A program made the translations under genes and the position numbers. DNA of 64,000 bases from positions 248,001 through 312,000 of the forward strand of contig NZ_CP094467.1 in assembly GCF_023347235.1 (NCBI RefSeq). Reading direction: 5' to 3'. The DNA is from Faecalibacterium sp. I4-1-79. Its GTDB lineage: Bacteria; Bacillota; Clostridia; Oscillospirales; Ruminococcaceae. Positions 1 through 64,000 of this stretch are shown one piece after another (the first letter of the stretch is position 1; each line of letters starts with the position of its first letter). The notes beneath the pieces were generated by a model, which did no database searches, was not told the origin of the DNA, and was given only the letters and a program-made list of their open reading frames with translations.

Positions 1-491
1 AGGATGCCTTTAAGCAGCGCACCCTGACCTTCAAGATGCCCGCAAAGAGCCTGACGATCACCGCCGAGACCGCCACGGTGGAGCAGCCAGAGCAGCCGCC
101 GGAGGAGGACAGCACCGAGTACAGCCCGCTGCAAACGGTGGGCATTCTGGCTGGTACAACGGCAATGTTTGCTGGCTGCGCAGTGATCGGCTACGAGGCC
201 GTTACCGGCAGCATCCTTGTAGACCTGCTGCCCAAGGGCACGGCCATCCCGAGCACCCGGGAGCAGCTGGCAGTGCTGCTGTGGAGCACCGCAGGCAAAC
301 CTGAACCCACTGCACCCGCTGTTTACAGCGATGTAGCCGAGCCTGAGACCGCCAAGGCAGCCCGCTGGGCTGTGGAGGCCGGGCTGCTGCCCGACATGGG
401 CGAGGGCGTCTTTACGCCCGGCAAGCGTGTGACCAAAGTACAGGTCATCCGTGCTTGGAGCCAGCTGAAAAAGCTGGGTCTGGCGAAATAA
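1..491 (+). CDS. SLH-domain surface protein, C-terminal part
   Basis: The reading frame is open from base 3, so the gene starts before the window; about 162 codons are visible. A hydrophobic stretch (VGILAGTTAMFAGCAVIG) lies mid-way. The last 50 residues match an S-layer homology repeat: YSDV, then AARWAVEAGLL, then a GVFTPGKRVTKVQ element. A weaker upstream segment (VDLLPKGTAIPSTREQLAVL) looks like the end of a preceding SLH repeat. SLH domains usually anchor proteins to cell-wall polymers, so an exported wall-bound protein is likely. The N-terminal function cannot be read from this fragment. A strong hairpin terminator follows 40 bases after the stop. Confidence 0.6.
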   Translation, partial: DAFKQRTLTFKMPAKSLTITAETATVEQPEQPPEEDSTEYSPLQTVGILAGTTAMFAGCAVIGYEAVTGSILVDLLPKGTAIPSTREQLAVLLWSTAGKPEPTAPAVYSDVAEPETAKAARWAVEAGLLPDMGEGVFTPGKRVTKVQVIRAWSQLKKLGLAK

Positions 492-532
492 CCATTGCCA
501 TCTCCCGATCGATCCTTTCCAATAAGCACAGC

Positions 533-562
533 AAGGCCGTCCGGCGAATGCCGGACGGCCTT
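533..562. terminator. Rho-independent terminator after SLH gene
   Basis: A perfect inverted repeat (AAGGCCGTCCGGC / GCCGGACGGCCTT) is followed by TTGTTGTGTTGTG. It sits 42 bases after the SLH stop codon. The symmetric A/T edges could also let it serve the converging strand. Confidence 0.7.
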
Positions 563-624
563 GTTGTGTTGTGTAGGAGGGGATTCCCCGCAGCGCCGCC
601 GCTTCCGCAGGAAGCAGGCGCTGT

Positions 625-760
625 AAATGCCGTTTGCCATTACGACCCCACCCGTGAAAATGGGATAGCGGAGCGTCCGCAGACGCTCCGCTATCCCGAA
701 AATTAAAATAATTCTTCCGCTGAATATGCCCAAAGCGCAGCGGAGGGCATTTCAAATCGT
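625..760 (-). repeat. Family-I intergenic repeat, copy 1
   Basis: Inverted copy of the element also found near 2.0, 2.3, 4.8, 6.25, 8.05, 10.6 and 27.7 kb. The outer arms are an AAACGGCATTT-type arm on one side and GGAATGCGCTCCGC / ATATTCAGCGGAA on the other. The centre (662-697) is a 36-nt hairpin with a 16-bp stem GGGATAGCGGAGCGTC and a CGCA tetraloop. It lies between convergent genes, where it can act as a shared terminator. Its end overlaps the last codons of the GIY-YIG gene. Confidence 0.8.
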
Positions 761-1045
761 CTCCACCCCGGGACACCCGGCGGCGCGCCATGCGGCGCAC
801 AGCACCTCTTTTTCCGGCTTGGAGAGCTTTTTCAGGGCGGCTTCCCGGCGCAGGGCGGCGCGTTTGTCCGCGCAGCGCTCTAGATAGGCAAAGCCCACCG
901 CGCCGTGGGCGCGGGTGTAGCGGGCACCTTTGCCGCTCTGGTGCGCTTTCAGCCGGGCGGCGGGGTGGTTCGTCCAACCGGTGTACAGCTGCCCGCCGGT
1001 GCAGCGCACCATGTAGACGTAGGCGGCGTCAGGCAAGGCGTCCAT
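752..1045 (-). CDS. GIY-YIG family nuclease (UPF0213/YhbQ-like)
   Basis: 97 residues, the usual size of stand-alone YhbQ-like GIY-YIG proteins. The signature is at the N-terminus: YVYMVRC then LYTGWTN, followed by the conserved arginine helix AARLKAHQSGKGARYTR. The C-terminus (LKKLSKPEKEVL) is also typical. Family members are single-domain nucleases with suspected DNA-repair roles; the substrate is unknown. The start overlaps the end of the upstream MYG1-like gene by 17 bases, so the two are probably translated together. Confidence 0.85.
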   Translation of the reverse strand: MDALPDAAYVYMVRCTGGQLYTGWTNHPAARLKAHQSGKGARYTRAHGAVGFAYLERCADKRAALRREAALKKLSKPEKEVLCAAWRAAGCPGVETI

Positions 1046-1859
1046 TGTTTTTCAGCACCTGACGGCAGGCGGCAAGGGCGGTCTCCTTGTCCTTGGCGGT
1101 GATGAGAAAACGGCTGGCGTGGCAGAAGCTGATGCCCGGGATACCGCTCTTCTGCTCGATGACCTCCTGCGGCTGTCCCGCCCAAGACTGGGGGAAGGGC
1201 AGCTTGGACTTTTTGGTCTTGTGGTCGGTGACGCACTGGGCGCTCCACCCGCCGCGCTGGCTGGGGTACACCACAAACAGAGCGTCGGTCTTGTACAGGC
1301 CGTTTTTCCACGGCAGATAGCAGGGCAGCACCACGATGCCGTCGCGGGAGTTGCGGTAGGCCTGCTGTACTTTTTCGTCCGCGCGGTTCACGGCGTTGGC
1401 GCTGTCGATCTGGTTTTCCAAGATCTGCTTTGCCACAGCCACCGCCTTGAAAAAGCAGCTGTCCTGATCCTCCTTGGAGTCCCACACCGGATTGAAAAAG
1501 CCAATGGCATCGCACAGGCTGTTCTGCTCGCCGGTGTTGTCGTTCAGGTCCAGCGGCTGGATGAAGTTTTCGTCGATGAGCCGCGCCTGCCGCTCGCCCA
1601 CAAGGCCGGGCCCAAGCACCCGCCACAGCAGACCAAAGGCTGCGTAGGGCACGCCGTTTGCGCGGTACTCCCGGGGCTCCTGATGGTGGTCGAACATCCC
1701 AAAGCCGATATCGTACACGATGCCGTCAAAATCGTCAGGTACGGTAAAGCCGCGGGTGATCTTGATATCCGGGCGCAGAATTTGCAATAGCGCCGTAGCA
1801 AACACGTCATCGGCATGGAACTTGCCGGCGTGGGTAAAACCGTTTGCGGGAATTTTCAT
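1029..1859 (-). CDS. MYG1/UPF0160 family metal-dependent hydrolase
   Basis: 276 residues. The N-terminus carries the DHH-like metal motifs of the MYG1 family: THAGKFHADDVFATALL, then a DIGFGMFDHHQE segment. These give the histidine/aspartate cluster expected for an Mn-dependent phosphoesterase or exonuclease. Eukaryotic MYG1 is a 3'-5' RNA exonuclease; bacterial members are poorly studied. The rest (LPFPQSWAG, GISFCHASRFL) fits the conserved C-terminal half. It is the first gene of a two-gene minus-strand unit with the GIY-YIG nuclease, a pairing that suggests nucleic-acid metabolism. Confidence 0.85.
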   Translation of the reverse strand: MKIPANGFTHAGKFHADDVFATALLQILRPDIKITRGFTVPDDFDGIVYDIGFGMFDHHQEPREYRANGVPYAAFGLLWRVLGPGLVGERQARLIDENFIQPLDLNDNTGEQNSLCDAIGFFNPVWDSKEDQDSCFFKAVAVAKQILENQIDSANAVNRADEKVQQAYRNSRDGIVVLPCYLPWKNGLYKTDALFVVYPSQRGGWSAQCVTDHKTKKSKLPFPQSWAGQPQEVIEQKSGIPGISFCHASRFLITAKDKETALAACRQVLKNNGRLA

Positions 1860-1980
1860 GGATTTGATACCTCTTCTTTACTTTCAGATACACCTTAGTT
1901 TTGTCTGGTATCAGTATAGCACAATCCCGCCCGTGGGACAACAAAAAGGAACGGCAGCGCCGCCGTTCCTTTTGTGCGGG

Positions 1981-2230
1981 ACGATTTGGAATGCGCTCCG
2001 CGTCTTACGGGTTGCGGCACCCAGCATCCGCATCGTGCCTTGGGCGGCACTTGCGTCTTGCTGGCCGCTGCCCCAACAACTCCTCCCTGTTTCCGCCACT
2101 GGCGGCGGTCGTCGTCGTTGCTGCGCATCAATAGCGGAAGAATTATTTTTATTTCGGGATAGCGGAGCGTCTGCGGACGCTCCGCTATCCCATTTTCACG
2201 AGAGGGGACGCAGCGGAAAACTGCATTTAA
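1981..2230 (+). repeat. Family-I intergenic repeat, copy 2a (interrupted)
   Basis: The left arm ACGATTTGGAATGCGCTCCG begins at 1981. About 110 bases of unrelated sequence then separate it from the second arm part (AGCGGAAGAATTATTTTT, near 2133). The central 36-nt hairpin (2156-2191) has the same 16-bp stem as copy 1 and a TGCG tetraloop, followed by ATTTTCACGAGAGGGG. The insertion leaves the hairpin intact. With copy 2b it fills most of the 500-base gap between the MYG1 and phosphoribosyltransferase genes. Confidence 0.75.
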
Positions 2231-2240
2231 TATTCTTTCT

Positions 2241-2345
2241 CTGTGAAAAAGGGGTTCAGGAAAGTCCGCAGACTTTCCTGAACCCCGAAATTAAAAAGAT
2301 ATCTTCCTCTGAATATGCGCAGAGCAACGCGGAGCGCATTTTCAA
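2241..2345 (-). repeat. Family-I intergenic repeat, copy 2b
   Basis: Inverted copy next to copy 2a. The 36-nt hairpin (2251-2286) has stem GGGGTTCAGGAAAGTC with a CGCA loop, a different stem sequence from copy 1 but fully paired. It is followed by TCTGAATATGCGCAGAG and GCGGAGCGCATTTTCAAT, the reversed arm. It sits directly after the 3' end of the phosphoribosyltransferase-like gene. Confidence 0.75.
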
Positions 2346-2361
2346 TCATTTGGCATTTGCG

Positions 2362-2997
2362 TTACAGCGCCGAATAGCCGAAGCTGTTCACCAGCGCGTC
2401 AATGTGCTGCCCGGCCTTGCACAGGGGGCAGTCGCGGGAGTCGAAGCTGGCGTAATCCGGCAGACTGGTGGGGTCGAAGATGGAGGTGACCGGGTAGCCA
2501 AGGCACTCGTGGGTGGTGGCAAAAATCGCCGAAAGCCCTGCCACGATGCCGCCGTAGTAGTTTACGGCTTCTACGGCTGCCTGAATGGTGTAGCCGGTGG
2601 TGATGGATGCCGCCAGAATGAGGACGTGCTTGCCCTTGACCATGGGAGCAAGATTGTCCCGCAGAATGATCTGGCTGCCGGAGGTGTATTCCGGCGTGAC
2701 GATGTAGATGGTCTTGTGGGCGTTCATATTGGTAAAGCCGTCCTTGGTCAGCTCGTTGGCAAGGCAGGTGCCAATGACCTGTGTGCCGTCCAAGCAGAGC
2801 ACGGTATCCACGATGGTGCTGTGCTGGTAAGCGCTGACCAGCTCCTTTGCCACGGCCTTGGCCTCGGAAAGGCGGGTCTTTTGGGTGGTCACGTCGATGT
2901 AATAGTTGATGTGGCTGTGGCTGGTGGCAAAATGTCCCTTGGCCACCCGCAGGAACAGTTCGCTTTTGCTGGTGGGAAGCTTGACCATGTTGATCAT
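2362..2997 (-). CDS. Orotate phosphoribosyltransferase-like protein
   Basis: 211 residues with a type I phosphoribosyltransferase layout: an N-terminal hood, DTVLCLDGTQVIGTCLA, then a PRPP-loop equivalent. The loop reads VLILAASITTGYTIQAA. Active enzymes have acidic residues where this protein has AAS, so PRPP binding may be altered. The C-terminus has a CPLC motif (DCPLCKAGQ) that could hold a metal. AAGGAG lies 9 bases upstream of the first ATG. Similar proteins are annotated as orotate phosphoribosyltransferase in Clostridia, but no pyr gene is nearby. A regulatory or degenerate member is possible. Confidence 0.65.
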   Translation of the reverse strand: MINMVKLPTSKSELFLRVAKGHFATSHSHINYYIDVTTQKTRLSEAKAVAKELVSAYQHSTIVDTVLCLDGTQVIGTCLANELTKDGFTNMNAHKTIYIVTPEYTSGSQIILRDNLAPMVKGKHVLILAASITTGYTIQAAVEAVNYYGGIVAGLSAIFATTHECLGYPVTSIFDPTSLPDYASFDSRDCPLCKAGQHIDALVNSFGYSAL

Positions 2998-3379
2998 TGT
3001 ACAGCACTCCTTTTTTCACCGGGCGCAGCTGCGCCGCAAAATACAAAACAGCGCGGCGACCTATTTTGATCGCAGCGCTTATTTTTCTTCTCTGCTTCTT
3101 TATTGTACTGAAAAATGCCGCTGTGCACAAGACACAAACCTGACGAAAAACCTTGCTTTTTTACAGACATATCGCCGAAAACTTGGATGCAAAGGCCGCT
3201 GCCGCCCGGAATGCCGCACCGCAAAAGGGGCACAGCGGCAAGACCGGTACTGCGGCAGGGGAGGAACACACTTTTTTGCGCAACACGGAAAATTTTACAA
3301 AAAGGGACTGGTATTTTTGCGGGTTTTGAGTATAATATAAGAGATAGTTCAAATTTGAAGTAAAAGGAGAATCACTTCC
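2998..3379. other. Intergenic region between divergent genes
   Basis: 382 bases with no convincing gene. A TATAAT at 3331-3336, about 50 bases before the MATE start, is the likely -10 box; no good -35 is visible. AAGGAG for the MATE gene is at 3363-3368. The remainder is A-rich upstream sequence without recognisable repeats. Confidence 0.45.
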
Positions 3380-4747
3380 ATGGCACAGGCAAAACAGGAT
3401 ATGGGCTCTGGCAGCGTAAAAAAGCTGATGCTGCAGCTCATGATCCCGGCGGTCGTTGCACAGGTGGTCAACCTGCTGTATAACATCGTGGACCGCATTT
3501 ACATCGGACATATTGCCGGCATCGGCGCGGCAGCGCTGACCGGCGTGGGACTGTTCACCCCCATCCTTATGCTGCTGAACGCATTCGCCATGCTGGTGGG
3601 CGCGGGCGGCGCACCCCGCACCGCCATTGCGCTGGGGCAGGGCGACAAGGAGCAGGCAGAGAAGATCATCTCCAACAGCTTTACCATGCTGCTGCTCTTC
3701 TCGGTGGTGCTGACCGTGGTGTTCTACGCCGGAGCGCCCACCCTGCTGCGGCTCTTTGGTGCCAGTGACGCCACCCTGCCCTATGCGCTGGCGTACAGCC
3801 GCATCTACATTCTGGGCTCGGTGTTTGTGCTGCTGGTGCTGGGCATGAACCCCTTCATCACCACGCAGGGCTTTGCCAAGACCAGTATGCTTACCACCGT
3901 CATCGGTGCGGTCATCAACATTATTCTCGATCCCATCCTGATCTTTGGTCTGGGGCTGGGCGTGCGGGGCGCTGCCATTGCCACCGTGCTCAGTCAGGCT
4001 GTGGGCGCGGTGTGGATCCTGCACTTCCTCACCGGCAAAAAGACCATCCTGCGCCTGCGCAAGGACTGTATGCGCCCGGAAAAGAAGGTCATCCTGCCGG
4101 TGATGGCGCTGGGCATCTCCACCTTTGTGATGATGTCCACCGAAAGCCTGCTGTCCATCAGTTTCAGCTCCAGTCTGGCGCGGTACGGCGGCGACGTGGC
4201 TGTGGGTGCCATGACCGTCATCACCAGCGCTTCCCAGCTGTGCACCCTGCCCATTCAGGGCATCTGTCAGGGCGGTCAGCCGGTAATGAGCTTCAATTTC
4301 GGCGCGGGCAAAAAGCTCCGCGTCAAGGAGGCGTTCCGCTTCCAGCTGCTGCTGTGCGGCTGCTACACCTGCCTGTTCTGGCTGCTCATGATGCTGGCGC
4401 CGGGGGCTGTGGCGGGCATCTTCACCTCGGATACGGCGCTGATCGACTACACCACATGGTCCATGCGCATCTACATGGCAGGTATCTTTGCCATGGGCTT
4501 CCAGATCGCCTGCCAGCAGAGCTTTATGGCGCTGGGTCAGGCCAAGGTCAGCCTGCTTCTGGCCTGCCTGCGCAAGATCATTTTGCTGATCCCGCTCATC
4601 TTCATTCTGCCGCACCTGCTGCCGGACCCGGTGTTCGGCGTCTTTCTGGCAGAGCCGGTCAGCGATATTCTGGCCGCCACCATTACCACCATCACCTTCT
4701 TCTCCCGCTTCAACGGTATTCTGGAACGGGGCGCTGCAAAGGTATAA
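3380..4747 (+). CDS. MATE family efflux transporter
   Basis: 455 residues with about twelve hydrophobic segments. The N-terminus (KKLMLQLMIPAVVAQVVNLL, then NIVDRIYIGHIAG) is the classic MATE entry helix pair, and the repeat half (SLLSISFSSSLARYGG, GICQGGQPVMSFNFGA) is also typical. MATE proteins export cationic drugs or metabolites using Na+ or H+ gradients; the substrate cannot be told here. It is a single gene with its own ribosome site, ending at a convergent repeat. Confidence 0.9.
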   Translation: MAQAKQDMGSGSVKKLMLQLMIPAVVAQVVNLLYNIVDRIYIGHIAGIGAAALTGVGLFTPILMLLNAFAMLVGAGGAPRTAIALGQGDKEQAEKIISNSFTMLLLFSVVLTVVFYAGAPTLLRLFGASDATLPYALAYSRIYILGSVFVLLVLGMNPFITTQGFAKTSMLTTVIGAVINIILDPILIFGLGLGVRGAAIATVLSQAVGAVWILHFLTGKKTILRLRKDCMRPEKKVILPVMALGISTFVMMSTESLLSISFSSSLARYGGDVAVGAMTVITSASQLCTLPIQGICQGGQPVMSFNFGAGKKLRVKEAFRFQLLLCGCYTCLFWLLMMLAPGAVAGIFTSDTALIDYTTWSMRIYMAGIFAMGFQIACQQSFMALGQAKVSLLLACLRKIILLIPLIFILPHLLPDPVFGVFLAEPVSDILAATITTITFFSRFNGILERGAAKV

Positions 4748-4752
4748 CGCAT

Positions 4753-4890
4753 ACGATTGGAATGCGCTCCGCTGCGCTCTGCGCATAATCAGCGGAAAAA
4801 CTATTTTTAATAGAACAATGCCGGAGCGTCTGCGGACGCTCCGGCATTGTATTTTCACAGGAGGGGTCGTAATGACAAACGGCATTTGCG
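4753..4890 (+). repeat. Family-I intergenic repeat, copy 3
   Basis: Full-length copy between the convergent MATE and ATP-grasp genes. The arm ACGATTGGAATGCGCTCCGC is followed by ATAATCAGCGGAAAAACTA. The hairpin at 4815-4850 has a 16-bp stem ACAATGCCGGAGCGTC and a TGCG loop. Then come ATTTTCACAGGAGGGGTCGT and ATGACAAACGGCATTTGC. The position suits a bidirectional terminator. Confidence 0.85.
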
Positions 4891-4904
4891 CCGCGCACTC
4901 CCAA

Positions 4905-6188
4905 TTACTTTTCAGCTACTGCCGCCTCCGGCTCACCCAGAGCCAGCACCTTCGTCAGCTCGGCCTGCACCTTGGCGTTGGTGGCATCGGTGACGGCCAG
5001 CACATCGGAATAGAACTTTTCCATCTCGTCACGGGTGGAGAAGGTGGCCACATACATCTGGTTGCCCATGGCACCGGACAGTGCCTCGGGGATGCGGTCC
5101 ACCATGCGCATGTTGTCCTGATACTTCTGCATCAGCTGCTCGTGGCTGTAAACGAAGCTCTTGCCGTCCCGGCGGCCGGCAAAGGCGCAATAGTAGTGCT
5201 CCCCCACCGGCATATCGGTGCCGCCGAAGGCGATCATGTCCGCCCAGATCTTGTACACGTTGGTGGAGCGGGCAAAGTCGATCATGTCCGGGGTAAAGCC
5301 GCCGCAGGGGCGCATGTTGACCTCCAGCGCCACGAGCTGGCCTTTTTTGCCCATGCTGGCCTGATCCTCGGTCATGCGGAAGAACTCGAAGTGGACAAAG
5401 CGGCTCTTCACCCCAAAGCTCTTGACGGCGGCACGGCCTGCGGCGCGGGTGTCCTCCGGCAGATCCTTAATGATGTAGTAGATGGAGTTGTCATCGTTGT
5501 TCACGATGTCCATGATGGACACCGGGCTTACGTTGCCCGCCTCAAAGATGGGGTTGCCGTGGGCGTCGATGATGGCATCGTAGCTGTTCACCTCGGCGCG
5601 GACGAACTCCTCCATGATGTAGGCCACATCCGGGTGCTCTTTTTCCTTGTAGGCCAGAAATGCCTCCAGCTCCTTGTCGGTGGAAAGGCGGTGGGTATCC
5701 GAAGCACCCACGCCGTTGTCCGGCTTGACCACCACCGGGTAGCCCACCTGTTCCACAAAGGCCTTGCAGCCCGCAAGGTCGTCTACCATGTGGTAGCGGG
5801 CGGTGGCGATCCCGGCCTTCTGATAGTACTCCTTCATCTTGCTCTTGTACTTGATGCGGGGCATATCAGAGGTCTGGAAGCCGCTGGTAATGTGGAAATC
5901 GGTGCGCAGGGCGGCATCCCGCTCCAGCCAGTATTCATTGTTGGACTCCAGCCAGTCGATGCGGCCATACTTGAAGGTGAAAAAGGCCACGGCGCGGTAT
6001 ACCTCGTCGTAGTTTTCCAGACTGTTCACCTTGTAGTATTCGTTCAGGCTTGCCTTCAGTTCGGGCTTCAGCTCCTCGTAGGGCTGGTCGCCGATGCCCA
6101 GCACGTTCAGGCCGTTGTTTTTCAGCTCCCGGCAGAACTGCCAGTAGTTCGTGGGGAAGTTGGGGGAGATAAAAATAAAGTTCTGCAT
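4905..6188 (-). CDS. ATP-grasp domain carboxylate-amine ligase
   Basis: 427 residues. The ATP-grasp core is visible: YPVVVKPDNGVGASDTHR (lysine and glycine-rich loop, about residues 140-157), AYIMEEFVRAEVNSYDAIID, and the metal-binding LVALEVNMRPCGGFTPDMI. The N-terminal region (MQNFIFISPNFP) looks like the pre-ATP-grasp domain of CarB/PurK-type ligases. Enzymes of this type join a carboxylate to an amine or thiol through an acyl-phosphate; the substrates are unknown. It is the last of three minus-strand genes with two alpha/beta-hydrolase esterases, which suggests making and trimming of a small conjugate. The ribosome site (GAGGA) is weak and distant. Confidence 0.8.
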   Translation of the reverse strand: MQNFIFISPNFPTNYWQFCRELKNNGLNVLGIGDQPYEELKPELKASLNEYYKVNSLENYDEVYRAVAFFTFKYGRIDWLESNNEYWLERDAALRTDFHITSGFQTSDMPRIKYKSKMKEYYQKAGIATARYHMVDDLAGCKAFVEQVGYPVVVKPDNGVGASDTHRLSTDKELEAFLAYKEKEHPDVAYIMEEFVRAEVNSYDAIIDAHGNPIFEAGNVSPVSIMDIVNNDDNSIYYIIKDLPEDTRAAGRAAVKSFGVKSRFVHFEFFRMTEDQASMGKKGQLVALEVNMRPCGGFTPDMIDFARSTNVYKIWADMIAFGGTDMPVGEHYYCAFAGRRDGKSFVYSHEQLMQKYQDNMRMVDRIPEALSGAMGNQMYVATFSTRDEMEKFYSDVLAVTDATNAKVQAELTKVLALGEPEAAVAEK

Positions 6189-6221
6189 AGTATTTGTTGA
6201 TTCCTCTTTCCGTTACCTCTA

Positions 6222-6318
6222 TGATTGCAATGCCCCTGCGGGGCGGGACAGACTTTAATATTGGGAAACAACGGCGCGTCCATGGACGCGCCGTTGTTTC
6301 GTTTTCACGGGATGGGTC
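6222..6318 (+). repeat. Family-I intergenic repeat, diverged copy 4
   Basis: The 36-nt hairpin (6265-6300) has a perfect 16-bp stem GAAACAACGGCGCGTC and a CATG loop, followed by the family sequence GTTTTCACGGGATGGG. The left arm is degenerate. It sits between two minus-strand genes (esterase and ATP-grasp), downstream of the esterase 3' end. Confidence 0.6.
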
Positions 6319-7075
6319 ACTGCTGGCCCAGAATGTAGGGCATATAGTACGCCACCTGCTTATACCACCAGTTCCAGTCGTGGTTGACATCGTGACCCCA
6401 CAGGTCTACCCAGATGGGGATATGCTTTGCTTCAAAGATGCGCTTGAGCATCCATGTGGTGTCCGGCTGTTCCCAGTCGCCCTGACCGCAGCAGATGACA
6501 GCTTTCTGGCTGCGGAACAGCTGCATATAGGGGTGATCCTCCGGGAAGTTCTTCATGTAGTCCACGGGGGAGTTCATGTACACCAGCTCGTCCATATAGT
6601 CGCCAAAGCCGTAGTGGGCAGTGTAGATGCCGCTGAGTGCCAGACAGCCGCAGAAGATATCCGGGCGGCGCAGGTACAGGTTTACCGCATGGGTGGCGCC
6701 CAGACTGCACCCGAAGGCGATGATGCCGGGCAGGTCGCTCCAGCCGTTGCGCTGCTGCGCCAGATGCTGAAGCATCGGGGCGGCCTCGCGGGTGATGTAG
6801 TGCAGCCACTGCTCATAGCGGCGGATGCGCCAGTAGGGGTTGCCCTGCGCGTCCGACCATGTTTCCTGATCCATGGTGTCGATGGAAAGCACCATGATCT
6901 GCCCGGACTCGATCCACGGGGCAAGGGCGTCGGTCATGTGGAAGTTTTCAAAATCGAAAAAACGGCCGTCCTGACAGGGGATGTACAGCATCGGGCGGCC
7001 TGCGTGGCCGTAAAGCTTGCACTCCATATCCCGTCCCAGTTCCGGGCTGTACTCCTTGAAATACTGCATCTCCAT
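6317..7075 (-). CDS. Alpha/beta-hydrolase esterase (FrmB/esterase D-like)
   Basis: 252 residues. The nucleophile elbow is GCSLG within IIAFGCSLGATHAVNLYL, giving the catalytic serine; a C-terminal histidine is likely in LWGHDVNHDWNWW. The fold resembles the putative esterase family that includes S-formylglutathione hydrolase and antigen 85-like proteins. No signal peptide is present, so it should be cytoplasmic. AAGGAGG precedes the start. It lies 46 bases after a second, related esterase and before an ATP-grasp ligase, suggesting one pathway. Confidence 0.8.
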   Translation of the reverse strand: MEMQYFKEYSPELGRDMECKLYGHAGRPMLYIPCQDGRFFDFENFHMTDALAPWIESGQIMVLSIDTMDQETWSDAQGNPYWRIRRYEQWLHYITREAAPMLQHLAQQRNGWSDLPGIIAFGCSLGATHAVNLYLRRPDIFCGCLALSGIYTAHYGFGDYMDELVYMNSPVDYMKNFPEDHPYMQLFRSQKAVICCGQGDWEQPDTTWMLKRIFEAKHIPIWVDLWGHDVNHDWNWWYKQVAYYMPYILGQQ

Positions 7076-7121
7076 GGTGTTTCCTCCTTTAGTGTTGTTG
7101 GGCTATGGTGTCGCCCTTCTT

Positions 7122-7892
7122 TTATTCCTCCACCTCATACAGCAGGGTGTGGAACACGAAGGGCAGCTGTTTTTCCCAGCTGGCTTCGCTGTGGGTGCCG
7201 CCGGGCACGATGCGGCTGGTCAGGTGGATGCCCCGGGTCATCAGCTTGCCGCTCAAGGCAGAAAATTGTCGGCGGATGCCCTCGTGGTTGCCCATCTCCC
7301 GGGAGCCGTAGTCCATGTACAGCACCGTGCCGGGGGCAAGCTTTGCGCGCCCCACAAGGCCGGAAAGCTTATCCGGTGCCACCCAGATGGAGGGGGAAAG
7401 TGCTGCGGCGCGGCTGTAAGTATCGTTATATTGCAGCAGGGCATACAGGCTCATCAGTCCGCCCATGCTGCTGCCGCCGATAAAGGTATTTGCCCTGTCC
7501 GGCAGGGTGCGGAAATTTTGGTCGATCAAAGGCTTGAACCGGTGGATGAACCAGCTCATGGTGGCCTGTCCCTTGCCGTCAAAGTGGCCGTAGGTGGGGT
7601 CATCGAAGCGGTAGGGGGAATACTCCACCAGACGCTCGTTGTTCGCCCCGGCGTTGCACTCGATGGCCGCCACGATCAGCGGGGTGTCGGTATAGTCCAG
7701 ATAATCTGCCACGCCCCAGCTTTTGCCGTAGGTGGCATCCTCGTTGAAAAACACGTTCTGCCCATCGAACATATACAGCACGGGGAACCGGCGCTCCGGC
7801 TGTGCTTCGTACATGGTGGGCAGGTAGACATACGCCCGGCGCTGTTCGGTGCCGTTGACCGCCGGGTAACTCATGCTCCATTTTTTGATCAT
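7122..7892 (-). CDS. Alpha/beta-hydrolase esterase (enterochelin esterase-like)
   Basis: 256 residues. The elbow GGSSMGGLMSLYALL contains the catalytic serine; YLDYTDTPLIVAAIECNAG and the C-terminal GGTHSEASWEKQLPFVFH match the Fes/YieL branch, with the histidine in the second motif. There is no export signal. It leads the three-gene unit with the second esterase and the ATP-grasp ligase. The two esterases share a fold but not close sequence, so they are not a recent duplication. The substrate is unknown. Confidence 0.8.
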   Translation of the reverse strand: MIKKWSMSYPAVNGTEQRRAYVYLPTMYEAQPERRFPVLYMFDGQNVFFNEDATYGKSWGVADYLDYTDTPLIVAAIECNAGANNERLVEYSPYRFDDPTYGHFDGKGQATMSWFIHRFKPLIDQNFRTLPDRANTFIGGSSMGGLMSLYALLQYNDTYSRAAALSPSIWVAPDKLSGLVGRAKLAPGTVLYMDYGSREMGNHEGIRRQFSALSGKLMTRGIHLTSRIVPGGTHSEASWEKQLPFVFHTLLYEVEE

Positions 7893-8012
7893 GGTGCTTC
7901 TTTCCTCTCAAATCTTCCTGCAAAGGGCACAGGCGGCAAGCCCACGCCCTTTATAGGTAGTGTAGCACCATGCGGCGGGAATTGCAATCTTTATGCGCAA
8001 AGGGGCGGCGGG

Positions 8013-8151
8013 ACGATTTGGAATGGCTTCCGCTTGCGCTCTAGCCATATTCAGCGGAAATATTATTTATAATTTCGCAATTCTGGAAAATCTGCGGATT
8101 TTCCAGAATTGCCTTTTCACGGGAGGAGCTGTGACGGCAAACGGCATCTGC
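8013..8151 (+). repeat. Family-I intergenic repeat, copy 5
   Basis: Copy upstream of the esterase unit and downstream of ilvE. Left arm ACGATTTGGAATGGCTTCCG; hairpin 8077-8112 with stem GCAATTCTGGAAAATC and TGCG loop; right arm TTTTCACGGGAGGAGC followed by GGCAAACGGCATCTGC. The stem is A/T-rich and unlike other copies, yet all 16 pairs are kept. Confidence 0.85.
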
Positions 8152-8160
8152 GGTGATGCA

Positions 8161-8199
8161 AAAGGGACTGCTGCCCCAAATGGTATGCAGCAGTCCCTT
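8161..8199 (-). terminator. Terminator after ilvE
   Basis: AAGGGACTGCTG and CAGCAGTCCCTT form a perfect 12-bp stem 25 bases past the ilvE stop, with A-rich sequence on the plus strand giving a U run for minus-strand transcripts. Confidence 0.7.
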
Positions 8200-8224
8200 A
8201 AAAAGCCGTAGGGTGACAGGCGGC

Positions 8225-9304
8225 TCAATATTTCTTTTCCACAGGCACGATCCAGCCCTTGGTGTCGGGCAGCTTGCCCCACTGCATACCGGTCATGGTG
8301 TCGTACAGCTTCTGGGTGACAGGGCCGATCTTGCCGTCGCCGATGAAAGCGTGCTCGCCCTTCCAGACCAGCTCCTTGACAGGGGAGACGACAGCGGCAG
8401 TACCGGTGCCGAACACCTCTTCCAGCTTGCCTTCGCGGGCAGCAGCCATGATGTCGGCAATGGCGATCTTGCCCTCAACGACCTCGTAGCCCCAGTCCTT
8501 CAGCAGCTCAATGCAGCTGCGGCGGGTGACGCCGGGCAGCACGGTGCCCACGGTAGCAGCGGTGTAAACCTTGCCGTCGATCTTGAACATGATGTTCATG
8601 CTGCCAACTTCTTCAACGTACTTCTTCTCCACGCCGTCCAGCCACAGCACCTGTGCGTAGCCCTGCTCCTCGGCCAGCTCGCCGGCCTTGATGGAAGCAG
8701 CGTAGTTGCCGCCGCACTTGGTAAAGCCGGTCAGACCCGGGGCGGCGCGGATATACTCATCTTCCACATAGATGCGCACGGGGTTGATGCCCTCGGCGTA
8801 GTAAGCGCCGGAGGGAGCGCAGATGATGCAGAAAATATAGTGCTTGGAGGCGTGCACGCCCAGACCCACATCATTGGCAAAGATGAAGGGACGGATGTAC
8901 AGGGAAGCGCCGTCGGTGTGGGGCACCCAGTCGCGGTCCACATCCACCAGAGCCTCAACGGCCTGAATGTAGTCCTCTACCGGGATCTTGGGGATGCACA
9001 GACGGTCGGCAGAATCCTGAAAGCGCTTGGCGTTGCAGTCCGGGCGGAACAGCTGCACGGTGTCATCGGCGGTGCGGTAGGCCTTCATGCCCTCAAAGAT
9101 CTCCTGTGCGTAGTGGAACACCACGGTAGCGGGGTCCAGCTCAAAGGGGCCGTAGGGGACGATGCGGGCATCGTGCCATCCCTCACCCTCGGTGTAATCC
9201 ATGACGAACATGTGGTCGGAGAACTTTTTGCCGAAGCCGAGCTTCGTCTCATCGGTGGGCTTTGCCTTGGGCGTAGCCGTGCGGGTGATCTTGATATCCA
9301 ACAT
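8225..9304 (-). CDS. ilvE: Branched-chain amino acid aminotransferase
   Basis: 359 residues, the normal size for the long bacterial/eukaryotic BCAT type. The PLP lysine is in GFTKCGGNYAAS, followed by QVLWLDGVEKKYVEEVGSMN, the fold-type IV signature. FHYAQEIFEGMKAYR near residue 75 is the conserved substrate region. It transfers the amino group between Leu/Ile/Val and 2-oxoglutarate in the cytoplasm. It stands alone, with its own terminator; no ilv neighbours are in view. Confidence 0.95.
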   Translation of the reverse strand: MLDIKITRTATPKAKPTDETKLGFGKKFSDHMFVMDYTEGEGWHDARIVPYGPFELDPATVVFHYAQEIFEGMKAYRTADDTVQLFRPDCNAKRFQDSADRLCIPKIPVEDYIQAVEALVDVDRDWVPHTDGASLYIRPFIFANDVGLGVHASKHYIFCIICAPSGAYYAEGINPVRIYVEDEYIRAAPGLTGFTKCGGNYAASIKAGELAEEQGYAQVLWLDGVEKKYVEEVGSMNIMFKIDGKVYTAATVGTVLPGVTRRSCIELLKDWGYEVVEGKIAIADIMAAAREGKLEEVFGTGTAAVVSPVKELVWKGEHAFIGDGKIGPVTQKLYDTMTGMQWGKLPDTKGWIVPVEKKY

Positions 9305-9556
9305 AGTGAGTTTCCCTCTTTCCTTTTATGCGCGTGCGCACGATTTCCGGCGCTTTATGACACAAATGTTGGTTTCTATTATAATATTCCCAGCCGGTTT
9401 TGCAAGGAATCGCAAAATGTTTCATCTTTCCACCGGTAAAGTTGCACCAGATTGTGAGCACAATGGTGTGCAAACTGCCAAATCTATGGTACAATAGGGG
9501 CACAGAGCACTTTTGCGGAGCACAGCCCCGCTTTTCTATGGAAGGAGCATACTGCC

Positions 9557-10210
9557 ATGATCGACAGCGTTATTTTTGATATGGACGGCCTGATGTTTGA
9601 CACCGAGCGGGTCTGGGCTACCCTGTGGGAGCCTGCACTTGCCACCCTTGGGCTTTCTTATAAGGAAGGGCTGGACGTTGCCGCCCGCGGCACGGCAGGG
9701 GACACCATGCGGGCGGTGCTGCGCCGCTTCTACGGGGAAAACTGCGACACGGACGCCATCATCGAGGCGCTGCACGCACAGGCGGAAAAGGCGTTTCAGG
9801 CACCGCCGCCCAAAAAGCCCGGACTGGACGAAATTCTGACATGGCTGGACGCACAGCACATCCCCATGGCAGTGGCTTCCTCCAGCCGGATGGCGTCTAT
9901 CCGGCACCATTTGGACGGCTGGGGTCTGACCCACTATTTTAAGGTGATCGTCTCCGGCGAGCAGTTCTCAGCCTCCAAGCCCGACCCGGAAATTTTTCTG
10001 CGCGCAGCGGAAGCGCTGGGCACTGCGCCCAGCCGCACCCTTGTGCTGGAGGACAGTTACAACGGCGTGCGCGCCGGTGCCGCCGGCGGCTTTGTTACCG
10101 TGATGGTGCCGGACATGGCCCCCGCCGATGACGAGATGCGCCGCCTGTACACCGCCGAGTGCCGCGATCTGTACGAGGTGCTGGAAGGCTTGCAGAAGGG
10201 GAGATTCTGA
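9557..10210 (+). CDS. HAD family phosphatase/phosphoglucomutase-like
   Basis: 217 residues. Motif I is VIFDMDGLMFDTERV (nucleophile and acid/base aspartates near residues 8 and 10), motif II AVASSSR, motif III the lysine in KPDPEIFL, motif IV LEDSYNGVRAG. The helical cap after motif I places it with beta-phosphoglucomutase or phosphatase subfamily I. The substrate cannot be assigned. A GGAAGGAG site is 8 bases before the ATG. Confidence 0.85.
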   Translation: MIDSVIFDMDGLMFDTERVWATLWEPALATLGLSYKEGLDVAARGTAGDTMRAVLRRFYGENCDTDAIIEALHAQAEKAFQAPPPKKPGLDEILTWLDAQHIPMAVASSSRMASIRHHLDGWGLTHYFKVIVSGEQFSASKPDPEIFLRAAEALGTAPSRTLVLEDSYNGVRAGAAGGFVTVMVPDMAPADDEMRRLYTAECRDLYEVLEGLQKGRF

Positions 10211-10212
10211 GT

Positions 10213-10256
10213 GAGGGATGTTCTCTTTTGACACCAAAAGAGAACCAGAAAAGTGC
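10213..10256 (+). repeat. 44-bp inverted repeat, left arm
   Basis: The sequence from GAGGGATGTTCTC to CCAGAAAAGTGC occurs inverted at 13160-13203. It contains its own perfect hairpin (GTTCTCTTTT / AAAAGAGAAC). The two arms flank the 5'-nucleotidase gene. It begins 3 bases after the HAD stop codon. Confidence 0.85.
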
Positions 10257-10492
10257 GTGCTCCGTGGGGAAAGTTTCTGCTTGCCTTCAGCGTGCAGGGA
10301 CGCTCCGCTGGGCCAGAGGTAGGGAGGGGTGTTCCGATTCCCCCCTCCCTACCTCTGGACTCCACCCACCCCGCAACGGGTCAAGGGCTGCACGCCCTTG
10401 ACAAACCTAAAGAAGAAGTCGAAGCACAAAAAAGCTAGCGCTGCGCCAGTCGGCGCTATCGCTTTAACGCTTTTTTCGCTTCTCCATTTATA

Positions 10493-10530
10493 GCCCCTCA
10501 GTCGCTGCGCGACAGCTCCCCCCGGGGAGC
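10493..10530 (+). repeat. CCCTCAGTC-type module, inverted relative to 12971-13010
   Basis: GCCCCTCAGTCGCTGCGCGA then CAGCTCCCCCCGGGGAGC. The same sequence, inverted with few changes, is at 12971-13010, so the order of repeats is mirrored around the 5'-nucleotidase gene. Confidence 0.75.
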
Positions 10531-10533
10531 GTT

Positions 10534-10648
10534 CCCACCCGTGAAAATGCAATGCCGGAGCGTCCGCAGACGCTCCGGCATTGCTCTATTAAAAATAATT
10601 TTTCCGCTGAATATGCGTAAAGCGAACGCGGAGCGCATTCAAATCGTC
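10534..10648 (-). repeat. Family-I intergenic repeat, copy 6
   Basis: Inverted copy. Hairpin 10549-10584, stem GCAATGCCGGAGCGTC with CGCA loop, followed by TTTTTCCGCTGAATATGCG and GCGGAGCGCATTCAAATCGT. It lies just after the end of the 5'-nucleotidase gene, which converges with the HAD gene. Confidence 0.85.
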
Positions 10649-10652
10649 GGGT

Positions 10653-12608
10653 TTAGCCCTGCGTTTTTCTTTTGCGGCGGAGCTTGCGCACCAGCTTACG
10701 GAGCAGCAGCACAAGGCACACCACCAGCAGAATTACGGTGAGGATCAGACCGAGAAGGATAAAGGCAAAGCGGTTGGGCTTTTTCAGCAGCGCGGAAAGG
10801 CTGCGGCTGTCCTCCACCTTTTTGCGGTCGTGCAGGGTGCTGTAATAGTCCGGCACGTTGCCGATGCCGTCGCCGTCGGTGTCCTCGAACGAGGTCATGT
10901 ACCGCGCAATGGCGTCCCAGCCTTTCAGCTCTTTGCCGTTTTCGGTCAGGATCACATCCTCAAAATCTTCGATGGGAGTGCCGTCGGCGTATTTCGGCAC
11001 GATGGACAAAATGCCGTAGGACATATCGGTCACGGCGCTCAGCATCTGCCCGCTGTAAAGGTCTGCCACAATGCGGTACAGCTTGTCGTCCTGCAGCTCT
11101 ACGCGCTGCCCGTCCTTGACCAGATAAACATCTGTCACCTTGTTCAGCAGCAGCCGGTGGGGGTTATAGGTAAAATTCAGGCCGCTGCAATATAGCCGCG
11201 CGGTGGTCATGAAATCCGACACGGAAGCGTCGATCTCGGCGGCGGTGCGCAGTTCCTTGCCGGTGAGGTAGACCTCAATGAGGGGATAGCCCGGCACACC
11301 GTCTGCGCCGATGCCCAGCGAGAAGGAGTTGAACACCTGCTCCACCGTGATATCGCCCCGGGCGTAGGTATCGCGCACGGTGCCGCTGGGCACTACCGCC
11401 AAGTCGACCGGAACGCCGTCATAGTCGGCGGCGTTCTCCACCGCGTACACATAGGCGTCCGCGATGATATCACCCAGATTGTGCTCGGTGTGCACCTTGC
11501 CCAGATCTTTCAGGTTAGAAAAAACAACGTCGTTTTCTGCCAGAACCTGATCCTTAGTGTAGCCGAACTGCGCCAGATAATCCGCGTCCACGGTGTCCAT
11601 AAAGCGGTCGATGACCTCTTGCGTGTCGGCATCGGCAGGGATGTCGGCAGTAATGGGAATCAGCTGGTAATCAGTCACCTGCCAGCGGCCATCCGCTTTC
11701 TGTGCCATGGAAAGGCTGCCCAGATTTTTGCCGTACTCGCCGCAGGACACCACATAGGTGTCCCCGTGGCGGATGGGCTCCCGGATGCGGCTGTGGGTGT
11801 GGCCGCTGAGGATAAGGTCGAGCTCAGGCACACCTTTAGCCAGCAGCTCGTCCTCAGACTTTTTGGGATTGTCCCATGTGCCGCTGTGGGAAACGCAGAC
11901 GATCATATCCGCATTTTCGTTTTCCTTGATCTCTGCCACGGTGGCTTTGACCGCTTGTATCGGGTCTTTGAATTTCAGTTCACAGGTGGGCGCGCAGGAG
12001 AGCGCATCCTTGCCGAAAACGCCCACCACAGCAATGCGCACATTGCCCTTCTGCACCACGGTGTAGTCCTGCACGCCGTAGGCGGCAAAGGCGTCCCGGA
12101 GCTCTTGTTGTCCCTCGGTGAGGCCGGCGGCTTCCATGGCGTCCCAGTCCACATTGCAGACCACGATGTCCGGGACGGCATCGCCGGAGGTGCGGGCGCT
12201 GGTAAGCATATTGGCAAGCCCCTTGGAGCGGTAGTCGAACTCGTGGTTGCCAAAGGTGGTCACATCGTAGCCCATGTAGCCCAGCATCCGCAGCTCTGCG
12301 GCCTGTGTTTCAAACACGGTCTGGATCAGGGTGCCCATGGAAAAGTCACCGCCGTCGATCACAAGGGTGTCCGGGTCTTTGGCGCGCTGCGCCTTGATGA
12401 GGGTGTTGGCGCGGGCAAAGCCGCCAATCTCTGCTTCCTCGTCCTCCACCACGGTGGTGAAGGTGTTCAGGTGGGAGTGGGTGTCGTGGCTGAACAGGAT
12501 GTCCAGCGTTTTGCCCGTCTCCGGTGCCTGCCCATAGGCGGCGGGAATGCCCAGCAGCACTGAAAACAGCAGCAGCACGGCCACCGTCATGGCAAAAAGT
12601 TTTTTCAT
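10653..12608 (-). CDS. Surface bifunctional metallophosphatase/5'-nucleotidase
   Basis: 651 residues. A Sec signal peptide (MKKLFAMTVAVLLLFSVLLG) is followed by the calcineurin-like domain: ILFSHDTHSHL, IDGGDFSMGT, TFGNHEFDY, VCVSHSGTW and LSGHTHSR give the two-metal site. The second half (from about residue 370) is the 5'-nucleotidase C-terminal substrate domain. DTDGDGIGNVPDYYS near residue 580 resembles a calcium-binding loop. A C-terminal membrane helix (FAFILLGLILTVILLVVCLV) with a basic tail anchors it, rather than an LPXTG signal. It probably salvages extracellular nucleotides. Confidence 0.9.
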   Translation of the reverse strand: MKKLFAMTVAVLLLFSVLLGIPAAYGQAPETGKTLDILFSHDTHSHLNTFTTVVEDEEAEIGGFARANTLIKAQRAKDPDTLVIDGGDFSMGTLIQTVFETQAAELRMLGYMGYDVTTFGNHEFDYRSKGLANMLTSARTSGDAVPDIVVCNVDWDAMEAAGLTEGQQELRDAFAAYGVQDYTVVQKGNVRIAVVGVFGKDALSCAPTCELKFKDPIQAVKATVAEIKENENADMIVCVSHSGTWDNPKKSEDELLAKGVPELDLILSGHTHSRIREPIRHGDTYVVSCGEYGKNLGSLSMAQKADGRWQVTDYQLIPITADIPADADTQEVIDRFMDTVDADYLAQFGYTKDQVLAENDVVFSNLKDLGKVHTEHNLGDIIADAYVYAVENAADYDGVPVDLAVVPSGTVRDTYARGDITVEQVFNSFSLGIGADGVPGYPLIEVYLTGKELRTAAEIDASVSDFMTTARLYCSGLNFTYNPHRLLLNKVTDVYLVKDGQRVELQDDKLYRIVADLYSGQMLSAVTDMSYGILSIVPKYADGTPIEDFEDVILTENGKELKGWDAIARYMTSFEDTDGDGIGNVPDYYSTLHDRKKVEDSRSLSALLKKPNRFAFILLGLILTVILLVVCLVLLLRKLVRKLRRKRKTQG

Positions 12609-12814
12609 GGCGTGTTCTCCTTTGTTGCGTCCTTATTTTTTCGGCTCAGCCGAATTTTTACAGCATCGGAAAAGTAATACCGCTCTATAAAAATCAACCA
12701 TCTGCACGCTATTTTAGCATAAATGTACAAAATAAACAAGACGGCAGTTGCCTTTTTGCACCGATAGGCAACGCTTTTAGAAAATCAGACTTGTTTTAGC
12801 TCTGTGGGGACGAA

Positions 12815-13010
12815 CCCTCTCAGTCACGCCTGACGGCGTGCCAGCTCCCCCGAAGGGGGAGCTTAACTCCCTCAGTCAAAACCTGACGGTTTTGACAGCT
12901 CCCTCTGGGAGGGAGCCTTTGGCATGGCGGGAAAATTCCCGGCTAAACCGCAAAGCTTGCGGGCGGGCGTGCTCCCCCTCGGGGGAGCTGGCGCGCAGCG
13001 ACTGAGGGGC
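12815..13010. repeat. Three CCCTCAGTC/GGGAGC repeat modules
   Basis: Two modules in one direction (near 12817-12862 and 12868-12921) and one inverted (12971-13010). Each pairs CYCTCAGTC, a variable small hairpin (e.g. CGCCTGACGGCG, AAAACCTGACGGTTTT), then a G/C hairpin such as AGCTCCCCCGAAGGGGGAGC. The variable hairpins remain paired although the sequences differ. Confidence 0.7.
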
Positions 13011-13159
13011 TTCAAATCGGCGGAGCCGGAAAAAACGGTTAAAAGATCTTCACGCCGAACAGGCGTGAATCTTCAGTTTTTTCCGGTGTAGCCCACTTCT
13101 TTGGGGTTAAAAGGGGCGAGAAGCCCCTTTTTCGTGGCTCCAGCGCGTCGAAATCGCTG

Positions 13160-13203
13160 GCACTTTTCTGGTTCTCTTTTGGTGTCAAAAGAGAACATCC
13201 CTC
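13160..13203 (-). repeat. 44-bp inverted repeat, right arm
   Basis: Reverse complement of 10213-10256 over the whole 44 bases as read by eye. With the CCCTCAGTC modules it forms a mirrored pair around the 5'-nucleotidase gene. Confidence 0.85.
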
Positions 13204-13231
13204 GGCAAGCAGAACCTTTCCCGCAAAAACA

Positions 13232-13263
13232 AAACCAGCCAAGCCCGCAGGCTTGGCTGGTTT
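13232..13263 (-). terminator. Terminator after ROK kinase gene
   Basis: Perfect 14-bp stem AAACCAGCCAAGCC / GGCTTGGCTGGTTT, 22 bases beyond the ROK stop, with A-rich plus-strand sequence giving a U run on the minus transcript. Confidence 0.75.
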
Positions 13264-13285
13264 GAAAGCTATCGGTATTCCCTAA

Positions 13286-14236
13286 TCAGGCACCCACGAT
13301 CAGGCGCACGGCACCGTAGATGCCGGCGTCGTTGCCAAGGCTGGCGGCCTTGATGGGGGTCTCCTTGCAGGACTGGAAGGCGTACTCCTTGTAGTGGCGC
13401 ACCAGCGGGTTGAACAGAACCTCCCCGGCGCGGGCCACGCCGCCGCCGATCATGAACATTTCGGGGTCGGTGGTGGCGGCAATGTTTGCCAGTGCCATGC
13501 CCAGCGTGGAGGCCATCTCGTCCACCTCGCGGGCAGCCAGTGCGTCCCCGGCGCGGGCGGCGTCGAACACGTCCTTGGCTTCAAAGTCCTTGCCGCGCAG
13601 GGTGCAGGCGGTGTCCGGGTTTGCGTCCAGCAGCTTCTTCATGCAGCGCACAACGCCGGTGGCGCTGGAATACTGCTCCAGACAGCCGCGCTTGCCGCAG
13701 CCGCAGACGGCGGTCTCGTGGGGGTTGACGGTGATGTGGCCGATCTCGCCGCCGGCACCGTGAGCGCCGTCGATGACCTTGCCGTTCACGATGACGCCGC
13801 CGCCTACGCCGGTGCCCAGCGTGACCATGACGGCGCTGCGGCAGCCCTGTGCCGCGCCCATCCAGATCTCGCCCAGCGCAGCCACGTTGGCGTCGTTGCC
13901 CACCAGCACCCGGATGCCGCCCAGCAGTTCGCTGAGCTCAATGGACACGTTGCGGTTGCCCCAGCCGCCAAGGTTTGCACACACGATGGGCACGATGCTG
14001 GAATCCAGCACCGGGCCGGGCACGCCCAGACCGACACCCTCGACCTCGTCTGCGGACAGACCCTTTTCCTGCATCTTCTGCTGCACGGCAGCAGCCAGAT
14101 TTTCCAGAATGTGAGCACCATTATTGGAAGTATCGGTGCTTACCTCCCACTTTTCCAGCAGCTTGCCGCTGGTGGTGAACAGGCCGACCTTGGCAGTAGT
14201 GCCGCCCAGATCGATGCCAAATGCGTATTCCTTCAT
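13286..14236 (-). CDS. ROK family sugar kinase (glucokinase-like)
   Basis: 316 residues from the ATG at 14236, chosen because AAGGGG lies just upstream and the protein then starts MKEYAFGIDLGGT like other family members. The phosphate-binding loop is GIDLGGTTAKVGLF. VTLGTGVGGGVIVNG and the zinc motif CGCGKRGCLEQY place it in the ROK family of glucokinases. There is no N-terminal DNA-binding domain, so it is an enzyme and not a ROK repressor. It probably phosphorylates glucose or an aminosugar in the cytoplasm. Confidence 0.88.
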   Translation of the reverse strand: MKEYAFGIDLGGTTAKVGLFTTSGKLLEKWEVSTDTSNNGAHILENLAAAVQQKMQEKGLSADEVEGVGLGVPGPVLDSSIVPIVCANLGGWGNRNVSIELSELLGGIRVLVGNDANVAALGEIWMGAAQGCRSAVMVTLGTGVGGGVIVNGKVIDGAHGAGGEIGHITVNPHETAVCGCGKRGCLEQYSSATGVVRCMKKLLDANPDTACTLRGKDFEAKDVFDAARAGDALAAREVDEMASTLGMALANIAATTDPEMFMIGGGVARAGEVLFNPLVRHYKEYAFQSCKETPIKAASLGNDAGIYGAVRLIVGA

Positions 14237-14386
14237 GTCATTTACCCCTTTGATGCGGATGCGCCGCATTTTTTATCAGTATTTTATAGTATACCATATT
14301 TTTCCGCAAAAGAGCAGTGCTGCGGCGGCATTTCGTGCAATCGGACTGAAATCCATGTAAAATTTTGGGCAGTTCCACAAGTAGAT

Positions 14387-15271
14387 TCAGCGCACGGTGT
14401 TGGTCAGCGTGCCAATTCCCTCGATCTCGCACTGCACGGTGTCGCCCGGGTGCAAAAACTGCGGCGGGTCCATGCCCATGCCCACCCCGGCAGGGGTGCC
14501 GGTGGCAATGATGGTACCGGCTTTCAGGGTCATGCCCTGCGAAAGCTCGTGGATGACGTGGTCGATATCAAAAATTTGCAGCTTGGTGTTGGAATCCTGC
14601 CGCAGTTCGCCGTTCACCCGGCTGCGGATGGGCAGCGCGGGCGGGTAGGTGTCGAATTCGTCGGCGGTGACGATGCAGGGCCCCATGGGGGTAAAGCCGT
14701 CCAGACTTTTGCCGAAATACCACTGCTTGTGGGCGGTCTGTACGTCCCGGGCGGAGACATCGTTCAGGATGGTGTAGCCGAACACATAGTCTTTGGTCTG
14801 CCCGGCGGGCACATCCTTGGCATCCTTGCCCAGCACCACAGCCAGCTCACACTCGTAGTCCAGCTTCTGCACAAGGTCGGTGTGCGCCTCGATGAAGCCG
14901 CCGTCCGGTACCGCGCGGCTGACCCGCTTGGAGAAGTAGATGGCGTCCTGATGCTGGGTGGAAAAGGCATCCGCAGAGTACTTTTCGGCTTCGTCCGAGT
15001 GCGCCATGTAGTTGATGCCCAGACAGACCACGTCCTGCGCGGGGCAGGGGATGGGGCTTTGCAGGGTGACGGCTTCCACCGGCAGCGCGGGGATGCCGCT
15101 GATGGCCAGCTGCAAGCCGAACCGCACCTGCGGGGTGAGGAAGGGGATGGCGTCGGACAGGGTCTCGTAGGAAAGCCCCAGCCAGCTCAGCGGCCAGACC
15201 TGTGTGCCGTCCTGCGAGAGGATGGCGGGGTCCTCCACACCGTCCGGCAGGCGGCAGGTGACAAAACGCAT
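14387..15271 (-). CDS. Fumarylacetoacetate hydrolase family protein
   Basis: 294 residues. DVVCLGINYMAHSDEAEK, the metal-ligand segment YECELAVVLGKDA, and FGYTILNDVSARDVQ are the FAH signatures. The C-terminal GTPAGVGMGMDPPQFLHPGD is typical. Members act as acylpyruvases, oxaloacetate decarboxylases or hydratases in acid catabolism. It follows a DJ-1/PfpI gene by 15 bases, so the two are likely cotranscribed; a shared role in removing reactive carbonyl compounds is possible. Confidence 0.88.
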   Translation of the reverse strand: MRFVTCRLPDGVEDPAILSQDGTQVWPLSWLGLSYETLSDAIPFLTPQVRFGLQLAISGIPALPVEAVTLQSPIPCPAQDVVCLGINYMAHSDEAEKYSADAFSTQHQDAIYFSKRVSRAVPDGGFIEAHTDLVQKLDYECELAVVLGKDAKDVPAGQTKDYVFGYTILNDVSARDVQTAHKQWYFGKSLDGFTPMGPCIVTADEFDTYPPALPIRSRVNGELRQDSNTKLQIFDIDHVIHELSQGMTLKAGTIIATGTPAGVGMGMDPPQFLHPGDTVQCEIEGIGTLTNTVR

Positions 15272-15286
15272 ACAGTCCCCCTCCCC

Positions 15287-15838
15287 TCAGTGCCGGTAGG
15301 CGATGGCGCTGCGGATGCGGTCGGCTTCGGCGTCTCCCGCCAACTGGCGCACCAGCTCCAGCGCAAAGGGGATAGCGCCGCCCAGACCGTAGCTGGTGGT
15401 GATGTTGCCATCCACGACCACCTCGGTGTCCAGCACATGGGCGCCGGCCAGCTTGTCCTGAAATGCAGCGTGGGCGGTGGCGTTTTTGCCCTCCAGCAGA
15501 CCCAGTGCTGCCAGCACGCTGGGCGCAGCGCAGATGGCGGCTACCTTTTTGCCTGCCTTTGCAAAGGCGGCGCAAGTGTCGGTCACCGTTTTGTTGGCGG
15601 CAAGGTTCGGCGTGCCGGGAATGCCGCCGGGCAGCACCACCAGATCTACGTCGGAATAATCGACCTCCTCTGCCAGCGCATCGGCGGTGATATGCACCTT
15701 ATGGCTGCTCAAAATCTCCCGGCTGCCGGAAGCACTGGCCACCAGCACCTCCACTTTGGCGCGGCGGAGCAGATCCACCACCAGCAGTGCCTCGCACTCC
15801 TCGGTGCCCTCCGCAAAAAATACAACAGCTTTTGCCAT
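15287..15838 (-). CDS. DJ-1/PfpI family protein
   Basis: 183 residues from the ATG at 15838, which has AGGAGG upstream; the longer open frame lacks a ribosome site and runs through a hairpin. The nucleophile-elbow cysteine is in AAICAAPSVLAALGLL, after KKVA. VFFAEGTEECEALLVVDLL is the standard start with the conserved glutamate. Members include deglycases and redox chaperones. The gene is in an apparent operon with the FAH protein. Confidence 0.88.
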   Translation of the reverse strand: MAKAVVFFAEGTEECEALLVVDLLRRAKVEVLVASASGSREILSSHKVHITADALAEEVDYSDVDLVVLPGGIPGTPNLAANKTVTDTCAAFAKAGKKVAAICAAPSVLAALGLLEGKNATAHAAFQDKLAGAHVLDTEVVVDGNITTSYGLGGAIPFALELVRQLAGDAEADRIRSAIAYRH

Positions 15839-15870
15839 AAGAAAAACCTCCTGTTCAAATATCAAAAAGA

Positions 15871-15923
15871 AAAGCCGCGTGCCGCAGCTTTGGGCAAAGC
15901 CCTTTTGGCGGTACGCGGCCTTT
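15871..15923 (-). terminator. Hairpin after yerC-like gene
   Basis: Imperfect stem between AAGCCGCGTGCCGC and GGCGGTACGCGGCCTT, just after the TrpR-like gene and before the DJ-1 ribosome site. It probably separates the two transcription units. Confidence 0.5.
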
Positions 15924-15926
15924 GTA

Positions 15927-16220
15927 TCAGTCAGCGGCCTTTTTTTCAGCTTCCAGCAGCGCACGCAGCACACTGTCGTCCGCGCTCAGCACCCGGCTGA
16001 CCCGGCTGATGATGGCGCTGGACGCACCGGTCTTGTCCATGATCTCGGTGTAGATGCACTTGTCGGCCAGCAGCTCGGCAATATTGTAGCGCTGCTCCAT
16101 TGCGCTGAGCTCCGAATAGCTGCACACGTCCTGCAGAAAACGATAGCATTCCTCCGGGGTCTTGAGCTGCAGAAAAGCCCGGTACAGGCCGGAGTTGCCG
16201 GTGGGATGATCTTTCGCCAT
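15927..16220 (-). CDS. YerC/YecD family TrpR-related regulator
   Basis: 97 residues, helical, with the TrpR-like helix-turn-helix near residues 47-75 (IAELLADKCIYTEIMDKTG then SSAIISRVSRVL). The family occurs widely in Firmicutes and is thought to bind DNA; its ligand is not known. A short dyad (ACTACA / TGTAGT at 16270-16285) lies 50 bases upstream and may be an autoregulatory site. It is followed by a hairpin and then the DJ-1 gene. Confidence 0.85.
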   Translation of the reverse strand: MAKDHPTGNSGLYRAFLQLKTPEECYRFLQDVCSYSELSAMEQRYNIAELLADKCIYTEIMDKTGASSAIISRVSRVLSADDSVLRALLEAEKKAAD

Positions 16221-16331
16221 GATAGTCTCCTTTTTTGCACAGAATGCCCGCAGACAGCGGCTTTATTACACTACATCAGTGTAGTACAAACGCGGATAAA
16301 TTTCAATGGCTATTTTGTGATTTTTCGGAAA

Positions 16332-16826
16332 TCAGCTCAGGGTATGCTCATACACCAGCTCGTTGCGGGGCACGGTGCCGGTCTCCTGCTCGGCGGGGCG
16401 CAGCTCGCGGTAGCGCAGTGCCTTGAAGAACTGCTGCACCGGCAGTGCCTTGGCGTGGATGGTGCACCACACCCGGCCTTTGCCCTCGCCCTTGGCCAGC
16501 CGCTCACAGGTCTGCACGATATCCCTGCCGATGGCCTTGCCGCGGTACTCCGGCTTGAGGTACAGGTGCATCAGGTGCAGGGCGGTGTTCTCCATCTTCC
16601 ACGCAAAGTAGCCGATGAGCTTGCCCCCCAGAAACACCAGAAAATAGTTCACATCGTTGTCGATGTCCGCTTCAATGGCGTCGGCGCTTTGCAGCTCCTC
16701 CACAAGGGTGTCCAGCTGCTTTGCGGGGTAGTAGCGCTTGTAGACCTCGTGCCACAGCTCGCTGGCAAGGTCGGCGGTGTTGTGGATGTATTTGGCCTTT
16801 GCGACCAGCTTGTAATCAGGCTTCAT
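16332..16826 (-). CDS. GNAT family N-acetyltransferase
   Basis: 164 residues. The acetyl-CoA pyrophosphate loop is in LYLKPEYRGKAIGRDIVQTC, preceded by the beta-strand NYFLVFLGGKLIGYFAWK. The C-terminal region (FFKALRYRELRPAEQETGTV) fits the fold. The substrate is unknown. The start is 8 bases after the nitroreductase stop, so both genes form one unit. Confidence 0.85.
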   Translation of the reverse strand: MKPDYKLVAKAKYIHNTADLASELWHEVYKRYYPAKQLDTLVEELQSADAIEADIDNDVNYFLVFLGGKLIGYFAWKMENTALHLMHLYLKPEYRGKAIGRDIVQTCERLAKGEGKGRVWCTIHAKALPVQQFFKALRYRELRPAEQETGTVPRNELVYEHTLS

Positions 16827-16834
16827 AAAACTCC

Positions 16835-17356
16835 TTATACTTTTACGATGTAGTCCGGCTTGCGGGGTGCGGCGGGCTTGGGCGCGGCGGCGGGGTAGCC
16901 CAGAATGCAGTGACCTACGCCGATCCAGTCCCCCTCAATGCCCCACTTTTTCAGCAGTGCTTTGCCCTCGGCGGAGTCGAACTCCTCCCGGGCGCGGTTG
17001 ATCCAGCAGCTGCCCAGCCCCAGCGATGCGGCAGCCAGCATCAGGTTGCCCATGACAAGGCTGCCGTCCTGCACGGCGCAGTTTGCGTGGGCATCGGCCA
17101 GCACCACCAGAATGGTGGGTGCGCCGTACATGGGGTCGCTGTCGGCACCCATGACGGCGGCGTTCATCCGGGTCAGCTGGGCGCGGGTAGCGGCATCCTG
17201 CACGACCACGATCTTAGCGCTCTGGCGTCCCATAGCGCTGGCGGCGTAGGTGCCGGCCTCCAGTACGGCGTCCAGCTCTGCATCCGTGATCTGCCGGGGC
17301 TCGTAGGCGCGGCAGCTGCGGCGGCTGCGAATGGTTTGTAAAGTCTCGTTAGTCAT
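16835..17356 (-). CDS. Nitroreductase family flavoprotein
   Basis: 173 residues. The FMN-binding N-terminus is TIRSRRSCRAYEPRQITDAE, followed by AGTYAASAMGRQSAKIVVV. DGSLVMGNLMLAAASLGLGS and the C-terminal GVGHCILGYPAA are standard. The enzyme uses NAD(P)H to reduce nitro or quinone compounds in the cytoplasm. It is first in a two-gene unit with the acetyltransferase. GGAGGGG is upstream of the start. Confidence 0.88.
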   Translation of the reverse strand: MTNETLQTIRSRRSCRAYEPRQITDAELDAVLEAGTYAASAMGRQSAKIVVVQDAATRAQLTRMNAAVMGADSDPMYGAPTILVVLADAHANCAVQDGSLVMGNLMLAAASLGLGSCWINRAREEFDSAEGKALLKKWGIEGDWIGVGHCILGYPAAAPKPAAPRKPDYIVKV

Positions 17357-17520
17357 GAAAGATCCCCTCCTTAATAGTGGATGGCTTTATTGTACCACAA
17401 CCTGCGCCGGAGTGCAAAGTGCCCGCCGGTAAAAAACATTGCTGGCTTCCGAAAACGTTTGCGCTGCAAAAACACGACAGAATGCACAAAAAACAAAAGA
17501 AAGATTATGGAAAAGCATTC

Positions 17521-17549
17521 TTGTTGCCAGCGGGCAAATCGGGTATAAT
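17521..17549 (+). promoter_or_regulatory. Sigma-A-type promoter for ricin-lectin gene
   Basis: TTGTTG at 17521-17526 and TATAAT at 17544-17549 with a 17-base spacer, 33 bases ahead of the gene start. Confidence 0.65.
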
Positions 17550-17581
17550 AGGGCTACCATAGCGGAAAGGAGTTGTGCTCT

Positions 17582-18172
17582 ATGGCAAAGGCATCGCAGG
17601 TCGTCATTATGGAGGGGGAATACTATATTATCAAGGCCCCCAACGGGAAGGTACTGGAAGTAAAGGATTTCAACACGGAGAACGGCGCCGGCATCCAGCT
17701 GTGGAGTTATGCGGGGCATCCGTGGCAGCAGTGGCAGTTTGTGGACGCGGGCGAGGGACGCTGGCGCATCCAGAACCGCTTTACCGGCAAGATGATCGAT
17801 CTGGCACTTGGCGGCGTGGTGGAGGGTACATGGCTGCACCAGTGGAGCCGCACCAGCGGGCTGAGCCAGTGCTGGGCACTGGAGCCTACCCGCAGCGGGC
17901 GCACCCGCATCCGCAATGTGCTGGCGGATAAATACATCGACCTTGTGGGCATGAACACCGCCAACGGCGCACAGGCGCAGATCTGGAACTATGTGGCGGG
18001 CGGCAATCAGGAGTGGACGCTGGAACGCATCGACCCCGATGCTGCCCAGACCGGCAAGCGCGCCGGGGAGGCAAAAGATCCCCAGCCCACGCCAAGCCAG
18101 CGCAAGCACCAGAACGATCTGGTGCGCAAGCTGAACAGCGCAGGCAAGGGCCGTGCCGGGCGCAAGGCATAA
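17582..18172 (+). CDS. Ricin-type beta-trefoil lectin domain protein
   Basis: 196 residues from the ATG at 17582, which has AAGGAG 9 bases upstream. The body is a beta-trefoil: EGEYYIIKAPNGKVLEV, NGAGIQLWSYAGHPWQQWQF, then further repeats ending NGAQAQIWNYVAGGNQEWTL, with the expected Q-W pattern in each lobe. There is no signal peptide or membrane helix, which is odd for a carbohydrate-binding module. The C-terminal 40 residues are basic and likely disordered. A non-classical location or an intracellular ligand is possible. Confidence 0.8.
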   Translation: MAKASQVVIMEGEYYIIKAPNGKVLEVKDFNTENGAGIQLWSYAGHPWQQWQFVDAGEGRWRIQNRFTGKMIDLALGGVVEGTWLHQWSRTSGLSQCWALEPTRSGRTRIRNVLADKYIDLVGMNTANGAQAQIWNYVAGGNQEWTLERIDPDAAQTGKRAGEAKDPQPTPSQRKHQNDLVRKLNSAGKGRAGRKA

Positions 18173-18226
18173 ATCGAAAAACGCTTCCGCTGCTTTGCGT
18201 GGGCATCCGCAGCGGAAACACTTCCC

Positions 18227-18264
18227 AAAGGGCTGCTGCACAGCGTTTCATGCAGCAGCCCTTT
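18227..18264 (+). terminator. Terminator after ricin-lectin gene
   Basis: Perfect 14-bp stem AAAGGGCTGCTGCA / TGCAGCAGCCCTTT followed by CTTATG. The sequence before it (CTTCCGCTGCTTTGCG ... CGCAGCGGAA) is a further inverted repeat reminiscent of the family-I arms. Confidence 0.75.
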
Positions 18265-18363
18265 CTTATGAAAAAAGATACGCGTATGCCACCGCGCAGC
18301 GGCGGCATACGGTAAGCATTCTCGCCAGCTGGCAAAAAAATCGGACAAAAAGGAGAACCACCT

Positions 18364-18873
18364 ATGAACTTAGGCGCATTTATGGACCCGGAATTTCCCA
18401 TCTTCAGCACCACCCTTTGCTATCTGGAGCGGGAGGACGCTTACCTGATGCTGCACCGCATCAAAAAGCAGGACGACTACAACCACGACAAATGGGTGGG
18501 CGTGGGCGGCAAATTTGAACGGTTTGAAAGTCCGGAGGACTGCCTTGTGCGGGAGGTGCGGGAGGAGACCGGCCTTACCCTGACGCGCTACCGCGCCCGG
18601 GGACTGCTGACCTTTGTGTGGGGCAACATGACCGAGTTCATCCACCTGTACACCGCCGACCGGTGGGAGGGCGAGATGATAAGGGGCGATGCCTGCGCCG
18701 AAGGCGAATTGCAGTGGGTGCAAAAGTCTGAGGTGCAAACGCTGCCCATCTGGGAGGGGGACAAGCTCTTTTTCCGTCTGCTGGAGGAAGAACACCCCTA
18801 CTTTTCCCTCAAGCTGGTGTATGACGGCGACACCCTGAAACAGGCCGTGCTGGACGGAAAACGCATTGTATAA
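18364..18873 (+). CDS. NUDIX hydrolase (8-oxo-dGTP diphosphatase-like)
   Basis: 169 residues. The Nudix box begins at GGKFERFESPEDCLVREV and continues REETGL, with all the metal-binding acidic residues. Upstream LCYLEREDAYLMLHRIKKQD resembles MutT-type 8-oxo-dGTP diphosphatases of Firmicutes. It would remove oxidised nucleotides in the cytoplasm. AAGGAG is 8 bases before the ATG. Confidence 0.88.
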   Translation: MNLGAFMDPEFPIFSTTLCYLEREDAYLMLHRIKKQDDYNHDKWVGVGGKFERFESPEDCLVREVREETGLTLTRYRARGLLTFVWGNMTEFIHLYTADRWEGEMIRGDACAEGELQWVQKSEVQTLPIWEGDKLFFRLLEEEHPYFSLKLVYDGDTLKQAVLDGKRIV

Positions 18874-19159
18874 AAAAGTGCAAAACATATGGACTTATGG
18901 TGGGATGCAACCCTTTGGACAAAATAGACATAAAAAGAAAAGATTTTTCAGCACTTAAATCAGGACGCGTGCAGAAAAAACAAAAAATACTGACAGATGT
19001 GCCATCAAATAAGGACTTTTGGCGCATTTTAATGAAAAAAAGAAAAAACCACTTTCTTTTTTTGCAAAAATATGTTACTATTCTGTTACGGAACTGTGGA
19101 CAGCCTGCAACCAGAGACTGTCTGTAAACACAAACATTCTTTAAGGAGGAATGTGTCTT

Positions 19160-20623
19160 ATGATGAAGTATCTCCAGAAACTGGGCAAAGCTCTGATGCT
19201 TCCCGTCGCTGTGCTGCCGATCTGCGGCATCCTGATGGGCATCGGCTACGCTCTGGCTCCCGCTGTTATGGGTGCCGAGGGCGCAACTTCCGGCGCAGCA
19301 TACACCGTCGGCTTCCTGCTCATCAAGGCAGGCGGCGCATTGATCGATAACATGGCATGGCTGTTTGCCATCGGTGCCGCTGTCGGCCTTGCTGACAACG
19401 ACGGTACCGCAGGTCTGGCCGGTCTGGTCAGCTTCCTGATGATGCAGCAGCTGCTGAACCCCGGCGTGGTCAGCGCTGTGCGCCACATCGAAGAGGGCAC
19501 CGCTACCTACATTGCATACCAGAAGGTCGCCGGCAACTCCTTCATCGGCATTCTGGCTGCCGTCATCGGCGCTGCCTGCTACAACAAGTTCAAGGATACC
19601 CAGCTGCCTGACTGGCTGGCATTCTTCTCCGGCAAGCGCTTTGTTGCAATCGCTACCGGTCTGATCTCCATCGTAGCATCTGTTGTTCTGCTGTTCGTCT
19701 GGCCGCTGATCTTCGGTGCACTGGTCGCTCTGGGCAAAGGCATCGTCGGCATGGACGGCATCGGCGCAGGCATCTACGCTTTCCTGAACCGTCTGCTGAT
19801 CCCCACCGGTCTGCACCACGCTCTGAACAACGTGTTCTGGTTCGACACCATCGGTCTGGGCGACCTGACCCACTTCTGGGCAGGTGAGACCAGCGCTGAT
19901 GTGGGCTGGAGCCTTGGCATGTACATGTCCGGCTTCTTCCCCTGCATGATGTTCGGTATTGCCGGTGCTGCTCTGGCTATGGTCAAGACCGCTAAGAACA
20001 AGAAAGCTGCTATTGGTCTGGTCGTCTCCGCTGCAATCTGCGCATTCGTCTGCGGCGTTACCGAGCCCTTCGAGTTCGGCTTCATGTTCCTGTGCTTCCC
20101 GCTGTACGTTGTGTACTCCGCTCTGTACGGCATCTTTACCATCATCACCTACTACTCCGGTTTCCGTGCTGGCTTCTGCTTCTCCGCAGGCGCTACCGAC
20201 CTGGTGTTCTCCGCTTCTCTGCCCGCAGCTGCTAAGACTTGGATGATCATTCCTCTGGGCATCGCAGCATTCCTGGTGTTCTACTTCGTGTTCTACTTCG
20301 CCATCACCAAGTTCGACCTGAAGACCCCCGGCCGTGAGGATGACGACGAGGAAGCTGAGAAGAAGGTCGTTCTGGCTAACAACAACTACACCGAAGTCGC
20401 TTCTGCTGTTCTGGCTGCTGTCGGTGGCAAGGAGAACGTGAAGGACGTTGGTTACTGCGCAACCCGTCTGCGTTTTGAGATGAAGGATAACGCTAAGGTT
20501 GACGAGAAGGCTGTCAAGGCTGCCGGTGCTGCCGGTGTCATCCGTCCCAGCAAGAACGCTTGCCAGGTCATTATCGGCACCAAGGTGCAGTTCGTGTACG
20601 ACGAGCTGAAGAAGATGCTGTGA
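19160..20623 (+). CDS. nagE: PTS transporter EIICB, N-acetylglucosamine type
   Basis: 487 residues from the ATG at 19160; the ATG at 19151 is too close to AAGGAGG. The EIIC domain (about ten hydrophobic segments) includes LLIPTGLHHALNNVFWFDT, the conserved GLHHxLN motif, and GVTEPFEFGFMFL. The EIIB domain follows from residue 405, with the phosphocysteine in VGYCATRLRFEM. No EIIA is fused. Similarity of the motifs to GlcNAc carriers and the downstream nagA point to GlcNAc uptake with phosphorylation; glucose specificity cannot be excluded. Confidence 0.85.
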   Translation: MMKYLQKLGKALMLPVAVLPICGILMGIGYALAPAVMGAEGATSGAAYTVGFLLIKAGGALIDNMAWLFAIGAAVGLADNDGTAGLAGLVSFLMMQQLLNPGVVSAVRHIEEGTATYIAYQKVAGNSFIGILAAVIGAACYNKFKDTQLPDWLAFFSGKRFVAIATGLISIVASVVLLFVWPLIFGALVALGKGIVGMDGIGAGIYAFLNRLLIPTGLHHALNNVFWFDTIGLGDLTHFWAGETSADVGWSLGMYMSGFFPCMMFGIAGAALAMVKTAKNKKAAIGLVVSAAICAFVCGVTEPFEFGFMFLCFPLYVVYSALYGIFTIITYYSGFRAGFCFSAGATDLVFSASLPAAAKTWMIIPLGIAAFLVFYFVFYFAITKFDLKTPGREDDDEEAEKKVVLANNNYTEVASAVLAAVGGKENVKDVGYCATRLRFEMKDNAKVDEKAVKAAGAAGVIRPSKNACQVIIGTKVQFVYDELKKML

Positions 20624-20682
20624 TCCTGCACTTCTGAAAAAGAATGAACTGCAAAAGTCTGGTTGATTTTGCAGTATGAACC

Positions 20683-20736
20683 GGGCCGCCGGGGGCGGGG
20701 TGCACAGCGCCCCCTCCCGGCGGTCCGCTCTTTTTG
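20683..20736 (+). terminator. G/C-rich terminator after EIICB gene
   Basis: A long G/C stem (GGGCCGCCGGGGGCGGGG pairing with CGCCCCCTCCCGGCGGTCC) is followed by CTCTTTTTG, 60 bases past the stop. It separates the carrier gene from nagA. Confidence 0.7.
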
Positions 20737-20768
20737 CACAGCGGTACAATGTTCACACAAAAGGACTT

Positions 20769-20795
20769 TTGAAAAAACACCCGGCGTGCTATACT
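20769..20795 (+). promoter_or_regulatory. Possible nagA promoter
   Basis: TTGAAA at 20769-20774 and TGCTATACT ending at 20795. The spacer is only 15 bases, but the TGC extension upstream of the -10 may compensate. Confidence 0.4.
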
Positions 20796-20828
20796 GGGTG
20801 AAAAAGAAGAAAGAACGAGGTGTTTTGT

Positions 20829-21956
20829 ATGATCCTTCAGAATGCACTGGTCTATACCCCGCGCCACACCTTTGAGCGCGGCACCATCGTCATCCGCGAT
20901 GGCCGCATCGTGCCCTTTGCCGCCCCGGAAGAGGGCGAGGAGGTGCTGGATGCCGAGGGGCTGTACGCCCTGCCGGGTCTTGTGGATATCCACTTCCACG
21001 GGGCAATGGGCAAGGATTTCTGCGACGGCACCGAGGAGGCCATCCAGACGCTGGCGGATTTCGAGGCCAGCAAGGGCGTGCTGGCCATCTGCCCTGCTAC
21101 CATGACCTACCCGGAGGAGTTTCTGAACAAGGTGATGGACGCCGCTGCCGCCCATAAAAACGGCAAGGGTGCCGACCTTGTGGGCATCAACATGGAGGGC
21201 CCCTTCATCAGCCCCAAAAAGGTGGGTGCACAGAACCCGGAGTATGTGCAGGGCGCAGACGCCGCCATGTTCCGCCGCCTGCAAAAGCGTGCAAACGGTC
21301 TGATCAAGCTGGTGGACGTTGCCCCGGAGGAGCCGGGCAATCTGGACTTTATCCGGGAGTGCCATAACGAGGTGCGTATCTCCATCGCCCACACCTGCAC
21401 CGACTACGACACCGCCGTCAAGGCCTTTGAAGCCGGTGCCACCCACATGACCCACCTGTACAACGCCATGCCCGGCATCACTCACCGTGCGCCCGGCCCC
21501 ATCATTGCGGCCATGGAGCACGACGCCGAGGTGGAGCTCATCACCGATAACGTGCACATTCACCCCGCCATGGTGCGGTTCACCTTCAATACCTTTGGCG
21601 ACGACCGCGTCTGCCTGATTGCAGACAGCGCCATGTCCTGCGGCCTGCCGGACGGCCAGTACAGTCTGGGCGGACAGGCTATTACGGTCAAGGGACCCCG
21701 CGCTACCCTGACCGAGCACCCGGACACCATTGCGGGCAGCAACACCTGCCTGTACGACTGCATGAAGCGCGCCGTGCTGGAGATGAACGTGCCGCTGGAA
21801 AGCGCCGTCCGTGCTGCCAGCGAGACCCCCGCCAAGAGCATCGGCGTGGATAACGATTACGGCAGCCTTGCCGCCGGACGCTACGGCAACGTCATCCTTG
21901 CGGATAAGGAGCTGAACATCAAGGCCGTCATCCAAAAGGGCGTCCGCATCGTCTGA
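20829..21956 (+). CDS. nagA: N-acetylglucosamine-6-phosphate deacetylase
   Basis: 375 residues from the ATG at 20829; the upstream GTG gives a three-residue extension without support. Metal and catalytic motifs are in order: DIHFHGAMGKDFCDG, INMEGPFISPKK, IAHTCTDYDTA, THMTHLYNAMPG, ITDNVHIHPAM and the catalytic aspartate in LIADSAMSCGLPDGQY. It removes the acetyl group from GlcNAc-6-phosphate made by the PTS carrier just upstream. A nagB partner is not in view. Confidence 0.95.
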   Translation: MILQNALVYTPRHTFERGTIVIRDGRIVPFAAPEEGEEVLDAEGLYALPGLVDIHFHGAMGKDFCDGTEEAIQTLADFEASKGVLAICPATMTYPEEFLNKVMDAAAAHKNGKGADLVGINMEGPFISPKKVGAQNPEYVQGADAAMFRRLQKRANGLIKLVDVAPEEPGNLDFIRECHNEVRISIAHTCTDYDTAVKAFEAGATHMTHLYNAMPGITHRAPGPIIAAMEHDAEVELITDNVHIHPAMVRFTFNTFGDDRVCLIADSAMSCGLPDGQYSLGGQAITVKGPRATLTEHPDTIAGSNTCLYDCMKRAVLEMNVPLESAVRAASETPAKSIGVDNDYGSLAAGRYGNVILADKELNIKAVIQKGVRIV

Positions 21957-21972
21957 GTTTTGTAAAAAAGTG

Positions 21973-22001
21973 ATGCCGGGCAGCCGCAGGCTGCCCGGCA
22001 T
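21973..22001. terminator. Terminator after nagA
   Basis: ATGCCGGGCAGCC / GGCTGCCCGGCAT perfect 13-bp stem 17 bases past the stop, preceded by AAAAAAG. Confidence 0.7.
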
Positions 22002-22029
22002 TACGCTGTAAAAATATATTTTCCGCAAA

Positions 22030-22063
22030 AAAGAGGCCGCTGCGCGATTGCAGCGGCCTCTTT
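22030..22063. terminator. Terminator after EIIA gene
   Basis: AAAGAGGCCGCTG / CAGCGGCCTCTTT perfect stem, 14 bases from the end of the EIIA gene on the minus strand. A and T runs flank both sides, so it may act in both directions. Confidence 0.7.
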
Positions 22064-22076
22064 GTGATGCAAAAAA

Positions 22077-22589
22077 TCAGACCTTGAACAGCGGGGTGCC
22101 GGGGGTGACATCGCCCTCTGCCAGCATCTTCACTTCATCGTCTGCACCATCGGTCACGATGATGGCGGTGGCGGTGGGGTGACCTGCGGCGCGGATGGCG
22201 TCCAGATCCACCTTCAGCAGCGGAGTGCCGGCGGAGACCTTCTGGTTCTCCTTGACCAGAGCGGTAAAGCCCTGACCCTTCATGTCCACGGTGTCCATGC
22301 CGACATGAATCAGCAGCTCGATGCCGTCGTTGCTGGTAATGCCAACAGCGTGCAGGGTGGTGGCGATCTGGGTCACAGTGCCGTCAAAGGGGGCGTACAC
22401 GGTATCGCCGGTGGGCTCGATGCCGCAGCCGGGGCCCAGAATGCCCTGTGCAAAGGTTTCGTCCGGGATGTCGGCCTGAGCCAGCACCTTGCCCTGCAGC
22501 GGGGTCAGCACGGTCTTGCTCTGGTTGGTGAACTTAGCGGTGTTTTCGTCCTTGGACTTGCCGCCAAAAAGCTTGTCAAAAAAACCCAT
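22077..22589 (-). CDS. PTS glucose-type EIIA protein
   Basis: 170 residues from the ATG at 22589 (AGGAAGG 10 bases upstream). The fold markers are LLTPLQGKVL-like start (VLTPLQGKVLAQADIPDETF), TVYAPFDGTVTQIATT and the phospho-histidine motif GIELLIHVGMDTVDMKGQGF. It accepts phosphate from HPr and passes it to EIIB domains that lack an attached EIIA. It converges on nagA and probably serves the EIICB carrier upstream. Confidence 0.9.
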   Translation of the reverse strand: MGFFDKLFGGKSKDENTAKFTNQSKTVLTPLQGKVLAQADIPDETFAQGILGPGCGIEPTGDTVYAPFDGTVTQIATTLHAVGITSNDGIELLIHVGMDTVDMKGQGFTALVKENQKVSAGTPLLKVDLDAIRAAGHPTATAIIVTDGADDEVKMLAEGDVTPGTPLFKV

Positions 22590-22773
22590 AAGTATCATTC
22601 CTTCCTGTCATCATGCAAGGGCGGCAAAGGTAACAAAATGTTTGCCGACCCTGAAGTGTTTACCTGTATAAAAAGATACCATATCGCGCACCAAAATGCA
22701 AGAAAAGCGTGGACTTTTTCTCCATGCGATCAGGGCAGAGGCGGCTGTTTTTTGCCGGGGCGCGGAACAGCAA

Positions 22774-22803
22774 AAAAGACACCGGCCGAAGCTGGTGTCT
22801 TTT
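22774..22803 (-). terminator. Terminator of the micro-protein operon
   Basis: AAAAGACACCGGC / GCTGGTGTCTTTT stem about 30 bases past the GIY-YIG stop on the minus strand. Confidence 0.65.
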
Positions 22804-22831
22804 CAGGTTCCCGGGTGCAGCCACGGAAGCG

Positions 22832-23170
22832 TTACTTCCCGGCGGGTCTGCCTTCCCCGCCTTTGGAGCGGTTCAGGGTGGGGTGGTGCTTCTCGATGGA
22901 CTGCTGCTCGTGCTCCCGGCGGGTACGGGAGGTGGAGCGGCCGTCGGCCACCATGTACTCAAGGGTGCTGCCGCAGCCCTGACCGGTGGGCAGCTTACCG
23001 CTGCGGATATGCTCCCGCATACGCCGGGCGAGATCGTTGGTCTCCCCGATGTATGTAATGCAGCCGGAGCCGTCCCGCATCCGGTACTCGCCGGGACTGT
23101 TGGGCGGCCTGTGTCCGGCCCCGGTGGTGGGGTCGAATTTCCACGGGCGGCCTGCCTTGTAGATGGACAT
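22832..23170 (-). CDS. GIY-YIG nuclease family protein
   Basis: 112 residues from the ATG at 23170, which has AAGGAGG upstream; the longer frame runs through the preceding gene and is not used. GIY-YIG signature: SPGEYRMRD, ITYIGETNDLARRMREHIRSG. The C-terminus is basic and rich in conserved charged residues (STSRTRREHEQQSIEKHHP), suggesting nucleic-acid binding. It is the last of four minus-strand genes, after a zinc-ribbon protein and two tiny hydrophobic proteins. Its role is unknown. Confidence 0.8.
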   Translation of the reverse strand: MSIYKAGRPWKFDPTTGAGHRPPNSPGEYRMRDGSGCITYIGETNDLARRMREHIRSGKLPTGQGCGSTLEYMVADGRSTSRTRREHEQQSIEKHHPTLNRSKGGEGRPAGK

Positions 23171-23181
23171 AGGGTACCTCC

Positions 23182-23388
23182 TTATCGGTGGCCTCCGCGC
23201 TTGCGGAGGGAAAGCTCTGCGGTGGGGAAACTGGCAGGGAATGCGGGCTGCGGCAGATGCTGCGGCTCTGGGGAGCACTGCGCTTTGCCGCAGTACCGGC
23301 ACACCAGACCGAGGTCGCCGGTCGAGGGGTTATAGCGGTAGGTGCGGCGGCAGTGGACGCACTGCCGGGTCATGGGCAGCAGGCTCAT
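23182..23388 (-). CDS. Small zinc-ribbon protein
   Basis: 68 residues. Two CxxC pairs, CVHCRRTYRYNP and LVCRYCGKAQC, form a likely zinc ribbon in the first half; the tail is rich in P, A and Q and then basic. AAGGAGG lies just before the ATG. It sits 21 bases after a 50-residue gene and 11 bases before the GIY-YIG gene. Function unknown; it may deliver the nuclease to nucleic acid or a protein partner. Confidence 0.7.
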   Translation of the reverse strand: MSLLPMTRQCVHCRRTYRYNPSTGDLGLVCRYCGKAQCSPEPQHLPQPAFPASFPTAELSLRKRGGHR

Positions 23389-23409
23389 GCAGAAACCCTC
23401 CTTTCCGGG

Positions 23410-23562
23410 TCAGCGGCGGTCGCTGTCGTGCTCCCGGGCGTCCCGGGAGATCTCGGCTGCGTCGGACAGGGCCTTGAGCCCGATGGCGGCGAGGAGCAGC
23501 CCGCCGACGGGCGGGGTGGTGGAGACCACAGCGGCCGTAGCCGCAGTGAGAAGCGTGAACAT
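23410..23562 (-). CDS. 50-residue hydrophobic micro-protein
   Basis: Begins MFTLLTAATAAVVSTTPPVG, then a second hydrophobic helix (GLLLAAIGLKAL) and a charged tail ending DAREHDSDRR. GAAAGGAGG lies 9 bases upstream. Short enough to be missed by usual gene finders. Probably a small membrane protein with one helical hairpin. It is the second gene of the four-gene unit. No family recognised. Confidence 0.6.
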   Translation of the reverse strand: MFTLLTAATAAVVSTTPPVGGLLLAAIGLKALSDAAEISRDAREHDSDRR

Positions 23563-23592
23563 ACGGACACACCTCCTTTCCTGCCGGGGCGC

Positions 23593-23778
23593 TCAGGCGA
23601 GCTGGCGCGCTGCGGCCTCGGTACCCTGCACGGTGCAGGCTGCCGCAGTGGTCCCGGCACCGATCAGGGTGCCGACAGCCGTGCCGGTGGCGACGGACGT
23701 GCCGGTGATGGTGGCGATGGCGCCGCCGATGGTGCCGCCCAGCGTTGCGCCGGCGATAACGGTAGAAAGAATAAACAT
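23593..23778 (-). CDS. 61-residue glycine-rich hydrophobic micro-protein
   Basis: Starts MFILSTVIAGATLGGTIGGA and continues with GxxxG-type glycine spacing (ATGTAVGTLIGAG) before a short charged end. CAGGAGGG is upstream of the ATG. The glycine-zipper pattern is seen in membrane-inserting peptides such as some bacteriocins and holin-like proteins. It is the first gene of the unit, 30 bases ahead of the 50-residue gene. Whether it is secreted or stays in the membrane cannot be decided; there is no double-glycine leader. Confidence 0.55.
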   Translation of the reverse strand: MFILSTVIAGATLGGTIGGAIATITGTSVATGTAVGTLIGAGTTAAACTVQGTEAAARQLA

Positions 23779-23889
23779 GATAGACCCTCCTGTTGCAGAT
23801 TACATGAACGAAAACGAAATGAGCCGGAACCTGCCCGGGAAGCCGCGCTCTGGCAGCTCCCGTGGGGGTGGCTCCCTTGACTGTGGCTT

Positions 23890-23972
23890 TATTATACAGC
23901 AGCCTAAATGGAATTCCTAGGTGACAAAAAACTTTATTTTTTGTTCCAATTCCGGTAGAAATATGCTATAAT
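23890..23972. promoter_or_regulatory. Divergent promoter region with dyad operator
   Basis: A minus-strand -10 (TATAAT, reverse of 23890-23895) and a plus-strand -10 (TGCTATAAT ending 23972) face apart. Between them is a dyad: GGAATT (23910-23915) with AATTCC (23948-23953), and inner arms GACAAAAAA / TTTTTTGTTC (23923-23946). This is a likely binding site for the WYL regulator encoded to the right. The -35 boxes are not clear. Confidence 0.5.
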
Positions 23973-24033
23973 CGCCTTATAAAAGTACCGGTACGGAACG
24001 AATGCCTGTTTTTTGAGCCTGCGGAGGTGCAAG

Positions 24034-25134
24034 ATGCTGTTTTCGGAGCTTGAGGAAGTTCTGGAGGATCTTTCCAGAAACAAACAGCGGCTGACTGTGA
24101 GCCGCCATGCCTACAATATCCTGCTTCAGGATGACGAGATCTTTGAACCGGACAAAAGACAAAATCGCTCCGGCGGCGACCCCTCTTCTACACTGGTCAA
24201 CCAGCTTTTCCAGAACCTTTACGAAACGGCGGAGTCCTCCATCTGGATGCGGCTCGGCGCGGAAAAGGAAAAGCTTGCCGAGCGCTTCCATGGGCAGGAG
24301 AACGCCGAAGCCTGTACCGTGGCGGTGCTTGCGCTGCTGCAGGAACAGCTTGAAGAAAAGGCGCGCTGTCGCCAGCAGGACAAGGGCTGCTCTTTTTTCG
24401 TCCGGCTTAGTAAGCCCGTGCTGGAAGCGCTTGCTTCTGATGAGCTGCGGAAGGATGCCGCGTTTTACGGCGACAAGGTCGGCAACTACCTGAAAGCACT
24501 TCTGGAGGAATACTGCGCGCTGCCCTATGCAGAGCGGGAACGCATCTATTACAAGCAGCAGCTGCAAAGCATTGAGCTGGCCATCACCAGACAGGAAAAA
24601 CTCAAGCTTACCCTGAACAGCAGAAAAAAGCCGACCGGGGGCGCGGCTGCGCCGAACAATATCACCTACCTGAAGCCCCTGTGCATCCAGAAGGACACCG
24701 AGCAGCTCTACAATTACCTTGTCGGCATGACCTCTGCCCAGCCCGGCGGCCCATGGGGCATGGGGTGTGTCCGGCTCAGCTCCATCAAAAAGCTCAGCAG
24801 CCTGAAATGCAGCGGGTTCATCAGCGCTGACGACCGGCGGAAGATCGCAGAGACGATCCAGAAAAACGGGGTGCAGTACCTGCCGGAGCAGGGGGCATGG
24901 CAGACCATCCTTGTCCGGTTGACGCCATCCGGGGAAAGAAAGTACCAGCAGATCCTTCATCTCCGGCCGCAATACGCCCGGAAAGAGGGGGCAGTGTACA
25001 CCTTTACCTGCACACAGCGTCAGGTGGAAAACTACTTTTTCAAGTTCGGCCACGATGTCAGGATCCTTGCCCCGCAGGAGCTGGCAGATAAATTCAAGCG
25101 GATGTATGAATCGGCGGCAGAGCAGTACGAGTGA
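24034..25134 (+). CDS. WYL domain-containing putative regulator
   Basis: 366 residues from the ATG at 24034 (GGAGG five bases upstream). The C-terminal third (GAVYTFTCTQRQVENYFFKF, then GHDVRILAPQELADKFKRMY) matches the end of WYL-domain regulators, which bind ligands such as nucleotides. The N-terminal half is helical (EELEEVLEDLSRNKQ) and does not show an obvious winged helix. It is transcribed away from the micro-protein operon and shares the promoter region, so local control is likely. Confidence 0.6.
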   Translation: MLFSELEEVLEDLSRNKQRLTVSRHAYNILLQDDEIFEPDKRQNRSGGDPSSTLVNQLFQNLYETAESSIWMRLGAEKEKLAERFHGQENAEACTVAVLALLQEQLEEKARCRQQDKGCSFFVRLSKPVLEALASDELRKDAAFYGDKVGNYLKALLEEYCALPYAERERIYYKQQLQSIELAITRQEKLKLTLNSRKKPTGGAAAPNNITYLKPLCIQKDTEQLYNYLVGMTSAQPGGPWGMGCVRLSSIKKLSSLKCSGFISADDRRKIAETIQKNGVQYLPEQGAWQTILVRLTPSGERKYQQILHLRPQYARKEGAVYTFTCTQRQVENYFFKFGHDVRILAPQELADKFKRMYESAAEQYE

Positions 25135-25309
25135 AAAGCCGCAAAATCCTTTCCCGCGCGGGCGCTAATTTTCACTTTACAAACGCCGCAAGAACCGTTA
25201 CAATTACAATCAAAGCAATGCCGAAAGGCCGTTCGTTTTCATCCACCGTGCGCAACCGTTCCGACAGCGCCGGGGCTGCGCAGAACACTCTTGTCAGGAG
25301 GTTTTTTGC

Positions 25310-26533
25310 ATGAAAAAGATCACACGCCGTACCATTCTTCGTGCCTCGGGGCTGGCAGCCGCCTCGCTGGCTCTGTCCGGCTGCGCACCCACCGGCAGCG
25401 CCTGTGTGGGCAACGGTTTTTCCGACTGGCTGCAGCAGACCTTAGGGAAGAGCGGCAGCGCCGCCTCTTCTGAAAGCACCGAAGCCGCTGCCCCGGACGC
25501 CGGAGCCGCGTCCGAAGCCCCGGCAGAAAGCGCCGACAGCAGCCTGCCCGCCTACAACGCCGATCCCCTTACCGGTGAGCCCCGCCGCAGCAATGGCCGC
25601 ATGGTGGGTGTGATGGTGAACAACATCAGCAACACCCAGCGACAGAACGCCCGCCCGCAGCGCGGCCTTGGCTCTGCCGACCTGCTCATCGAGAGCAAGG
25701 TGGAGGGCGGCATCTCCCGCTTCTGCGCGGTGTACTATGACGCCAATGCCATCCCGGAAGTAGGCCCGCTGCGCTCCGGCCGCGACCAATTTTTGCAGCT
25801 GCTCATGCCGTGGCAGGCGCTGTACTATCACGATGGCGAAAGTGCCCCCTGCACCAAGTTTATCAATGTGTACAACTACTCCGGCCTGAACATCGGCGGC
25901 AAGAGTTACTTCAACACCCCCACCCATCCCCATGTGGCGCACCGCGACAGCCGCGGCCGCAATGTGGCCTACGAGCACACCGAGTTCACCTCCGGTGCCG
26001 AGATCCGGCAGGCCGCTGCCAACGCGGGGATCGGGCTGCAATACCCTTATGAGAGCACCTTCTTCCGCTTTGCGGACTACCGCACCGGCGCAGAGAATAA
26101 GATGTCCGGCGCTGCCGCCGCCAAGACCATCAACATCGTGCACTCGGACAGCTACAAGACCACCTTCAGCTACAACCGCTGGGATCACCTTTATAAAATG
26201 TCCATGTACAGCCGCGCCGCCGGTGCTTTTGAGAACACCGTGGACGAGCTGACCGGCAAGCAGCTTGGCTTTACCAATCTGCTGGTCTGTTTTGCGGGCA
26301 TCGCGGACTACCCCGGCAACTCCGGCGGCGTGCAGCAGGTGGACTATGTGTCCGGCGGTGAAGCCTATTTCTTCACCCGGGGCGCAGTGCAGCGGGGTAC
26401 ATGGCAGAAAGCTTCCCCGGAACACCCGCTCAAGGTCTATGCCGCCGACGGCAGCGAGCTGTGCTTCAACCGCGGCAAGACCTATCTGGCCATCGTGGAC
26501 GATGACGAGTGGCAAAACTTCAACTATCAGTAA
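25310..26533 (+). CDS. DUF3048 (YerB-like) lipoprotein
   Basis: 407 residues. The signal has a twin-arginine-like start (KKITRRTILRASGLAAASL) and a lipobox LSGC. After a low-complexity Ala/Glu linker, the DUF3048 domain starts at DPLTGEPRRSNGRMVGVMVN and includes ADLLIESKVEGGISRFCAVY and PEVGPLRSGRDQFLQL. YerB-type proteins are surface lipoproteins of unknown function. It is followed after 12 bases by a second, shorter DUF3048-like gene. Confidence 0.85.
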   Translation: MKKITRRTILRASGLAAASLALSGCAPTGSACVGNGFSDWLQQTLGKSGSAASSESTEAAAPDAGAASEAPAESADSSLPAYNADPLTGEPRRSNGRMVGVMVNNISNTQRQNARPQRGLGSADLLIESKVEGGISRFCAVYYDANAIPEVGPLRSGRDQFLQLLMPWQALYYHDGESAPCTKFINVYNYSGLNIGGKSYFNTPTHPHVAHRDSRGRNVAYEHTEFTSGAEIRQAAANAGIGLQYPYESTFFRFADYRTGAENKMSGAAAAKTINIVHSDSYKTTFSYNRWDHLYKMSMYSRAAGAFENTVDELTGKQLGFTNLLVCFAGIADYPGNSGGVQQVDYVSGGEAYFFTRGAVQRGTWQKASPEHPLKVYAADGSELCFNRGKTYLAIVDDDEWQNFNYQ

Positions 26534-26545
26534 GGGGAGAAGCCC

Positions 26546-27625
26546 ATGAAACGCAAATGGAGCCTGCGCCTTGGTGCAGCCGTGCTGTGCGCGGTGCTGC
26601 TGGGCAGCTGCGGGAGCACCGCCGCTGCGCCCGCAGAAAGCACCGCCCCGGCAGACCCGCTTACCGGACAGCAGCTGCTGTACCCGGAACAGCGGGCGGC
26701 GGCGGTGGTCATTGAGAACACCACCGGCAGCACTACCCAGTGGGGCATCGGCAGCGCCTCGGTGGTGCTGGAAGCCCTGACCGAGAGCGGCAGCTCCACC
26801 GAGCTGTGTCTGGTATACCCCGCCCTTGAGGCCATGCCCATCGTAGGGCCGGTGACGCGCGGGCAGGACTTATACTGGCGGCTGCTCAGCGGGCAGCAGG
26901 TGCTGCCCATCCAGTGCGGCAGCAGTGCGTATGCCAAGCGGTATCTGGAATACTATAACCTCCGCGCGGTGGACGCGCAGGAGGTGGGGCGCAATGCCTT
27001 TGTCAGCACCGGTTATGGCTGGAACAGTACGCCTTTGTGGCGCACCAGCGGCAAGGCGGTCGCCTCGGTGCTGGACAGCCTGAGCATCTCCACTGCCGTG
27101 AACCAGAACACCGCCTCCGGCAGCGAGAGCGAAACGGCGGGCGTGCTGCCTGCCCTGCTGCCCCAGCGGGACACCGGCCATCTGCCGGACGCAACCGCTG
27201 CAGATGCGGTAAAGGTGACCGTAAATTTCCAATCTGGCGGTGCCACCGGCTTTGTCTATGATGACGCCCTTGCCGCCTACGGGATGCAACACGCTGACGG
27301 CACCCCCCAGCTGGACGCCAACACCGGCACACAGGCAGCCTTTGACAACCTGCTCATCCTGTACAGCGGCTCTTCCCTGCGGGACGACGGCCACACGCTG
27401 GACTACGACCTTTCCATGGGCGGCGGCGTCTGGCTGAACGGCGGACACCTGTGGCAGGTCACATGGACGCAGGGCGTAGAGAGTACCCTTGCCCTCTACG
27501 ATTCCAACGGCAAGCCGCTGGAGCTCCCGGCAGGGCGCAGTTACATTGCCCTGCTCTCCAGCCTTACCGGGCAGGAACTGCTGGTGCAAAACAGCACCGG
27601 GGAGGCGCTGGTGGGCGCCGGTTGA
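26546..27625 (+). CDS. DUF3048-like lipoprotein, diverged partner
   Basis: 359 residues. Signal MKRKWSLRLGAAVLCAVLLG with lipobox LGSC. The mature part has DPLTGQQLLYPEQRAAAVVI, VVLEALTESGSSTELCLVYP and MPIVGPVTRGQDLYWRLL, parallel to motifs of the upstream gene but strongly diverged and with a Ser/Thr-rich insert. It is probably cotranscribed and may pair with the first protein at the membrane. The function is unknown. Confidence 0.75.
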   Translation: MKRKWSLRLGAAVLCAVLLGSCGSTAAAPAESTAPADPLTGQQLLYPEQRAAAVVIENTTGSTTQWGIGSASVVLEALTESGSSTELCLVYPALEAMPIVGPVTRGQDLYWRLLSGQQVLPIQCGSSAYAKRYLEYYNLRAVDAQEVGRNAFVSTGYGWNSTPLWRTSGKAVASVLDSLSISTAVNQNTASGSESETAGVLPALLPQRDTGHLPDATAADAVKVTVNFQSGGATGFVYDDALAAYGMQHADGTPQLDANTGTQAAFDNLLILYSGSSLRDDGHTLDYDLSMGGGVWLNGGHLWQVTWTQGVESTLALYDSNGKPLELPAGRSYIALLSSLTGQELLVQNSTGEALVGAG

Positions 27626-27639
27626 TCTCCGGCAACGGG

Positions 27640-27778
27640 ACGATTTTGAATGCGCTCCGCGTTGCTTTGCGCATATTCAGCGGAAAATTTATTATTATAA
27701 TTTGCGGCTCAGAAACGTCTGCGGACGTTTCTGAGCCGCTTTTTCACGGGAGGAGGCATAGCGGTAAACGGCATTTGC
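27640..27778 (+). repeat. Family-I intergenic repeat, copy 7
   Basis: Full copy between convergent genes. Left arm ACGATTTTGAATGCGCTCCG, CATATTCAGCGGAAAATTTA; hairpin 27704-27739 with stem GCGGCTCAGAAACGTC and TGCG loop; right arm TTTTTCACGGGAGGAGGCAT and GTAAACGGCATTTGC. Confidence 0.9.
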
Positions 27779-27784
27779 TGCAAA

Positions 27785-27823
27785 AAAAGAGCCATTGCAC
27801 GCAATTTGTGCAATGGCTCTTTT
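27785..27823. terminator. Terminator between convergent genes
   Basis: Perfect 16-bp stem AAAAGAGCCATTGCAC / GTGCAATGGCTCTTTT, ten bases from the end of the minus-strand gene. Confidence 0.75.
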
Positions 27824-27832
27824 GGTATGCTG

Positions 27833-28438
27833 TTACAGGTCCACCACGCTGCCGACCTCGGCGGGGGTGGTGGGCACGGGGCCCAGAGCGGCTTCGTCGG
27901 CATCGCGGCGCACCGTAAAGATGGCGCTGCGCCCGGCAGCAAAATCCGGGTGCCAAGTCAGCGCAAGGGTCTGCCAGTCCTCCGGCACGGCGCAGAAGCA
28001 GTGCAGCAGCGCACCGCGTCCGGCGGCAAGGTTCAGGGTGAACACCGAGGCATCCGCTGCATTCTCACTGTACAGCGGGGCGGCAAAGCTGCCGCAGGGC
28101 ACGCTCTGACCGTTGCAGGCAGCGGTCACGCCGGTGCCCATGCTGTACAGCTGCTCCCGGGTGCGCAGACCACGGCTTTGCAGATAGCTGGTATCCACCG
28201 GCAGGCTGGCTGCCGAAAGGTTTTCCACCGAGAGGTACACCAGCACGCCGCCCAGCTCCGGTGCCGGGGCATAGCCCAGCAGCTCTACGGCAGCTTTGCC
28301 GTCCAGCAGGGCAGGCTCGCCCGCAAGACACGGCTGCTGCGCCGCAGCACAGACCCCGGTAAGCAGCGCAGCCGCAAGGCTGACCGCACCGGAACCGGCA
28401 CATTTCAGGAATGACCGGCGGGAGATGGATTGGGACAT
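27833..28438 (-). CDS. Tat-signal protein, paralogue of 31-33 kb family
   Basis: 201 residues from the ATG at 28438, with AGGAGG 10 bases upstream. Twin-arginine signal SISRRSFLKCAGSGA, as in three genes at 31-33 kb. The mature domain has GGVLVYLSVENLSAASLPVD and GRGALLHCFCAVPEDWQTLA, consistent with an immunoglobulin-like DUF4352-type fold. Unlike the three others it has no clear lipobox, so it may be released or anchored by the uncut signal. Function unknown. Confidence 0.65.
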   Translation of the reverse strand: MSQSISRRSFLKCAGSGAVSLAAALLTGVCAAAQQPCLAGEPALLDGKAAVELLGYAPAPELGGVLVYLSVENLSAASLPVDTSYLQSRGLRTREQLYSMGTGVTAACNGQSVPCGSFAAPLYSENAADASVFTLNLAAGRGALLHCFCAVPEDWQTLALTWHPDFAAGRSAIFTVRRDADEAALGPVPTTPAEVGSVVDL

Positions 28439-28536
28439 GACAGCGTTCCTCCTGTATACGATACAATACACTACCCTTTAACAATAAAGGATTCTGCGCG
28501 TTCTGTCAAGGGGCAGCGGGAAACTGTAACCCTTTC

Positions 28537-29211
28537 TTATTCGTAGGCCTCGTTTTCCTCGGCTTCGGCCTGCCCCTGCAGGGTGTCGGCGTAGCCGAAG
28601 GGTACGATGTCGATAGCCTCCACCAGCTTGTCCCGCATCCACAGCTGCACATCGGTCTGCACGGTGTAGCCGCAGCCCGGGTCTGCCATCCACTGCTCGG
28701 GGCGGCGGGTAGGCACGGCGCGCTGGCTGAGCATGCTCATGATCACGCCGCCGTGGGTCACGCAGGCGGCCTCGGTAACGTCCATACGGATCATGTACTC
28801 AAACAGCTTCAGCAGGCTGTCGGCGCAGCGGGCGTGGAACTGCTCGGTGGGCTCTGCGCCCTCCGGCAGATAGCCGGAGCCCGGGGTGATCCATTTTTTA
28901 AAGTCCTCGTCGTGCACGAGCTCCTTTACCGGTTTGCCCTCAAACTTGCCAAAACCGGCCTCCCGTAGGTCGTGCACCGTAAACTGGTGGGCAGCCCCGG
29001 GGAACAGGATGTTGGCGGTTTCCACCGCACGCAGCAGCGGGGAGGAAAACACGGTGTCCACCTGTGGGTAGGCGAACCGCTCCTTCAGGTCAGCCAGCTG
29101 GGCGCGTCCCTCGTCGCACAGGGGCAGGTCGGTGCCGCTGCCGATGTACAGGCCTTGCAGGTTGCCCGCGGTTATGCCGTGGCGGATGAGATGAAGCTTG
29201 AAGGTTTTCAT
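28537..29211 (-). CDS. Histidine phosphatase family protein
   Basis: 224 residues. The catalytic RHG motif is in LHLIRHGITAGNLQGLY; the second histidine is in EAACVTHGGVIMSML. FSSPLLRAVETANILF is the conserved arginine/glutamate region. Members of this phosphoglycerate-mutase-like branch dephosphorylate sugars, nucleotides or cobalamin precursors; no cob genes are nearby, so the substrate is open. Confidence 0.88.
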   Translation of the reverse strand: MKTFKLHLIRHGITAGNLQGLYIGSGTDLPLCDEGRAQLADLKERFAYPQVDTVFSSPLLRAVETANILFPGAAHQFTVHDLREAGFGKFEGKPVKELVHDEDFKKWITPGSGYLPEGAEPTEQFHARCADSLLKLFEYMIRMDVTEAACVTHGGVIMSMLSQRAVPTRRPEQWMADPGCGYTVQTDVQLWMRDKLVEAIDIVPFGYADTLQGQAEAEENEAYE

Positions 29212-29249
29212 GGATCACACCTCTTTTGGTTTAAAATTACGGATGGGGA

Positions 29250-29816
29250 TTAGCCCTCGGCGTAGTTGACCTCCACGGTATCGGGGAACACGTTCATGTC
29301 CAGACGGCAGTTGTCGCGGATGGTCACGCTGGTCAGGGCGGTGCAGCCCTTGAATGCGCCGGTCTTGATGTAGCCCACGCTCAGGGGGATGTTGACCTCG
29401 GTCAGGGCGGTGCAGCCGTTGAAAGCGCCGGCCTCGATGTACTCTACACCGTCGGCGATGTTCACGGTGGTCAGGGCAGTGCAGTCCTTGAAGGCGGTAG
29501 CGCCCACGCTGGTAACGGTGCCCTCCACCTCAACGGTGGTGATCTGGTCGGCCTGATCAGCCCAAGGAGCCGGAGCGTCCTTGGTGAAGTTGGTCATACG
29601 GCCGGTGCCGCTGATGGTCAGGGTGCCGTCAGCCAGTGCCCAGGTCACGCCCTCGCCGCAGCTGTTGTTGGTGGCAGCGGCGGTGGAAGCAGCCACAGAA
29701 GAAGCGGCTGCGGAAGAAGCAGTGGACTTGGAACCGCCGCAGCCGGTCAGGGCGATGGCGGCGATCAGGACGGCAGCGGCAGCGCTGCACAGACGGACTT
29801 TGCGCTCGAGTTTCAT
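29250..29816 (-). CDS. BspA-type leucine-rich repeat lipoprotein
   Basis: 188 residues. Signal with lipobox ALTGC, followed by an Ala/Ser linker and a short domain (GVTWALADGTLTISGTGRM) often found before BspA repeats. Three LRR_5 repeats follow: AFKDCTALTTVNIADGV, AFNGCTALTEVNIPLSV, AFKGCTALTSVTIRDNC. Such proteins bind host or microbial surfaces. This one is very short for the family, with only three repeats. Confidence 0.85.
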   Translation of the reverse strand: MKLERKVRLCSAAAAVLIAAIALTGCGGSKSTASSAAASSVAASTAAATNNSCGEGVTWALADGTLTISGTGRMTNFTKDAPAPWADQADQITTVEVEGTVTSVGATAFKDCTALTTVNIADGVEYIEAGAFNGCTALTEVNIPLSVGYIKTGAFKGCTALTSVTIRDNCRLDMNVFPDTVEVNYAEG

Positions 29817-30231
29817 GATGAAGTTTCCTCTTTCTTATTCTTGGTATATTACCTTTTATAGCGTCTGGCTTGTCCTTTGCGGATTTGTGCGCCGGTCAAG
29901 AACAGTCGCCAAAAAGAGATTATAGCACAAACTGCAGAAAGATGGAACCACCTATTTGAAAAATTTTTGTTTCAGAAAAGACGGACTTTCACCGCGGCTG
30001 TCGGTTTTCTTCCACAGCGAAAACACAAAATCTATGTGTTAATACCCATAGTTTAGCATAGATGTGGGGGGCGGGCAAGAGTTTTGACAATAATGACGAA
30101 AAAAGACGAAAAATATCGGCATTTTTCTTGCTTTACAAGTCGTTTTCCAATGTGTATAATCAACCTGTTGTAAACCAAAAACAAGGATGTTACCAAAAAA
30201 TAGATCCTGCAGATATTGAGGAGAGCACACC
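29817..30231. other. Intergenic region between divergent genes
   Basis: 415 A/T-rich bases without a gene. The only clear element is the promoter of the plus-strand regulator at 30132-30160. The remaining sequence (e.g. TATTTGAAAAATTTTTGTTTC) shows no repeat shared with the rest of the window. Confidence 0.5.
30132..30160 (+). promoter_or_regulatory. Promoter of XRE regulator gene
   Basis: TTTACA at 30132-30137, 17-base spacer, TATAAT at 30155-30160. About 70 bases of leader separate it from the start codon. Confidence 0.65.
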
Positions 30232-30927
30232 ATGGAGTTCAATCGCATCATCAAGCTGCTGCGCAAGGAGCGCGGCATCACCCAAAAGCAGGCGGCAGAG
30301 GATCTGGGGGTCTCTCAGGCGCTGCTGTCCCACTACGAAAAAGGCATCCGCGAGTGCGGCTTGGACTTTGTGGTGCGGGTGGCAGATTATTATAATGTTT
30401 CCTGCGACTATCTGCTGGGGCGCAGCGCCGAGCGCAACGGCATGATGCTTTCTGCCGAGGATCTGCCCAACCCCGAAAAGATGAAAGACAACGTCTACCA
30501 CGGCAGCGTGCTGCCCACCATGAACAAAAAACTCATCTCCAACAGCCTGAACGTGCTCTACGCCAAGATCGGCCAGTGCCACAGCAAGGCGTTGACCACC
30601 GAGGTGAGCGCCTACCTGATGATGGCGGTGGCCAAGATGTTCCGGATGCTCTACTCTGCGGAGCCGCACAACGCCTCCAGCATGTTCAGCATTGAGCCCC
30701 ACCGCTGGCACGGCTATTCCGATGCGGTGATGCGGATGGCCGAAGCCAACGTGGAGGCGTTGCTGGACGGGCAGGATGTGAACGGCGGCGAGGGCGTCAA
30801 GGACCCCGCCTGCCTTGCCATGACCACCGAGAGCCTGACGCGGGAATTTCCGCTGTACACGCCCAGTCTGTTAAATCTGGTCAAGACCAGCGAGACCCAT
30901 GTCAAGGGGCTTTCGCCGCAGGAGTGA
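30232..30927 (+). CDS. XRE family helix-turn-helix regulator
   Basis: 231 residues. The Cro/CI-type helix-turn-helix is at residues 5-60: IIKLLRKERGITQKQAAEDL, then VSQALLSHYEKGIRECGLD and YYNVSCDYLLGRS. The remaining 170 residues form an all-helical domain of unknown type (SNSLNVLYAKIGQCHSKALT). It precedes three Tat-exported lipoprotein genes and may control them. Confidence 0.85.
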   Translation: MEFNRIIKLLRKERGITQKQAAEDLGVSQALLSHYEKGIRECGLDFVVRVADYYNVSCDYLLGRSAERNGMMLSAEDLPNPEKMKDNVYHGSVLPTMNKKLISNSLNVLYAKIGQCHSKALTTEVSAYLMMAVAKMFRMLYSAEPHNASSMFSIEPHRWHGYSDAVMRMAEANVEALLDGQDVNGGEGVKDPACLAMTTESLTREFPLYTPSLLNLVKTSETHVKGLSPQE

Positions 30928-31044
30928 CCCCGCTTGTGAAATTGTTGTAAAGAATCGCCCCGGGCTCTTGCATCTGCGTCCGGGAAACGGTATAACCAAA
31001 TAAGAAAGAAAAAGAAAATCACCCTTCAAGGAGGATATAACGTT

Positions 31045-31662
31045 ATGTCTACTGTCATTTCCCGCCGCAGCTTTCTCAAGTGCACCGGTGCATCTGCGGC
31101 TGCACTGGGCGCAGCCAGCCTGCTGGGTGGCTGCAAGTCTAACGGCAGCGATACCGTGGTAGAGGTCAAGGTGGGCGATACCGTCCGCAACTGGAACGGT
31201 CTGGGCGTGCAGCTGACCAGCGTGTTCCACCTGACGCAGGACCCCGTGCAGCCGGCAGGCTACGAGTATCTGGGCGTGCGGGTGACCGCCGTCAACCGCA
31301 GCAAGACCGAGAGCTACGCCATCGGCGCACAGGGCATTGACGCCATCAACGAGGCTTACCCTGTGCCCCCGCTGGAGAACGTGGACGCAAACTTTCAGGC
31401 TATGGCTGCTGCTACCCCGGATTTTACCGCTGTCTGCGATGGTCAGCCTGCAGCCTGCTGCGCCAATATCTCGCTGTACAACGCCAATTCCCAGAGCTTT
31501 TCCGATGTGGAGAGCCTGCCCCCGCAGGGCAGCGCCTACATTGTGCTGATGCTCATGGTGCCTAAGGACTGGAAACAGCTGAAGGTCACCTATGTGCCCA
31601 CCTTCCTGGAGGGCAAGAGCCTGACTTTTGTCATGAACGCTTCCGACGTGATCCGCAGCTGA
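31045..31662 (+). CDS. Tat-exported lipoprotein, DUF4352-like
   Basis: 205 residues. Twin-arginine signal VISRRSFLKCTGASAAAL, lipobox LLGGC. The mature domain (VGDTVRNWNGLGVQLTSVFH, YEYLGVRVTAVNRSKTESYA, PPQGSAYIVLMLMVPKDWKQ) has the beta-sandwich pattern of DUF4352/telokin-like extracellular domains. It is the first of three tandem paralogues. Function unknown. Confidence 0.7.
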   Translation: MSTVISRRSFLKCTGASAAALGAASLLGGCKSNGSDTVVEVKVGDTVRNWNGLGVQLTSVFHLTQDPVQPAGYEYLGVRVTAVNRSKTESYAIGAQGIDAINEAYPVPPLENVDANFQAMAAATPDFTAVCDGQPAACCANISLYNANSQSFSDVESLPPQGSAYIVLMLMVPKDWKQLKVTYVPTFLEGKSLTFVMNASDVIRS

Positions 31663-31747
31663 CAGAATTACCAGAAAAAACACTTAAACTTCGTCTAAAA
31701 TGCACGATGCTACCACAAAATATTCACATTTGTTTTGCGGAAAATCA

Positions 31748-31776
31748 TTGACATTTTTCTCCGTTTCGCCTATTGT
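31748..31776 (+). promoter_or_regulatory. Promoter of second Tat-lipoprotein gene
   Basis: Consensus TTGACA at 31748-31753, 17-base spacer, TATTGT at 31771-31776. It gives the second and third paralogues their own transcription unit. Confidence 0.65.
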
Positions 31777-31832
31777 ATAGGTAGTGCCCTATGGCAGAAT
31801 CTGTATTGATGTGTCCCAAAGGAGGAACGAAT

Positions 31833-32345
31833 ATGACTGGGGAATTTTCCCGCCGCTCTTTCCTGAAATATACCGCCCTCACCGCTGTGGCTGTGGCGGG
31901 CAGCAGCCTGCTGACCGGCTGCTCCGGGTATGCCCCGGTGCAGCACGCTCCCGGCACCAGCAACACGGTGCTGAAGGTCGTCTCCACGCTGGACTGGGTG
32001 GAATACGATGAAGAGACCAACACCACCTTGTTCCGGCTGGTGGTGACCAACGGCCGTAAAAACGCGCTGGAGGTCACTAAGGCAAACTTTGCCGTAAAGG
32101 CAGAGGGCTACCTTGCCTATCAGAACGACAAGCTGCAGGTGATCTACCCGGATTCTCTGAGCCATCAGGTCAAGCAGGGCGAAACCTTCACCTATTATGT
32201 GAAAGCAAAGGACCTGAACGCGCTGACAGACGGCCCTGTGACCCTTACCTACTACCCTGACCTGCAGTACAGCGAGTTCAGCGCCAACTGGGAGCTGGCC
32301 GCAGATGTTCTGGAACCGGAGCTTCCCGGCACCTCCACGAACTGA
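31833..32345 (+). CDS. Tat-exported lipoprotein, DUF4352-like
   Basis: 170 residues from the ATG at 31833 (AAAGGAGG 8 bases upstream), which puts the twin-arginine signal (EFSRRSFLKYTALTAVAVAG) at the N-terminus. Lipobox LLTGC. The domain includes LFRLVVTNGRKNALEVTKAN and VKQGETFTYYVKAKDLNALT. It is similar in layout to the neighbours at 31.0 and 32.4 kb but not closely in sequence. Confidence 0.7.
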   Translation: MTGEFSRRSFLKYTALTAVAVAGSSLLTGCSGYAPVQHAPGTSNTVLKVVSTLDWVEYDEETNTTLFRLVVTNGRKNALEVTKANFAVKAEGYLAYQNDKLQVIYPDSLSHQVKQGETFTYYVKAKDLNALTDGPVTLTYYPDLQYSEFSANWELAADVLEPELPGTSTN

Positions 32346-32389
32346 TCCCAGGTGGAAGAACATATAGGTAAAAAACGGAGGAACAAGCC

Positions 32390-32929
32390 ATGTCTTATAC
32401 ATTTTCCCGCCGCGCATTCCTGAAGTATTCGGCAGCCACCGCAGTGGCTGTGGCCGGTGCCAGTCTGCTGGGCGGCTGTGAATATCAGGATCCCCAAAAC
32501 CCGGTCTGCAAAACGCTGCCCGGCGCGATCAAAAGCGATCTGCAGGTCATTGCCGGCCTGAAAAGCATGAAGATCGAGAAAGGCACTTGCACTCTGGAGG
32601 TGGACATTGAGTCTGCCCGTGCAAACCCCATCCCGCTGGACCCCTACCGCTTCTCTGTTGCCGTGAAGGATGCCGAGGACAAGCCGGTCTATTTCAGCGG
32701 AAACAACGGCGGCGTGCGCATTCTGGACGCCGAGAACAGCCTGATCCAGCAGAAGAAACCTGTCACCATCCATTTGGCCGCCGACCACTTCCCCGAGTTG
32801 AAGGATGACGACACTGTACTGTTCCAGTACATTCCCATCCGCGAGAACTCCGAGTTTTCCATGACTTGGGAGATCACCAAGGAAGTGTACGACGAGTTCA
32901 TCGCAAATCAGAGCACCAGCAAGAACTGA
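32390..32929 (+). CDS. Tat-exported lipoprotein, DUF4352-like
   Basis: 179 residues. Signal YTFSRRAFLKYSAATAVAVA and lipobox LLGGC are nearly the same as in the gene upstream, indicating recent duplication of the signal region. The mature part (TCTLEVDIESARANPIPLDP, QQKKPVTIHLAADHF) is diverged. AACGGAGG precedes the start. A strong terminator follows. Confidence 0.7.
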   Translation: MSYTFSRRAFLKYSAATAVAVAGASLLGGCEYQDPQNPVCKTLPGAIKSDLQVIAGLKSMKIEKGTCTLEVDIESARANPIPLDPYRFSVAVKDAEDKPVYFSGNNGGVRILDAENSLIQQKKPVTIHLAADHFPELKDDDTVLFQYIPIRENSEFSMTWEITKEVYDEFIANQSTSKN

Positions 32930-32954
32930 GCGTATCATAGCTGAACTATGACCG

Positions 32955-32988
32955 CAGACCGCTGCACAAAGCTTTGTGCAGCGGTCTG
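32955..32988 (+). terminator. Terminator after Tat-lipoprotein cluster
   Basis: A perfect 34-bp palindrome with half-site CAGACCGCTGCACAAAG, then TTTTTG. Confidence 0.8.
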
Positions 32989-33070
32989 TTTTTGTGTGCA
33001 GGCTGTTTTGTACTGTGTGCGGATGATTCAGGCGCAGCACCGCGCTTTGCGAGGCACTTGGAGAAAAGTG

Positions 33071-33099
33071 TTGACGGCAGCAGGCTTTTTTGTTATACT
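33071..33099 (+). promoter_or_regulatory. Original promoter of the tRNA-Ser gene
   Basis: TTGACG at 33071-33076, 17-base spacer, TATACT at 33094-33099. It lies directly before the truncated tRNA 5' half at 33116, not before the intact tRNA gene 240 bases further on. The intact gene shows no comparable promoter of its own. Confidence 0.65.
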
Positions 33100-33115
33100 G
33101 TATAAGGTTTATTAT

Positions 33116-33157
33116 GGAGATGTATCGAAGCGGTCGTAACGAGAACGACTCGAAATC
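33116..33157 (+). pseudogene. tRNA-Ser 5' half (integration remnant)
   Basis: The 43 bases 33115-33157 repeat the first half of the tRNA at 33338-33380 exactly, from GGAGATG to the anticodon loop CTCGAAA. After GAAATC the sequence departs and no TTCGAATC T-arm follows, so it cannot fold as a tRNA. It marks the original position of the gene before insertion. Confidence 0.75.
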
Positions 33158-33252
33158 CAAGTGGATGCTTCGCTGAATGCCTCCATATCACACGGGAGAA
33201 CGTCAATTTTGATGTCCTGACGGGCTTCAAAGCCTGTCTGAACGATGCGTTT

Positions 33253-33269
33253 TCTAACAATATTCTAAC
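33253..33269 (+). repeat. Paired TCTAAC sites, possible integrase arm sites
   Basis: TCTAAC at 33253 and 33264, 11 bases apart. The same motif at the same spacing is found near the right end of the island (53343 and 53354). This suggests that the 180 bases between the two tRNA copies are the scar of a related element end. Confidence 0.45.
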
Positions 33270-33338
33270 AGCAACTGTTCCAAGTTTCAAGGCCGATTTG
33301 CGATATACAAATCGTAAATTTGCCATGAAAATATACTT

Positions 33339-33429
33339 GGAGATGTATCGAAGCGGTCGTAACGAGAACGACTCGAAATCGTTTTGTCCTTAATCGGGCA
33401 CGTGGGTTCGAATCCCACCATCTCCGCCA
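33339..33429 (+). tRNA. tRNA-Ser (anticodon CGA), attL site
   Basis: Acceptor GGAGATG pairs with CATCTCC; discriminator G and an encoded CCA end at 33429. The anticodon arm is AACGA-CTCGAAA-TCGTT, anticodon CGA (codon UCG). A long variable arm and T-arm GTGGG-TTCGAAT-CCCAC follow, as expected for a serine tRNA. Bases 33370-33423 are repeated at 53546-53599 with one mismatch, so the gene is the left attachment site of the island and its 3' half was supplied by the element. Confidence 0.9.
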
Positions 33430-33430
33430 G

Positions 33431-33460
33431 AAGTCGCAGATTCAAACGAATCTGCGACTT
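33431..33460 (+). terminator. Terminator after tRNA-Ser
   Basis: AAGTCGCAGATTC / GAATCTGCGACTT perfect 13-bp stem followed by TTTCTTTT. Confidence 0.8.
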
Positions 33461-33537
33461 TTTCTTTTGCATCAAGCAGAGAAAGACCGCTTTTGCCTCA
33501 TCACAGTATGCTTTATACATGAACGATAAATCCATAA

Positions 33538-34785
33538 TTATTTGGGGAGCTTGGATTCTCCCAAAAGGTTCGCAATGACCCCAGCCGACCCTTCCTTGCT
33601 CTTGTAATCGAGATGTGCGTAGATGTCAGCGGTGGTAGAAAAGGTACTGTGCCCCAGCCACTCCTGAACCTGCTTCATGGATACGCCGTTCATCACCATC
33701 AGGCTGGCACAGCTGTGGCGCAGATCGTGGAAGCGGATGCGCTTCAGCCCGTACTTGGTCAGAAACCAGTCGAAGTGCTCCGTCACGAAGTTCGGGCGGA
33801 TCAGCTTGCCTTCCTGATCGGTGCAGACGAAATCCAGATACTCAGTGCTGTAGCTCTTCTTGAACAGCTTGCGGTAAAGCTGCTGTTTTTCCTTCTGCTT
33901 CAGAAGTTCTTCTTCCACAGCCGGGATCAGCGGCAGGGTGCGGCAGCTGGTCTTGTTCTTCATCACATCGCTGACCACAGGAACGTACTTGCCGTTCACC
34001 AACTGTTCCGTTACCTTGTGATTGATGGTGATGGACTTGCGCTCAAAGTCGATAGACGACCACTTCAACCCCAGTACCTCGCTGCGGCGCAGGCCATAGT
34101 AGGCCGTAATGAGGATGCACAGGTGCAGGGGGTCATCCTGTGATACTTCCAGCAGCTGCTGGACTTCATCCTTGGAGTAGAAGTTGGGCCGGAAGCTGTT
34201 CTTCTTCGGGCGGTCAACTTTCAGCATCGGGTTGGTTTCCAGATAATCCTTGCGGACGGCATCCTTGAACGCTTTACCGAAGATGGCGTGGTAGTGAATG
34301 ACCGTGTTAGTGGTGTAGCCCTCCAGCAAGATCTTCTCCTGAAACTCATCCAGCACCTGCGGCGTGACCTCGCACAGCTTCAAGCCCAGCGGCTCAAAAT
34401 ACTGCGTAATGCGCCCGGTGATCATCCGATTGTAGCTGATAAAGGTTGCAGGCTGGATGGATGCTTTATGGATTTGCACCCACTCGTTGAGATAGTCCAG
34501 AAACAACATCTCCGACTTGTTGACGGGCTGGAGGGGCAGCGGCAAGGGCTTGGCGGTTTTAGCGTCTACTTTTTCGTAGGTGCCTCCCCGCCCCGTGGGC
34601 AGCTCCCCGGTCTCATCATAGTGGAGCAGCACTTCCCGGAGCATGGATTCCGCCTTGCGCTTGTTGCCCCGGACGGTCAGACCTGTGGAGATCCACTTGA
34701 TCTTCCGCTTGCCGTTGGCATCATAAAGATTGATCACGAAATAGAAACGTCCATTTTTCTCTTGGACAGACCCTGTAGTTTTCAT
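33538..34785 (-). CDS. int: Tyrosine-type site-specific integrase
   Basis: 415 residues from the ATG at 34785 (AAAGGAGG upstream; the ATG one codon earlier is also possible). N-terminal arm-binding domain (GSVQEKNGRFYFVINLYDAN), SAM-like core-binding domain near residues 95-190, catalytic domain with ITAYYGLRRSEVLGLKW (first arginine), HDLRHSCASLMV (HxxR) and WLGHSTFSTTADIYAHLD (histidine and tyrosine nucleophile). All active-site residues are present. It lies 109 bases from the tRNA and points towards it, the usual arrangement for tRNA-targeting elements. Confidence 0.93.
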   Translation of the reverse strand: MKTTGSVQEKNGRFYFVINLYDANGKRKIKWISTGLTVRGNKRKAESMLREVLLHYDETGELPTGRGGTYEKVDAKTAKPLPLPLQPVNKSEMLFLDYLNEWVQIHKASIQPATFISYNRMITGRITQYFEPLGLKLCEVTPQVLDEFQEKILLEGYTTNTVIHYHAIFGKAFKDAVRKDYLETNPMLKVDRPKKNSFRPNFYSKDEVQQLLEVSQDDPLHLCILITAYYGLRRSEVLGLKWSSIDFERKSITINHKVTEQLVNGKYVPVVSDVMKNKTSCRTLPLIPAVEEELLKQKEKQQLYRKLFKKSYSTEYLDFVCTDQEGKLIRPNFVTEHFDWFLTKYGLKRIRFHDLRHSCASLMVMNGVSMKQVQEWLGHSTFSTTADIYAHLDYKSKEGSAGVIANLLGESKLPK

Positions 34786-34802
34786 CATAAACCTCCTTTG
34801 GG

Positions 34803-35078
34803 TCAACAGGCGTGCTGTCCGTTGCTGCACCCACAGCATACCACATCCAGCGGCGGATTTCCAGCCGGGAAGGTGCTCTGTCCGGTGAGCAGGAACTCGA
34901 TCACGCTCAGCTTCGGGATACGGTAGGTGCGGCCGATTTTAAGCGCAAACAGGCGGCGGGAACGGATCAGTTCCCCGACCGTGTGGCGGTTCAGACCAAG
35001 CATCTCCGCAGCCTGCTGAAGGCTGACGGCATCGGGGTAACCGGGAAACATCTGGGAATAGGCATCGTTAAACTTCAT
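34803..35078 (-). CDS. xis: Excisionase-type helix-turn-helix protein
   Basis: 91 residues from the ATG at 35078 with AAGGAG 6 bases upstream. The winged-helix excisionase signature is AVSLQQAAEMLGLNRHTVGE, then LIRSRRLFALKIGRTYRIPK, as in MerR-like Xis proteins. The C-terminal tail is cysteine-rich (VVCCGC). The stop is 17 bases before the integrase start, so both form one operon. It should direct excision together with the integrase. Confidence 0.85.
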   Translation of the reverse strand: MKFNDAYSQMFPGYPDAVSLQQAAEMLGLNRHTVGELIRSRRLFALKIGRTYRIPKLSVIEFLLTGQSTFPAGNPPLDVVCCGCSNGQHAC

Positions 35079-35958
35079 GGGCACTCCTTCTGCATAAGTA
35101 GTTTAAGATCAAAAGTGTGTGCCACCTGCGGTTATATCCTTTGCAGCAAGGCTGCGGTCAGGCGGCAATGTAAAGAGAGCTGACAGTAGTTTCAACTCTC
35201 GCATCGCAGATAGACTTGCAGCCCATCTGCGTCAATATGATATAGGTCTCCCATATTCGCCCTCGGCACCCTAGGAGTGGGGAATCGTCCAGCAACGGAT
35301 TCACACCGCACCATTGGCATTTCAGCCACCCCGTCTTCGTTATGACCGGGCTGCGAGTTACAGAAGTACCTTTTGTGAAGTACCGGACGATTGAACTATT
35401 CTGTTTTCAAAGAACAGAGTTTTATAGAAAATCTTCGGAATTTAAGGCTTCCGAAAAATTGTCCCTCTAATTGGTAGGCATCGAGAAAGGCCAAAAAGTA
35501 ACCCGAAAAAGAAATTTGTTAAAAAGTTCTTGGAAAATATAGCCGAAGTAGCTTCTTGGTTAAAATAACGTCGGTCCATGGGGTGACCGATGGAGGGCGA
35601 AACTTTGCAACAATGGCGGTGCCTGAAGTTGAAAGTGGTCTTGAAAAAAGATGCCCTCAATAGGTAGCCGACGAAAAAGGCCAAAACGTAGCAATGCTTT
35701 TGAAAATTAACAAAAAAGTCACAATTTGCATTTGCAAATCGTGCGTCTGCTATTAAACGGAATTGTCATAATAATCATACGAGTACAAGCAAACCTTCGT
35801 GAAAGAAGATACTCCGAAGAAATACCCCTCTATATACGAGCCCACGAAAAGGGCTATTCTGCACCCACAACTTACAATCTGTAACCAAGATGTAATCATT
35901 CAAATCGATATTCGCCAAAAAAGAAGGCTGGATTTCTCCAGCCTTCCAAAAGAATGTA
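35079..35958. other. Leader and non-coding region left of the cargo
   Basis: 880 bases without a convincing gene. 35160-35402 is open on the minus strand (includes WLKCQWCG) but has no start codon or ribosome site and may be a decayed gene. TTCTTTGAAAACAGAA (35397-35412) is a dyad. An imperfect 37-bp direct repeat is at 35464-35500 and 35654-35690 (28 of 37 identical). TCGGTC / GACCGA (35571-35590) forms a hairpin. A terminator for the DUF188 gene is at 35926-35948. Confidence 0.5.
35926..35948 (-). terminator. Terminator after DUF188 gene
   Basis: GAAGGCTGGA / TCCAGCCTTC stem with an A-rich left side, 11 bases beyond the DUF188 stop. Confidence 0.65.
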
Positions 35959-36396
35959 TCAATAATTTTTGCTCAGAGTCTTCTCAAGCGTGTCCGCAAA
36001 CCTGACATCCTGCTCCTTCGTCCGCTTTGGGCTCCCCTTGGGGTGCTTTCCGGCAAGAAGGAGCTTTTTGTTTTCATAACGCCGAAGCATGAGAGCGTCT
36101 ATGTTGTCGGCGGTGTATTCCAGACCATTCTGGTTCAGCACTCGGACGCGCTTGGCAAGGCACATACTCGCCAGCCCGTAGTCCTGTGTTACGACAATAT
36201 CACCCGGTTTTACCCGGTTGACGAGAGCAAAGTCTACGCTGTCCGCTCCTTTGTCGAACACCAGCGTCTGCGCACCTTCCCGCTCGATTTGGTGAGCGGT
36301 GTCGCACAGGATGATGACCGGAACGCCGAACTGCTTTGCAATCTGCAACGTCAGAGCGACGACCGGGCAGCCGTCTGCATCGATCAAAATGGTCAT
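35959..36396 (-). CDS. YaiI/YqxD (DUF188) family protein
   Basis: 145 residues from the ATG at 36396. MTILIDADGCPVV, DTAHQ, TLVFDKGADSVDFALVNRV and DIVVTQDYGLASMCLAKRV show the conserved aspartates of this PIN-like nuclease family. Its start overlaps the esterase stop by four bases (ATGA), which means coupled translation. The last 37 bases of the gene and flanking sequence (35955-35991) also occur outside the island at 53678-53714. Confidence 0.88.
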   Translation of the reverse strand: MTILIDADGCPVVALTLQIAKQFGVPVIILCDTAHQIEREGAQTLVFDKGADSVDFALVNRVKPGDIVVTQDYGLASMCLAKRVRVLNQNGLEYTADNIDALMLRRYENKKLLLAGKHPKGSPKRTKEQDVRFADTLEKTLSKNY

Positions 36397-37076
36397 GTGT
36401 GGTCCTCCATCGTCCACCGAAAGGCTTTCGCGGTACGCAAATCAGCGTCCTTAAAGTGCCCGCCGCTGTTCCATTCAAGGGTGCAGTCTGTGCCACGCTC
36501 TGCAAGTCGGCTGTGCAGGGTGCAGATGCTATCTCCTACCGCAGCCATGACGGCGTTTTTCGTGTGCTCTTCCTTGTCGCCAAGGCTCAGATAAATGTGC
36601 TGTGCCTGTATCGGGTGCTGCTGTTCAAACTCCATCCAGCCCGGAAACCACACAGAGGGGGATGCGGCAGCGATACCATAGAACAGATTTGTCTGGGTGG
36701 ATGCCCACAACGCAAACAATCCCGCCAGCGAGTAGCCGCCTAGAATGATTTTGACGTTTTCCGGGAGACGAAACTGCTGCTTCAGCGTGGGAACGACCTG
36801 TTCCGTCAGAAAGCGCAGGGTGTCCGTAGCATTGCCGCCGAAGCCTTGTTTTCCCCACACAGCAGGGGCTTCCCACGGAGAAAGTGCATCGTTCCAGCTT
36901 TCCACCGGGATGGCCGCAAACAGAAAGTGGTGCGCACTCTGTGCAATAGCGGTAACCTCACTTTCCATGCTTTGCAGCTCATGTTCGCCTGTCATTTGGA
37001 GCAGTAGGTATTCTGCATGGGCTTCGCCGTAAATGAGGCAAGGTCTGTTCCCGATTAGCATTGTCTGTGCGGTCAC
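36393..37076 (-). CDS. Alpha/beta-hydrolase (putative esterase)
   Basis: 227 residues from a GTG at 37076, selected because GGAGG is 8 bases upstream and a good promoter is just ahead; the longer open frame runs back through promoter and hairpin DNA. Nucleophile elbow ILGGYSLAGLFALWA, with the serine in GYSLAG. The likely histidine is in WNSGGHFKDAD. It resembles the Fes/IroE-type esterase family. It forms an operon with DUF188. It has no export signal, and its link to the defence cargo is unclear. Confidence 0.75.
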   Translation of the reverse strand: MTAQTMLIGNRPCLIYGEAHAEYLLLQMTGEHELQSMESEVTAIAQSAHHFLFAAIPVESWNDALSPWEAPAVWGKQGFGGNATDTLRFLTEQVVPTLKQQFRLPENVKIILGGYSLAGLFALWASTQTNLFYGIAAASPSVWFPGWMEFEQQHPIQAQHIYLSLGDKEEHTKNAVMAAVGDSICTLHSRLAERGTDCTLEWNSGGHFKDADLRTAKAFRWTMEDHT

Positions 37077-37110
37077 TGCGACGTCCTCCTGAAAAATTTT
37101 TGATGAGTCC

Positions 37111-37140
37111 AGTATAACAGCTGCGAGCGGAATTGACAAT
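37111..37140 (-). promoter_or_regulatory. Promoter of esterase-DUF188 operon
   Basis: On the minus strand TTGTCA (37135-37140), 18 bases or fewer of spacer, then TATACT (37111-37116 read in reverse). Confidence 0.6.
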
Positions 37141-37160
37141 TCAGATGGATGCAATAGCTT

Positions 37161-37472
37161 CTGCAAGCAGTGCTTCGTGGTACCATTCTGGTACGCTGAA
37201 GCTCTCTTGCAAGCAATGTCTTTGTATATACAAAGCCCCTTGCCTTGTAAGAGCTTGTTGGGCACAGCCCAAACCTGTTGTTCTGCATCGTGCCGATGCA
37301 GGCTTCGCGTTTCTGCAAAACGCTCTTTCAGCACTCCGCAGGAGTGCGCGGCTATCACGGGACGTGATGTTCACAGGGATTGGGATTGCATCCCAACAAG
37401 CAGAATACGCACGGCAAATTTGCAATGCCATGCGTGTTTGAGCCTTTGTATATACAGAGGCACTGCTTGCAG
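37161..37472. repeat. Hairpin array bounded by inverted repeats
   Basis: A perfect 13-bp inverted repeat (CTGCAAGCAGTGC at 37161-37173 and its complement at 37460-37472) encloses ten short hairpins: 37180-37194, 37220-37235 (CTTTGTATATACAAAG), 37258-37272, 37284-37300, 37307-37323, 37331-37347, 37354-37368, 37380-37396, 37408-37434 and 37443-37460. The first and last TATATAC hairpins are inverted copies of each other. This could be a miniature mobile element or a structured RNA; no protein is encoded. Confidence 0.65.
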
Positions 37473-37560
37473 ATGCTAGAGCAATCAACAAATGCAAACT
37501 GGATTTTTTGTGAAAAGATACAGGAAAGACAATGAGATTGGTGTTTTGAGTCAAAACGCA

Positions 37561-37589
37561 TTGCCTGCGAACGCGGCAGAGAGTATACT
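37561..37589 (+). promoter_or_regulatory. Promoter of Z1/AIPR defence operon
   Basis: TTGCCT (37561-37566), 17-base spacer, TATACT (37584-37589). A further TATAAT is at 37594-37599. The first start codon is at 37655 with GAGG six bases ahead. Confidence 0.55.
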
Positions 37590-37654
37590 TTGATATAATA
37601 AATCATAAGTTGTCGAAGCACTACTTGTCCTTAGCAGAAAGAAGATGAGGAATC

Positions 37655-39136
37655 ATGGCAAAACTGAAAGCGAACAAACCGACTGCGGATGTCCTGATGA
37701 ATTCCATGCGTGCGATGGGATATTCCTTTGAGGCAGCGATTGCGGATATTGTGGACAACAGTGTCAGTGCACAGGCCCGGAACATTGTGCTGCGATTTCC
37801 GATAGACCCATCCGACTGCTGCGTTGCTGTCTGCGATGATGGTATCGGAATGAATAAGAAAGAACTGCTGGATGCTATGAAATATGGCAGCCAGCTGAAA
37901 TCCGCCAATCGTTCTGAGGATGATCTTGGAAGATTCGGGCTCGGAATGAAAGCAGCTTCTCTGTCTCAGTGCCGCCGGTTGACTGTTGCGAGCAAAAAGG
38001 ACGGTAAACTTTCGGCCTATATATGGGATCTGGACATCATTGAGGAAAAGAAAGATTGGTATATGGTTGACTGCTCAAAGGAGCAGATTGCGGAAATCCG
38101 ATATGTTGACTTCCTGAGCGACAAAGAAAGCGGAACGATTGTTCTTTGGGAGAATTTTGATCTTATTGAGAAGTCGAGTGGAAATGTTTACGCAGAACTC
38201 GGAAAACACCAGAACGCAACAGCAGAGTATTTGTCCTTGATTTTCCACCGGTATCTGAATGGTGAGGGCCGGAATCCACTGACGATCATGGTAAACAATT
38301 ATAAACTGACAGGATTGGACCCTTTCCTTGAAAATCACAGAAAAACGAATGTCCGCAGAAAAATTGAAATTCCAATCAAGGATTCTGAAGGAAAGGAACA
38401 GATTGTAAGCGTTCAGCCATTTGTTCTGCCCTTCCAGAAAGACCTGAGTGCAGAAGATAAGAGATTGTCTGGTGGGATTGAAAATTATCGGGCAAAGCAG
38501 GGATTTTATATTTATCGGAACAAACGGTTGATAATCTGGGGAACATGGTTTGGCAGACATCGGGATGAACTGACAAAGTATGCCCGGATCAAGGTTGATA
38601 TTCCGAATTCACTGGATGACATCTGGGGAATTGATATCAAGAAGCAGCATGCCACAATTCCGGCGATTATCCGCAACCGCCTGACGAAAGCTGTTGACGA
38701 AGCAATGGATCTTGCAGCGAAGGCACAGACCTATCGCGGACGGGTTGAAAAAGTGGATGAAAAGGTTGACTACATCTGGGACCGCATAAAAGAACGGGAT
38801 AACCAGTTCGTATACAGGATCAACCGGAATTCCCGGATTTTTGACCTTCTGAAAGAAAAAGTGGATGATGAAACATGGAACCGACTGGATATGGTGCTGG
38901 ACGAAATCGAGAATTCGGTTCCCTATCAGCAGATTTATATTGACAAGTCGCAGAACCGCGTTGATGATACTGTGGATGATGAACGGGTTGCTGAAATTGA
39001 GAGCAAGGCCAGAATTCTGATAAAGATGTCCATGGATATAGGCGCAACTGATCGCAATGCTGTGATCGGACGCCTGTTCCAGTCTGAACCGTTCTGCAAA
39101 TATCCGGAGTTGGCGGAAAAACTCAGGGAGGCATAA
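37655..39136 (+). CDS. MORC/MutL-like GHKL ATPase of Z1 defence system
   Basis: 493 residues. GHKL motifs: FEAAIADIVDNSVSA (Glu26, Asp34-Asn35), DDGIGM (61-66) and GRFGLGMKAASLSQC (Gly95, Gly97, Lys99). A second domain (about 220-330) resembles the S5-like domain of MutL and MORC proteins, followed by a charged helical C-terminus. ATP-driven dimer closing on DNA is the expected activity. It is the first gene of a tightly packed operon with Z1, PD-(D/E)XK and AIPR proteins, the arrangement predicted by Iyer, Abhiman and Aravind (2008) to be a restriction-like system. Confidence 0.85.
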   Translation: MAKLKANKPTADVLMNSMRAMGYSFEAAIADIVDNSVSAQARNIVLRFPIDPSDCCVAVCDDGIGMNKKELLDAMKYGSQLKSANRSEDDLGRFGLGMKAASLSQCRRLTVASKKDGKLSAYIWDLDIIEEKKDWYMVDCSKEQIAEIRYVDFLSDKESGTIVLWENFDLIEKSSGNVYAELGKHQNATAEYLSLIFHRYLNGEGRNPLTIMVNNYKLTGLDPFLENHRKTNVRRKIEIPIKDSEGKEQIVSVQPFVLPFQKDLSAEDKRLSGGIENYRAKQGFYIYRNKRLIIWGTWFGRHRDELTKYARIKVDIPNSLDDIWGIDIKKQHATIPAIIRNRLTKAVDEAMDLAAKAQTYRGRVEKVDEKVDYIWDRIKERDNQFVYRINRNSRIFDLLKEKVDDETWNRLDMVLDEIENSVPYQQIYIDKSQNRVDDTVDDERVAEIESKARILIKMSMDIGATDRNAVIGRLFQSEPFCKYPELAEKLREA

Positions 39137-39137
39137 A

Positions 39138-41966
39138 ATGGGACTCGATATTGAGAAGGTCGCCATGCTGACAGGTATGGTCGATAAGCTGGTACAGATG
39201 AAACATGTGGATAATGCTCTGGATGAAAGTGTTGTTGAGGAGCTTATCCAAAAAGCATTATTCATCAGCGATGTGCCTTACAGTGATGATGAAATTGCAG
39301 CCGTCAAACGGGATATTGCCTATAAATATCAGATTCAAGCACGTCCTGGCCAGAGCATTTTGGCAGATTATGAGCAAGCCAACTGGTATGACGACAGAAA
39401 AGCTGAAATTCAGCAGAATTTCTGGACACGATACAAGAATTATCTGATTGACGAAAAGCATTTCAGCCCGAACGTGGTCAGTACGCTGGGTAATGACACG
39501 TTGGATCAGAAGCTGATGAATTATATTCTGGATCCGAAGGCGGACTACGGAAAACCTGTACTGAAACGCGGCCTGATTATCGGCGACGTACAGTCTGGAA
39601 AGACTTCGACCTATATCGGCTTTATCTGCAAAGCGGCAGATGCAGGCTACAAAGTGTTCATTTTGCTGACCGGCACGATCGAATCCTTGAGGAAACAGAC
39701 ACAGGAGCGAGTGGAAGAAGGATTTATTGGTATTGATATGTCGGCCAATACTACCGGAGGAAAACGCGTTGGCGTGGGTCTCGACAACAAGCCGATACAT
39801 GCAATGGCATTGACCTCCCGCGCAAGTGATTTCCGTGGGAACTCCAATAAAATAGCAATGTCGCTTGGCAAGGATAAGGATGCTGTTGTCTTTGTCATCA
39901 AGAAGAATACCACAACGCTCACCAAGCTGACGAAATGGCTGATTGACCTGAATGCTGATCCGCGGACACATAAGATTGATATGCCGATGCTGATGATTGA
40001 TGATGAGGCGGACAATGCTTCCATCAATACAAGTTCCGATAAAGAAGATCCGACCAAAATCAACAAGCTGATCCGGAAACTGGCTGATGTGTTCACAAAG
40101 TCCAATTATGTCGGATTTACAGCAACACCGTTTGCCAACGTTTTCATCGATCCGGAAACAACGGAGAAAATGGAAACGCATGACCTTTTCCCGGAAGATT
40201 TCATTGTGGCGCTTCCGACACCCAGCAACTACATCGGACCAACAAGAATTTTTCCGAAGGACGCAGAATTCCATTCGCAATTGGTTTATATAACGGATGC
40301 AGGCCGGGAAGAAGAAGACGGCTATTCTTTCTATTTCAAGCACAAAAAGGACTGGAAAGGCAAACTCCCGGAAAGCATGACAGATGCCATCTATGCCTTT
40401 TATCTGGCGAATGCAATCCGTGATCTGCGGGGTGATCAAAGAGAGCATCGGTCTATGCTGATCAACATTTCCCGGTTTGTCAAGGTCCAGAAGTATATCA
40501 AGGAAATTGTCGAGAAGATTCATGCGGAAGCATACCGGTCGCTGAAGTATAATCTTTCCAGTGACTTTGAACTGTCCATGAAAGACCCGGTGCTGAACCG
40601 GATTTACAAGGTCTGGCAGAGTCAGTATGAAAAATGCGGATTTACATGGGATGAAGTTGCAGCAGCGCTTTTCGATGCAATGGAGAAAATCCAGATCAAG
40701 GTTGTGAACAGCTCCAGATCTTCTGAAAAGCTTGAATATCCGAAAAATGAATCTTTGCGTGTGATTGCAATCGGTGGTCTGGCACTGTCCCGTGGTCTGA
40801 CGTTGGAAGGACTCATCATCAGCTATTTTTACCGGAATACTTGTACCTATGATGTTCTGATGCAGATGGGACGCTGGTTCGGATACCGGCGCGGATATGA
40901 AGATCTTTTCCGTATCTGGACGCATAAGGCATCTGCGGAGTGGTATGCGGAAATCGCGGATGCGACTGAAAAACTAAAGGAAGATATGGTGTTGATGCGG
41001 GATCTGGGGCAAAAACCGCGTGATTTTGGTATCCGTGTACGGAACAACTCGACAGACCTCAATAATACGGCCTATAACAAAATGCGCAATGCCACGGATG
41101 AGTTTGATGTGAGCAGCTACTTTGGAAGTATTGTTGAAACACCATATCTCCGGTTTGATGTGGAAGCCCAGAAAAATAACTTCCGGGCGGTGACAGATCT
41201 TGTAAGCGAGTGTCTCTCCAGAGGATATAGGTTTGAGCGCAGGGCAACAGGTTCCGGAAGAAAAGGCCGGTATGTGTTGTCGGATGTTCCGAAGGAATTG
41301 ATAGTAGAACTCATTGATAGGCTCTCCATATCGAAGTACAGCTCGTATTTCAACACAAAGCAGATCTCGGAATTCCTGAGTGGATGCACAGACGCATCCA
41401 TAGATGTCTTTGATGTTGCTTTTATGGACGGAGAAAGTCCGGATAAGGTGGCAGATGTCTGCGGTCAGAAAATTACCTGTGTCGAACGAAAAACCTGTAT
41501 TATCGACAGTGAACTTGACAGACTGAGTATCGGCAGAAAAGGTAAATTGGGAGGCCCTGGAGATGGTTTGGTGGGAATTGTTGATTTCAATGGGAAAACT
41601 GCAGAAGAAATCATTGAAAATGCCAAGGCATCTTTCCGTAAATTCTATGAAAAAGAAAAAGGAGTACCATTTGATAAGACAAGGGTATATCCATCGGAGA
41701 CATGGTTCCGCTTTGTTGTGGACAGAAAACCACTTCTGCTGATTTATTTGATTGATGTTGGTGTAGCGGAGGAAAATCAGAAAAAACAAGAAGCAGAATT
41801 CAAAGCTGCAATGGGAAATACGCCGGCAGTAGGTCTGGCATTGGGTCTGCCACGCAATGATGAGGAAGCAGGGCTTACATCCACCCGTTATAAGGTCAAC
41901 CGTGTCTATAACTGGTTTGATCGGGAGGAAATGGAAGATATCCTTGCAGAAGGAAGGGAAGAATAA
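39138..41966 (+). CDS. Z1 domain superfamily II helicase-like protein
   Basis: 942 residues. Walker A GDVQSGKTSTYIGF (about residue 149), Walker B MLMIDDEADNAS (about 285), motif III-like YVGFTATPFANVF (about 325) and motif VI QMGRWFGYRRGYEDLFRIW (about 575) define the Z1 family (Pfam Z1, PF10593). GLALSRGLTLEGLIISYFYR is also characteristic. It should move along or remodel DNA. One base separates it from the ATPase stop, and its own stop overlaps the next start (TAATG). Confidence 0.9.
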   Translation: MGLDIEKVAMLTGMVDKLVQMKHVDNALDESVVEELIQKALFISDVPYSDDEIAAVKRDIAYKYQIQARPGQSILADYEQANWYDDRKAEIQQNFWTRYKNYLIDEKHFSPNVVSTLGNDTLDQKLMNYILDPKADYGKPVLKRGLIIGDVQSGKTSTYIGFICKAADAGYKVFILLTGTIESLRKQTQERVEEGFIGIDMSANTTGGKRVGVGLDNKPIHAMALTSRASDFRGNSNKIAMSLGKDKDAVVFVIKKNTTTLTKLTKWLIDLNADPRTHKIDMPMLMIDDEADNASINTSSDKEDPTKINKLIRKLADVFTKSNYVGFTATPFANVFIDPETTEKMETHDLFPEDFIVALPTPSNYIGPTRIFPKDAEFHSQLVYITDAGREEEDGYSFYFKHKKDWKGKLPESMTDAIYAFYLANAIRDLRGDQREHRSMLINISRFVKVQKYIKEIVEKIHAEAYRSLKYNLSSDFELSMKDPVLNRIYKVWQSQYEKCGFTWDEVAAALFDAMEKIQIKVVNSSRSSEKLEYPKNESLRVIAIGGLALSRGLTLEGLIISYFYRNTCTYDVLMQMGRWFGYRRGYEDLFRIWTHKASAEWYAEIADATEKLKEDMVLMRDLGQKPRDFGIRVRNNSTDLNNTAYNKMRNATDEFDVSSYFGSIVETPYLRFDVEAQKNNFRAVTDLVSECLSRGYRFERRATGSGRKGRYVLSDVPKELIVELIDRLSISKYSSYFNTKQISEFLSGCTDASIDVFDVAFMDGESPDKVADVCGQKITCVERKTCIIDSELDRLSIGRKGKLGGPGDGLVGIVDFNGKTAEEIIENAKASFRKFYEKEKGVPFDKTRVYPSETWFRFVVDRKPLLLIYLIDVGVAEENQKKQEAEFKAAMGNTPAVGLALGLPRNDEEAGLTSTRYKVNRVYNWFDREEMEDILAEGREE

Positions 41967-42898
41967 TGACAGGCGTCATGGAGGAACGTTTTGCGGCTTT
42001 TCTGAGACCCGGATATTTTTCGAGAGTGGACAATCAGCATCCGTTGGAATTGTACATTGGTCTGGACGAAAAAGGGCGAAAAGCCATCGAACTCCGGGCA
42101 AGGTTCACAGCCCGAAAAGTGACGGGCACATCGGCTATTGATGTGAATCAGTACAAGAATGAAAAATACAATACAATCCGTTTTTCCTTGTGCGATGAAG
42201 AGATAAAAGGATTGTTCTTCAAATTTTGCGATGACCTGATAGAGCAATCGCGTGGCATCAGCGACAAGGGGCAAGGATATCAGACCATTGTCAACCGTTT
42301 TTTCCAGTGGAAGAAACTGTTTGTGGGTTCCAAACATGTATTCCTTACAGAACCCGAAATCATGGGGCTGATCGGAGAAATCCTGTTCCTGCGTGGGAAA
42401 CTGGCAGAACAGATCGGGCTGGAGAATGCGCTGAAGAGCTGGAGTGGGCAGGAACTCACACATAAGGACTTTTCCTATGGAGATTCGTGGTATGAGGTAA
42501 AAACCATTCACCGTGGGATACCGGCAGTGAAGATATCCTCCATCGAGCAGCTTGAAAGCAGCACGGACGGAGAACTTGTGGTTTTCTTTCTGGAAAAGAT
42601 GAGTGCCGCTTACAATGGTGTGAATCTCAACAAGCTGATTCTGGAGACAAGAAGCCTTTTTGCATCGGATGAAGACCGGAATGATTTTATGGCAAAGGTT
42701 GCCCTTCAGGGATATGTGTACAATGACTACTATGATGACTTTATCTATGAGATAAGAAGCTGCAACCGGTATCGTGTGACAAACGGTTTTCCGAGATTGA
42801 CGCATGAGTTGCTGCCAGAGGCAATCTGCAAGGCATCGTATGAAATTCTGCTTCAGAAAATTGAGCAGTACAAACTGAAAGATCAAGAGGCCGTATAA
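41966..42898 (+). CDS. PD-(D/E)XK motif protein (DUF4420)
   Basis: 310 residues. Nuclease motif in the middle: GLIGEILFLRG (Glu138), HKDFSYGDSWYEVKT (Asp168/Asp173, Glu177-x-Lys179). This matches the PD-(D/E)XK family often found with Z1 genes and is the likely DNA-cutting subunit. Start and stop overlap the neighbours by one base each, so the four genes are translated as a unit. Confidence 0.88.
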   Translation: MTGVMEERFAAFLRPGYFSRVDNQHPLELYIGLDEKGRKAIELRARFTARKVTGTSAIDVNQYKNEKYNTIRFSLCDEEIKGLFFKFCDDLIEQSRGISDKGQGYQTIVNRFFQWKKLFVGSKHVFLTEPEIMGLIGEILFLRGKLAEQIGLENALKSWSGQELTHKDFSYGDSWYEVKTIHRGIPAVKISSIEQLESSTDGELVVFFLEKMSAAYNGVNLNKLILETRSLFASDEDRNDFMAKVALQGYVYNDYYDDFIYEIRSCNRYRVTNGFPRLTHELLPEAICKASYEILLQKIEQYKLKDQEAV

Positions 42899-45174
42899 TG
42901 GACTATCAGGCGTATAAAAAGGAATTTCTGGAATCTCTGCGCAACGATTCGGCCATCAACGGGACGGATACGGAGGATGAATTCCTGAACAGGACATTGA
43001 GCCTTCTGGTTGACTATGATGAAGTTAATGATCCTGTCCGCTTTGGTATGGGCGACAAGAGAGGGCACGGAAATCGCCTGATGCGTGCAGATGGTTACTG
43101 TTTTGATGAAACGGATCACAGTCTGATCCTGTTCATCAGTGACTTTCAGGATTCAGAAAATGCCGCCAACCTCACCAGAAGCAGGGTTGACGAATTGTAT
43201 TGGAGATTGTATTATTTTCTGGATGAGGTCTGCAATGGCCGGATGGAGGACTACTTCGATGATTCGGATGACATCCTCCGGGTTGCAAGGATGTTCCGCA
43301 AGCGGATGACCTGCAATATCGACGACCCGCAGCTGATTCTGAAAATCAAGTTCTATGTTCTTACTAATAAGGAACTGGACACAGCTTTGCTGGATGCCAA
43401 TCTTCTGGAAACAACGATCCGGAAGAAAAAGGGAGCCGCAAAGAAAACCCGCACAACCAAAAAGATCAAGAAAGCAGACTTTAACGGTAAACCGCTGGAA
43501 ATCAACCTGTGGTATCCGGAACGTTTCTATGAAATGGAAATGACAAACAGCAATGAGCCGGTTGTCATTGATATCCCGAAGGATTTTTCTGAAGTCGGAG
43601 TTCATGGTATTCCGTGCATAAAGGGCGACATTGGTGAGAACCTTGGGTATGAAGCCTATATTGCAATCATTCCGGGAAAACTTCTGGCCGAGATATACAT
43701 TGCCTACGGAAGTAAGGTACTGGAAGGCAATGTCCGTGCCTTTCTGGGAACCAGTGGAAGCAAGAGTGTCAACAATGGTATAAAAAGAACAATAAACAAC
43801 GATGCAACAAAGTTCTTTACCTATAATAATGGAATAGCAACAACCGCAAAGGGCGTGGAAGTTGAGAATATCAATGGACAGAATCTGATTACAAAGATAG
43901 TGGATTTCCAGATCATCAACGGCGGACAGACGACCGCAACGCTGGCGGATGCTGTTCTGAAAAAGACCAACGTTGAGCTGGAAGGCATTTATGTCCCGAT
44001 GAAGCTGACTGTGATCGAGGACCGGGAAACGGAAAACGAGGACGGTGTCCGCTTCTATGACGAGATGGTGCAGGCAATTGCCCGCTATGCCAATAGCCAG
44101 AATAAGGTCACGGCAGCGGATCTGTTCTCCAATGACCCGTTCCATATCTGGATGGAAAAGATGTCGAAGAAGTGCCTTGCACCTCCGGCGAGATATACGA
44201 TCCCGACAGGCTGGTATTATGAGCGATCCCGTAAGAAATACCAGCAGGAACAGGTGAAACTTCGCGGCGATGAACTGAGGCGTTTCCAGAAAAAATTCCC
44301 GAAGGATCAGGTCATCACAAAAGAGCAGCTGGGTATGTACCTGACAACGGTTGCCTGCAAGCCACACATCGTTTCCAAAGGCAAGAACTGGGTCATGAAG
44401 GAATTCGGAAATGACATCAGCAAGGAATACCGTGGGAACAATGATTCCTTCAATGAATTCTACTTCAAAAAAGGAATCTGCGCAGCGATTATTTTCCGGG
44501 CTGTTGATAACTACCTTGAAAGTCATAAGGACAGCGAAAAACGTCCGACGGGCTTTTGGTACAAAGTGGGCGGCTATAAGCTCAATATTGTACCCTATAC
44601 GATTGCAAAAATCCTCAGCAAGATTCCGGATGGATATTCGCTGAACTGGAGTGCAATCTGGCAGAAACAGGCATTGTCGCCTGCATTCATGCATGAAATT
44701 GAAATTGTGACCAAGCAGACCAATGACTTCATTTGCGACAGCCATGGTATGATTGTCACGGAATACTGTAAAAAAGAATCTACATGGGAAGATTATAAGG
44801 CCGATAAAACATATACCCCTTCAGTAGCCTTTATGGATGAGCTGGTTCCTGTATCGCTTATCAAGGAGGAAGAAACTTCTGCGAAAAAAGAAGCCAAGGA
44901 ATCCAATGACCTCAAGGTTGTGATGGGTGTGGTTGCGTTGGGTCCTGGATATTGGAGCAAATTGATGAATGCTGGTATCAGGCGTTCAATGCTGTCTTAT
45001 CAGGAACAGACGTTGTTAAAGCAAGTCGTGCAGCTTTCATCGACGGGAAATATTCCTGTCTCCGCTTCAGGGAAGGTGCCGTACAAGACAATGAACATGA
45101 TCAGGTCGGTGCTTTCTATCAAGGAAAAACTGGAGTCGGAAGGAATATCAGTCACAAATGGAGAAAACGTATAA
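42898..45174 (+). CDS. AIPR (abortive infection phage resistance) protein
   Basis: 758 residues. The AIPR signature is in the middle: VRAFLGTSGSKSVNNGIKRT, FFTYNNGIATTAKGVEV and VDFQIINGGQTTATLADAVL. AIPR proteins (PF10592) are linked to phage abortive infection, but their biochemical activity is not settled. The basic stretch RKKKGAAKKTRTTKKIKKAD near residue 180 may bind nucleic acid. The 3' end overlaps the methyltransferase start by 17 bases. Confidence 0.88.
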   Translation: MDYQAYKKEFLESLRNDSAINGTDTEDEFLNRTLSLLVDYDEVNDPVRFGMGDKRGHGNRLMRADGYCFDETDHSLILFISDFQDSENAANLTRSRVDELYWRLYYFLDEVCNGRMEDYFDDSDDILRVARMFRKRMTCNIDDPQLILKIKFYVLTNKELDTALLDANLLETTIRKKKGAAKKTRTTKKIKKADFNGKPLEINLWYPERFYEMEMTNSNEPVVIDIPKDFSEVGVHGIPCIKGDIGENLGYEAYIAIIPGKLLAEIYIAYGSKVLEGNVRAFLGTSGSKSVNNGIKRTINNDATKFFTYNNGIATTAKGVEVENINGQNLITKIVDFQIINGGQTTATLADAVLKKTNVELEGIYVPMKLTVIEDRETENEDGVRFYDEMVQAIARYANSQNKVTAADLFSNDPFHIWMEKMSKKCLAPPARYTIPTGWYYERSRKKYQQEQVKLRGDELRRFQKKFPKDQVITKEQLGMYLTTVACKPHIVSKGKNWVMKEFGNDISKEYRGNNDSFNEFYFKKGICAAIIFRAVDNYLESHKDSEKRPTGFWYKVGGYKLNIVPYTIAKILSKIPDGYSLNWSAIWQKQALSPAFMHEIEIVTKQTNDFICDSHGMIVTEYCKKESTWEDYKADKTYTPSVAFMDELVPVSLIKEEETSAKKEAKESNDLKVVMGVVALGPGYWSKLMNAGIRRSMLSYQEQTLLKQVVQLSSTGNIPVSASGKVPYKTMNMIRSVLSIKEKLESEGISVTNGENV

Positions 45175-46453
45175 TATTGTTGAATTGTTCAGCGGCATCG
45201 GAAGTCAAGCAGCTGCACTGAAAAATCTTGGTGTAAAGATAAATACAGTCGGAACAAGCGAGTGGGATGTCCATGCAATCGTAGCCTATGATATGATTCA
45301 TGGAGGAACAGATATTCCGGCGGATATTGCGCGGATGTCCAAGGATGAACTCCTTGAAAAAATGAGCCACTATACATTCAGCAATTCAGGAAAGGCACCA
45401 CTGGAATATGAAGCTCTGCGTACATATTCAGTGGAATCCCTGCGATACATCTATACCAGCATCAAGCGAAATCATAACTTTGTCGATATAAGTGCTCTGG
45501 AAGGAAAGGAAATGCCGGACGGAATAGATATTCTCACCTATTCTTTTCCCTGTCAGGATCTTTCCAACGTCGGTGCATTCCACGGCTACAACAAAGGAAT
45601 AGACAAGGATTCGGGCAGCCGATCCAGCTTGCTGTGGCAGGTAGGAAGAGTACTTACAGAGATGAAGGATACAGGAAAAACGCTGCCCCGGTTTTTGCTG
45701 ATGGAAAATGTCCCGACACTTCTCTCCCAGCGCCACAAGAAAAATTTTGAAACATGGATCGGCGAGCTGAGCAAGTTGGGGTACGTCAGCAAATACTACC
45801 AGCTGAATGCTTCGTCTTTTGGCCTCCCCCAGAACCGCCCCCGCCTTTTGATGATCAGTGTATATGTCGGAGACGATGAAAACAAAAAATCGCTGACGGA
45901 AGATTATTTTGCAAGAAAAAGCAGTCCGGAGGATGTCGTGAACGATTTCCATACATCCGGGCACTATAAAGCAATAAAAATCCGTGATCTGCTCCGGAAT
46001 GACTATCGGAACCCGATCTGGTTTGAGGAGGCAGTGGAGTGTACTCCCAACGATACTGTATCCAGAAGAAAAATCTGGGAAGATAATCCGCAGATTGTTC
46101 TGGAGGGAAATATTATCAATCCGGAAATTGATACAATCCGAACGATCACTACCAAACAGGACCGGAACCCGAACTCCGGTAATCTGTATTTTGACAGCGG
46201 AATTGAAGGAAAAGGAAAGTTCAGATACCTGACTCCCCGTGAATGTATGCTGTTTATGGGATTCAAGGATACGGATTATTGGAAATTGAAAAACAATAAT
46301 GTCGCATTCCATAAAGGTGACCAATTATTTTCAAGAGATAAGATAATCCGGATGGCAGGAAACAGCATTCCTGTGAAATTGCTGGAAGGCGTTTTCTGGC
46401 AGATTCTCCAGATTGATAAGCTGATGGATAAAGACGATGGATGTTCACAGTAA
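45158..46453 (+). CDS. DNA (cytosine-5) methyltransferase
   Basis: 431 residues. Motif I VELFSGIGSQAAALKNLG, motif IV SFPCQDLSNVG with catalytic Cys132, motif VI LMENVPTLLS, motif VIII LPQNRPRLLMIS, motif X RMAGNSIPVKLLEGVF. All are in canonical order, so it should be active. The target sequence cannot be read from the protein. It overlaps AIPR at the start and Vsr at the end by 17 bases each and probably protects self DNA from the Z1 module. Confidence 0.93.
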   Translation: MEKTYNIVELFSGIGSQAAALKNLGVKINTVGTSEWDVHAIVAYDMIHGGTDIPADIARMSKDELLEKMSHYTFSNSGKAPLEYEALRTYSVESLRYIYTSIKRNHNFVDISALEGKEMPDGIDILTYSFPCQDLSNVGAFHGYNKGIDKDSGSRSSLLWQVGRVLTEMKDTGKTLPRFLLMENVPTLLSQRHKKNFETWIGELSKLGYVSKYYQLNASSFGLPQNRPRLLMISVYVGDDENKKSLTEDYFARKSSPEDVVNDFHTSGHYKAIKIRDLLRNDYRNPIWFEEAVECTPNDTVSRRKIWEDNPQIVLEGNIINPEIDTIRTITTKQDRNPNSGNLYFDSGIEGKGKFRYLTPRECMLFMGFKDTDYWKLKNNNVAFHKGDQLFSRDKIIRMAGNSIPVKLLEGVFWQILQIDKLMDKDDGCSQ

Positions 46454-46880
46454 AGCCGTCCGTAGCTATAATATGTCCTGCATACATGGCAAGGACACGA
46501 AGCCGGAAGAGATTGTAAGGAAATATTTATTTTCAAAGGGATTCCGTTACCGGAAGAATGACAAAAAACTTCCGGGAAGCCCGGATGTTGTGTTACCGAA
46601 GTACAGAACCGTTATATTCGTGAATGGATGTTTCTGGCATGGGCATGATGGGTGCAGATATTTTGTCTGGCCCAAAAACAATGCGGAATTCTGGCATAAT
46701 AAGATAAAAACCAATATTGAACGGGATGCCCGGAAGAAAAAGCAGCTTGAAGATGCAGGCTGGAATGTGATAGTTGTCTGGGAATGCCAATTGCGTCCGG
46801 AAAAACGTGATAAAACATTGGAAGAATTGGAAAGTATGCTCAAAACAAGATTGGAAATGCGTCACAGAAAAGACAGCTGA
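46437..46880 (+). CDS. vsr: Very short patch repair endonuclease
   Basis: 147 residues. VRSYNMSCIHGKDTKPEEIV, then LPGSPDVVLPKYRTVIFVNG (Asp50) and CFWHGHDGCRYF (His68, His70) are the Vsr active-site motifs. The enzyme nicks at T:G mismatches left by deamination of methylated cytosine, so it protects the sites of the adjacent C5 methyltransferase. Confidence 0.93.
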   Translation: MDVHSKAVRSYNMSCIHGKDTKPEEIVRKYLFSKGFRYRKNDKKLPGSPDVVLPKYRTVIFVNGCFWHGHDGCRYFVWPKNNAEFWHNKIKTNIERDARKKKQLEDAGWNVIVVWECQLRPEKRDKTLEELESMLKTRLEMRHRKDS

Positions 46881-46897
46881 TAAGGAGGACAGTCATT

Positions 46898-47257
46898 ATG
46901 CCAAGACCCAAAGGAAGCAAGAATAAAGCGAAAACTCCGGTGGTCATCATTGATTATGTAGCTGAACTGGAGAAAAAAATCTCAGAGAAGAACACCTTGG
47001 AAGCAGATATTACAGCATTGGAGGCTGACGTTGATGGGCTGAAGGTGCAGCTCAAAGAGAAGAAGACTGCACTGAAAGCACTTGACAAGGAGATTGCAGC
47101 ATTGGAACGGAAAAAGTCCCGTCAGGATGCTGAAACGTTGAGGAAAGCCCAGAAAGAAGAAATCGACAAGGCGATTCAGCAACTTTTGGACGATGGGATG
47201 AGTATGGAACAAATTTTGGAAAAATTGTCATGTGGGAACATTAGCAATCAAAAATAA
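46898..47257 (+). CDS. AT-hook plus coiled-coil small protein
   Basis: 119 residues. The N-terminus MPRPKGSKNKAKTP is an AT-hook-like basic motif. Residues 20-85 form a strong coiled coil (heptads such as LEADITALEADVDGLKVQLK), and the last 35 residues have a helix (IQQLLDDGMSMEQILEKL). GGAGG is upstream. No family recognised. It lies 17 bases after vsr and 40 bases before the ParB-like gene, so it may belong to either system as a DNA-binding dimer. Confidence 0.65.
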   Translation: MPRPKGSKNKAKTPVVIIDYVAELEKKISEKNTLEADITALEADVDGLKVQLKEKKTALKALDKEIAALERKKSRQDAETLRKAQKEEIDKAIQQLLDDGMSMEQILEKLSCGNISNQK

Positions 47258-47297
47258 ATACATGGAAAATTGCAGAGAATGAAAGAAGGAATTTGAA

Positions 47298-48452
47298 ATG
47301 GATTGTTTGTTTGATAAACGTGGTGACTGTATGTCAATCGCATTTACAATTTCATATTCTGAATATAAGGAACTTATTGATCATGCATATAAGAATCGTG
47401 GTGGAATCGATGGACAACGTGGTACATTAAAAACGAGTACGGCGATTAGAATTCGCAAACGAATGGTAGAGGATATTACAAAAGGAACAATTTTGCCACC
47501 ATTGGTAATAGGTGCGGCTGTTAAAGAAGCTGATTATAATGAGTTTGAAAAGAAGAACGAAGAAGCATTGCTGATATGGCTAAAAGAAAATGCATCAAGC
47601 CTCTCACTGATTGATGGAATGCAAAGAACGACTGCAATGTTCGAAGCGGAGAAAAGCATTGATTTAAGCGAGTATAAAATTCGTATAGAGTTATGGCTTG
47701 CACACACTGTAAATAATTTGATTTATCGGATGCTTGTTTTGAACTCGGGGCAAGTTCCGTGGGATGTGAGAAGACAACTGGAAACCGTTTTCGGATCAAT
47801 TGTATCTCAGCTACAAATGGATTTGCCGGAACTCTCTATTTTTACGGAAGAAGAGTCTAGGAGACGTGCAAAAGCTGGTCAATATCAAGCCAATCGCATT
47901 CTTGAATTGTATTTGGCATTTGGTTCAAGAAAAGAAAAAATCGACATTAAAGAGCGTTTATCTGACGAATTTGTTAGACTTGATTTTTTGGAATTAACCT
48001 CGGATACAGATTCAACATTGGAATTTGAAGAAGCACTTCGATTGATGACGCAATTAGATCGAATTTTTGAGAGAGTTGATGCAGTAGAAAGTGAAAGATT
48101 CAAATCAGGAACAGATGTCTTTGGAAGCCAGCCAGCATGTGTGGGTTTTATTGTAGCAACATCAATCTTAATGTTGGGACGTCCAGGAAGTTCCCAGTCC
48201 AAGGAAAGCCTCGAAAAAAGATGGAGCGAGAAAAAAGCTGGATTTAATAGCATTGTTGAAAAAGCTCAAAAAATGAACAAAGAGGAATTGACTGAATTTC
48301 TTGCCCTTCAAACCTTGTCAGAAAAACTGGCAGGTCGAAAATCCGGAAAAGTAGGTGATTTTGAAAGAGAATTCTTTAGGACGGCATTTTCGACATTGTA
48401 TGATGAGGGGGAAGATTTGACCTCTTTTGAAGTATGTTGGAATGCATACTGA
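47298..48452 (+). CDS. ParB/DGQR-like protein (DUF262/DndB-like)
   Basis: 384 residues. ITKGTILPPLVIG followed by SLSLIDGMQRTTAM (IDGMQR at 105-110) matches the DGQxR core of DUF262, DndB and related ParB-like domains. The rest is helical without known motifs (FVRLDFLELTSDTD, LEKRWSEKKAGFNSIV). Codon use is much more A/T-rich than the methyltransferase operon, suggesting a separate origin. It is 10 bases from the next gene and has AAGGA 8 bases ahead of its start. It is probably a sensor or regulatory half of a two-gene system. Confidence 0.6.
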   Translation: MDCLFDKRGDCMSIAFTISYSEYKELIDHAYKNRGGIDGQRGTLKTSTAIRIRKRMVEDITKGTILPPLVIGAAVKEADYNEFEKKNEEALLIWLKENASSLSLIDGMQRTTAMFEAEKSIDLSEYKIRIELWLAHTVNNLIYRMLVLNSGQVPWDVRRQLETVFGSIVSQLQMDLPELSIFTEEESRRRAKAGQYQANRILELYLAFGSRKEKIDIKERLSDEFVRLDFLELTSDTDSTLEFEEALRLMTQLDRIFERVDAVESERFKSGTDVFGSQPACVGFIVATSILMLGRPGSSQSKESLEKRWSEKKAGFNSIVEKAQKMNKEELTEFLALQTLSEKLAGRKSGKVGDFEREFFRTAFSTLYDEGEDLTSFEVCWNAY

Positions 48453-48461
48453 GGGTGAAAA

Positions 48462-49478
48462 ATGTCACGAAGTATGATAGATGCCAATAAAAAGTTCTTT
48501 GAGAATATAATAAATTCAGTCGGCGATGATAACGTGGAATATATTGCACAATGCCCTCGATATATTAGCACAGATGAAAATTCAAAATCATGGCTCAAAA
48601 ATGCTAAGATAAAGAGAATACATCGCTTTTCCAAATCAACCTGTGCATTGCTTATAGAACACGGCGAATATTATATTTGTACAGTAAATGTCAATGTTGT
48701 ACAAGCAGAAATTGACGGCATGGTAATAGAGCCGGTAAATGCTGGATTGGCAACATTATTGGGTTCAGAGGGATATTTGACAAAAACTTTTTCTGTTGAT
48801 ACCCGAGCTGAGATTTTCGATAAAGTATTGTATGATACATATGATATTCATGAATATGCAGGACATAACTGGGAAGATATAAAAGGACTTTTTCCTTCGA
48901 TTAATTGCTTTCGTCTGAAAAATATGACTCAAATGGATTTTGATAGAAATGCGTTTTATTCACAGTTATGTAAGATTGCTTATGAAAATGAGTTGTGCAA
49001 TAATCCGATGAGTGTGATTTCTCGAAATACTTGGGAAAAAGTGTTTTATGAATCCAATGAAAGCTTGAATTACAATCATTTATTATTAGCGTATACAGCT
49101 CTTTCTTGGGATTTGACCTATTTGTATTTATATCAATGCTTGGAAGATAAATTTGTTGAAAAATCAGTTGAAAAATTAAATGAAAGATTAGGGGTTGATC
49201 TATCGGAAAAAGAACTTGGACATATTTTGTATCAAGAGTTGGAGTGGCAACCGAGAGATATTGAAAGCATTGAAAGAATTATACAGGGATGCTCACCGGA
49301 ATCTATAGCGATTAAACTCTTGACGGAATGCGCCAACGGGGAAAAGTTGCCCAAATTTGTTTATTCTGTCAGAAATGAAATTGTACATGAAACAAGAGAT
49401 CCGATGATTGGATTAGACGCAAATGATCGTTGGGAAAAACTCATAACAGGTATGCTGAATTTAATAAAGGATATCTAA
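48462..49478 (+). CDS. Unknown protein with C-terminal HEPN-like motif
   Basis: 338 residues, no overall family recognised. The C-terminal region FVYSVRNEIVHETRDP has the R-x4-H motif (Arg304, His309) of HEPN ribonucleases, within a helical segment, as in ApeA-like HEPN domains. The N-terminal half is mixed alpha/beta (TCALLIEHGEYYICTVNVNV) and may recognise a ligand. GAGGGTG precedes the start. It follows the ParB/DGQR-like gene closely and ends at a strong terminator, so the pair looks like a self-contained unit with this protein as toxin. Confidence 0.5.
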   Translation: MSRSMIDANKKFFENIINSVGDDNVEYIAQCPRYISTDENSKSWLKNAKIKRIHRFSKSTCALLIEHGEYYICTVNVNVVQAEIDGMVIEPVNAGLATLLGSEGYLTKTFSVDTRAEIFDKVLYDTYDIHEYAGHNWEDIKGLFPSINCFRLKNMTQMDFDRNAFYSQLCKIAYENELCNNPMSVISRNTWEKVFYESNESLNYNHLLLAYTALSWDLTYLYLYQCLEDKFVEKSVEKLNERLGVDLSEKELGHILYQELEWQPRDIESIERIIQGCSPESIAIKLLTECANGEKLPKFVYSVRNEIVHETRDPMIGLDANDRWEKLITGMLNLIKDI

Positions 49479-49537
49479 TCAATCACCACAATAAGTTTCG
49501 ATTATATGATGTGAACCCGAAGCGTATGCCAAACGAT

Positions 49538-49578
49538 AAGGTCTATAGATCGGAGACTTATTCCAATCTATAGACCTT
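49538..49578. terminator. Bidirectional terminator between defence operons
   Basis: Perfect 13-bp stem AAGGTCTATAGAT / ATCTATAGACCTT with TTGTTG after it. It separates the plus-strand defence genes from the minus-strand Rlo operon. Confidence 0.75.
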
Positions 49579-49608
49579 GTTGTATCCATCGGCTGATACA
49601 AATTGATA

Positions 49609-49998
49609 CTAATTAGCATCAATAAACTTTTGATATTCAGCCATAATTTTCCTTGCCCTGCCGCGGGTGGTATCCTCAAAGGTCTCATCTTCACTGAAGC
49701 GCAGCCAGAAAGGGTCCTCCATCAGGCAGGCATCGGTGCGCTTTACGATTTCCCAAGCGTTGTAGTCAGGCAGGCCCATCATCTCCAGAATCTCCTTGCA
49801 GTCCATCCGATTTCGGGGAAAGATGCGCTTCTTTGCCCAGACGACCACATCGACCAGTGGGACTTTGCGGCTGCTGCCGATAAAGAGGTTCAAGGGCAGG
49901 TCGTACTGTGGCACCCCCTCATTGGCGCAGAGATACTGCCCATCTTCGCTCAAATGAGCGATTTCCTTTTCATCCAGCATCAATTTCAGGTAAGCCAT
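49609..49998 (-). CDS. Unknown third gene of the rloAB operon
   Basis: 129 residues from the ATG at 49998 with GAGAGGTG upstream. It starts MAYLKLMLDEKEIAHLSEDG; later parts include SSRKVPLVDVVVWAKKRIFP and a conserved-looking ACLMEDPFWLRFSEDETFED. The last segment is loosely like small proteins that sit beside HipA toxins, but this is weak. It lies 11 bases after rloB, so it is cotranscribed with rloA and rloB and may be an accessory or antidote. Confidence 0.6.
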   Translation of the reverse strand: MAYLKLMLDEKEIAHLSEDGQYLCANEGVPQYDLPLNLFIGSSRKVPLVDVVVWAKKRIFPRNRMDCKEILEMMGLPDYNAWEIVKRTDACLMEDPFWLRFSEDETFEDTTRGRARKIMAEYQKFIDAN

Positions 49999-50009
49999 AA
50001 AGACACCTC

Positions 50010-50633
50010 TCAAACTTTGGAGTTCAGGTATTCGACAAGCTCCCAAACGGTTGTTAGTGGATTGCTTTGTCGAGATATCAGCTCTGTGTCTTGATTCCGG
50101 ACTTGTTCAGCCCGTGCTTTTGCCCGCTGGATTGCAGTGGATTGCAAAGGCTTCAAAACGTCAAAGTAATCCTTGTTTTTCTCATAATCAGGAAGTCTGC
50201 CCGGCTGTTTCAGCAATCGAATCAATGCTTGGCAATCTTCAACCTCTGTCTGCTGATTTACAAAATGTAGTAGGAACCACAACTCGAAAGACGGGTTAGA
50301 ATAGGCCAAATGATAGCCTTCCTTTTGAGCGGACTGTTTGGCACGCAGAAGAACCTCGTTGGAGTTATCGTCACGGTCAAATACGCACCAGATGGAGTCG
50401 CCATCTTCCGGGTAGTATGGATTATTGCCCATAGTGGCTTTGGCTTTTTGCACAAGCCTGTCGGCAGATTTATACTGAGAAGAAATCGGGATGATGTCGA
50501 TGTTACAGCCCCGACTTCGGAAACGCTTGAAATACCGAATCTCCGTTTCGCTGCCCTCGCAGATAAGATACACGACCGGGTTGCGCTTTCTGGTGTGGGT
50601 AGACTTGCGGCTGATCTCTTTTATTCTGCCCAT
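50010..50633 (-). CDS. rloB: RloB family (AbiLii-like) protein
   Basis: 207 residues. VYLICEGSETEIRYFKRF (Toprim-like Glu), IWCVFDRDDNSNEVL (DxD) and SNPSFELWFLLHF, the FELW hallmark, identify the RloB family. RloB is the partner of RloA ATPases and homologous to AbiLii of the lactococcal AbiL abortive-infection pair. The Toprim fold suggests nuclease activity. The start overlaps rloA by 13 bases. Confidence 0.9.
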   Translation of the reverse strand: MGRIKEISRKSTHTRKRNPVVYLICEGSETEIRYFKRFRSRGCNIDIIPISSQYKSADRLVQKAKATMGNNPYYPEDGDSIWCVFDRDDNSNEVLLRAKQSAQKEGYHLAYSNPSFELWFLLHFVNQQTEVEDCQALIRLLKQPGRLPDYEKNKDYFDVLKPLQSTAIQRAKARAEQVRNQDTELISRQSNPLTTVWELVEYLNSKV

Positions 50634-51805
50634 GCTGCATCCCCTCCAATGAACGGAATCGCACCGTAGCGACCTTGTAAATAGCCCTTGGAGATGTTCT
50701 CGCCTTTCCGGGGAGAAAACTCGGTCAGGGCGTAAATATCGGTCTGCATGGTCTTTTCGTTCTTCTCTGCAAACCAGATCTGATCCCGGCGCAGCAGGGT
50801 CAGGTCGAGAAGCCCTGTGTCATGTGTAGTAAAAATGAGCTGGGCGTGGTTTGTGTTAATGGCAGCATCCTGCACCATCTCGATCAGATGTCGTGTCAAG
50901 AGTGGGTGCATACTGGATTCGATCTCGTCTACGACCAGCACAGCCCCGGATTCCAGTGCGGTGAGCCACATTCCGATGCGGGAGAAGAAACGCTGTGTGC
51001 CGACCGATTCCAGCCCAAGAGGAAGCCAGAATCCCTTGGAAGTGCCCTCCCCGGAATCCAGCGTGTGCAGGGCAGAGATGATCGGTTCGTCCTTGGAGCC
51101 GGTAATGCGGATGTCCTTGATGCCGAGGTCTGCATACAGCATTTCATGCAGGATACGTCTCTTTTCAGAGCCGCCCTGCCGGATGGCAGACAAGGTGGCA
51201 TCCAGCTGCATTTCGGTTCCCATAAAGCCGGTCAGTTTCTCAAAGAACCACAGATACGCCTTTTCAGTCTGGGGGCAGTTCCATTCGTTGGAGCTGGACA
51301 GGTAAAGCCGATTTTCTGCGGTGCGTCCGGCAAGGGTAAACTGCTCCTGAATATTCTCGCGGAACTGATAACCATTGCCTTCTCTGGAAAAAATCAGAGC
51401 CTCCCGACCATTGGGCCAGTGATAGAGATATTCGGTCAGGATTTTGGCTTTATCGAAAGAGAATCCGTAGGCATATTTAATGCCGTTGTAGAAGTAGATG
51501 ACCTCAAAACTGGTGGGCTGCGGAGGCTGTTCTGTAAAAGCAAACGGTTCCTGCGGCAGAGCTTCGCCCTTGAGCAGCTTGGCATACCGTCCGCAGACCA
51601 TCTCACGCATGAGCAGGAGTGCATGGAGGACGTTGCTCTTTCCAGCTGCATTTGCGCCGTACAGCGCAAGGACAGGCACGAGCTGTTTCTTCTCGTCCGG
51701 CGAAATCAGGCAATCAGACAGACTTTTATCCGTAGATGCTTTCAAGCTGATAATAGCCGTGTCCTTGATGGAGCGGTGGTTGGTGACTGAAAATTGAAGC
51801 AGCAT
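50621..51805 (-). CDS. rloA: RloA family (AbiLi-like) AAA ATPase
   Basis: 394 residues. QFSVTNHRSIKDTAIISLKA is the typical start of OLD/Rlo ATPases. Walker A is GANAAGKS (about 50-57); Walker B LVVDEIESSMHPLL near residue 290; FTTHDTGLLDLTLLRRDQIW gives the conserved sensor histidine region. It senses or drives the partner nuclease RloB. It is first in the three-gene operon. Confidence 0.92.
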   Translation of the reverse strand: MLLQFSVTNHRSIKDTAIISLKASTDKSLSDCLISPDEKKQLVPVLALYGANAAGKSNVLHALLLMREMVCGRYAKLLKGEALPQEPFAFTEQPPQPTSFEVIYFYNGIKYAYGFSFDKAKILTEYLYHWPNGREALIFSREGNGYQFRENIQEQFTLAGRTAENRLYLSSSNEWNCPQTEKAYLWFFEKLTGFMGTEMQLDATLSAIRQGGSEKRRILHEMLYADLGIKDIRITGSKDEPIISALHTLDSGEGTSKGFWLPLGLESVGTQRFFSRIGMWLTALESGAVLVVDEIESSMHPLLTRHLIEMVQDAAINTNHAQLIFTTHDTGLLDLTLLRRDQIWFAEKNEKTMQTDIYALTEFSPRKGENISKGYLQGRYGAIPFIGGDAAWAE

Positions 51806-51956
51806 CGCGATTCCTCCCAGATGATTTTCTGAATCCAGTGTACTCTATTCTGGGCGAAAAGTCAAATTTTGATTTTGAAATTTGCAAATATTCAGCAAAA
51901 ATCAAGAATAAAATCTAGAATATCGGCTTTTGATACCGTTCAGATGCTATCAGAAA

Positions 51957-52331
51957 TCATTCTGCATACACGACTTCCCTCACCACCACCTCCTCCGCCT
52001 GCGCTTTCAGCCCGTTCATGTGCGCCACCCAGAGGAGCTGTGCGCGCTCTTTGTCCGGCGCGGGGTACTTGTCTAACAGAGTGGTCATTGTGCGTTCCAG
52101 CCACGCGCAGGCCGTTTTCTGGGCATCCTGCAAATGCGGCCAGAGCGTACCGTTCAGCAGCATCTGGTTGTACAGCACAGGACGCTGATTCTTGAGATAG
52201 GCCAGCCGCATCCGGCCATACTTGCCCAGCGGTTCGGTATCATCGGTCTGCGGCAGGGTGAGCAGGGGCAGCTGATACTCCCCGACCTGGGCGTAATGGA
52301 TCTCGTTGCGGACGGTGTTCGTGTTCTTCAT
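51957..52331 (-). CDS. TnpV-type transposon-encoded protein
   Basis: 124 residues from the ATG at 52331 (AAGGAG upstream). QVGEYQLPLLTLPQTDD, LGKYGRMRLAYLKNQRPVLY and LLNGTLWPHLQDAQ are the TnpV family pattern found in mobile elements of Clostridia. The role is not known. It is 56 bases after the Rep-like gene in the same direction. Confidence 0.85.
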   Translation of the reverse strand: MKNTNTVRNEIHYAQVGEYQLPLLTLPQTDDTEPLGKYGRMRLAYLKNQRPVLYNQMLLNGTLWPHLQDAQKTACAWLERTMTTLLDKYPAPDKERAQLLWVAHMNGLKAQAEEVVVREVVYAE

Positions 52332-52386
52332 GGAAATTCTCCTTTGCATTTTCAACGTGTGTTGTGGTCTTTGTGGAAAACGGTGT

Positions 52387-53217
52387 TCACTTCTTCCGGC
52401 TCTGCGCGGTCAGCCAGTTGCCCTGCGCCTGATAGTAGTGCTCCATCGTGGTGGGTGCGTTCAGGATGGCGGTGCGCAGATAGGCCATGATGTTCTTGAT
52501 GGGCTGGGTGGTGTTGGACATCACATCGAAGATGTACTCAACGTGCTGGCTGGTCAGCTTGTCCAGCCGCAGCCGGATGGCTTTGGTGGTCTGCGGCTGC
52601 TTGCCGACGTACTGGGTCTGCCGAGGACAGCAGTACATCTCCACAATGTTGTCCAGCAGTTCCTCCAGCTTGTCGGGGTCGTACCGCTGGGCAAGGGTGT
52701 CGATCTCCAGCCGTTCCCGGAACTCCTCCCGCACCTGTGCTTCCATCTGGTCAAAATCTGCGGATTCGCCTGTCGGCCCTGATAGATTAGTACTTTGTCT
52801 TTTAGTATTTTGTTTATTAGTATTTTGTTGTATTGGATTCTCCAACGTTGGAAAACCCGACATTGGATTTTCCGATGATGGTGAATTTGGCACTGGAGCA
52901 GGGCGTTTTTCAATCAGTTCTTTCTGCGGCAGTTCAAAGACTTCATAGTTGTAGTCAATAATGCGGCCACGGGCATCACGGACTTTGCTCCGACACAGAT
53001 ACCCGCCATCTTCCAGTTCGTGAACCGCACTTCTCACACTGTCGATGCCATCCTTGCAACCAACGGTCAGCCCTTTCAGGCTGTAATCCCAATCGTCCGG
53101 CAGGGAGAGCATATAGGACAGCAGTCCCTTGGCTTTCAGGGACAGTCTCTTATCCTGCAGGTGGTGGTTGCTCATAACGGTGTAGTTGACGTTTTTATTG
53201 ACGCGGAATGTTGACAT
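52387..53217 (-). CDS. Replication initiator-like helix-turn-helix protein
   Basis: 276 residues. N-terminal part STFRVNKNVNYTVMSNHHLQ, then LSLKAKGLLSYMLSLPDDWD and the winged helix GIDSVRSAVHELEDGGYLCR are typical of RepA/DnaD-like proteins in Firmicutes mobile elements. A Ser/Asn-rich linker follows, then a C-terminal helical domain ending in MAYLRTAILNAPTTMEHYYQ (DUF6017-like). It may support replication of the excised circle. Confidence 0.75.
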   Translation of the reverse strand: MSTFRVNKNVNYTVMSNHHLQDKRLSLKAKGLLSYMLSLPDDWDYSLKGLTVGCKDGIDSVRSAVHELEDGGYLCRSKVRDARGRIIDYNYEVFELPQKELIEKRPAPVPNSPSSENPMSGFPTLENPIQQNTNKQNTKRQSTNLSGPTGESADFDQMEAQVREEFRERLEIDTLAQRYDPDKLEELLDNIVEMYCCPRQTQYVGKQPQTTKAIRLRLDKLTSQHVEYIFDVMSNTTQPIKNIMAYLRTAILNAPTTMEHYYQAQGNWLTAQSRKK

Positions 53218-53253
53218 GGCGGCTTCCCTTTCAGCCCAATGCGGGCAAGAGAA

Positions 53254-53290
53254 AACGCAGCATCTCCCGGCTTTCGGGAAACGCTGCGTT
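53254..53290. other. Strong stem-loop upstream of Rep-like gene
   Basis: AACGCAGC / GCTGCGTT outer stem with an inner CCCG-GCTTT-CGGG hairpin, 37 bases before the gene start. It may be a leader structure, a replication origin or a transfer origin; nothing decides between them. Confidence 0.4.
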
Positions 53291-53342
53291 CAGACAGGGA
53301 AGCCTGCTGTGAGCTGGCACAGCAACGGCAGCACTGCATATT

Positions 53343-53416
53343 TCTAACGGACATCTAACACAACTACACCTGAAATGCAGCCGCTGACGGCCTGTGTGAA
53401 AAAGGCTTTTTCTAAC
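53343..53416 (+). repeat. TCTAAC sites near the right end
   Basis: TCTAAC at 53343, 53354 and 53411. The first two have the same 11-base spacing as the pair at 33253/33264. Their place 130-200 bases from attR suits integrase arm sites. Confidence 0.45.
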
Positions 53417-53545
53417 GTCATTTCGCAAAAAGCGGCTGATTTTTGCCTGCAAATTGCGGTGTGACGTGCCTTTTTGGAGGTCACAAGAATGCCCTCAGCT
53501 GCCGATGACAGCCGCGAGAAACCAGCTTCATCCAACAATTTCAAA

Positions 53546-53599
53546 GACTCGAAATCGTTTTGTCCTTAACCGGGCACGTGGGTTCGAATCCCACCATCT
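53546..53599 (+). other. attR: 3' half of tRNA-Ser
   Basis: 54 bases matching 33370-33423 with one mismatch (T33394 / C53570), from the anticodon loop GACTCGAAATC through the T-arm to CCATCT. It lacks the tRNA 5' half, so it is the displaced chromosomal end and marks the right boundary of a 20.2-kb island. Confidence 0.9.
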
Positions 53600-53606
53600 T
53601 AGCCGC

Positions 53607-53640
53607 AAAAAAAGCACCGGCTCAGGCTGGTGCTTTTTTT
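53607..53640. terminator. Terminator beyond attR
   Basis: AAAAAAAGCACCGGC / GCTGGTGCTTTTTTT, the terminator expected for the original chromosomal tRNA gene. Confidence 0.75.
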
Positions 53641-53677
53641 GCATATCCAACCGGATTTCTCCATCCTTCAAAAAATA

Positions 53678-53714
53678 TGTATCAATAATTTTTGCTCAGA
53701 GTCTTCTCAAGCGT
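53678..53714 (-). pseudogene. Remnant of a DUF188 gene 3' end
   Basis: 37 bases identical to 35955-35991, which hold the last codons of the island DUF188 gene; weaker similarity extends left to 53650 over its terminator. The rest of the gene is absent. It lies outside the island, 80 bases from attR. Confidence 0.65.
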
Positions 53715-53825
53715 ATAGACAAGATGAATTGTCGCTTCACTGCGCGTACACGTTCTCCCTTAACACCACTTCCTCCGGTTCGGCACAGTCTGCTGTTTCC
53801 GGTGGCTGGAACGTAAACGATACGC

Positions 53826-53865
53826 AAAAGACCGCCTCCGCGTTTGAAAACGGAGACGGTCTTTT
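53826..53865. terminator. Terminator after YheO-like regulator
   Basis: AAAAGACCGCCTCCG / CGGAGACGGTCTTTTT stem, 26 bases from the regulator stop. Confidence 0.7.
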
Positions 53866-53890
53866 TGTCGGGAAACAGTTCCTTCGCGGC

Positions 53891-54526
53891 TCACTTCAGC
53901 TTGCTCAGGTAGCGGTAGATGGTGGCCTCCGAGGAGCCCAGCTGGGCGGCGACCTCGCTGACGGCGCCCTTCATATAAAAGATGCCAGCGTGGTGCAAGG
54001 ACTCCACGATGCGGATCTTCTCTTCCATCGTCAGTCGGTCGGGCGGCAGCCCGGCGCTGCCGGTCACCTCGGCAATGGCATTCTGTACGGCGTCGGGCAG
54101 GGAACTGACAAAGTTCTCCACCCCGATGCCGGTAGAGGAGGGCTCGGTGTGCGCCCCGCAGAGGGCAAGCAGCTCCTGCGCGATGCGGCTGTACTTGCCG
54201 GCATCAAAGTTGATGCAGAGCATGCCGATGAGCTGGCCGTTATCCTTGATGAACATGGTGGAGGAGCGCAGACGCCCCTTGGCCTGCGAAGCACCCTGAT
54301 AGCCCGCCAGATAATCCTGTTTTTCATACATCCGCTCCTGAATGAAGCGCAGCGCCATGTTGGAAAGGGGCGCACCCTCGGTGCGTCCGCTGATGTGGTT
54401 GTTGACGATGGCAACAATGGTGCCGTCCTCACTGGTAAGGTCGTGCAGAACTACCTCGTAGTCTGGGCCCAGCGCCTCCCCCAGAAAAGATACCACTACG
54501 CGATAAGGCTCAAGTCTTGCATCCAT
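53891..54526 (-). CDS. YheO-like PAS/HTH transcriptional regulator
   Basis: 211 residues from the ATG at 54526 (AGAGG upstream). PAS-like N-terminus: ALGPDYEVVLHDLTSEDGTI and IKDNGQLIGMLCINFDAG; C-terminal helix-turn-helix YMKGAVSEVAAQLGSSEATIYRYL truncated here to its core (EVAAQLGSSEATIYRYLSKL). It is transcribed away from ridA-cyuA and the symporter and probably controls them in response to an amino acid. Confidence 0.85.
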   Translation of the reverse strand: MDARLEPYRVVVSFLGEALGPDYEVVLHDLTSEDGTIVAIVNNHISGRTEGAPLSNMALRFIQERMYEKQDYLAGYQGASQAKGRLRSSTMFIKDNGQLIGMLCINFDAGKYSRIAQELLALCGAHTEPSSTGIGVENFVSSLPDAVQNAIAEVTGSAGLPPDRLTMEEKIRIVESLHHAGIFYMKGAVSEVAAQLGSSEATIYRYLSKLK

Positions 54527-54718
54527 CCCGTTCACCTCTTTTGTACTGCTGGAGCGTGTGAGAAAAAATTCTCACGCGTGTTCTATTGCTATCATAGCAG
54601 AAATGACAGTTTTTTACAATAAGAAGGTGCGTTGTATCCATTGTTTCGTCAAATTGATGACATTTATCGGGACTTTTTGTCATGCACGACAATTCATTCT
54701 TACGATAAGAAAATATTA

Positions 54719-54747
54719 TTGACAAAATATTCTCACTGCGTTAGGAT
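54719..54747 (+). promoter_or_regulatory. Promoter of ridA-cyuA operon
   Basis: Consensus TTGACA at 54719-54724, 17-base spacer, TAGGAT at 54742-54747. The spacer contains ATTCTCAC, also found beside the regulator gene, and may be the operator. Confidence 0.6.
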
Positions 54748-54844
54748 AGTGTCAGCAAGGGAAGGACAGCTCTTCCCGAAAAACACGGAAATCAACTTTT
54801 GAAGATTGACCCGGTGCAAAAGCCTTCACCCCTTGGGGACAGAT

Positions 54845-54870
54845 TTCCCCCGGCCGGGGGAAGCCTTTTT
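54845..54870 (+). terminator. Attenuator-like hairpin in ridA leader
   Basis: An 18-bp perfect palindrome (TTCCCCCGG half-site) followed by GCCTTTTT, located between the promoter and ridA. CCCCTTGGGG (54830-54839) upstream could form a competing structure. Confidence 0.5.
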
Positions 54871-54917
54871 CGGAAAATTGATTTCAGTGCCGACAAATGG
54901 AAAAGGAGAAAAATCGG

Positions 54918-55292
54918 ATGAAACAGGTGATCGTTACCCCCAATGCTCCCGCTGCCATCGGCCCCTATTCGCAGGGCATCGCTGCAGGGCAGACCGTCTA
55001 TGTATCCGGGCAGCTGCCCATCGATCCGGCCACCGGCCTGATCCCGGAAGGCATCGCCGCCCAGACTGCACAGTCCCTCAAGAACATTCAGGCCATTCTG
55101 GCACAGCAGGAGATGACGCTGGCCAATGTGGTCAAGACCACGGTGTTTCTGGCGGACATCAACGATTTTGCAGAGATGAACAAGGTGTACGGCGAGTACT
55201 TTGCGCAGCCCTACCCCGCGCGCAGCGCGGTGCAGGCGGGCAAGCTGCCCAAGGACGCTCCGCTGGAGATCGAGTGCATTGCTGTAAAGTAA
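54918..55292 (+). CDS. ridA: RidA family enamine/imine deaminase
   Basis: 124 residues from the ATG at 54918 (AAAAGGAG upstream). VIVTPNAPAAIGPYSQGIAA, VSGQLPIDPATGLIP, and the C-terminal ARSAVQAGKLPKDAPLEIEC, with the catalytic arginine in PYPARSAV, are canonical. RidA hydrolyses reactive 2-aminoacrylate to pyruvate and ammonia. The next gene makes 2-aminoacrylate from cysteine, so it fits the operon directly. Confidence 0.93.
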   Translation: MKQVIVTPNAPAAIGPYSQGIAAGQTVYVSGQLPIDPATGLIPEGIAAQTAQSLKNIQAILAQQEMTLANVVKTTVFLADINDFAEMNKVYGEYFAQPYPARSAVQAGKLPKDAPLEIECIAVK

Positions 55293-55320
55293 GTTCCCCC
55301 GCACGGGAAGAAAAGAAACG

Positions 55321-56655
55321 GTGAACCAAATGGATAAACAGATGTTCGTTCGCATCCTGAACAGTGAGATGGAGCTGGCCACCGGCTGTACGGAGCCCGG
55401 CGCAGTCGCTCTCACCGCCGCAGAGGCGGGCGCAGCACTCCGCAAGGCGGGTGGCACACGGGTAGAAGCCGTGACCGTCCGCGCCAGCATCAACATTATC
55501 AAAAACGCCATGTCGGCAGGCATTCCGGGCACCTCGTATCAGGGCATGGATTACGCCGCTGCCATTGGTGCCGTAGGCGGCGACCCCGTCCACCTGCTGG
55601 AGGTCATGAACTATGTGCCCCGGGAGCAGATGGAAGAAGCCGCAGCCCTTGTCAAGGCAGGCAAGGTCAAGGTAGAGGTGGCACAGGTGCCGCAGAAGCT
55701 CTACGTTGAGGTGATTGTTACTGCCGACGGCCACACCGGCCGCGCGGTGGTGCGGGACCTGCACACCAACGTGGTGCTGGTGGAGCAGGACGGCGTAGCT
55801 ACACTGGACAAGCAGCACACCGACCCCGCCGCAGCAGGGGACAGTGATGTGATGACCCCGGAGCAGATCGCAGAGTTTCTGACCGTCCGCTCCATCTGGG
55901 ATTACTGCACTGAGGAGCTGGACCCCATGCACGACCCCATCGATATCATCCGCAGCGCCGTACAGGTGAACACGACCATCAGCAACGAGGGTCTTTCCAA
56001 GGAATACGGCCTTGCCATTGGCCGCAATCTGGAGCTGAACTGCCGCAAGGGTCTGATGACCCGCGACCTGACCACCAACGCCATGGTCATCGCTTCTGCC
56101 GGCGCGGACGCCCGTATGGCAGGCGCGCCGGTCTCTGTTGTGGCAAACTCCGGCAGCGGCAATCAGGGCATCACGGCTACCATGCCTGTTGTGGCAACTG
56201 CCCGCTGGCTGGACATCGACGAGGAGAAGATGCTCCGCGCCGTGACCCTTTCCAACCTGATCGCGATCTGCATCAAGGCCAAGTTTGGCCGCCTGAGCAA
56301 CCTTTGCGGTGCAACCGTAGCCGCCACCGGCGCAGCCTGCGGCATTGCCTATCTGCTGGGCGGCGGCTACCACGAGGTATGCTGCACCATCCAGAACATG
56401 GTGGGCAACGTCACCGGCATGGTATGCGATGGTGCAAAGGCCGACTGCGCGCTGAAGATTTCTACCTGCGTCAACGCCGCCTGTCAGGCAGCTGCCATGG
56501 GCGTGCGCGGCGTGCGGGTGCAGAGCACCGATGGCATCGTGGAGCACAATGTGGAATATACGCTGGACAACTTTGCCACCCTGAGCACCCACGGCACCAG
56601 CGACAGCGTGATCCTTGATCTGATGCTGAACAAACACCTCCCGGAGACGGAATAA
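55321..56655 (+). CDS. cyuA: L-cysteine desulfidase family (CyuA/YhaM-like)
   Basis: 444 residues; GTG at 55321 or ATG at 55330 could be the start. ELATGCTEPGAVALTAAEAG near residue 20 and the later FGRLSNLCGATVAATGAACG carry the cysteines that hold the Fe-S cluster of this UPF0597/serine-dehydratase-like family. ANSGSGNQGITATMPVVATA is also conserved. It splits cysteine into sulfide and 2-aminoacrylate. It sits between ridA and a symporter gene. Confidence 0.9.
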   Translation: MNQMDKQMFVRILNSEMELATGCTEPGAVALTAAEAGAALRKAGGTRVEAVTVRASINIIKNAMSAGIPGTSYQGMDYAAAIGAVGGDPVHLLEVMNYVPREQMEEAAALVKAGKVKVEVAQVPQKLYVEVIVTADGHTGRAVVRDLHTNVVLVEQDGVATLDKQHTDPAAAGDSDVMTPEQIAEFLTVRSIWDYCTEELDPMHDPIDIIRSAVQVNTTISNEGLSKEYGLAIGRNLELNCRKGLMTRDLTTNAMVIASAGADARMAGAPVSVVANSGSGNQGITATMPVVATARWLDIDEEKMLRAVTLSNLIAICIKAKFGRLSNLCGATVAATGAACGIAYLLGGGYHEVCCTIQNMVGNVTGMVCDGAKADCALKISTCVNAACQAAAMGVRGVRVQSTDGIVEHNVEYTLDNFATLSTHGTSDSVILDLMLNKHLPETE

Positions 56656-56705
56656 GTCTCCCCACCCGGCCCCTTTCCGGGGAAAAAGAAAGAGGTACTA
56701 AAGTT

Positions 56706-57902
56706 ATGAAAAAGCTATTCCATAGTCTGCCCTTCCGGCTTTTGCTGGGCATTTTTGTTGGTATCATCCTTGGCCAGCTGTTCAACGAGAGCACCATGGG
56801 CGTTGTGGTGACCCTGCAGTACATCATGGGTCAGCTCATTACCTTCTGTGTGCCGCTGATCATCATCGGCTTCATTGCTCCGTCCATTACAAAGCTTGGC
56901 AAAAACGCCTCCCGCCTGCTGGCAGTGGCCATCGTCATCGCCTATGTGTCCTCTGTCTGCGCAGCCTTCATGAGCATGGGCGCAGGCTACGGCCTGATCC
57001 CCCACCTGTCCATCGACAACAATGTTGCCGGTCTGCGCGAGCTGCCGGGCGTCGTCTTTGAGCTGAACATTCCCCAGATCATGAGCGTCATGAGCGCTCT
57101 GGTGCTGAGCGTTCTGGTGGGTCTGGCTGCCACCTGGACCAACAGCAAGCTGACCTGCGACTTTTTGGCCGAGTTCCAGAACATCGTGCTGGACATCGTG
57201 AGCAAGGTCATCATCCCCGTGCTGCCCTTCTACATTGCCGCCACCTTCTGCGGCCTGAGCTACGAGGGCACCATCACCCATCAGCTGCCCGCCTTCCTGC
57301 AGATCATCGTCATCGTTATGGCCGGTCACTACATCTGGCTGGCTGTGCTGTACCTGTTGGCCGGTGCTTACTCCGGCAAGAATCCTTGGGAAGTGCTGCG
57401 TCACTACGGCCCCGCTTACCTGACCGCTGTCGGTACCATGTCCAGTGCTGCTACGCTGGGTGTGGCGCTGGAGTGCGCCCGCAAGAGCAAGGTCCTGCGT
57501 AAGGACATGGTCAGCTTCGGCATCCCCCTGTTTGCAAACATCCACCTGTGCGGCTCTGTGCTGACCGAGGTGTTCTTCTGCATGACCGTTTCCAAGATCC
57601 TGTACGGCAAGCTGCCCAGCGTCGGCACCATGATCCTGTTCTGCCTGCTGCTCGGCATCTTCGCGATCGGCGCACCCGGCGTGCCCGGCGGCACTGTCAT
57701 GGCTTCTCTGGGTCTGATCACCGGTGTTCTGATGTTCGACAACGCCGGTACCGCTCTGATGCTGGCCATCTTTGCCCTGCAGGACAGCTTCGGCACCGCC
57801 TGCAACGTGACCGGTGACGGCGCGCTGACCCTGATGCTGACCGGCTACGCCGAGAAGCACGGCATCGCTGATACCGGCGACCTCGAAAGCCCGATCCTGT
57901 GA
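56706..57902 (+). CDS. Dicarboxylate/amino acid:cation symporter
   Basis: 398 residues, eight or more hydrophobic segments. FRLLLGIFVGIILGQLFNES, TFCVPLIIIGFIAPSITKLG and the C-terminal GAPGVPGGTVMASLGLI, with the DNAGTALM motif, match the SDF/DAACS family. It takes up amino acids or C4-acids with Na+ or H+. As part of this operon it likely imports cysteine or serine. Confidence 0.9.
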   Translation: MKKLFHSLPFRLLLGIFVGIILGQLFNESTMGVVVTLQYIMGQLITFCVPLIIIGFIAPSITKLGKNASRLLAVAIVIAYVSSVCAAFMSMGAGYGLIPHLSIDNNVAGLRELPGVVFELNIPQIMSVMSALVLSVLVGLAATWTNSKLTCDFLAEFQNIVLDIVSKVIIPVLPFYIAATFCGLSYEGTITHQLPAFLQIIVIVMAGHYIWLAVLYLLAGAYSGKNPWEVLRHYGPAYLTAVGTMSSAATLGVALECARKSKVLRKDMVSFGIPLFANIHLCGSVLTEVFFCMTVSKILYGKLPSVGTMILFCLLLGIFAIGAPGVPGGTVMASLGLITGVLMFDNAGTALMLAIFALQDSFGTACNVTGDGALTLMLTGYAEKHGIADTGDLESPIL

Positions 57903-57965
57903 TAAAAACCTGAGCACTCCTCCTTAATTACAAGAGACTGGGAACAGACAGTCCCGAAATCTCCG

Positions 57966-58002
57966 AAAAGCCCCGGCGACCGCAACGGCCGCCGGGGCTT
58001 TT
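57966..58002 (+). terminator. Terminator of cysteine operon
   Basis: AAAAGCCCCGGCG / CGCCGGGGCTTTTT stem 64 bases past the symporter stop. Confidence 0.8.
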
Positions 58003-58057
58003 TGTGCTGCAACCCGGTTTGATATCCGGCGTAATGGGATGAAATTTTTGAAACGCC

Positions 58058-58086
58058 TTTAAAACCATAAAGTAAAATGCTATACT
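58058..58086 (+). promoter_or_regulatory. Promoter of cation efflux gene
   Basis: TTTAAA at 58058-58063, 17-base spacer, TATACT at 58081-58086 preceded by TGC. Confidence 0.55.
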
Positions 58087-58134
58087 AGAAGGACATTGGG
58101 TGCGCTGAAAATGCGCAGCCTGAAAGGAGCTTTT

Positions 58135-59319
58135 ATGACGCAGCTTTTGATTCGTCTGTTTATACGCCGTCCCAATTCTCCGCAGAATCCCCGCGTCCGT
58201 GCCGCCTACGGCAATCTGGCCAGTGTGGTGGGCATGGTGTGCAATATCCTGCTCTGTCTGGGCAAGTTTGTGGTAGGTACCCTGTTCGGCTCGATCGCCA
58301 TCACTGCCGATGCGCTGAATAACCTTTCGGATGCTTCCTCCAATATCGTCAGTCTGGTGGGCTTCAAGCTGGCCGCCAAGGCACCGGATGCCGAGCATCC
58401 CTACGGCCACGCCCGTTTTGAGTATCTGGCGGGTCTGGTGGTCAGCGTGACCATTCTGGGCATCGGCTTCTCCCTGCTGAAGGAATCGGTGGTCAAGGTG
58501 CTGCACCCCACCCCGGTGCAGTTCGGCTGGCTGACCGTGGCGGTGCTGGTGGTGTCCATTCTGGTCAAGCTGTGGATGAGCGGCTTCAACCGCACCATTG
58601 GCCGTATCATTTCCTCCGAGACCCTCATCGCCACTGCCGCCGACAGCCGCAACGATGTGCTGAGCACCGCCGCCGTGCTGGTGGCTGCCATCCTCTGCCG
58701 GGTGACCGGCTGGGACGTGCTGGACGGTCTGATGGGCGTGGGCGTGGCGGTGTTCATCCTGATCTCCGGCTGGGGACTGGTGATGGATACCCTGAGCCCG
58801 CTGCTGGGCGAAAGCCCCAGCGAGGATCTTGTGGAGCATATCGAACAGACCGTGATGGGTTATCCCGGCGTGCTGGGCGTACATGACCTGATGGTGCACG
58901 ACTACGGCCCCGGCCATCAGTTTGCGTCCATCCATGTGGAGCTGCCCGCCGAGCAGGACCCGCTGGAAGCGCACGACCTGATCGACAACATCGAGCGGGA
59001 CTTTATGAAGCACGACCATCTGATGGTGACCATCCACTATGACCCCATCGTCACCTCGGACGCCGCCGTGGGGGTGCTGCGCAGCCGTCTGACCGAAAAG
59101 CTGCGCCAGCTGGACCCGGCGCTCTCACTGCACGACCTGCGCATCGTGCCGGGCAAGACCCACACCAATGTGCTTTTCGATCTGGTGCTCCCCGCGGGCT
59201 ATGCCGGGGACAAGGTGGAACTGCTGACCCAGATGGAGCAGTTTATCAAAGAGCAGGACCCCACCTATAACTGCATCATCAAGCTGGAACAGAGCTATAC
59301 GGCTGCGGCTCATAAATGA
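58135..59319 (+). CDS. Cation diffusion facilitator transporter
   Basis: 394 residues from the ATG at 58135 (GAAAGGAG upstream). GSIAITADALNNLSDASSNI gives the metal-site aspartates in TM2; HPYGHARFEYLAGLVVSVTI and IATAADSRNDVLSTAAVLVA hold the TM5 HxxxD-equivalent (ADSRND). A cytoplasmic domain (VMGYPGVLGVHDLMVHDYGP) follows, longer than usual, to the C-terminus. It exports Zn, Mn or Fe in exchange for protons. Confidence 0.9.
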   Translation: MTQLLIRLFIRRPNSPQNPRVRAAYGNLASVVGMVCNILLCLGKFVVGTLFGSIAITADALNNLSDASSNIVSLVGFKLAAKAPDAEHPYGHARFEYLAGLVVSVTILGIGFSLLKESVVKVLHPTPVQFGWLTVAVLVVSILVKLWMSGFNRTIGRIISSETLIATAADSRNDVLSTAAVLVAAILCRVTGWDVLDGLMGVGVAVFILISGWGLVMDTLSPLLGESPSEDLVEHIEQTVMGYPGVLGVHDLMVHDYGPGHQFASIHVELPAEQDPLEAHDLIDNIERDFMKHDHLMVTIHYDPIVTSDAAVGVLRSRLTEKLRQLDPALSLHDLRIVPGKTHTNVLFDLVLPAGYAGDKVELLTQMEQFIKEQDPTYNCIIKLEQSYTAAAHK

Positions 59320-59353
59320 GGGGGAGCCGTCCCGCACAGGCTTTGCGATATAA

Positions 59354-59525
59354 GGCAATACCGCATAATTCTAAGTGCCGATACGGCGAGTGAGGTGCGG
59401 CAGATGCTAAGCCAAAAGCACAGATAATACTTTGTGTATTATCGAGCATTTTGGCAACGCAGATGCCGTGCCGCGGCCGCCGGAGTGGTGCTTAAGCCGT
59501 AAGGCGGGAATTGTGCGGTGTTGCC
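59354..59525. repeat. 172-bp palindromic MITE-like element
   Basis: Terminal inverted repeats GGCAATACCGCATAATTC / GAATTGTGCGGTGTTGCC continue as an imperfect palindrome through most of the element, down to a central GATAATACTTTGTGTATTATC. Both sides carry ATAA (59350-59353 and 59526-59529), a possible target duplication. No coding capacity. Confidence 0.75.
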
Positions 59526-59550
59526 ATAAGGAAAGCAGAGGGAAAGTAGT

Positions 59551-60738
59551 ATGCTGAACGAGACCTACCGCGCCATGCTGAACAACAAAAGCGTCATCCG
59601 CGAGACCTTCATGTATGGCAGACAGCGCGCTGCCCAGATCGGCAGCGAGAATGTGTTCGATTATTCACTGGGCAACCCCAGCGTGCCCTGTCCGCCGGAG
59701 TTCACCGAAGCCATGCAGACCCTGCTGGCACAGGAAGAGCCGGTAAGCCTGCACGGCTATTGCCCCAGTCAGGGCGACCCGGGCTTCCGCACCGCTGTGG
59801 CGGCGCATCTGACCGAGACCTTCGGTCTGCCCTACGCGCAAAAGCACATCTTCCCCACCACCGGCGCGGCGGGTGCGATCGCCCACGCCATCCGGGCGGT
59901 GACCCAGCCCGGGGACGAGGTGCTGACCTTTGCACCTTACTTCCCGGAGTACGGCCCCTATGTGGCGGGCACCGGCGCGGTGCTGCGGGTGGTGCCGCCG
60001 CAGGCGCCTACCTTCCAGCCCAATCTGGATGCCTTTGCACAGATGCTGACCGAAAAGGTCACCTGCGTGCTCATCAACACCCCCAACAACCCCACCGGCG
60101 TGGTCTACTCTGCCGACACTCTGACCCGCATGGCGGCGATTCTGACCGAAAAAAGCGCCCAGTACGGACACAATATCTTCTTGGTCAGTGACGAGCCCTA
60201 CCGGGACATCGTGTTTGATGGCAAGACCGTGCCTTACCCGGCGGCGTTCTACCCCCACACCCTGACCTGCTTCTCCTACTCCAAGAGCCTGAGCCTGCCC
60301 GGCGAGCGTCTGGGCTATGTGGCGGTGCGCCCGGGGTGCGAGGGCGAGGACATCCTTGTGGACATGATGAGCCAGATCTCCCGCTTTACCGGCCACAACT
60401 GCCCGCCCAGCATCATCCAGCGGGCAGTCAGCTGTTGCCAGAAGGTGACCAGCGATCTTTCGGTCTACCAGACCAACATGGAACTGCTGTACGAAAAACT
60501 CACCGCGCTGGGCTTTGAAGTGGAGCGCCCGGGCGGCACCTTCTATATCTTCCCCAAGGCACTGGAAGAGGACGCCAACGCCTTCTGCCGGAAAGCCCGG
60601 GAATTTGATCTGCTGCTGGTGCCCAGCGACAGCTTTGGGGTAAAGGGCTATGTGCGCCTTGCCTACTGCATCGACACCGAAAAGGTAAAGCGCAGCCTGC
60701 CCGCCTTTGAAAAGCTGGCAGCCGCCTACCGCAAATAA
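59551..60738 (+). CDS. PLP-dependent aminotransferase (class I/II)
   Basis: 395 residues. NPSVPCPPEFTEAM, TGAAGAIAHAIRAV, VLINTPNNPTGVVYS, VSDEPYRDIVFDG and the PLP lysine in FSYSKSLSLPGERLGYVAV are in canonical order. It belongs with fold-type I aspartate/aromatic aminotransferases; the substrate is uncertain. It starts 26 bases after the palindromic element, which thus lies in its leader. Confidence 0.9.
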   Translation: MLNETYRAMLNNKSVIRETFMYGRQRAAQIGSENVFDYSLGNPSVPCPPEFTEAMQTLLAQEEPVSLHGYCPSQGDPGFRTAVAAHLTETFGLPYAQKHIFPTTGAAGAIAHAIRAVTQPGDEVLTFAPYFPEYGPYVAGTGAVLRVVPPQAPTFQPNLDAFAQMLTEKVTCVLINTPNNPTGVVYSADTLTRMAAILTEKSAQYGHNIFLVSDEPYRDIVFDGKTVPYPAAFYPHTLTCFSYSKSLSLPGERLGYVAVRPGCEGEDILVDMMSQISRFTGHNCPPSIIQRAVSCCQKVTSDLSVYQTNMELLYEKLTALGFEVERPGGTFYIFPKALEEDANAFCRKAREFDLLLVPSDSFGVKGYVRLAYCIDTEKVKRSLPAFEKLAAAYRK

Positions 60739-60798
60739 CCGGAACGCCCCGACCCGGGGCATAAAATAAACAACTGATAGAGGAAAGGGAACCCTGCT

Positions 60799-62010
60799 AT
60801 GGAAAAGATCAAGATGACGACCCCGCTGGTGGAGATGGACGGCGACGAGATGACCCGTATCCTGTGGAAGATGATCAAGGACGAGCTGATCCTCCCCTTT
60901 GTGGATCTTAAGACCGAGTACTACGATCTGGGTCTGCCCAACCGCGATGCCACCGCAGATCAGGTGACCATGGATGCCGCCCTCGCCAACAAGAAGTACG
61001 GCGTGTCGGTCAAGTGTGCCACCATCACCCCCAACGCCCAGCGCGTGGAGGAGTACAAGCTGCACGAGATGTGGAAGAGCCCCAACGGCACCATCCGCGC
61101 TGTGCTGGACGGTACCGTGTTCCGCGCACCCATTATGATCGACAGCATCCATCCGGTGGTCAAGAACTGGAAAAAGCCCATCACCATTGCCCGCCACGCC
61201 TACGGCGATGTGTATAAGTGCACCGAGTTCCGCATTCCCGGTGCAGGCAAGGCAGAGCTGGTGTTCACCGGCGCAGACGGCAGCCAGCAGCGTGCCACCG
61301 TCTTTGACTTTGAGGGTGCCGGTGTGCTGCAGGGTCAGTACAACAAGGATGATTCCATCCGCAGCTTTGCCCGCAGCTGCTTCAACTACGCACTGGACGT
61401 GAAGCAGGATCTGTGGTTCGGTGCAAAGGATACCATCTCCAAGAAGTACGACCACACCTTCAAGGACATCTTCCAGGAGACCTACGATGCCGAGTACAAG
61501 GAAAAGTTCGAAGCTGCCGGCATTACCTATTTCTACAGCCTGATTGACGATATCGTGGCGCGCGTCATCCGCAGCGAGGGCGGCTTTGTCTGGGCGTGCA
61601 AAAACTACGACGGCGATGTGATGAGCGATATGGTCTCCACCGCTTTTGGCTCGCTGGCCATGATGACCAGTGTGCTGGTCAGCCCGGATGGCAAGTACGA
61701 GTATGAGGCTGCCCACGGCACCGTCACCCGCCATTATTATAAGTATCTGAAGGGCGAAAAGACCTCCACCAACCCCATGGCTACCATCTTTGCATGGTCG
61801 GGCGCCTTCAAGAAGCGCGGCGAGCTGGACAACCTGCCGGAGCTGGTGCACTTTGGCGAGGCGCTGGAAGCCGCAAGTCTGCAGACCCTGAACGAGGGCA
61901 TCATGACTAAGGATCTGTGCGGTCTGGCAGAGGGCATCACCCCCACCGCCGTGGACAGCGAGGGCTTTATCAAGGCCATCCGTGAGCGTCTGGAAGCTAA
62001 GCTGGCATAA
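60799..62010 (+). CDS. icd: NADP-dependent isocitrate dehydrogenase
   Basis: 403 residues, the eukaryote-like type II class. [20 protein letters not shown], then [20 protein letters not shown] (substrate serine/arginine region), [20 protein letters not shown] (metal aspartates) and [14 protein letters not shown] with NADP-site residues. It converts isocitrate to 2-oxoglutarate. AGAGGAAAGGGA precedes the start; a terminator follows. Confidence 0.95.
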
Positions 62011-62032
62011 AACGATTTTCAATATAACATAA

Positions 62033-62076
62033 AAACCGGAACAATCCACCCGAAAAAGGGAAGATCGTTCCGGTTT
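62033..62076. terminator. Terminator after icd
   Basis: AAACCGGAACAATC / GATCGTTCCGGTTT stem with one mismatch, 22 bases past the stop. Confidence 0.75.
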
Positions 62077-62154
62077 ATGTTTTAGGCAGGATGTACGACA
62101 AACTGGAATTTATCTGCTTAGGTTACGTACTTTCGTTGCTAACCTTTTCCTCCC

Positions 62155-63042
62155 TTACCAATCCTTTTTTTCTTTTGTACAGTCATGGTTCTTTTTGCGT
62201 TCTTCCACCATATTTGCAAACCATTCCACCTTAGCTGGGTCATAGTGGGAAAAGAAAGCACTCATTTTCGTGTCCAGTGCGGCAATTCTTGCCATATCCT
62301 CCGCAGAGAGTGCAAAGTCGAATACATTCAGGTTTTCCTGCATTCGTTCAATATGTGTGGACTTTGGAATCACCACTACGCCTCGTTGCAAATGCCAGCG
62401 GAGAATAACCTGTGCTGCACTTTTACCATACTTTTTGCCGATTTCATTCAGCACAGGATTCTGAAACATATTTCCTCTGCCTTCGCCAAACGGAGCCCAG
62501 GCCTCAATCTGTACGCTGTACTTGTCCATCCACTTCTTTGCCTCTTCCTGCTGATAGAAAGGATGTACCTCCACCTGATTCACCATCGGTTTAATGCGGG
62601 AAAAGGAGCAAATATCCACCAAACGGTCAGGATAAAAATTAGATACACCAATGGCACGAATTTTTCCTTCTTCGTATAGTTCTTCCAGTGCCCGCCATGC
62701 CCCGTAATAATCCGAATACGGCTGATGCAGCAGGCAAAGATCAAGATAATCTGTACGTAGCTTTTCCATAGAGTCTAAAACCGACGCTTTAGCTTTCTCA
62801 TAGCCGTAATGCTCAATCCAGACCTTTGTGGTCAGGAAAATATCTTTACGGTCAACACCGGCTTTTTCGATTGCTGCACCGACCTGCTCTTCATTATAAT
62901 AGCTTTGTGCCGTATCAATGGCACGATAGCCGACCTTTAGTGCATCCAGTACGCAACGTTCGCATTCCTCCTGTGTCACCTGAAATACGCCATAGCCCAA
63001 CTGTGGCATTTTCACACCGTTGCTCAAAGTAATATAGTCCAT
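62155..63042 (-). CDS. Aldo/keto reductase
   Basis: 295 residues. GYGVFQVTQEECERCVLDAL, the catalytic DTAQSYYNEEQVGAAIEKAG (Asp and Tyr), VWIEHYGYEKAK, the histidine in DLCLLHQPYSDYYGAWRALE, and VIPKSTHIERMQENLNVF for NADPH binding are all present. It reduces aldehydes with NADPH. It is divergent from a MerR-type regulator with a typical operator in its promoter. Confidence 0.93.
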   Translation of the reverse strand: MDYITLSNGVKMPQLGYGVFQVTQEECERCVLDALKVGYRAIDTAQSYYNEEQVGAAIEKAGVDRKDIFLTTKVWIEHYGYEKAKASVLDSMEKLRTDYLDLCLLHQPYSDYYGAWRALEELYEEGKIRAIGVSNFYPDRLVDICSFSRIKPMVNQVEVHPFYQQEEAKKWMDKYSVQIEAWAPFGEGRGNMFQNPVLNEIGKKYGKSAAQVILRWHLQRGVVVIPKSTHIERMQENLNVFDFALSAEDMARIAALDTKMSAFFSHYDPAKVEWFANMVEERKKNHDCTKEKKDW

Positions 63043-63084
63043 AACAAAAGCCTCCTGTTGTGTTAAATTTTATTCTGTGGTATT

Positions 63085-63115
63085 ATCATAACAGCCGGTA
63101 GTTACTACCGGTCAA
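63085..63115 (-). promoter_or_regulatory. MerR-type promoter/operator of aldo/keto reductase
   Basis: On the minus strand: -35 TTGACC (63110-63115), 19-base spacer, -10 TATGAT (63085-63090). The spacer carries the palindrome CCGGTAGTTACTACCGG (63095-63111). A 19-base spacer with a central dyad is the hallmark of MerR-activated promoters. Confidence 0.8.
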
Positions 63116-63146
63116 GGCTTTTTTTTCAAAAACAGGAGGATTTTTT

Positions 63147-63548
63147 GTGTATTCTATGAAAGAGGCTTGTACTCTCACCAATATGACCTATGAAAATCTG
63201 AAATTCTACTGCAACGAGGGATTGGTCCCCAATGTCAAGCGAGACAGACGAAATTATCGTGTCTTTGACGAACATGACATCAAATGGATTCAGAGTCTGA
63301 ACTGCCTGAAAAGCTGTGGAATGAGCATTGCAGAGATGAAGCAATATCTTGCTTTGTGCATGGAGGGCGAAGGCACAATTCCGGAACGTAAGGTGATTCT
63401 TGCAGAAAAAAAAGAAGCCCTGCTCCAGTCTATTACTGAACTGCAAAAGGCAGTGGAATACATTGACTGGAAGCAGAGATTCTATGACGATGTGCTGTCA
63501 GGCAAGACAGCGTATTACAGTAATCTTGTTCCGGAATTGCTTAAGTGA
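63147..63548 (+). CDS. MerR family regulator
   Basis: 133 residues. Winged helix at the N-terminus: MKEACTLTNMTYENLKFYCN, then YRVFDEHDIKWIQSLNCLKS and GMSIAEMKQYLALCMEGEG, followed by a coiled coil (KKEALLQSITELQKAVEYID). It lacks the metal-binding cysteines of MerR/CueR; the group is like AdhR/BmrR-type aldehyde or redox sensors. It should activate the divergent aldo/keto reductase. Confidence 0.9.
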   Translation: MYSMKEACTLTNMTYENLKFYCNEGLVPNVKRDRRNYRVFDEHDIKWIQSLNCLKSCGMSIAEMKQYLALCMEGEGTIPERKVILAEKKEALLQSITELQKAVEYIDWKQRFYDDVLSGKTAYYSNLVPELLK

Positions 63549-63588
63549 TATATCGGTACAGTTGACACAGCAAATTTCGATTTGTTGG

Positions 63589-64000
63589 TTACAAATGCAG
63601 TGCATCCAGCACTTCATTTACGATGTCCAGCGATACCTGCCCCGGGGCGCTGGCCTGCCCGGGGTTGGCAAAGGTCATGGCAGAGCCAAAGACCTCCCCA
63701 GCCAGACGGCTCACCGAGCCCAGCGCCCCCATGCTCATGGTGATGACCGGTGTTTTCGGGTGAAGGTCGGCCATCTCAGCGGTGGCGGCCAGCAGTTCCA
63801 GTACATCGGTGCGGCACCGGGGCATCACAGCAAGCTTGGGCAGGTCGGCTCCGGCCTGCTGCATCTGTACCATGCGACAGACAAGCTCTGCCCGGGGCGG
63901 GGTCTTGACAAAATCGTGGCTGGAGCACACCACTGCGACCCCGGCGGAATGTGCCTGCTCCACCAGCTTGGGCAGGTCTGCCCCGGCGGTGAAGAACTCA
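63589..64000 (-). CDS. aroD: Type I 3-dehydroquinate dehydratase, C-terminal part
   Basis: The frame is open to the window end, so the N-terminus is missing. VVCSSHDFVKTPPR (catalytic histidine region), LPKLAVMPR (Schiff-base lysine), TPVITMSMGALGSVSRLAG and FGSAMTFANPGQASAPGQ are in family order. The enzyme makes 3-dehydroshikimate in the shikimate pathway. Confidence 0.92.
   Translation of the reverse strand, partial: EFFTAGADLPKLVEQAHSAGVAVVCSSHDFVKTPPRAELVCRMVQMQQAGADLPKLAVMPRCRTDVLELLAATAEMADLHPKTPVITMSMGALGSVSRLAGEVFGSAMTFANPGQASAPGQVSLDIVNEVLDALHL

Follow-up and report, generated by a model that had tools for sequence, protein, structure and literature searches.

The window analysed here, 64,000 nt of DNA from Faecalibacterium sp. 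I4-1-79, contains members of a repeat family of about 140 nt, each built around a hairpin of 36 nt (Table 1). An intact copy has a 16-bp stem and a TGCG loop, flanked by conserved arms. A preliminary description had listed eight hairpins, all of which were found at their positions, each with a stem of 16–17 bp and a 4-nt loop. Seven of them were recovered by a sequence-only model (R1), which did not report the copy at 6265 and added one weak copy at 21960–22033 that is absent from the earlier list. The arms described as shared are indeed present in the family, but are incomplete in the copies at 6265, 2156, 2251 and 10549. In the split element a foreign insert of ~115–120 nt (~2002 to ~2117) separates the 5′ box from the core, and this element forms a tail-to-tail pair with its neighbour at 2239–2347.

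Table 1. Copies of the hairpin repeat within the window
Feature	Position	Strand	Hairpin	Remarks
Intact element	625..760	-	662-697, stem GGGATAGCGGAGCGTC	TGCG loop on element strand; R1 E=1.2e-33
Split element	1988..2228	+	2156-2191	5′ box 1988-2001; core 2121-2228
Element without far 3′ arm	2239..2347	-	2251-2286, GGGGTTCAGGAAAGTC	
Intact element	4753..4887	+	4815-4850, ACAATGCCGGAGCGTC	
Remnant	6264..6318	+	6264-6301	Loop CATG; 3′ box TTTTCACGGGATGGGTC; 5′ arm lost; missed by R1
Intact element	8013..8149	+	8077-8112, GCAATTCTGGAAAATC	
Element without far 3′ arm	10529..10647	-	10549-10584, GCAATGCCGGAGCGTC	
Degenerate copy	21960..22033	-	near 21970-22004	R1 E=1.5e-5
Intact element	27640..27776	+	27704-27739, GCGGCTCAGAAACGTC	

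From the 297 copies of genomes G000 and G078, 244 were kept as arm-anchored, while the rest lacked the anchors or had too few paired positions. In this set, which admits only copies paired at most positions, 162 of the 244 stems were perfect and 139 distinct stem sequences occurred, the commonest being GCAATTCTGGAAAATC with 18 copies. Between the conserved arms, the stem can have almost any sequence provided that its halves are complementary. Read in the orientation of the arms, the loop was TGCG in 217 of the 244 copies and CGCA in two; the alternation between TGCG and CGCA in the preliminary description is a strand effect. Among the G000 copies listed, the hairpin is typically preceded by AATTTC, AATAGA or ATTT, with N-TTTTCAC downstream. 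A second short stem within the 5′ arm, ATGNNN/NNNCAT, also covaries and is Watson-Crick in 598 of 624 variable pairs (208 copies). A pseudoknot TCCGC/GCGGA in the same arm was rejected, its columns being conserved and departures from them uncompensated. The pattern CATATTCAGCGGAA, with up to two mismatches allowed, occurred 115 times in the genome compared to six times for the reversed pattern, which excludes chance for the repeat family.

A model search, again relying on the DNA letters only, gave at least 149 copies in the 3.23 Mb Faecalibacterium genome. Among 31 genomes of this genus eight were copy-rich, with at least 75–107 copies each among the matches listed. There were 93 copies in G089 and 152 in G078; of the latter, 150 were available as listed matches, 148 of them within the stretches analysed. 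In a recA tree of 28 of the 31 genomes the copy-rich ones cluster in one clade; the family has expanded within one section of Faecalibacterium. None of 60 genomes belonging to other genera in the same bacterial family gave a match under stricter filters by which weak matches are lost, and a plasmid search gave no match to the repeat. A phage search returned seven unannotated records of 4–8 kb from human faeces with unknown host, three of which cover at least 80% of the query. In these searches the repeat family is thus restricted to Faecalibacterium, barring the short human-gut phage records. No paper describing it was recognised in the full-text literature, a scope outside which subscription journals and preprints fall.

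That the fold is under constraint, as proposed previously, was supported: pairing is kept over the 139 distinct stems, and the arms change together in place. For 21 copies the covariation score was 0.698, compared to a shuffled mean of 0.217, a value that none of 500 shuffles reached; in slid controls it stayed at or below 0.136, and this set contained no one-sided standard change. One of five covariation measures, a count of additional pair types, was not above the shuffles (30 vs 29.3 in the 21 copies). Whether the fold acts as RNA or as DNA had been left open. At stem positions 2–16 of 223 copies (the 244 minus 21 of a mismatched class), 54 of 3345 pairs were non-Watson-Crick, namely 16 G-U, 23 A-C and 15 others, whereas ordinary terminators of the same stretches had 115 of 1200 (58 G-U, 24 A-C, 33 others) and a perfect stem in 13 of 82 cases. 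The G-U to A-C comparison gave a Fisher p = 0.0026, and p = 0.016 in a strict four-genome set (43 G-U, 40 A-C; 284 of 457 candidates kept after an arm filter), p-values that, like the others given here, are indicative, since neither copies nor orthologues are independent of each other. G-U is thus not preferred to A-C in the element, in contrast to ordinary terminators, and these pair statistics point to DNA rather than RNA as the pairing level.

Several observations count against a DNA-level reading. Looser anchors, which admit all 457 candidates, many of them spurious, gave 212 G-U and 172 A-C pairs, and departures per stem climb with arm divergence from 0.06 to 0.41–0.47, although stems flanked by the most diverged arms remain largely paired (on average 0.41 departures per 15 pairs). 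C(TGCG)G is a UNCG-type RNA tetraloop, a loop closing that hints at strand-specific use. Transcription of both strands would moreover weaken the G-U argument against RNA. In 26 of the 284 copies the stem is chimeric and has two mismatches side by side, hence imperfect hairpins spread too.

Comparison of G000 with G078 yielded 63 distinct orthologous pairs, of which 41 were kept, 7 were replaced in register and 15 were out of register; six further rows without a readable hairpin were left out. The 41 conserved sites showed 15 single changes (6 G-U, 6 A-C, 3 other) and eight double changes, seven of these from Watson-Crick to Watson-Crick and one starting from a mismatch. Divergence per nucleotide at these sites was 2.4% in the stem, 5.5–6.3% in the arms and 4.0–4.6% in the flanks. 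Four of the eight double-changed sites have mostly gapped 5′ arms; at 2896649, 1838559, 1506076, 1478913 and 2830827, neither stem occurs again in exact form in the G000 and G078 stretches. An arm-identity-filtered set of 54 pairs from four genomes contained eight single and seven double changes, one of each counted twice as one genome recurs. Ordinary terminators showed 2 double and 11 single changes in 234 pairs, a ratio that does not differ significantly from that of the element (p = 0.27), therefore paired in-place change is not proved to be specific to the element. Double changes are also fewer than symmetric correction of ~5% divergence predicts, which calls for selection or a bias in correction in addition.

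In a few places a different hairpin has taken over as a whole, with one or both arms retained. One site has three different stems across four species next to the same private 5′ arm, and at one G069/G074 site the hairpin differs while both arms are common; an arm identity of ≥0.94 was reached in 5 of 4000 random non-orthologous pairs. In 13 of 20 replaced-stem sites neither arm was more alike than in random copies, which means that much of the turnover concerns whole elements or stems from mispairing by the script. At one further site the stem is identical and the arms are 99% identical, with the loop CGCA in place of TGCG, which is what spacer inversion would give. However, free intermolecular switching would be expected to give more inverted loops than the 3 among 284 copies, which counts against the template-switching account.

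We tentatively suggest, at somewhat less than even confidence, that the element is a dispersed, non-autonomous REP/REPIN-like palindromic repeat, the hairpin of which would be kept self-complementary at the DNA level. Pairing would be upheld probably via template switching from arm to arm; less often, a hairpin may be swapped for that of another copy by non-allelic conversion. The arms probably served a putative mobilising enzyme. Template switching at short inverted repeats is reported to homogenise the arms and to invert spacers, which resembles the element, but that study concerns isolated events in yeast genes rather than the maintenance of a family of repeats (PMC8604942).

A possible but less likely alternative is mobilisation by a nuclease or transposase that recognises hairpins and moves a copy only if its hairpin is perfect in single-stranded DNA, irrespective of sequence, so that compensatory change accumulates in active lineages, as described in REPINs. 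Constant length, free sequence and common compensatory change are REPIN traits (PMC3116915), and the copies are dispersed, intergenic and paired tail-to-tail. Close inverted pairs are nearly always in this arrangement: a stricter hairpin scan of four genomes found 31 tail-to-tail, two head-to-head (both in G069) and two same-direction pairs. An origin of such pairs as a by-product of convergent genes was considered; they also lie in co-directional and divergent gaps. At three sites one species carries a pair that the other lacks in its entirety. Yet most sites are occupied in both species (among solo sites, 68 of 87 mapped from G000 and 67 of 76 from G078 have one copy in the other species), hence movement looks slow, and immobile copies should decay one-sidedly while double changes are seen in place. 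Empty sites are few and show no constant target-site duplication; one composite insert has a 10-bp direct repeat and the others no obvious one, which bears on a MITE-like nature. Matches to Y1 transposases are commoner in copy-rich genomes (6/8 vs 5/23 others, p = 0.012, without lineage correction), but the search gave none in the copy-rich G078 and G089. The formerly proposed spread by a REP-type transposase is so far not supported, and a different mobilising enzyme may be at work. Classification was carried out in G000 only, where two of three Y1 genes were assigned and both are IS200/IS605 transposases; in the search for a REP-associated enzyme they scored 32.5 and 33.3 bits, under the REP-transposase cut-off of 80.

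Selection on an RNA hairpin acting as terminator, 3′-end stabiliser or structured UTR element, indifferent to the stem sequence, appears unlikely, although the double changes in ordinary terminators speak slightly in its favour. The RNA fold is very stable (between −25 and −35 kcal/mol in four hairpins of the window), the TGCG loop is strand-constant and closed by C-G, and four or five T follow the stem on its 3′ side. Convergent gaps are in excess, with 121 of 290 classed copies compared to 130 of 532 background gaps. It had been stated that all copies are located downstream of at least one gene end; this is true in the window, but in the two genomes 17 of the 290 classed copies lie between divergent genes. 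The terminator role deduced from it was not supported. In co-directional gaps 74 copies are sense and 78 antisense to the genes (40 vs 39 in G000, 34 vs 39 in G078), and a terminator scan of window positions 1–11000 was passed by one of seven element hairpins. Intrinsic (Rho-independent) terminators likewise combine a stable hairpin, a short T run and proximity to gene ends, but the element, with its short T run, differs by lacking an orientation bias and the G-U excess present in terminators of the same DNA. Searched with Rfam 15 at gathering score, the whole window gave only pemK and tRNA, both elsewhere than the elements; up to E = 1, window positions 400–11000 gave ten matches, all below gathering.

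It is rather improbable that the repeat constitutes a cassette system. In such a system the conserved arms would cause the hairpin to be replaced or rewritten in place time after time, through breakage of the hairpin or switching of replication forks at the element, and the locus would cycle through unrelated, almost always perfect palindromes; if true, DNA would here be diversified in a way that keeps structure and discards sequence. That unrelated intrinsic terminators are alike by chance is refuted by the arm statistics: other long hairpins do occur in intergenic DNA of the window and its relatives, but the arms recur in at least 149 copies, the pattern count far exceeds that of the reversed pattern, and the copies cluster in one clade.

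The preferred reading, a REP/REPIN-like repeat kept paired at the DNA level, can be set against known families. REPINs are paired REP sequences forming hairpins in Pseudomonas fluorescens SBW25 and resemble the element as dispersed extragenic palindromes in inverted pairs with conserved ends, in which spacer length and hairpin capacity matter and compensatory changes are common (PMC3116915). The constant-length hairpin spacer with compensatory change is found here as well. A REPIN is bounded by two REPs in inverted orientation, and 61% of REPs occur in doublets (PMC3116915), whereas in the element neither arm is an inverted copy of the other, the hairpin has 16 bp with a fixed loop, and 62 of the 297 copies form close inverted pairs, so inverted doublets do not predominate. 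In contrast to the REPIN/RAYT arrangement, no REP-type transposase was found to accompany all copy-rich genomes. The GTAG and CGTC REP superfamilies are short palindromes of high copy number that form dimers, like the element, but their stems are 5–13 bp long and bear GTAG or CGTC at the foot; a transposase of their own likewise seems to be missing in the CGTC families (PMC3733652). The element differs by its 16-bp stem, the absence of either foot tag and its long conserved arms. In being a high-copy palindrome within the 20–40 nt range of REPs that is mostly extragenic, it agrees with them, as none of the 297 copies was within a gene according to our own gene-calling script.

Compensatory base change is widely read as a sign of functional RNA structure. 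Here, strong covariation is accompanied by little RNA-type pairing, with G-U not preferred to A-C, and copies in co-directional gaps favour neither strand. If arm copying at the DNA level is true, covariation alone would not be evidence of RNA function. The family would then offer hundreds of natural replicates, with orthologues of varied age, in a gut commensal, which would allow palindrome correction and hairpin exchange to be measured.

The eight hairpins listed in the preliminary description were confirmed in the window sequence. Seven of them belong to a common element of ~140 nt, and the remaining one is a remnant without 5′ arm (see table); some other window copies are truncated or interrupted. 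The element runs in the order ACGATTT..AATGNNNTCCGC..GCTYTNNNCAT..TCAGCGGAA, an A/T-rich stretch, the 36-nt hairpin and N-TTTTCACGGGAGGGGTCGTAA..AAACGGCATTT. Inserts comparable to the one interrupting a 5′ arm in the window were found in copies L020, L025 and L032. In several copies an insert with the common end ..TGGCGGCGGTCGTCGTCGTTGC (or a close variant) breaks the 5′ arm at roughly one position, so the element may be its target. A second repeat, GCAGCGCCGCTTTCTGCGAAAGCGCGGCGCTGCGG, often adjoins the 3′ end of the element, e.g. in copies L009, L010 and L029, while a third, AACGAACTCCCTCAGTCAAAACCTGACGG, occupies its 3′ side in other copies.

Coordinates of copies, neighboring repeats and sites of paired change
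Feature	Position	Strand	Remarks
Element copy adjoined by GCAGCGCCGCTTTCTGCGAAAGCGCGGCGCTGCGG	window 625-760		
Insert in 5′ arm	window ~2002-2117		
Element remnant	window 6265		lacks 5′ arm
44-nt inverted pair	window 10213-10256 and 13160-13203		100% complementary; each half holds a hairpin (GTTCTCTTTTG..CAAAAGAGAAC); also present in two composite inserts elsewhere in the genome, close to their far ends
pemK RNA motif (RF02913)	window 35311-35375	minus	60.2 bits
Composite insert with one element (L097)	source genome, G000:C1 36237 region		~500 nt; flanked by 10-bp direct repeat GCCCACAATA; matching site empty in G078
Double-change sites	2904022, 1848902, 1506076, 1478913		5′ arms only partly alignable (4 of 8 sites)
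Sites with neighboring base pairs changed together	1288524, 1229057		

Self-complementarity of the stem is conserved, its sequence is not, and wobble pairs are not favored. Stems were read with the arms as anchor, scoring G-U and A-C alike so that neither was favored, and 244 of 297 copies were readable. These comprise 139 different stems, with all four Watson-Crick pairs represented at most positions, and 162 are perfect over 16 bp, in agreement with the earlier claim that pairing is kept despite changing sequence. In a set of 21 copies, four of the five covariation measures lay far above both controls, and one-sided standard changes were absent. With the mismatched class set aside, 3345 pairs (positions 2–16, 223 copies) contained 16 G-U, 23 A-C and 15 other departures. 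As a control, 82 hairpins with a T tract behind them (13 perfect; 1200 pairs) were taken from the same stretches outside the elements; they contained 58 G-U, 24 A-C and 33 other departures. The G-U to A-C ratios differ (p = 0.0026; p = 0.016 in the four-genome set). If a fold is read as RNA, G-U should be better tolerated than A-C; this holds for ordinary terminators, whereas it does not for the element stems. Departures increase with arm divergence from 0.06 to 0.41–0.47 per 15 pairs, still a low value. A class with two adjacent mismatches, 26 of 284 copies in the four-genome set, resembles a chimera made from two hairpins; since this class is itself repeated, a perfect stem is not an absolute need.

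Most mapped sites are common to the source genome (G000) and G078, another Faecalibacterium genome: 87 solo sites of the former correspond to one copy in 68 cases, two in 7 and none in 12. At 41 conserved sites (656 base pairs), divergence between both genomes amounts to 2.4% of bases in stems, 5.5–6.3% in arms and 4.0–4.6% in flanks. At fixed sites, both stem arms change together. The stems of these 41 sites hold 15 single changes (6 G-U, 6 A-C, 3 other) next to 8 double changes, of which 7 replace one Watson-Crick pair by another. When a four-genome set was restricted by arm identity, its 54 pairs showed 8 single changes and 7 double ones, with one of each kind entering the count twice. Ordinary terminators with an alignable ortholog (17, comprising 234 pairs) had 11 single (6 G-U, 2 A-C, 3 other) and 2 double changes; their single-to-double ratio and that of the elements did not differ significantly (p = 0.27), so paired change is not demonstrably special to the element. 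Copying from another element cannot explain all double changes: for 5 of the 8 sites, no further exact copy of either stem exists in the fetched stretches, and the remaining three have at least one stem or half-stem that recurs there.

Whole hairpins are sometimes exchanged. Of 63 orthologous pairs, 20 have stems with four or more differing positions on both sides. For 13 of the 20, similarity in either arm does not exceed that between random copies, which means turnover of the whole element or a mispaired site; the other 7 retain at least one arm. In one of the clearest cases, ~1 kb from recA, four species have a private 5′ arm in common and carry three different stems, the 3′ side being altered as well in two of them. 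In another, genomes G069 and G074 carry different hairpins between two shared arms that include an unusual 5′ stem. One additional site has the same stem and 99% identical arms, but an inverted loop in G074.

Template switching is described in PMC8604942 as homogenizing short inverted repeats and inverting their spacers. Acting between the arms, it would keep the hairpin paired at the DNA level, probably joined by sporadic exchange between non-allelic copies and by a degree of purifying selection. Selection on an RNA hairpin is possible if both strands are transcribed. Its best argument is the strand-constant TGCG loop, a UNCG-type tetraloop; the lack of preference for G-U is not what an RNA-read fold should give.

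None of the 297 copies lies inside a gene as called by us in the fetched stretches. Apart from 7 at stretch edges, 121 lie in convergent, 17 in divergent and 152 in co-directional gaps; the corresponding background, counted over gaps ≥120 nt of these stretches, is 130, 117 and 285. Co-directional copies show no orientation preference (74 with, 78 against the genes). Among copies found by R1, a search model trained on 17 copies, all 31 cases of close neighbors in opposite orientation (11 in G000, 20 in G078) are arranged tail-to-tail; four genomes scanned more strictly for hairpins gave 31 tail-to-tail versus 2 head-to-head pairs. Gene direction does not explain this arrangement, as none of the three gap types lacks such pairs. 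Identical stems within one tail-to-tail pair were not observed (0 of 31; 0.44 expected). Twenty pairs were mappable (7 from G000, 13 from G078): the other species has a pair opposite 10 of them (5 sites, each seen from both sides), one copy opposite 7 and none opposite 3.

REPINs, the nearest precedent, keep spacer length and hairpin capacity, with compensatory changes being common, as stated in PMC3116915. We file the element with REP/REPIN-like palindromic repeats and not as REP, because the REP tag was absent when tested and inverted doublets were not the predominant unit, as they are in REPINs; no name for the family was found in searches of open-access literature. As to an association with RAYT and a mobilizing enzyme, which may act on the element, Y1 transposase matches occurred in 6 of 8 copy-rich versus 5 of 23 other genomes, with zero in two copy-rich ones, and the classified Y1 genes of the source genome are IS200/IS605, not REP-type.

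R1 uses sequence alone, hence pairing could not bias the copy search. It found at least 149 copies (150 candidates scored) in the single 3,227,950-base contig of the source genome, of which the window covers bases 248001-312000, and G078 searched alone gave 152. Among 31 Faecalibacterium genomes, eight had from at least 75 to at least 107 copies, two had 3, one had 1 and 20 had zero. A search with stricter filters gave no match in 60 genomes from 60 other genera of the family, and an exact-pattern scan of a named genome collection for the 5′ box returned 24 stretches, all labeled Faecalibacterium. A midpoint-rooted recA tree covering 28 genomes places all eight copy-rich and all three low-copy genomes inside one supported group of 14 (96/97); the copy-rich label requires 2 changes versus a shuffled mean of 7.1, with none of 500 shuffles as low. 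From this we infer an expansion limited to one clade, followed by mostly vertical inheritance.
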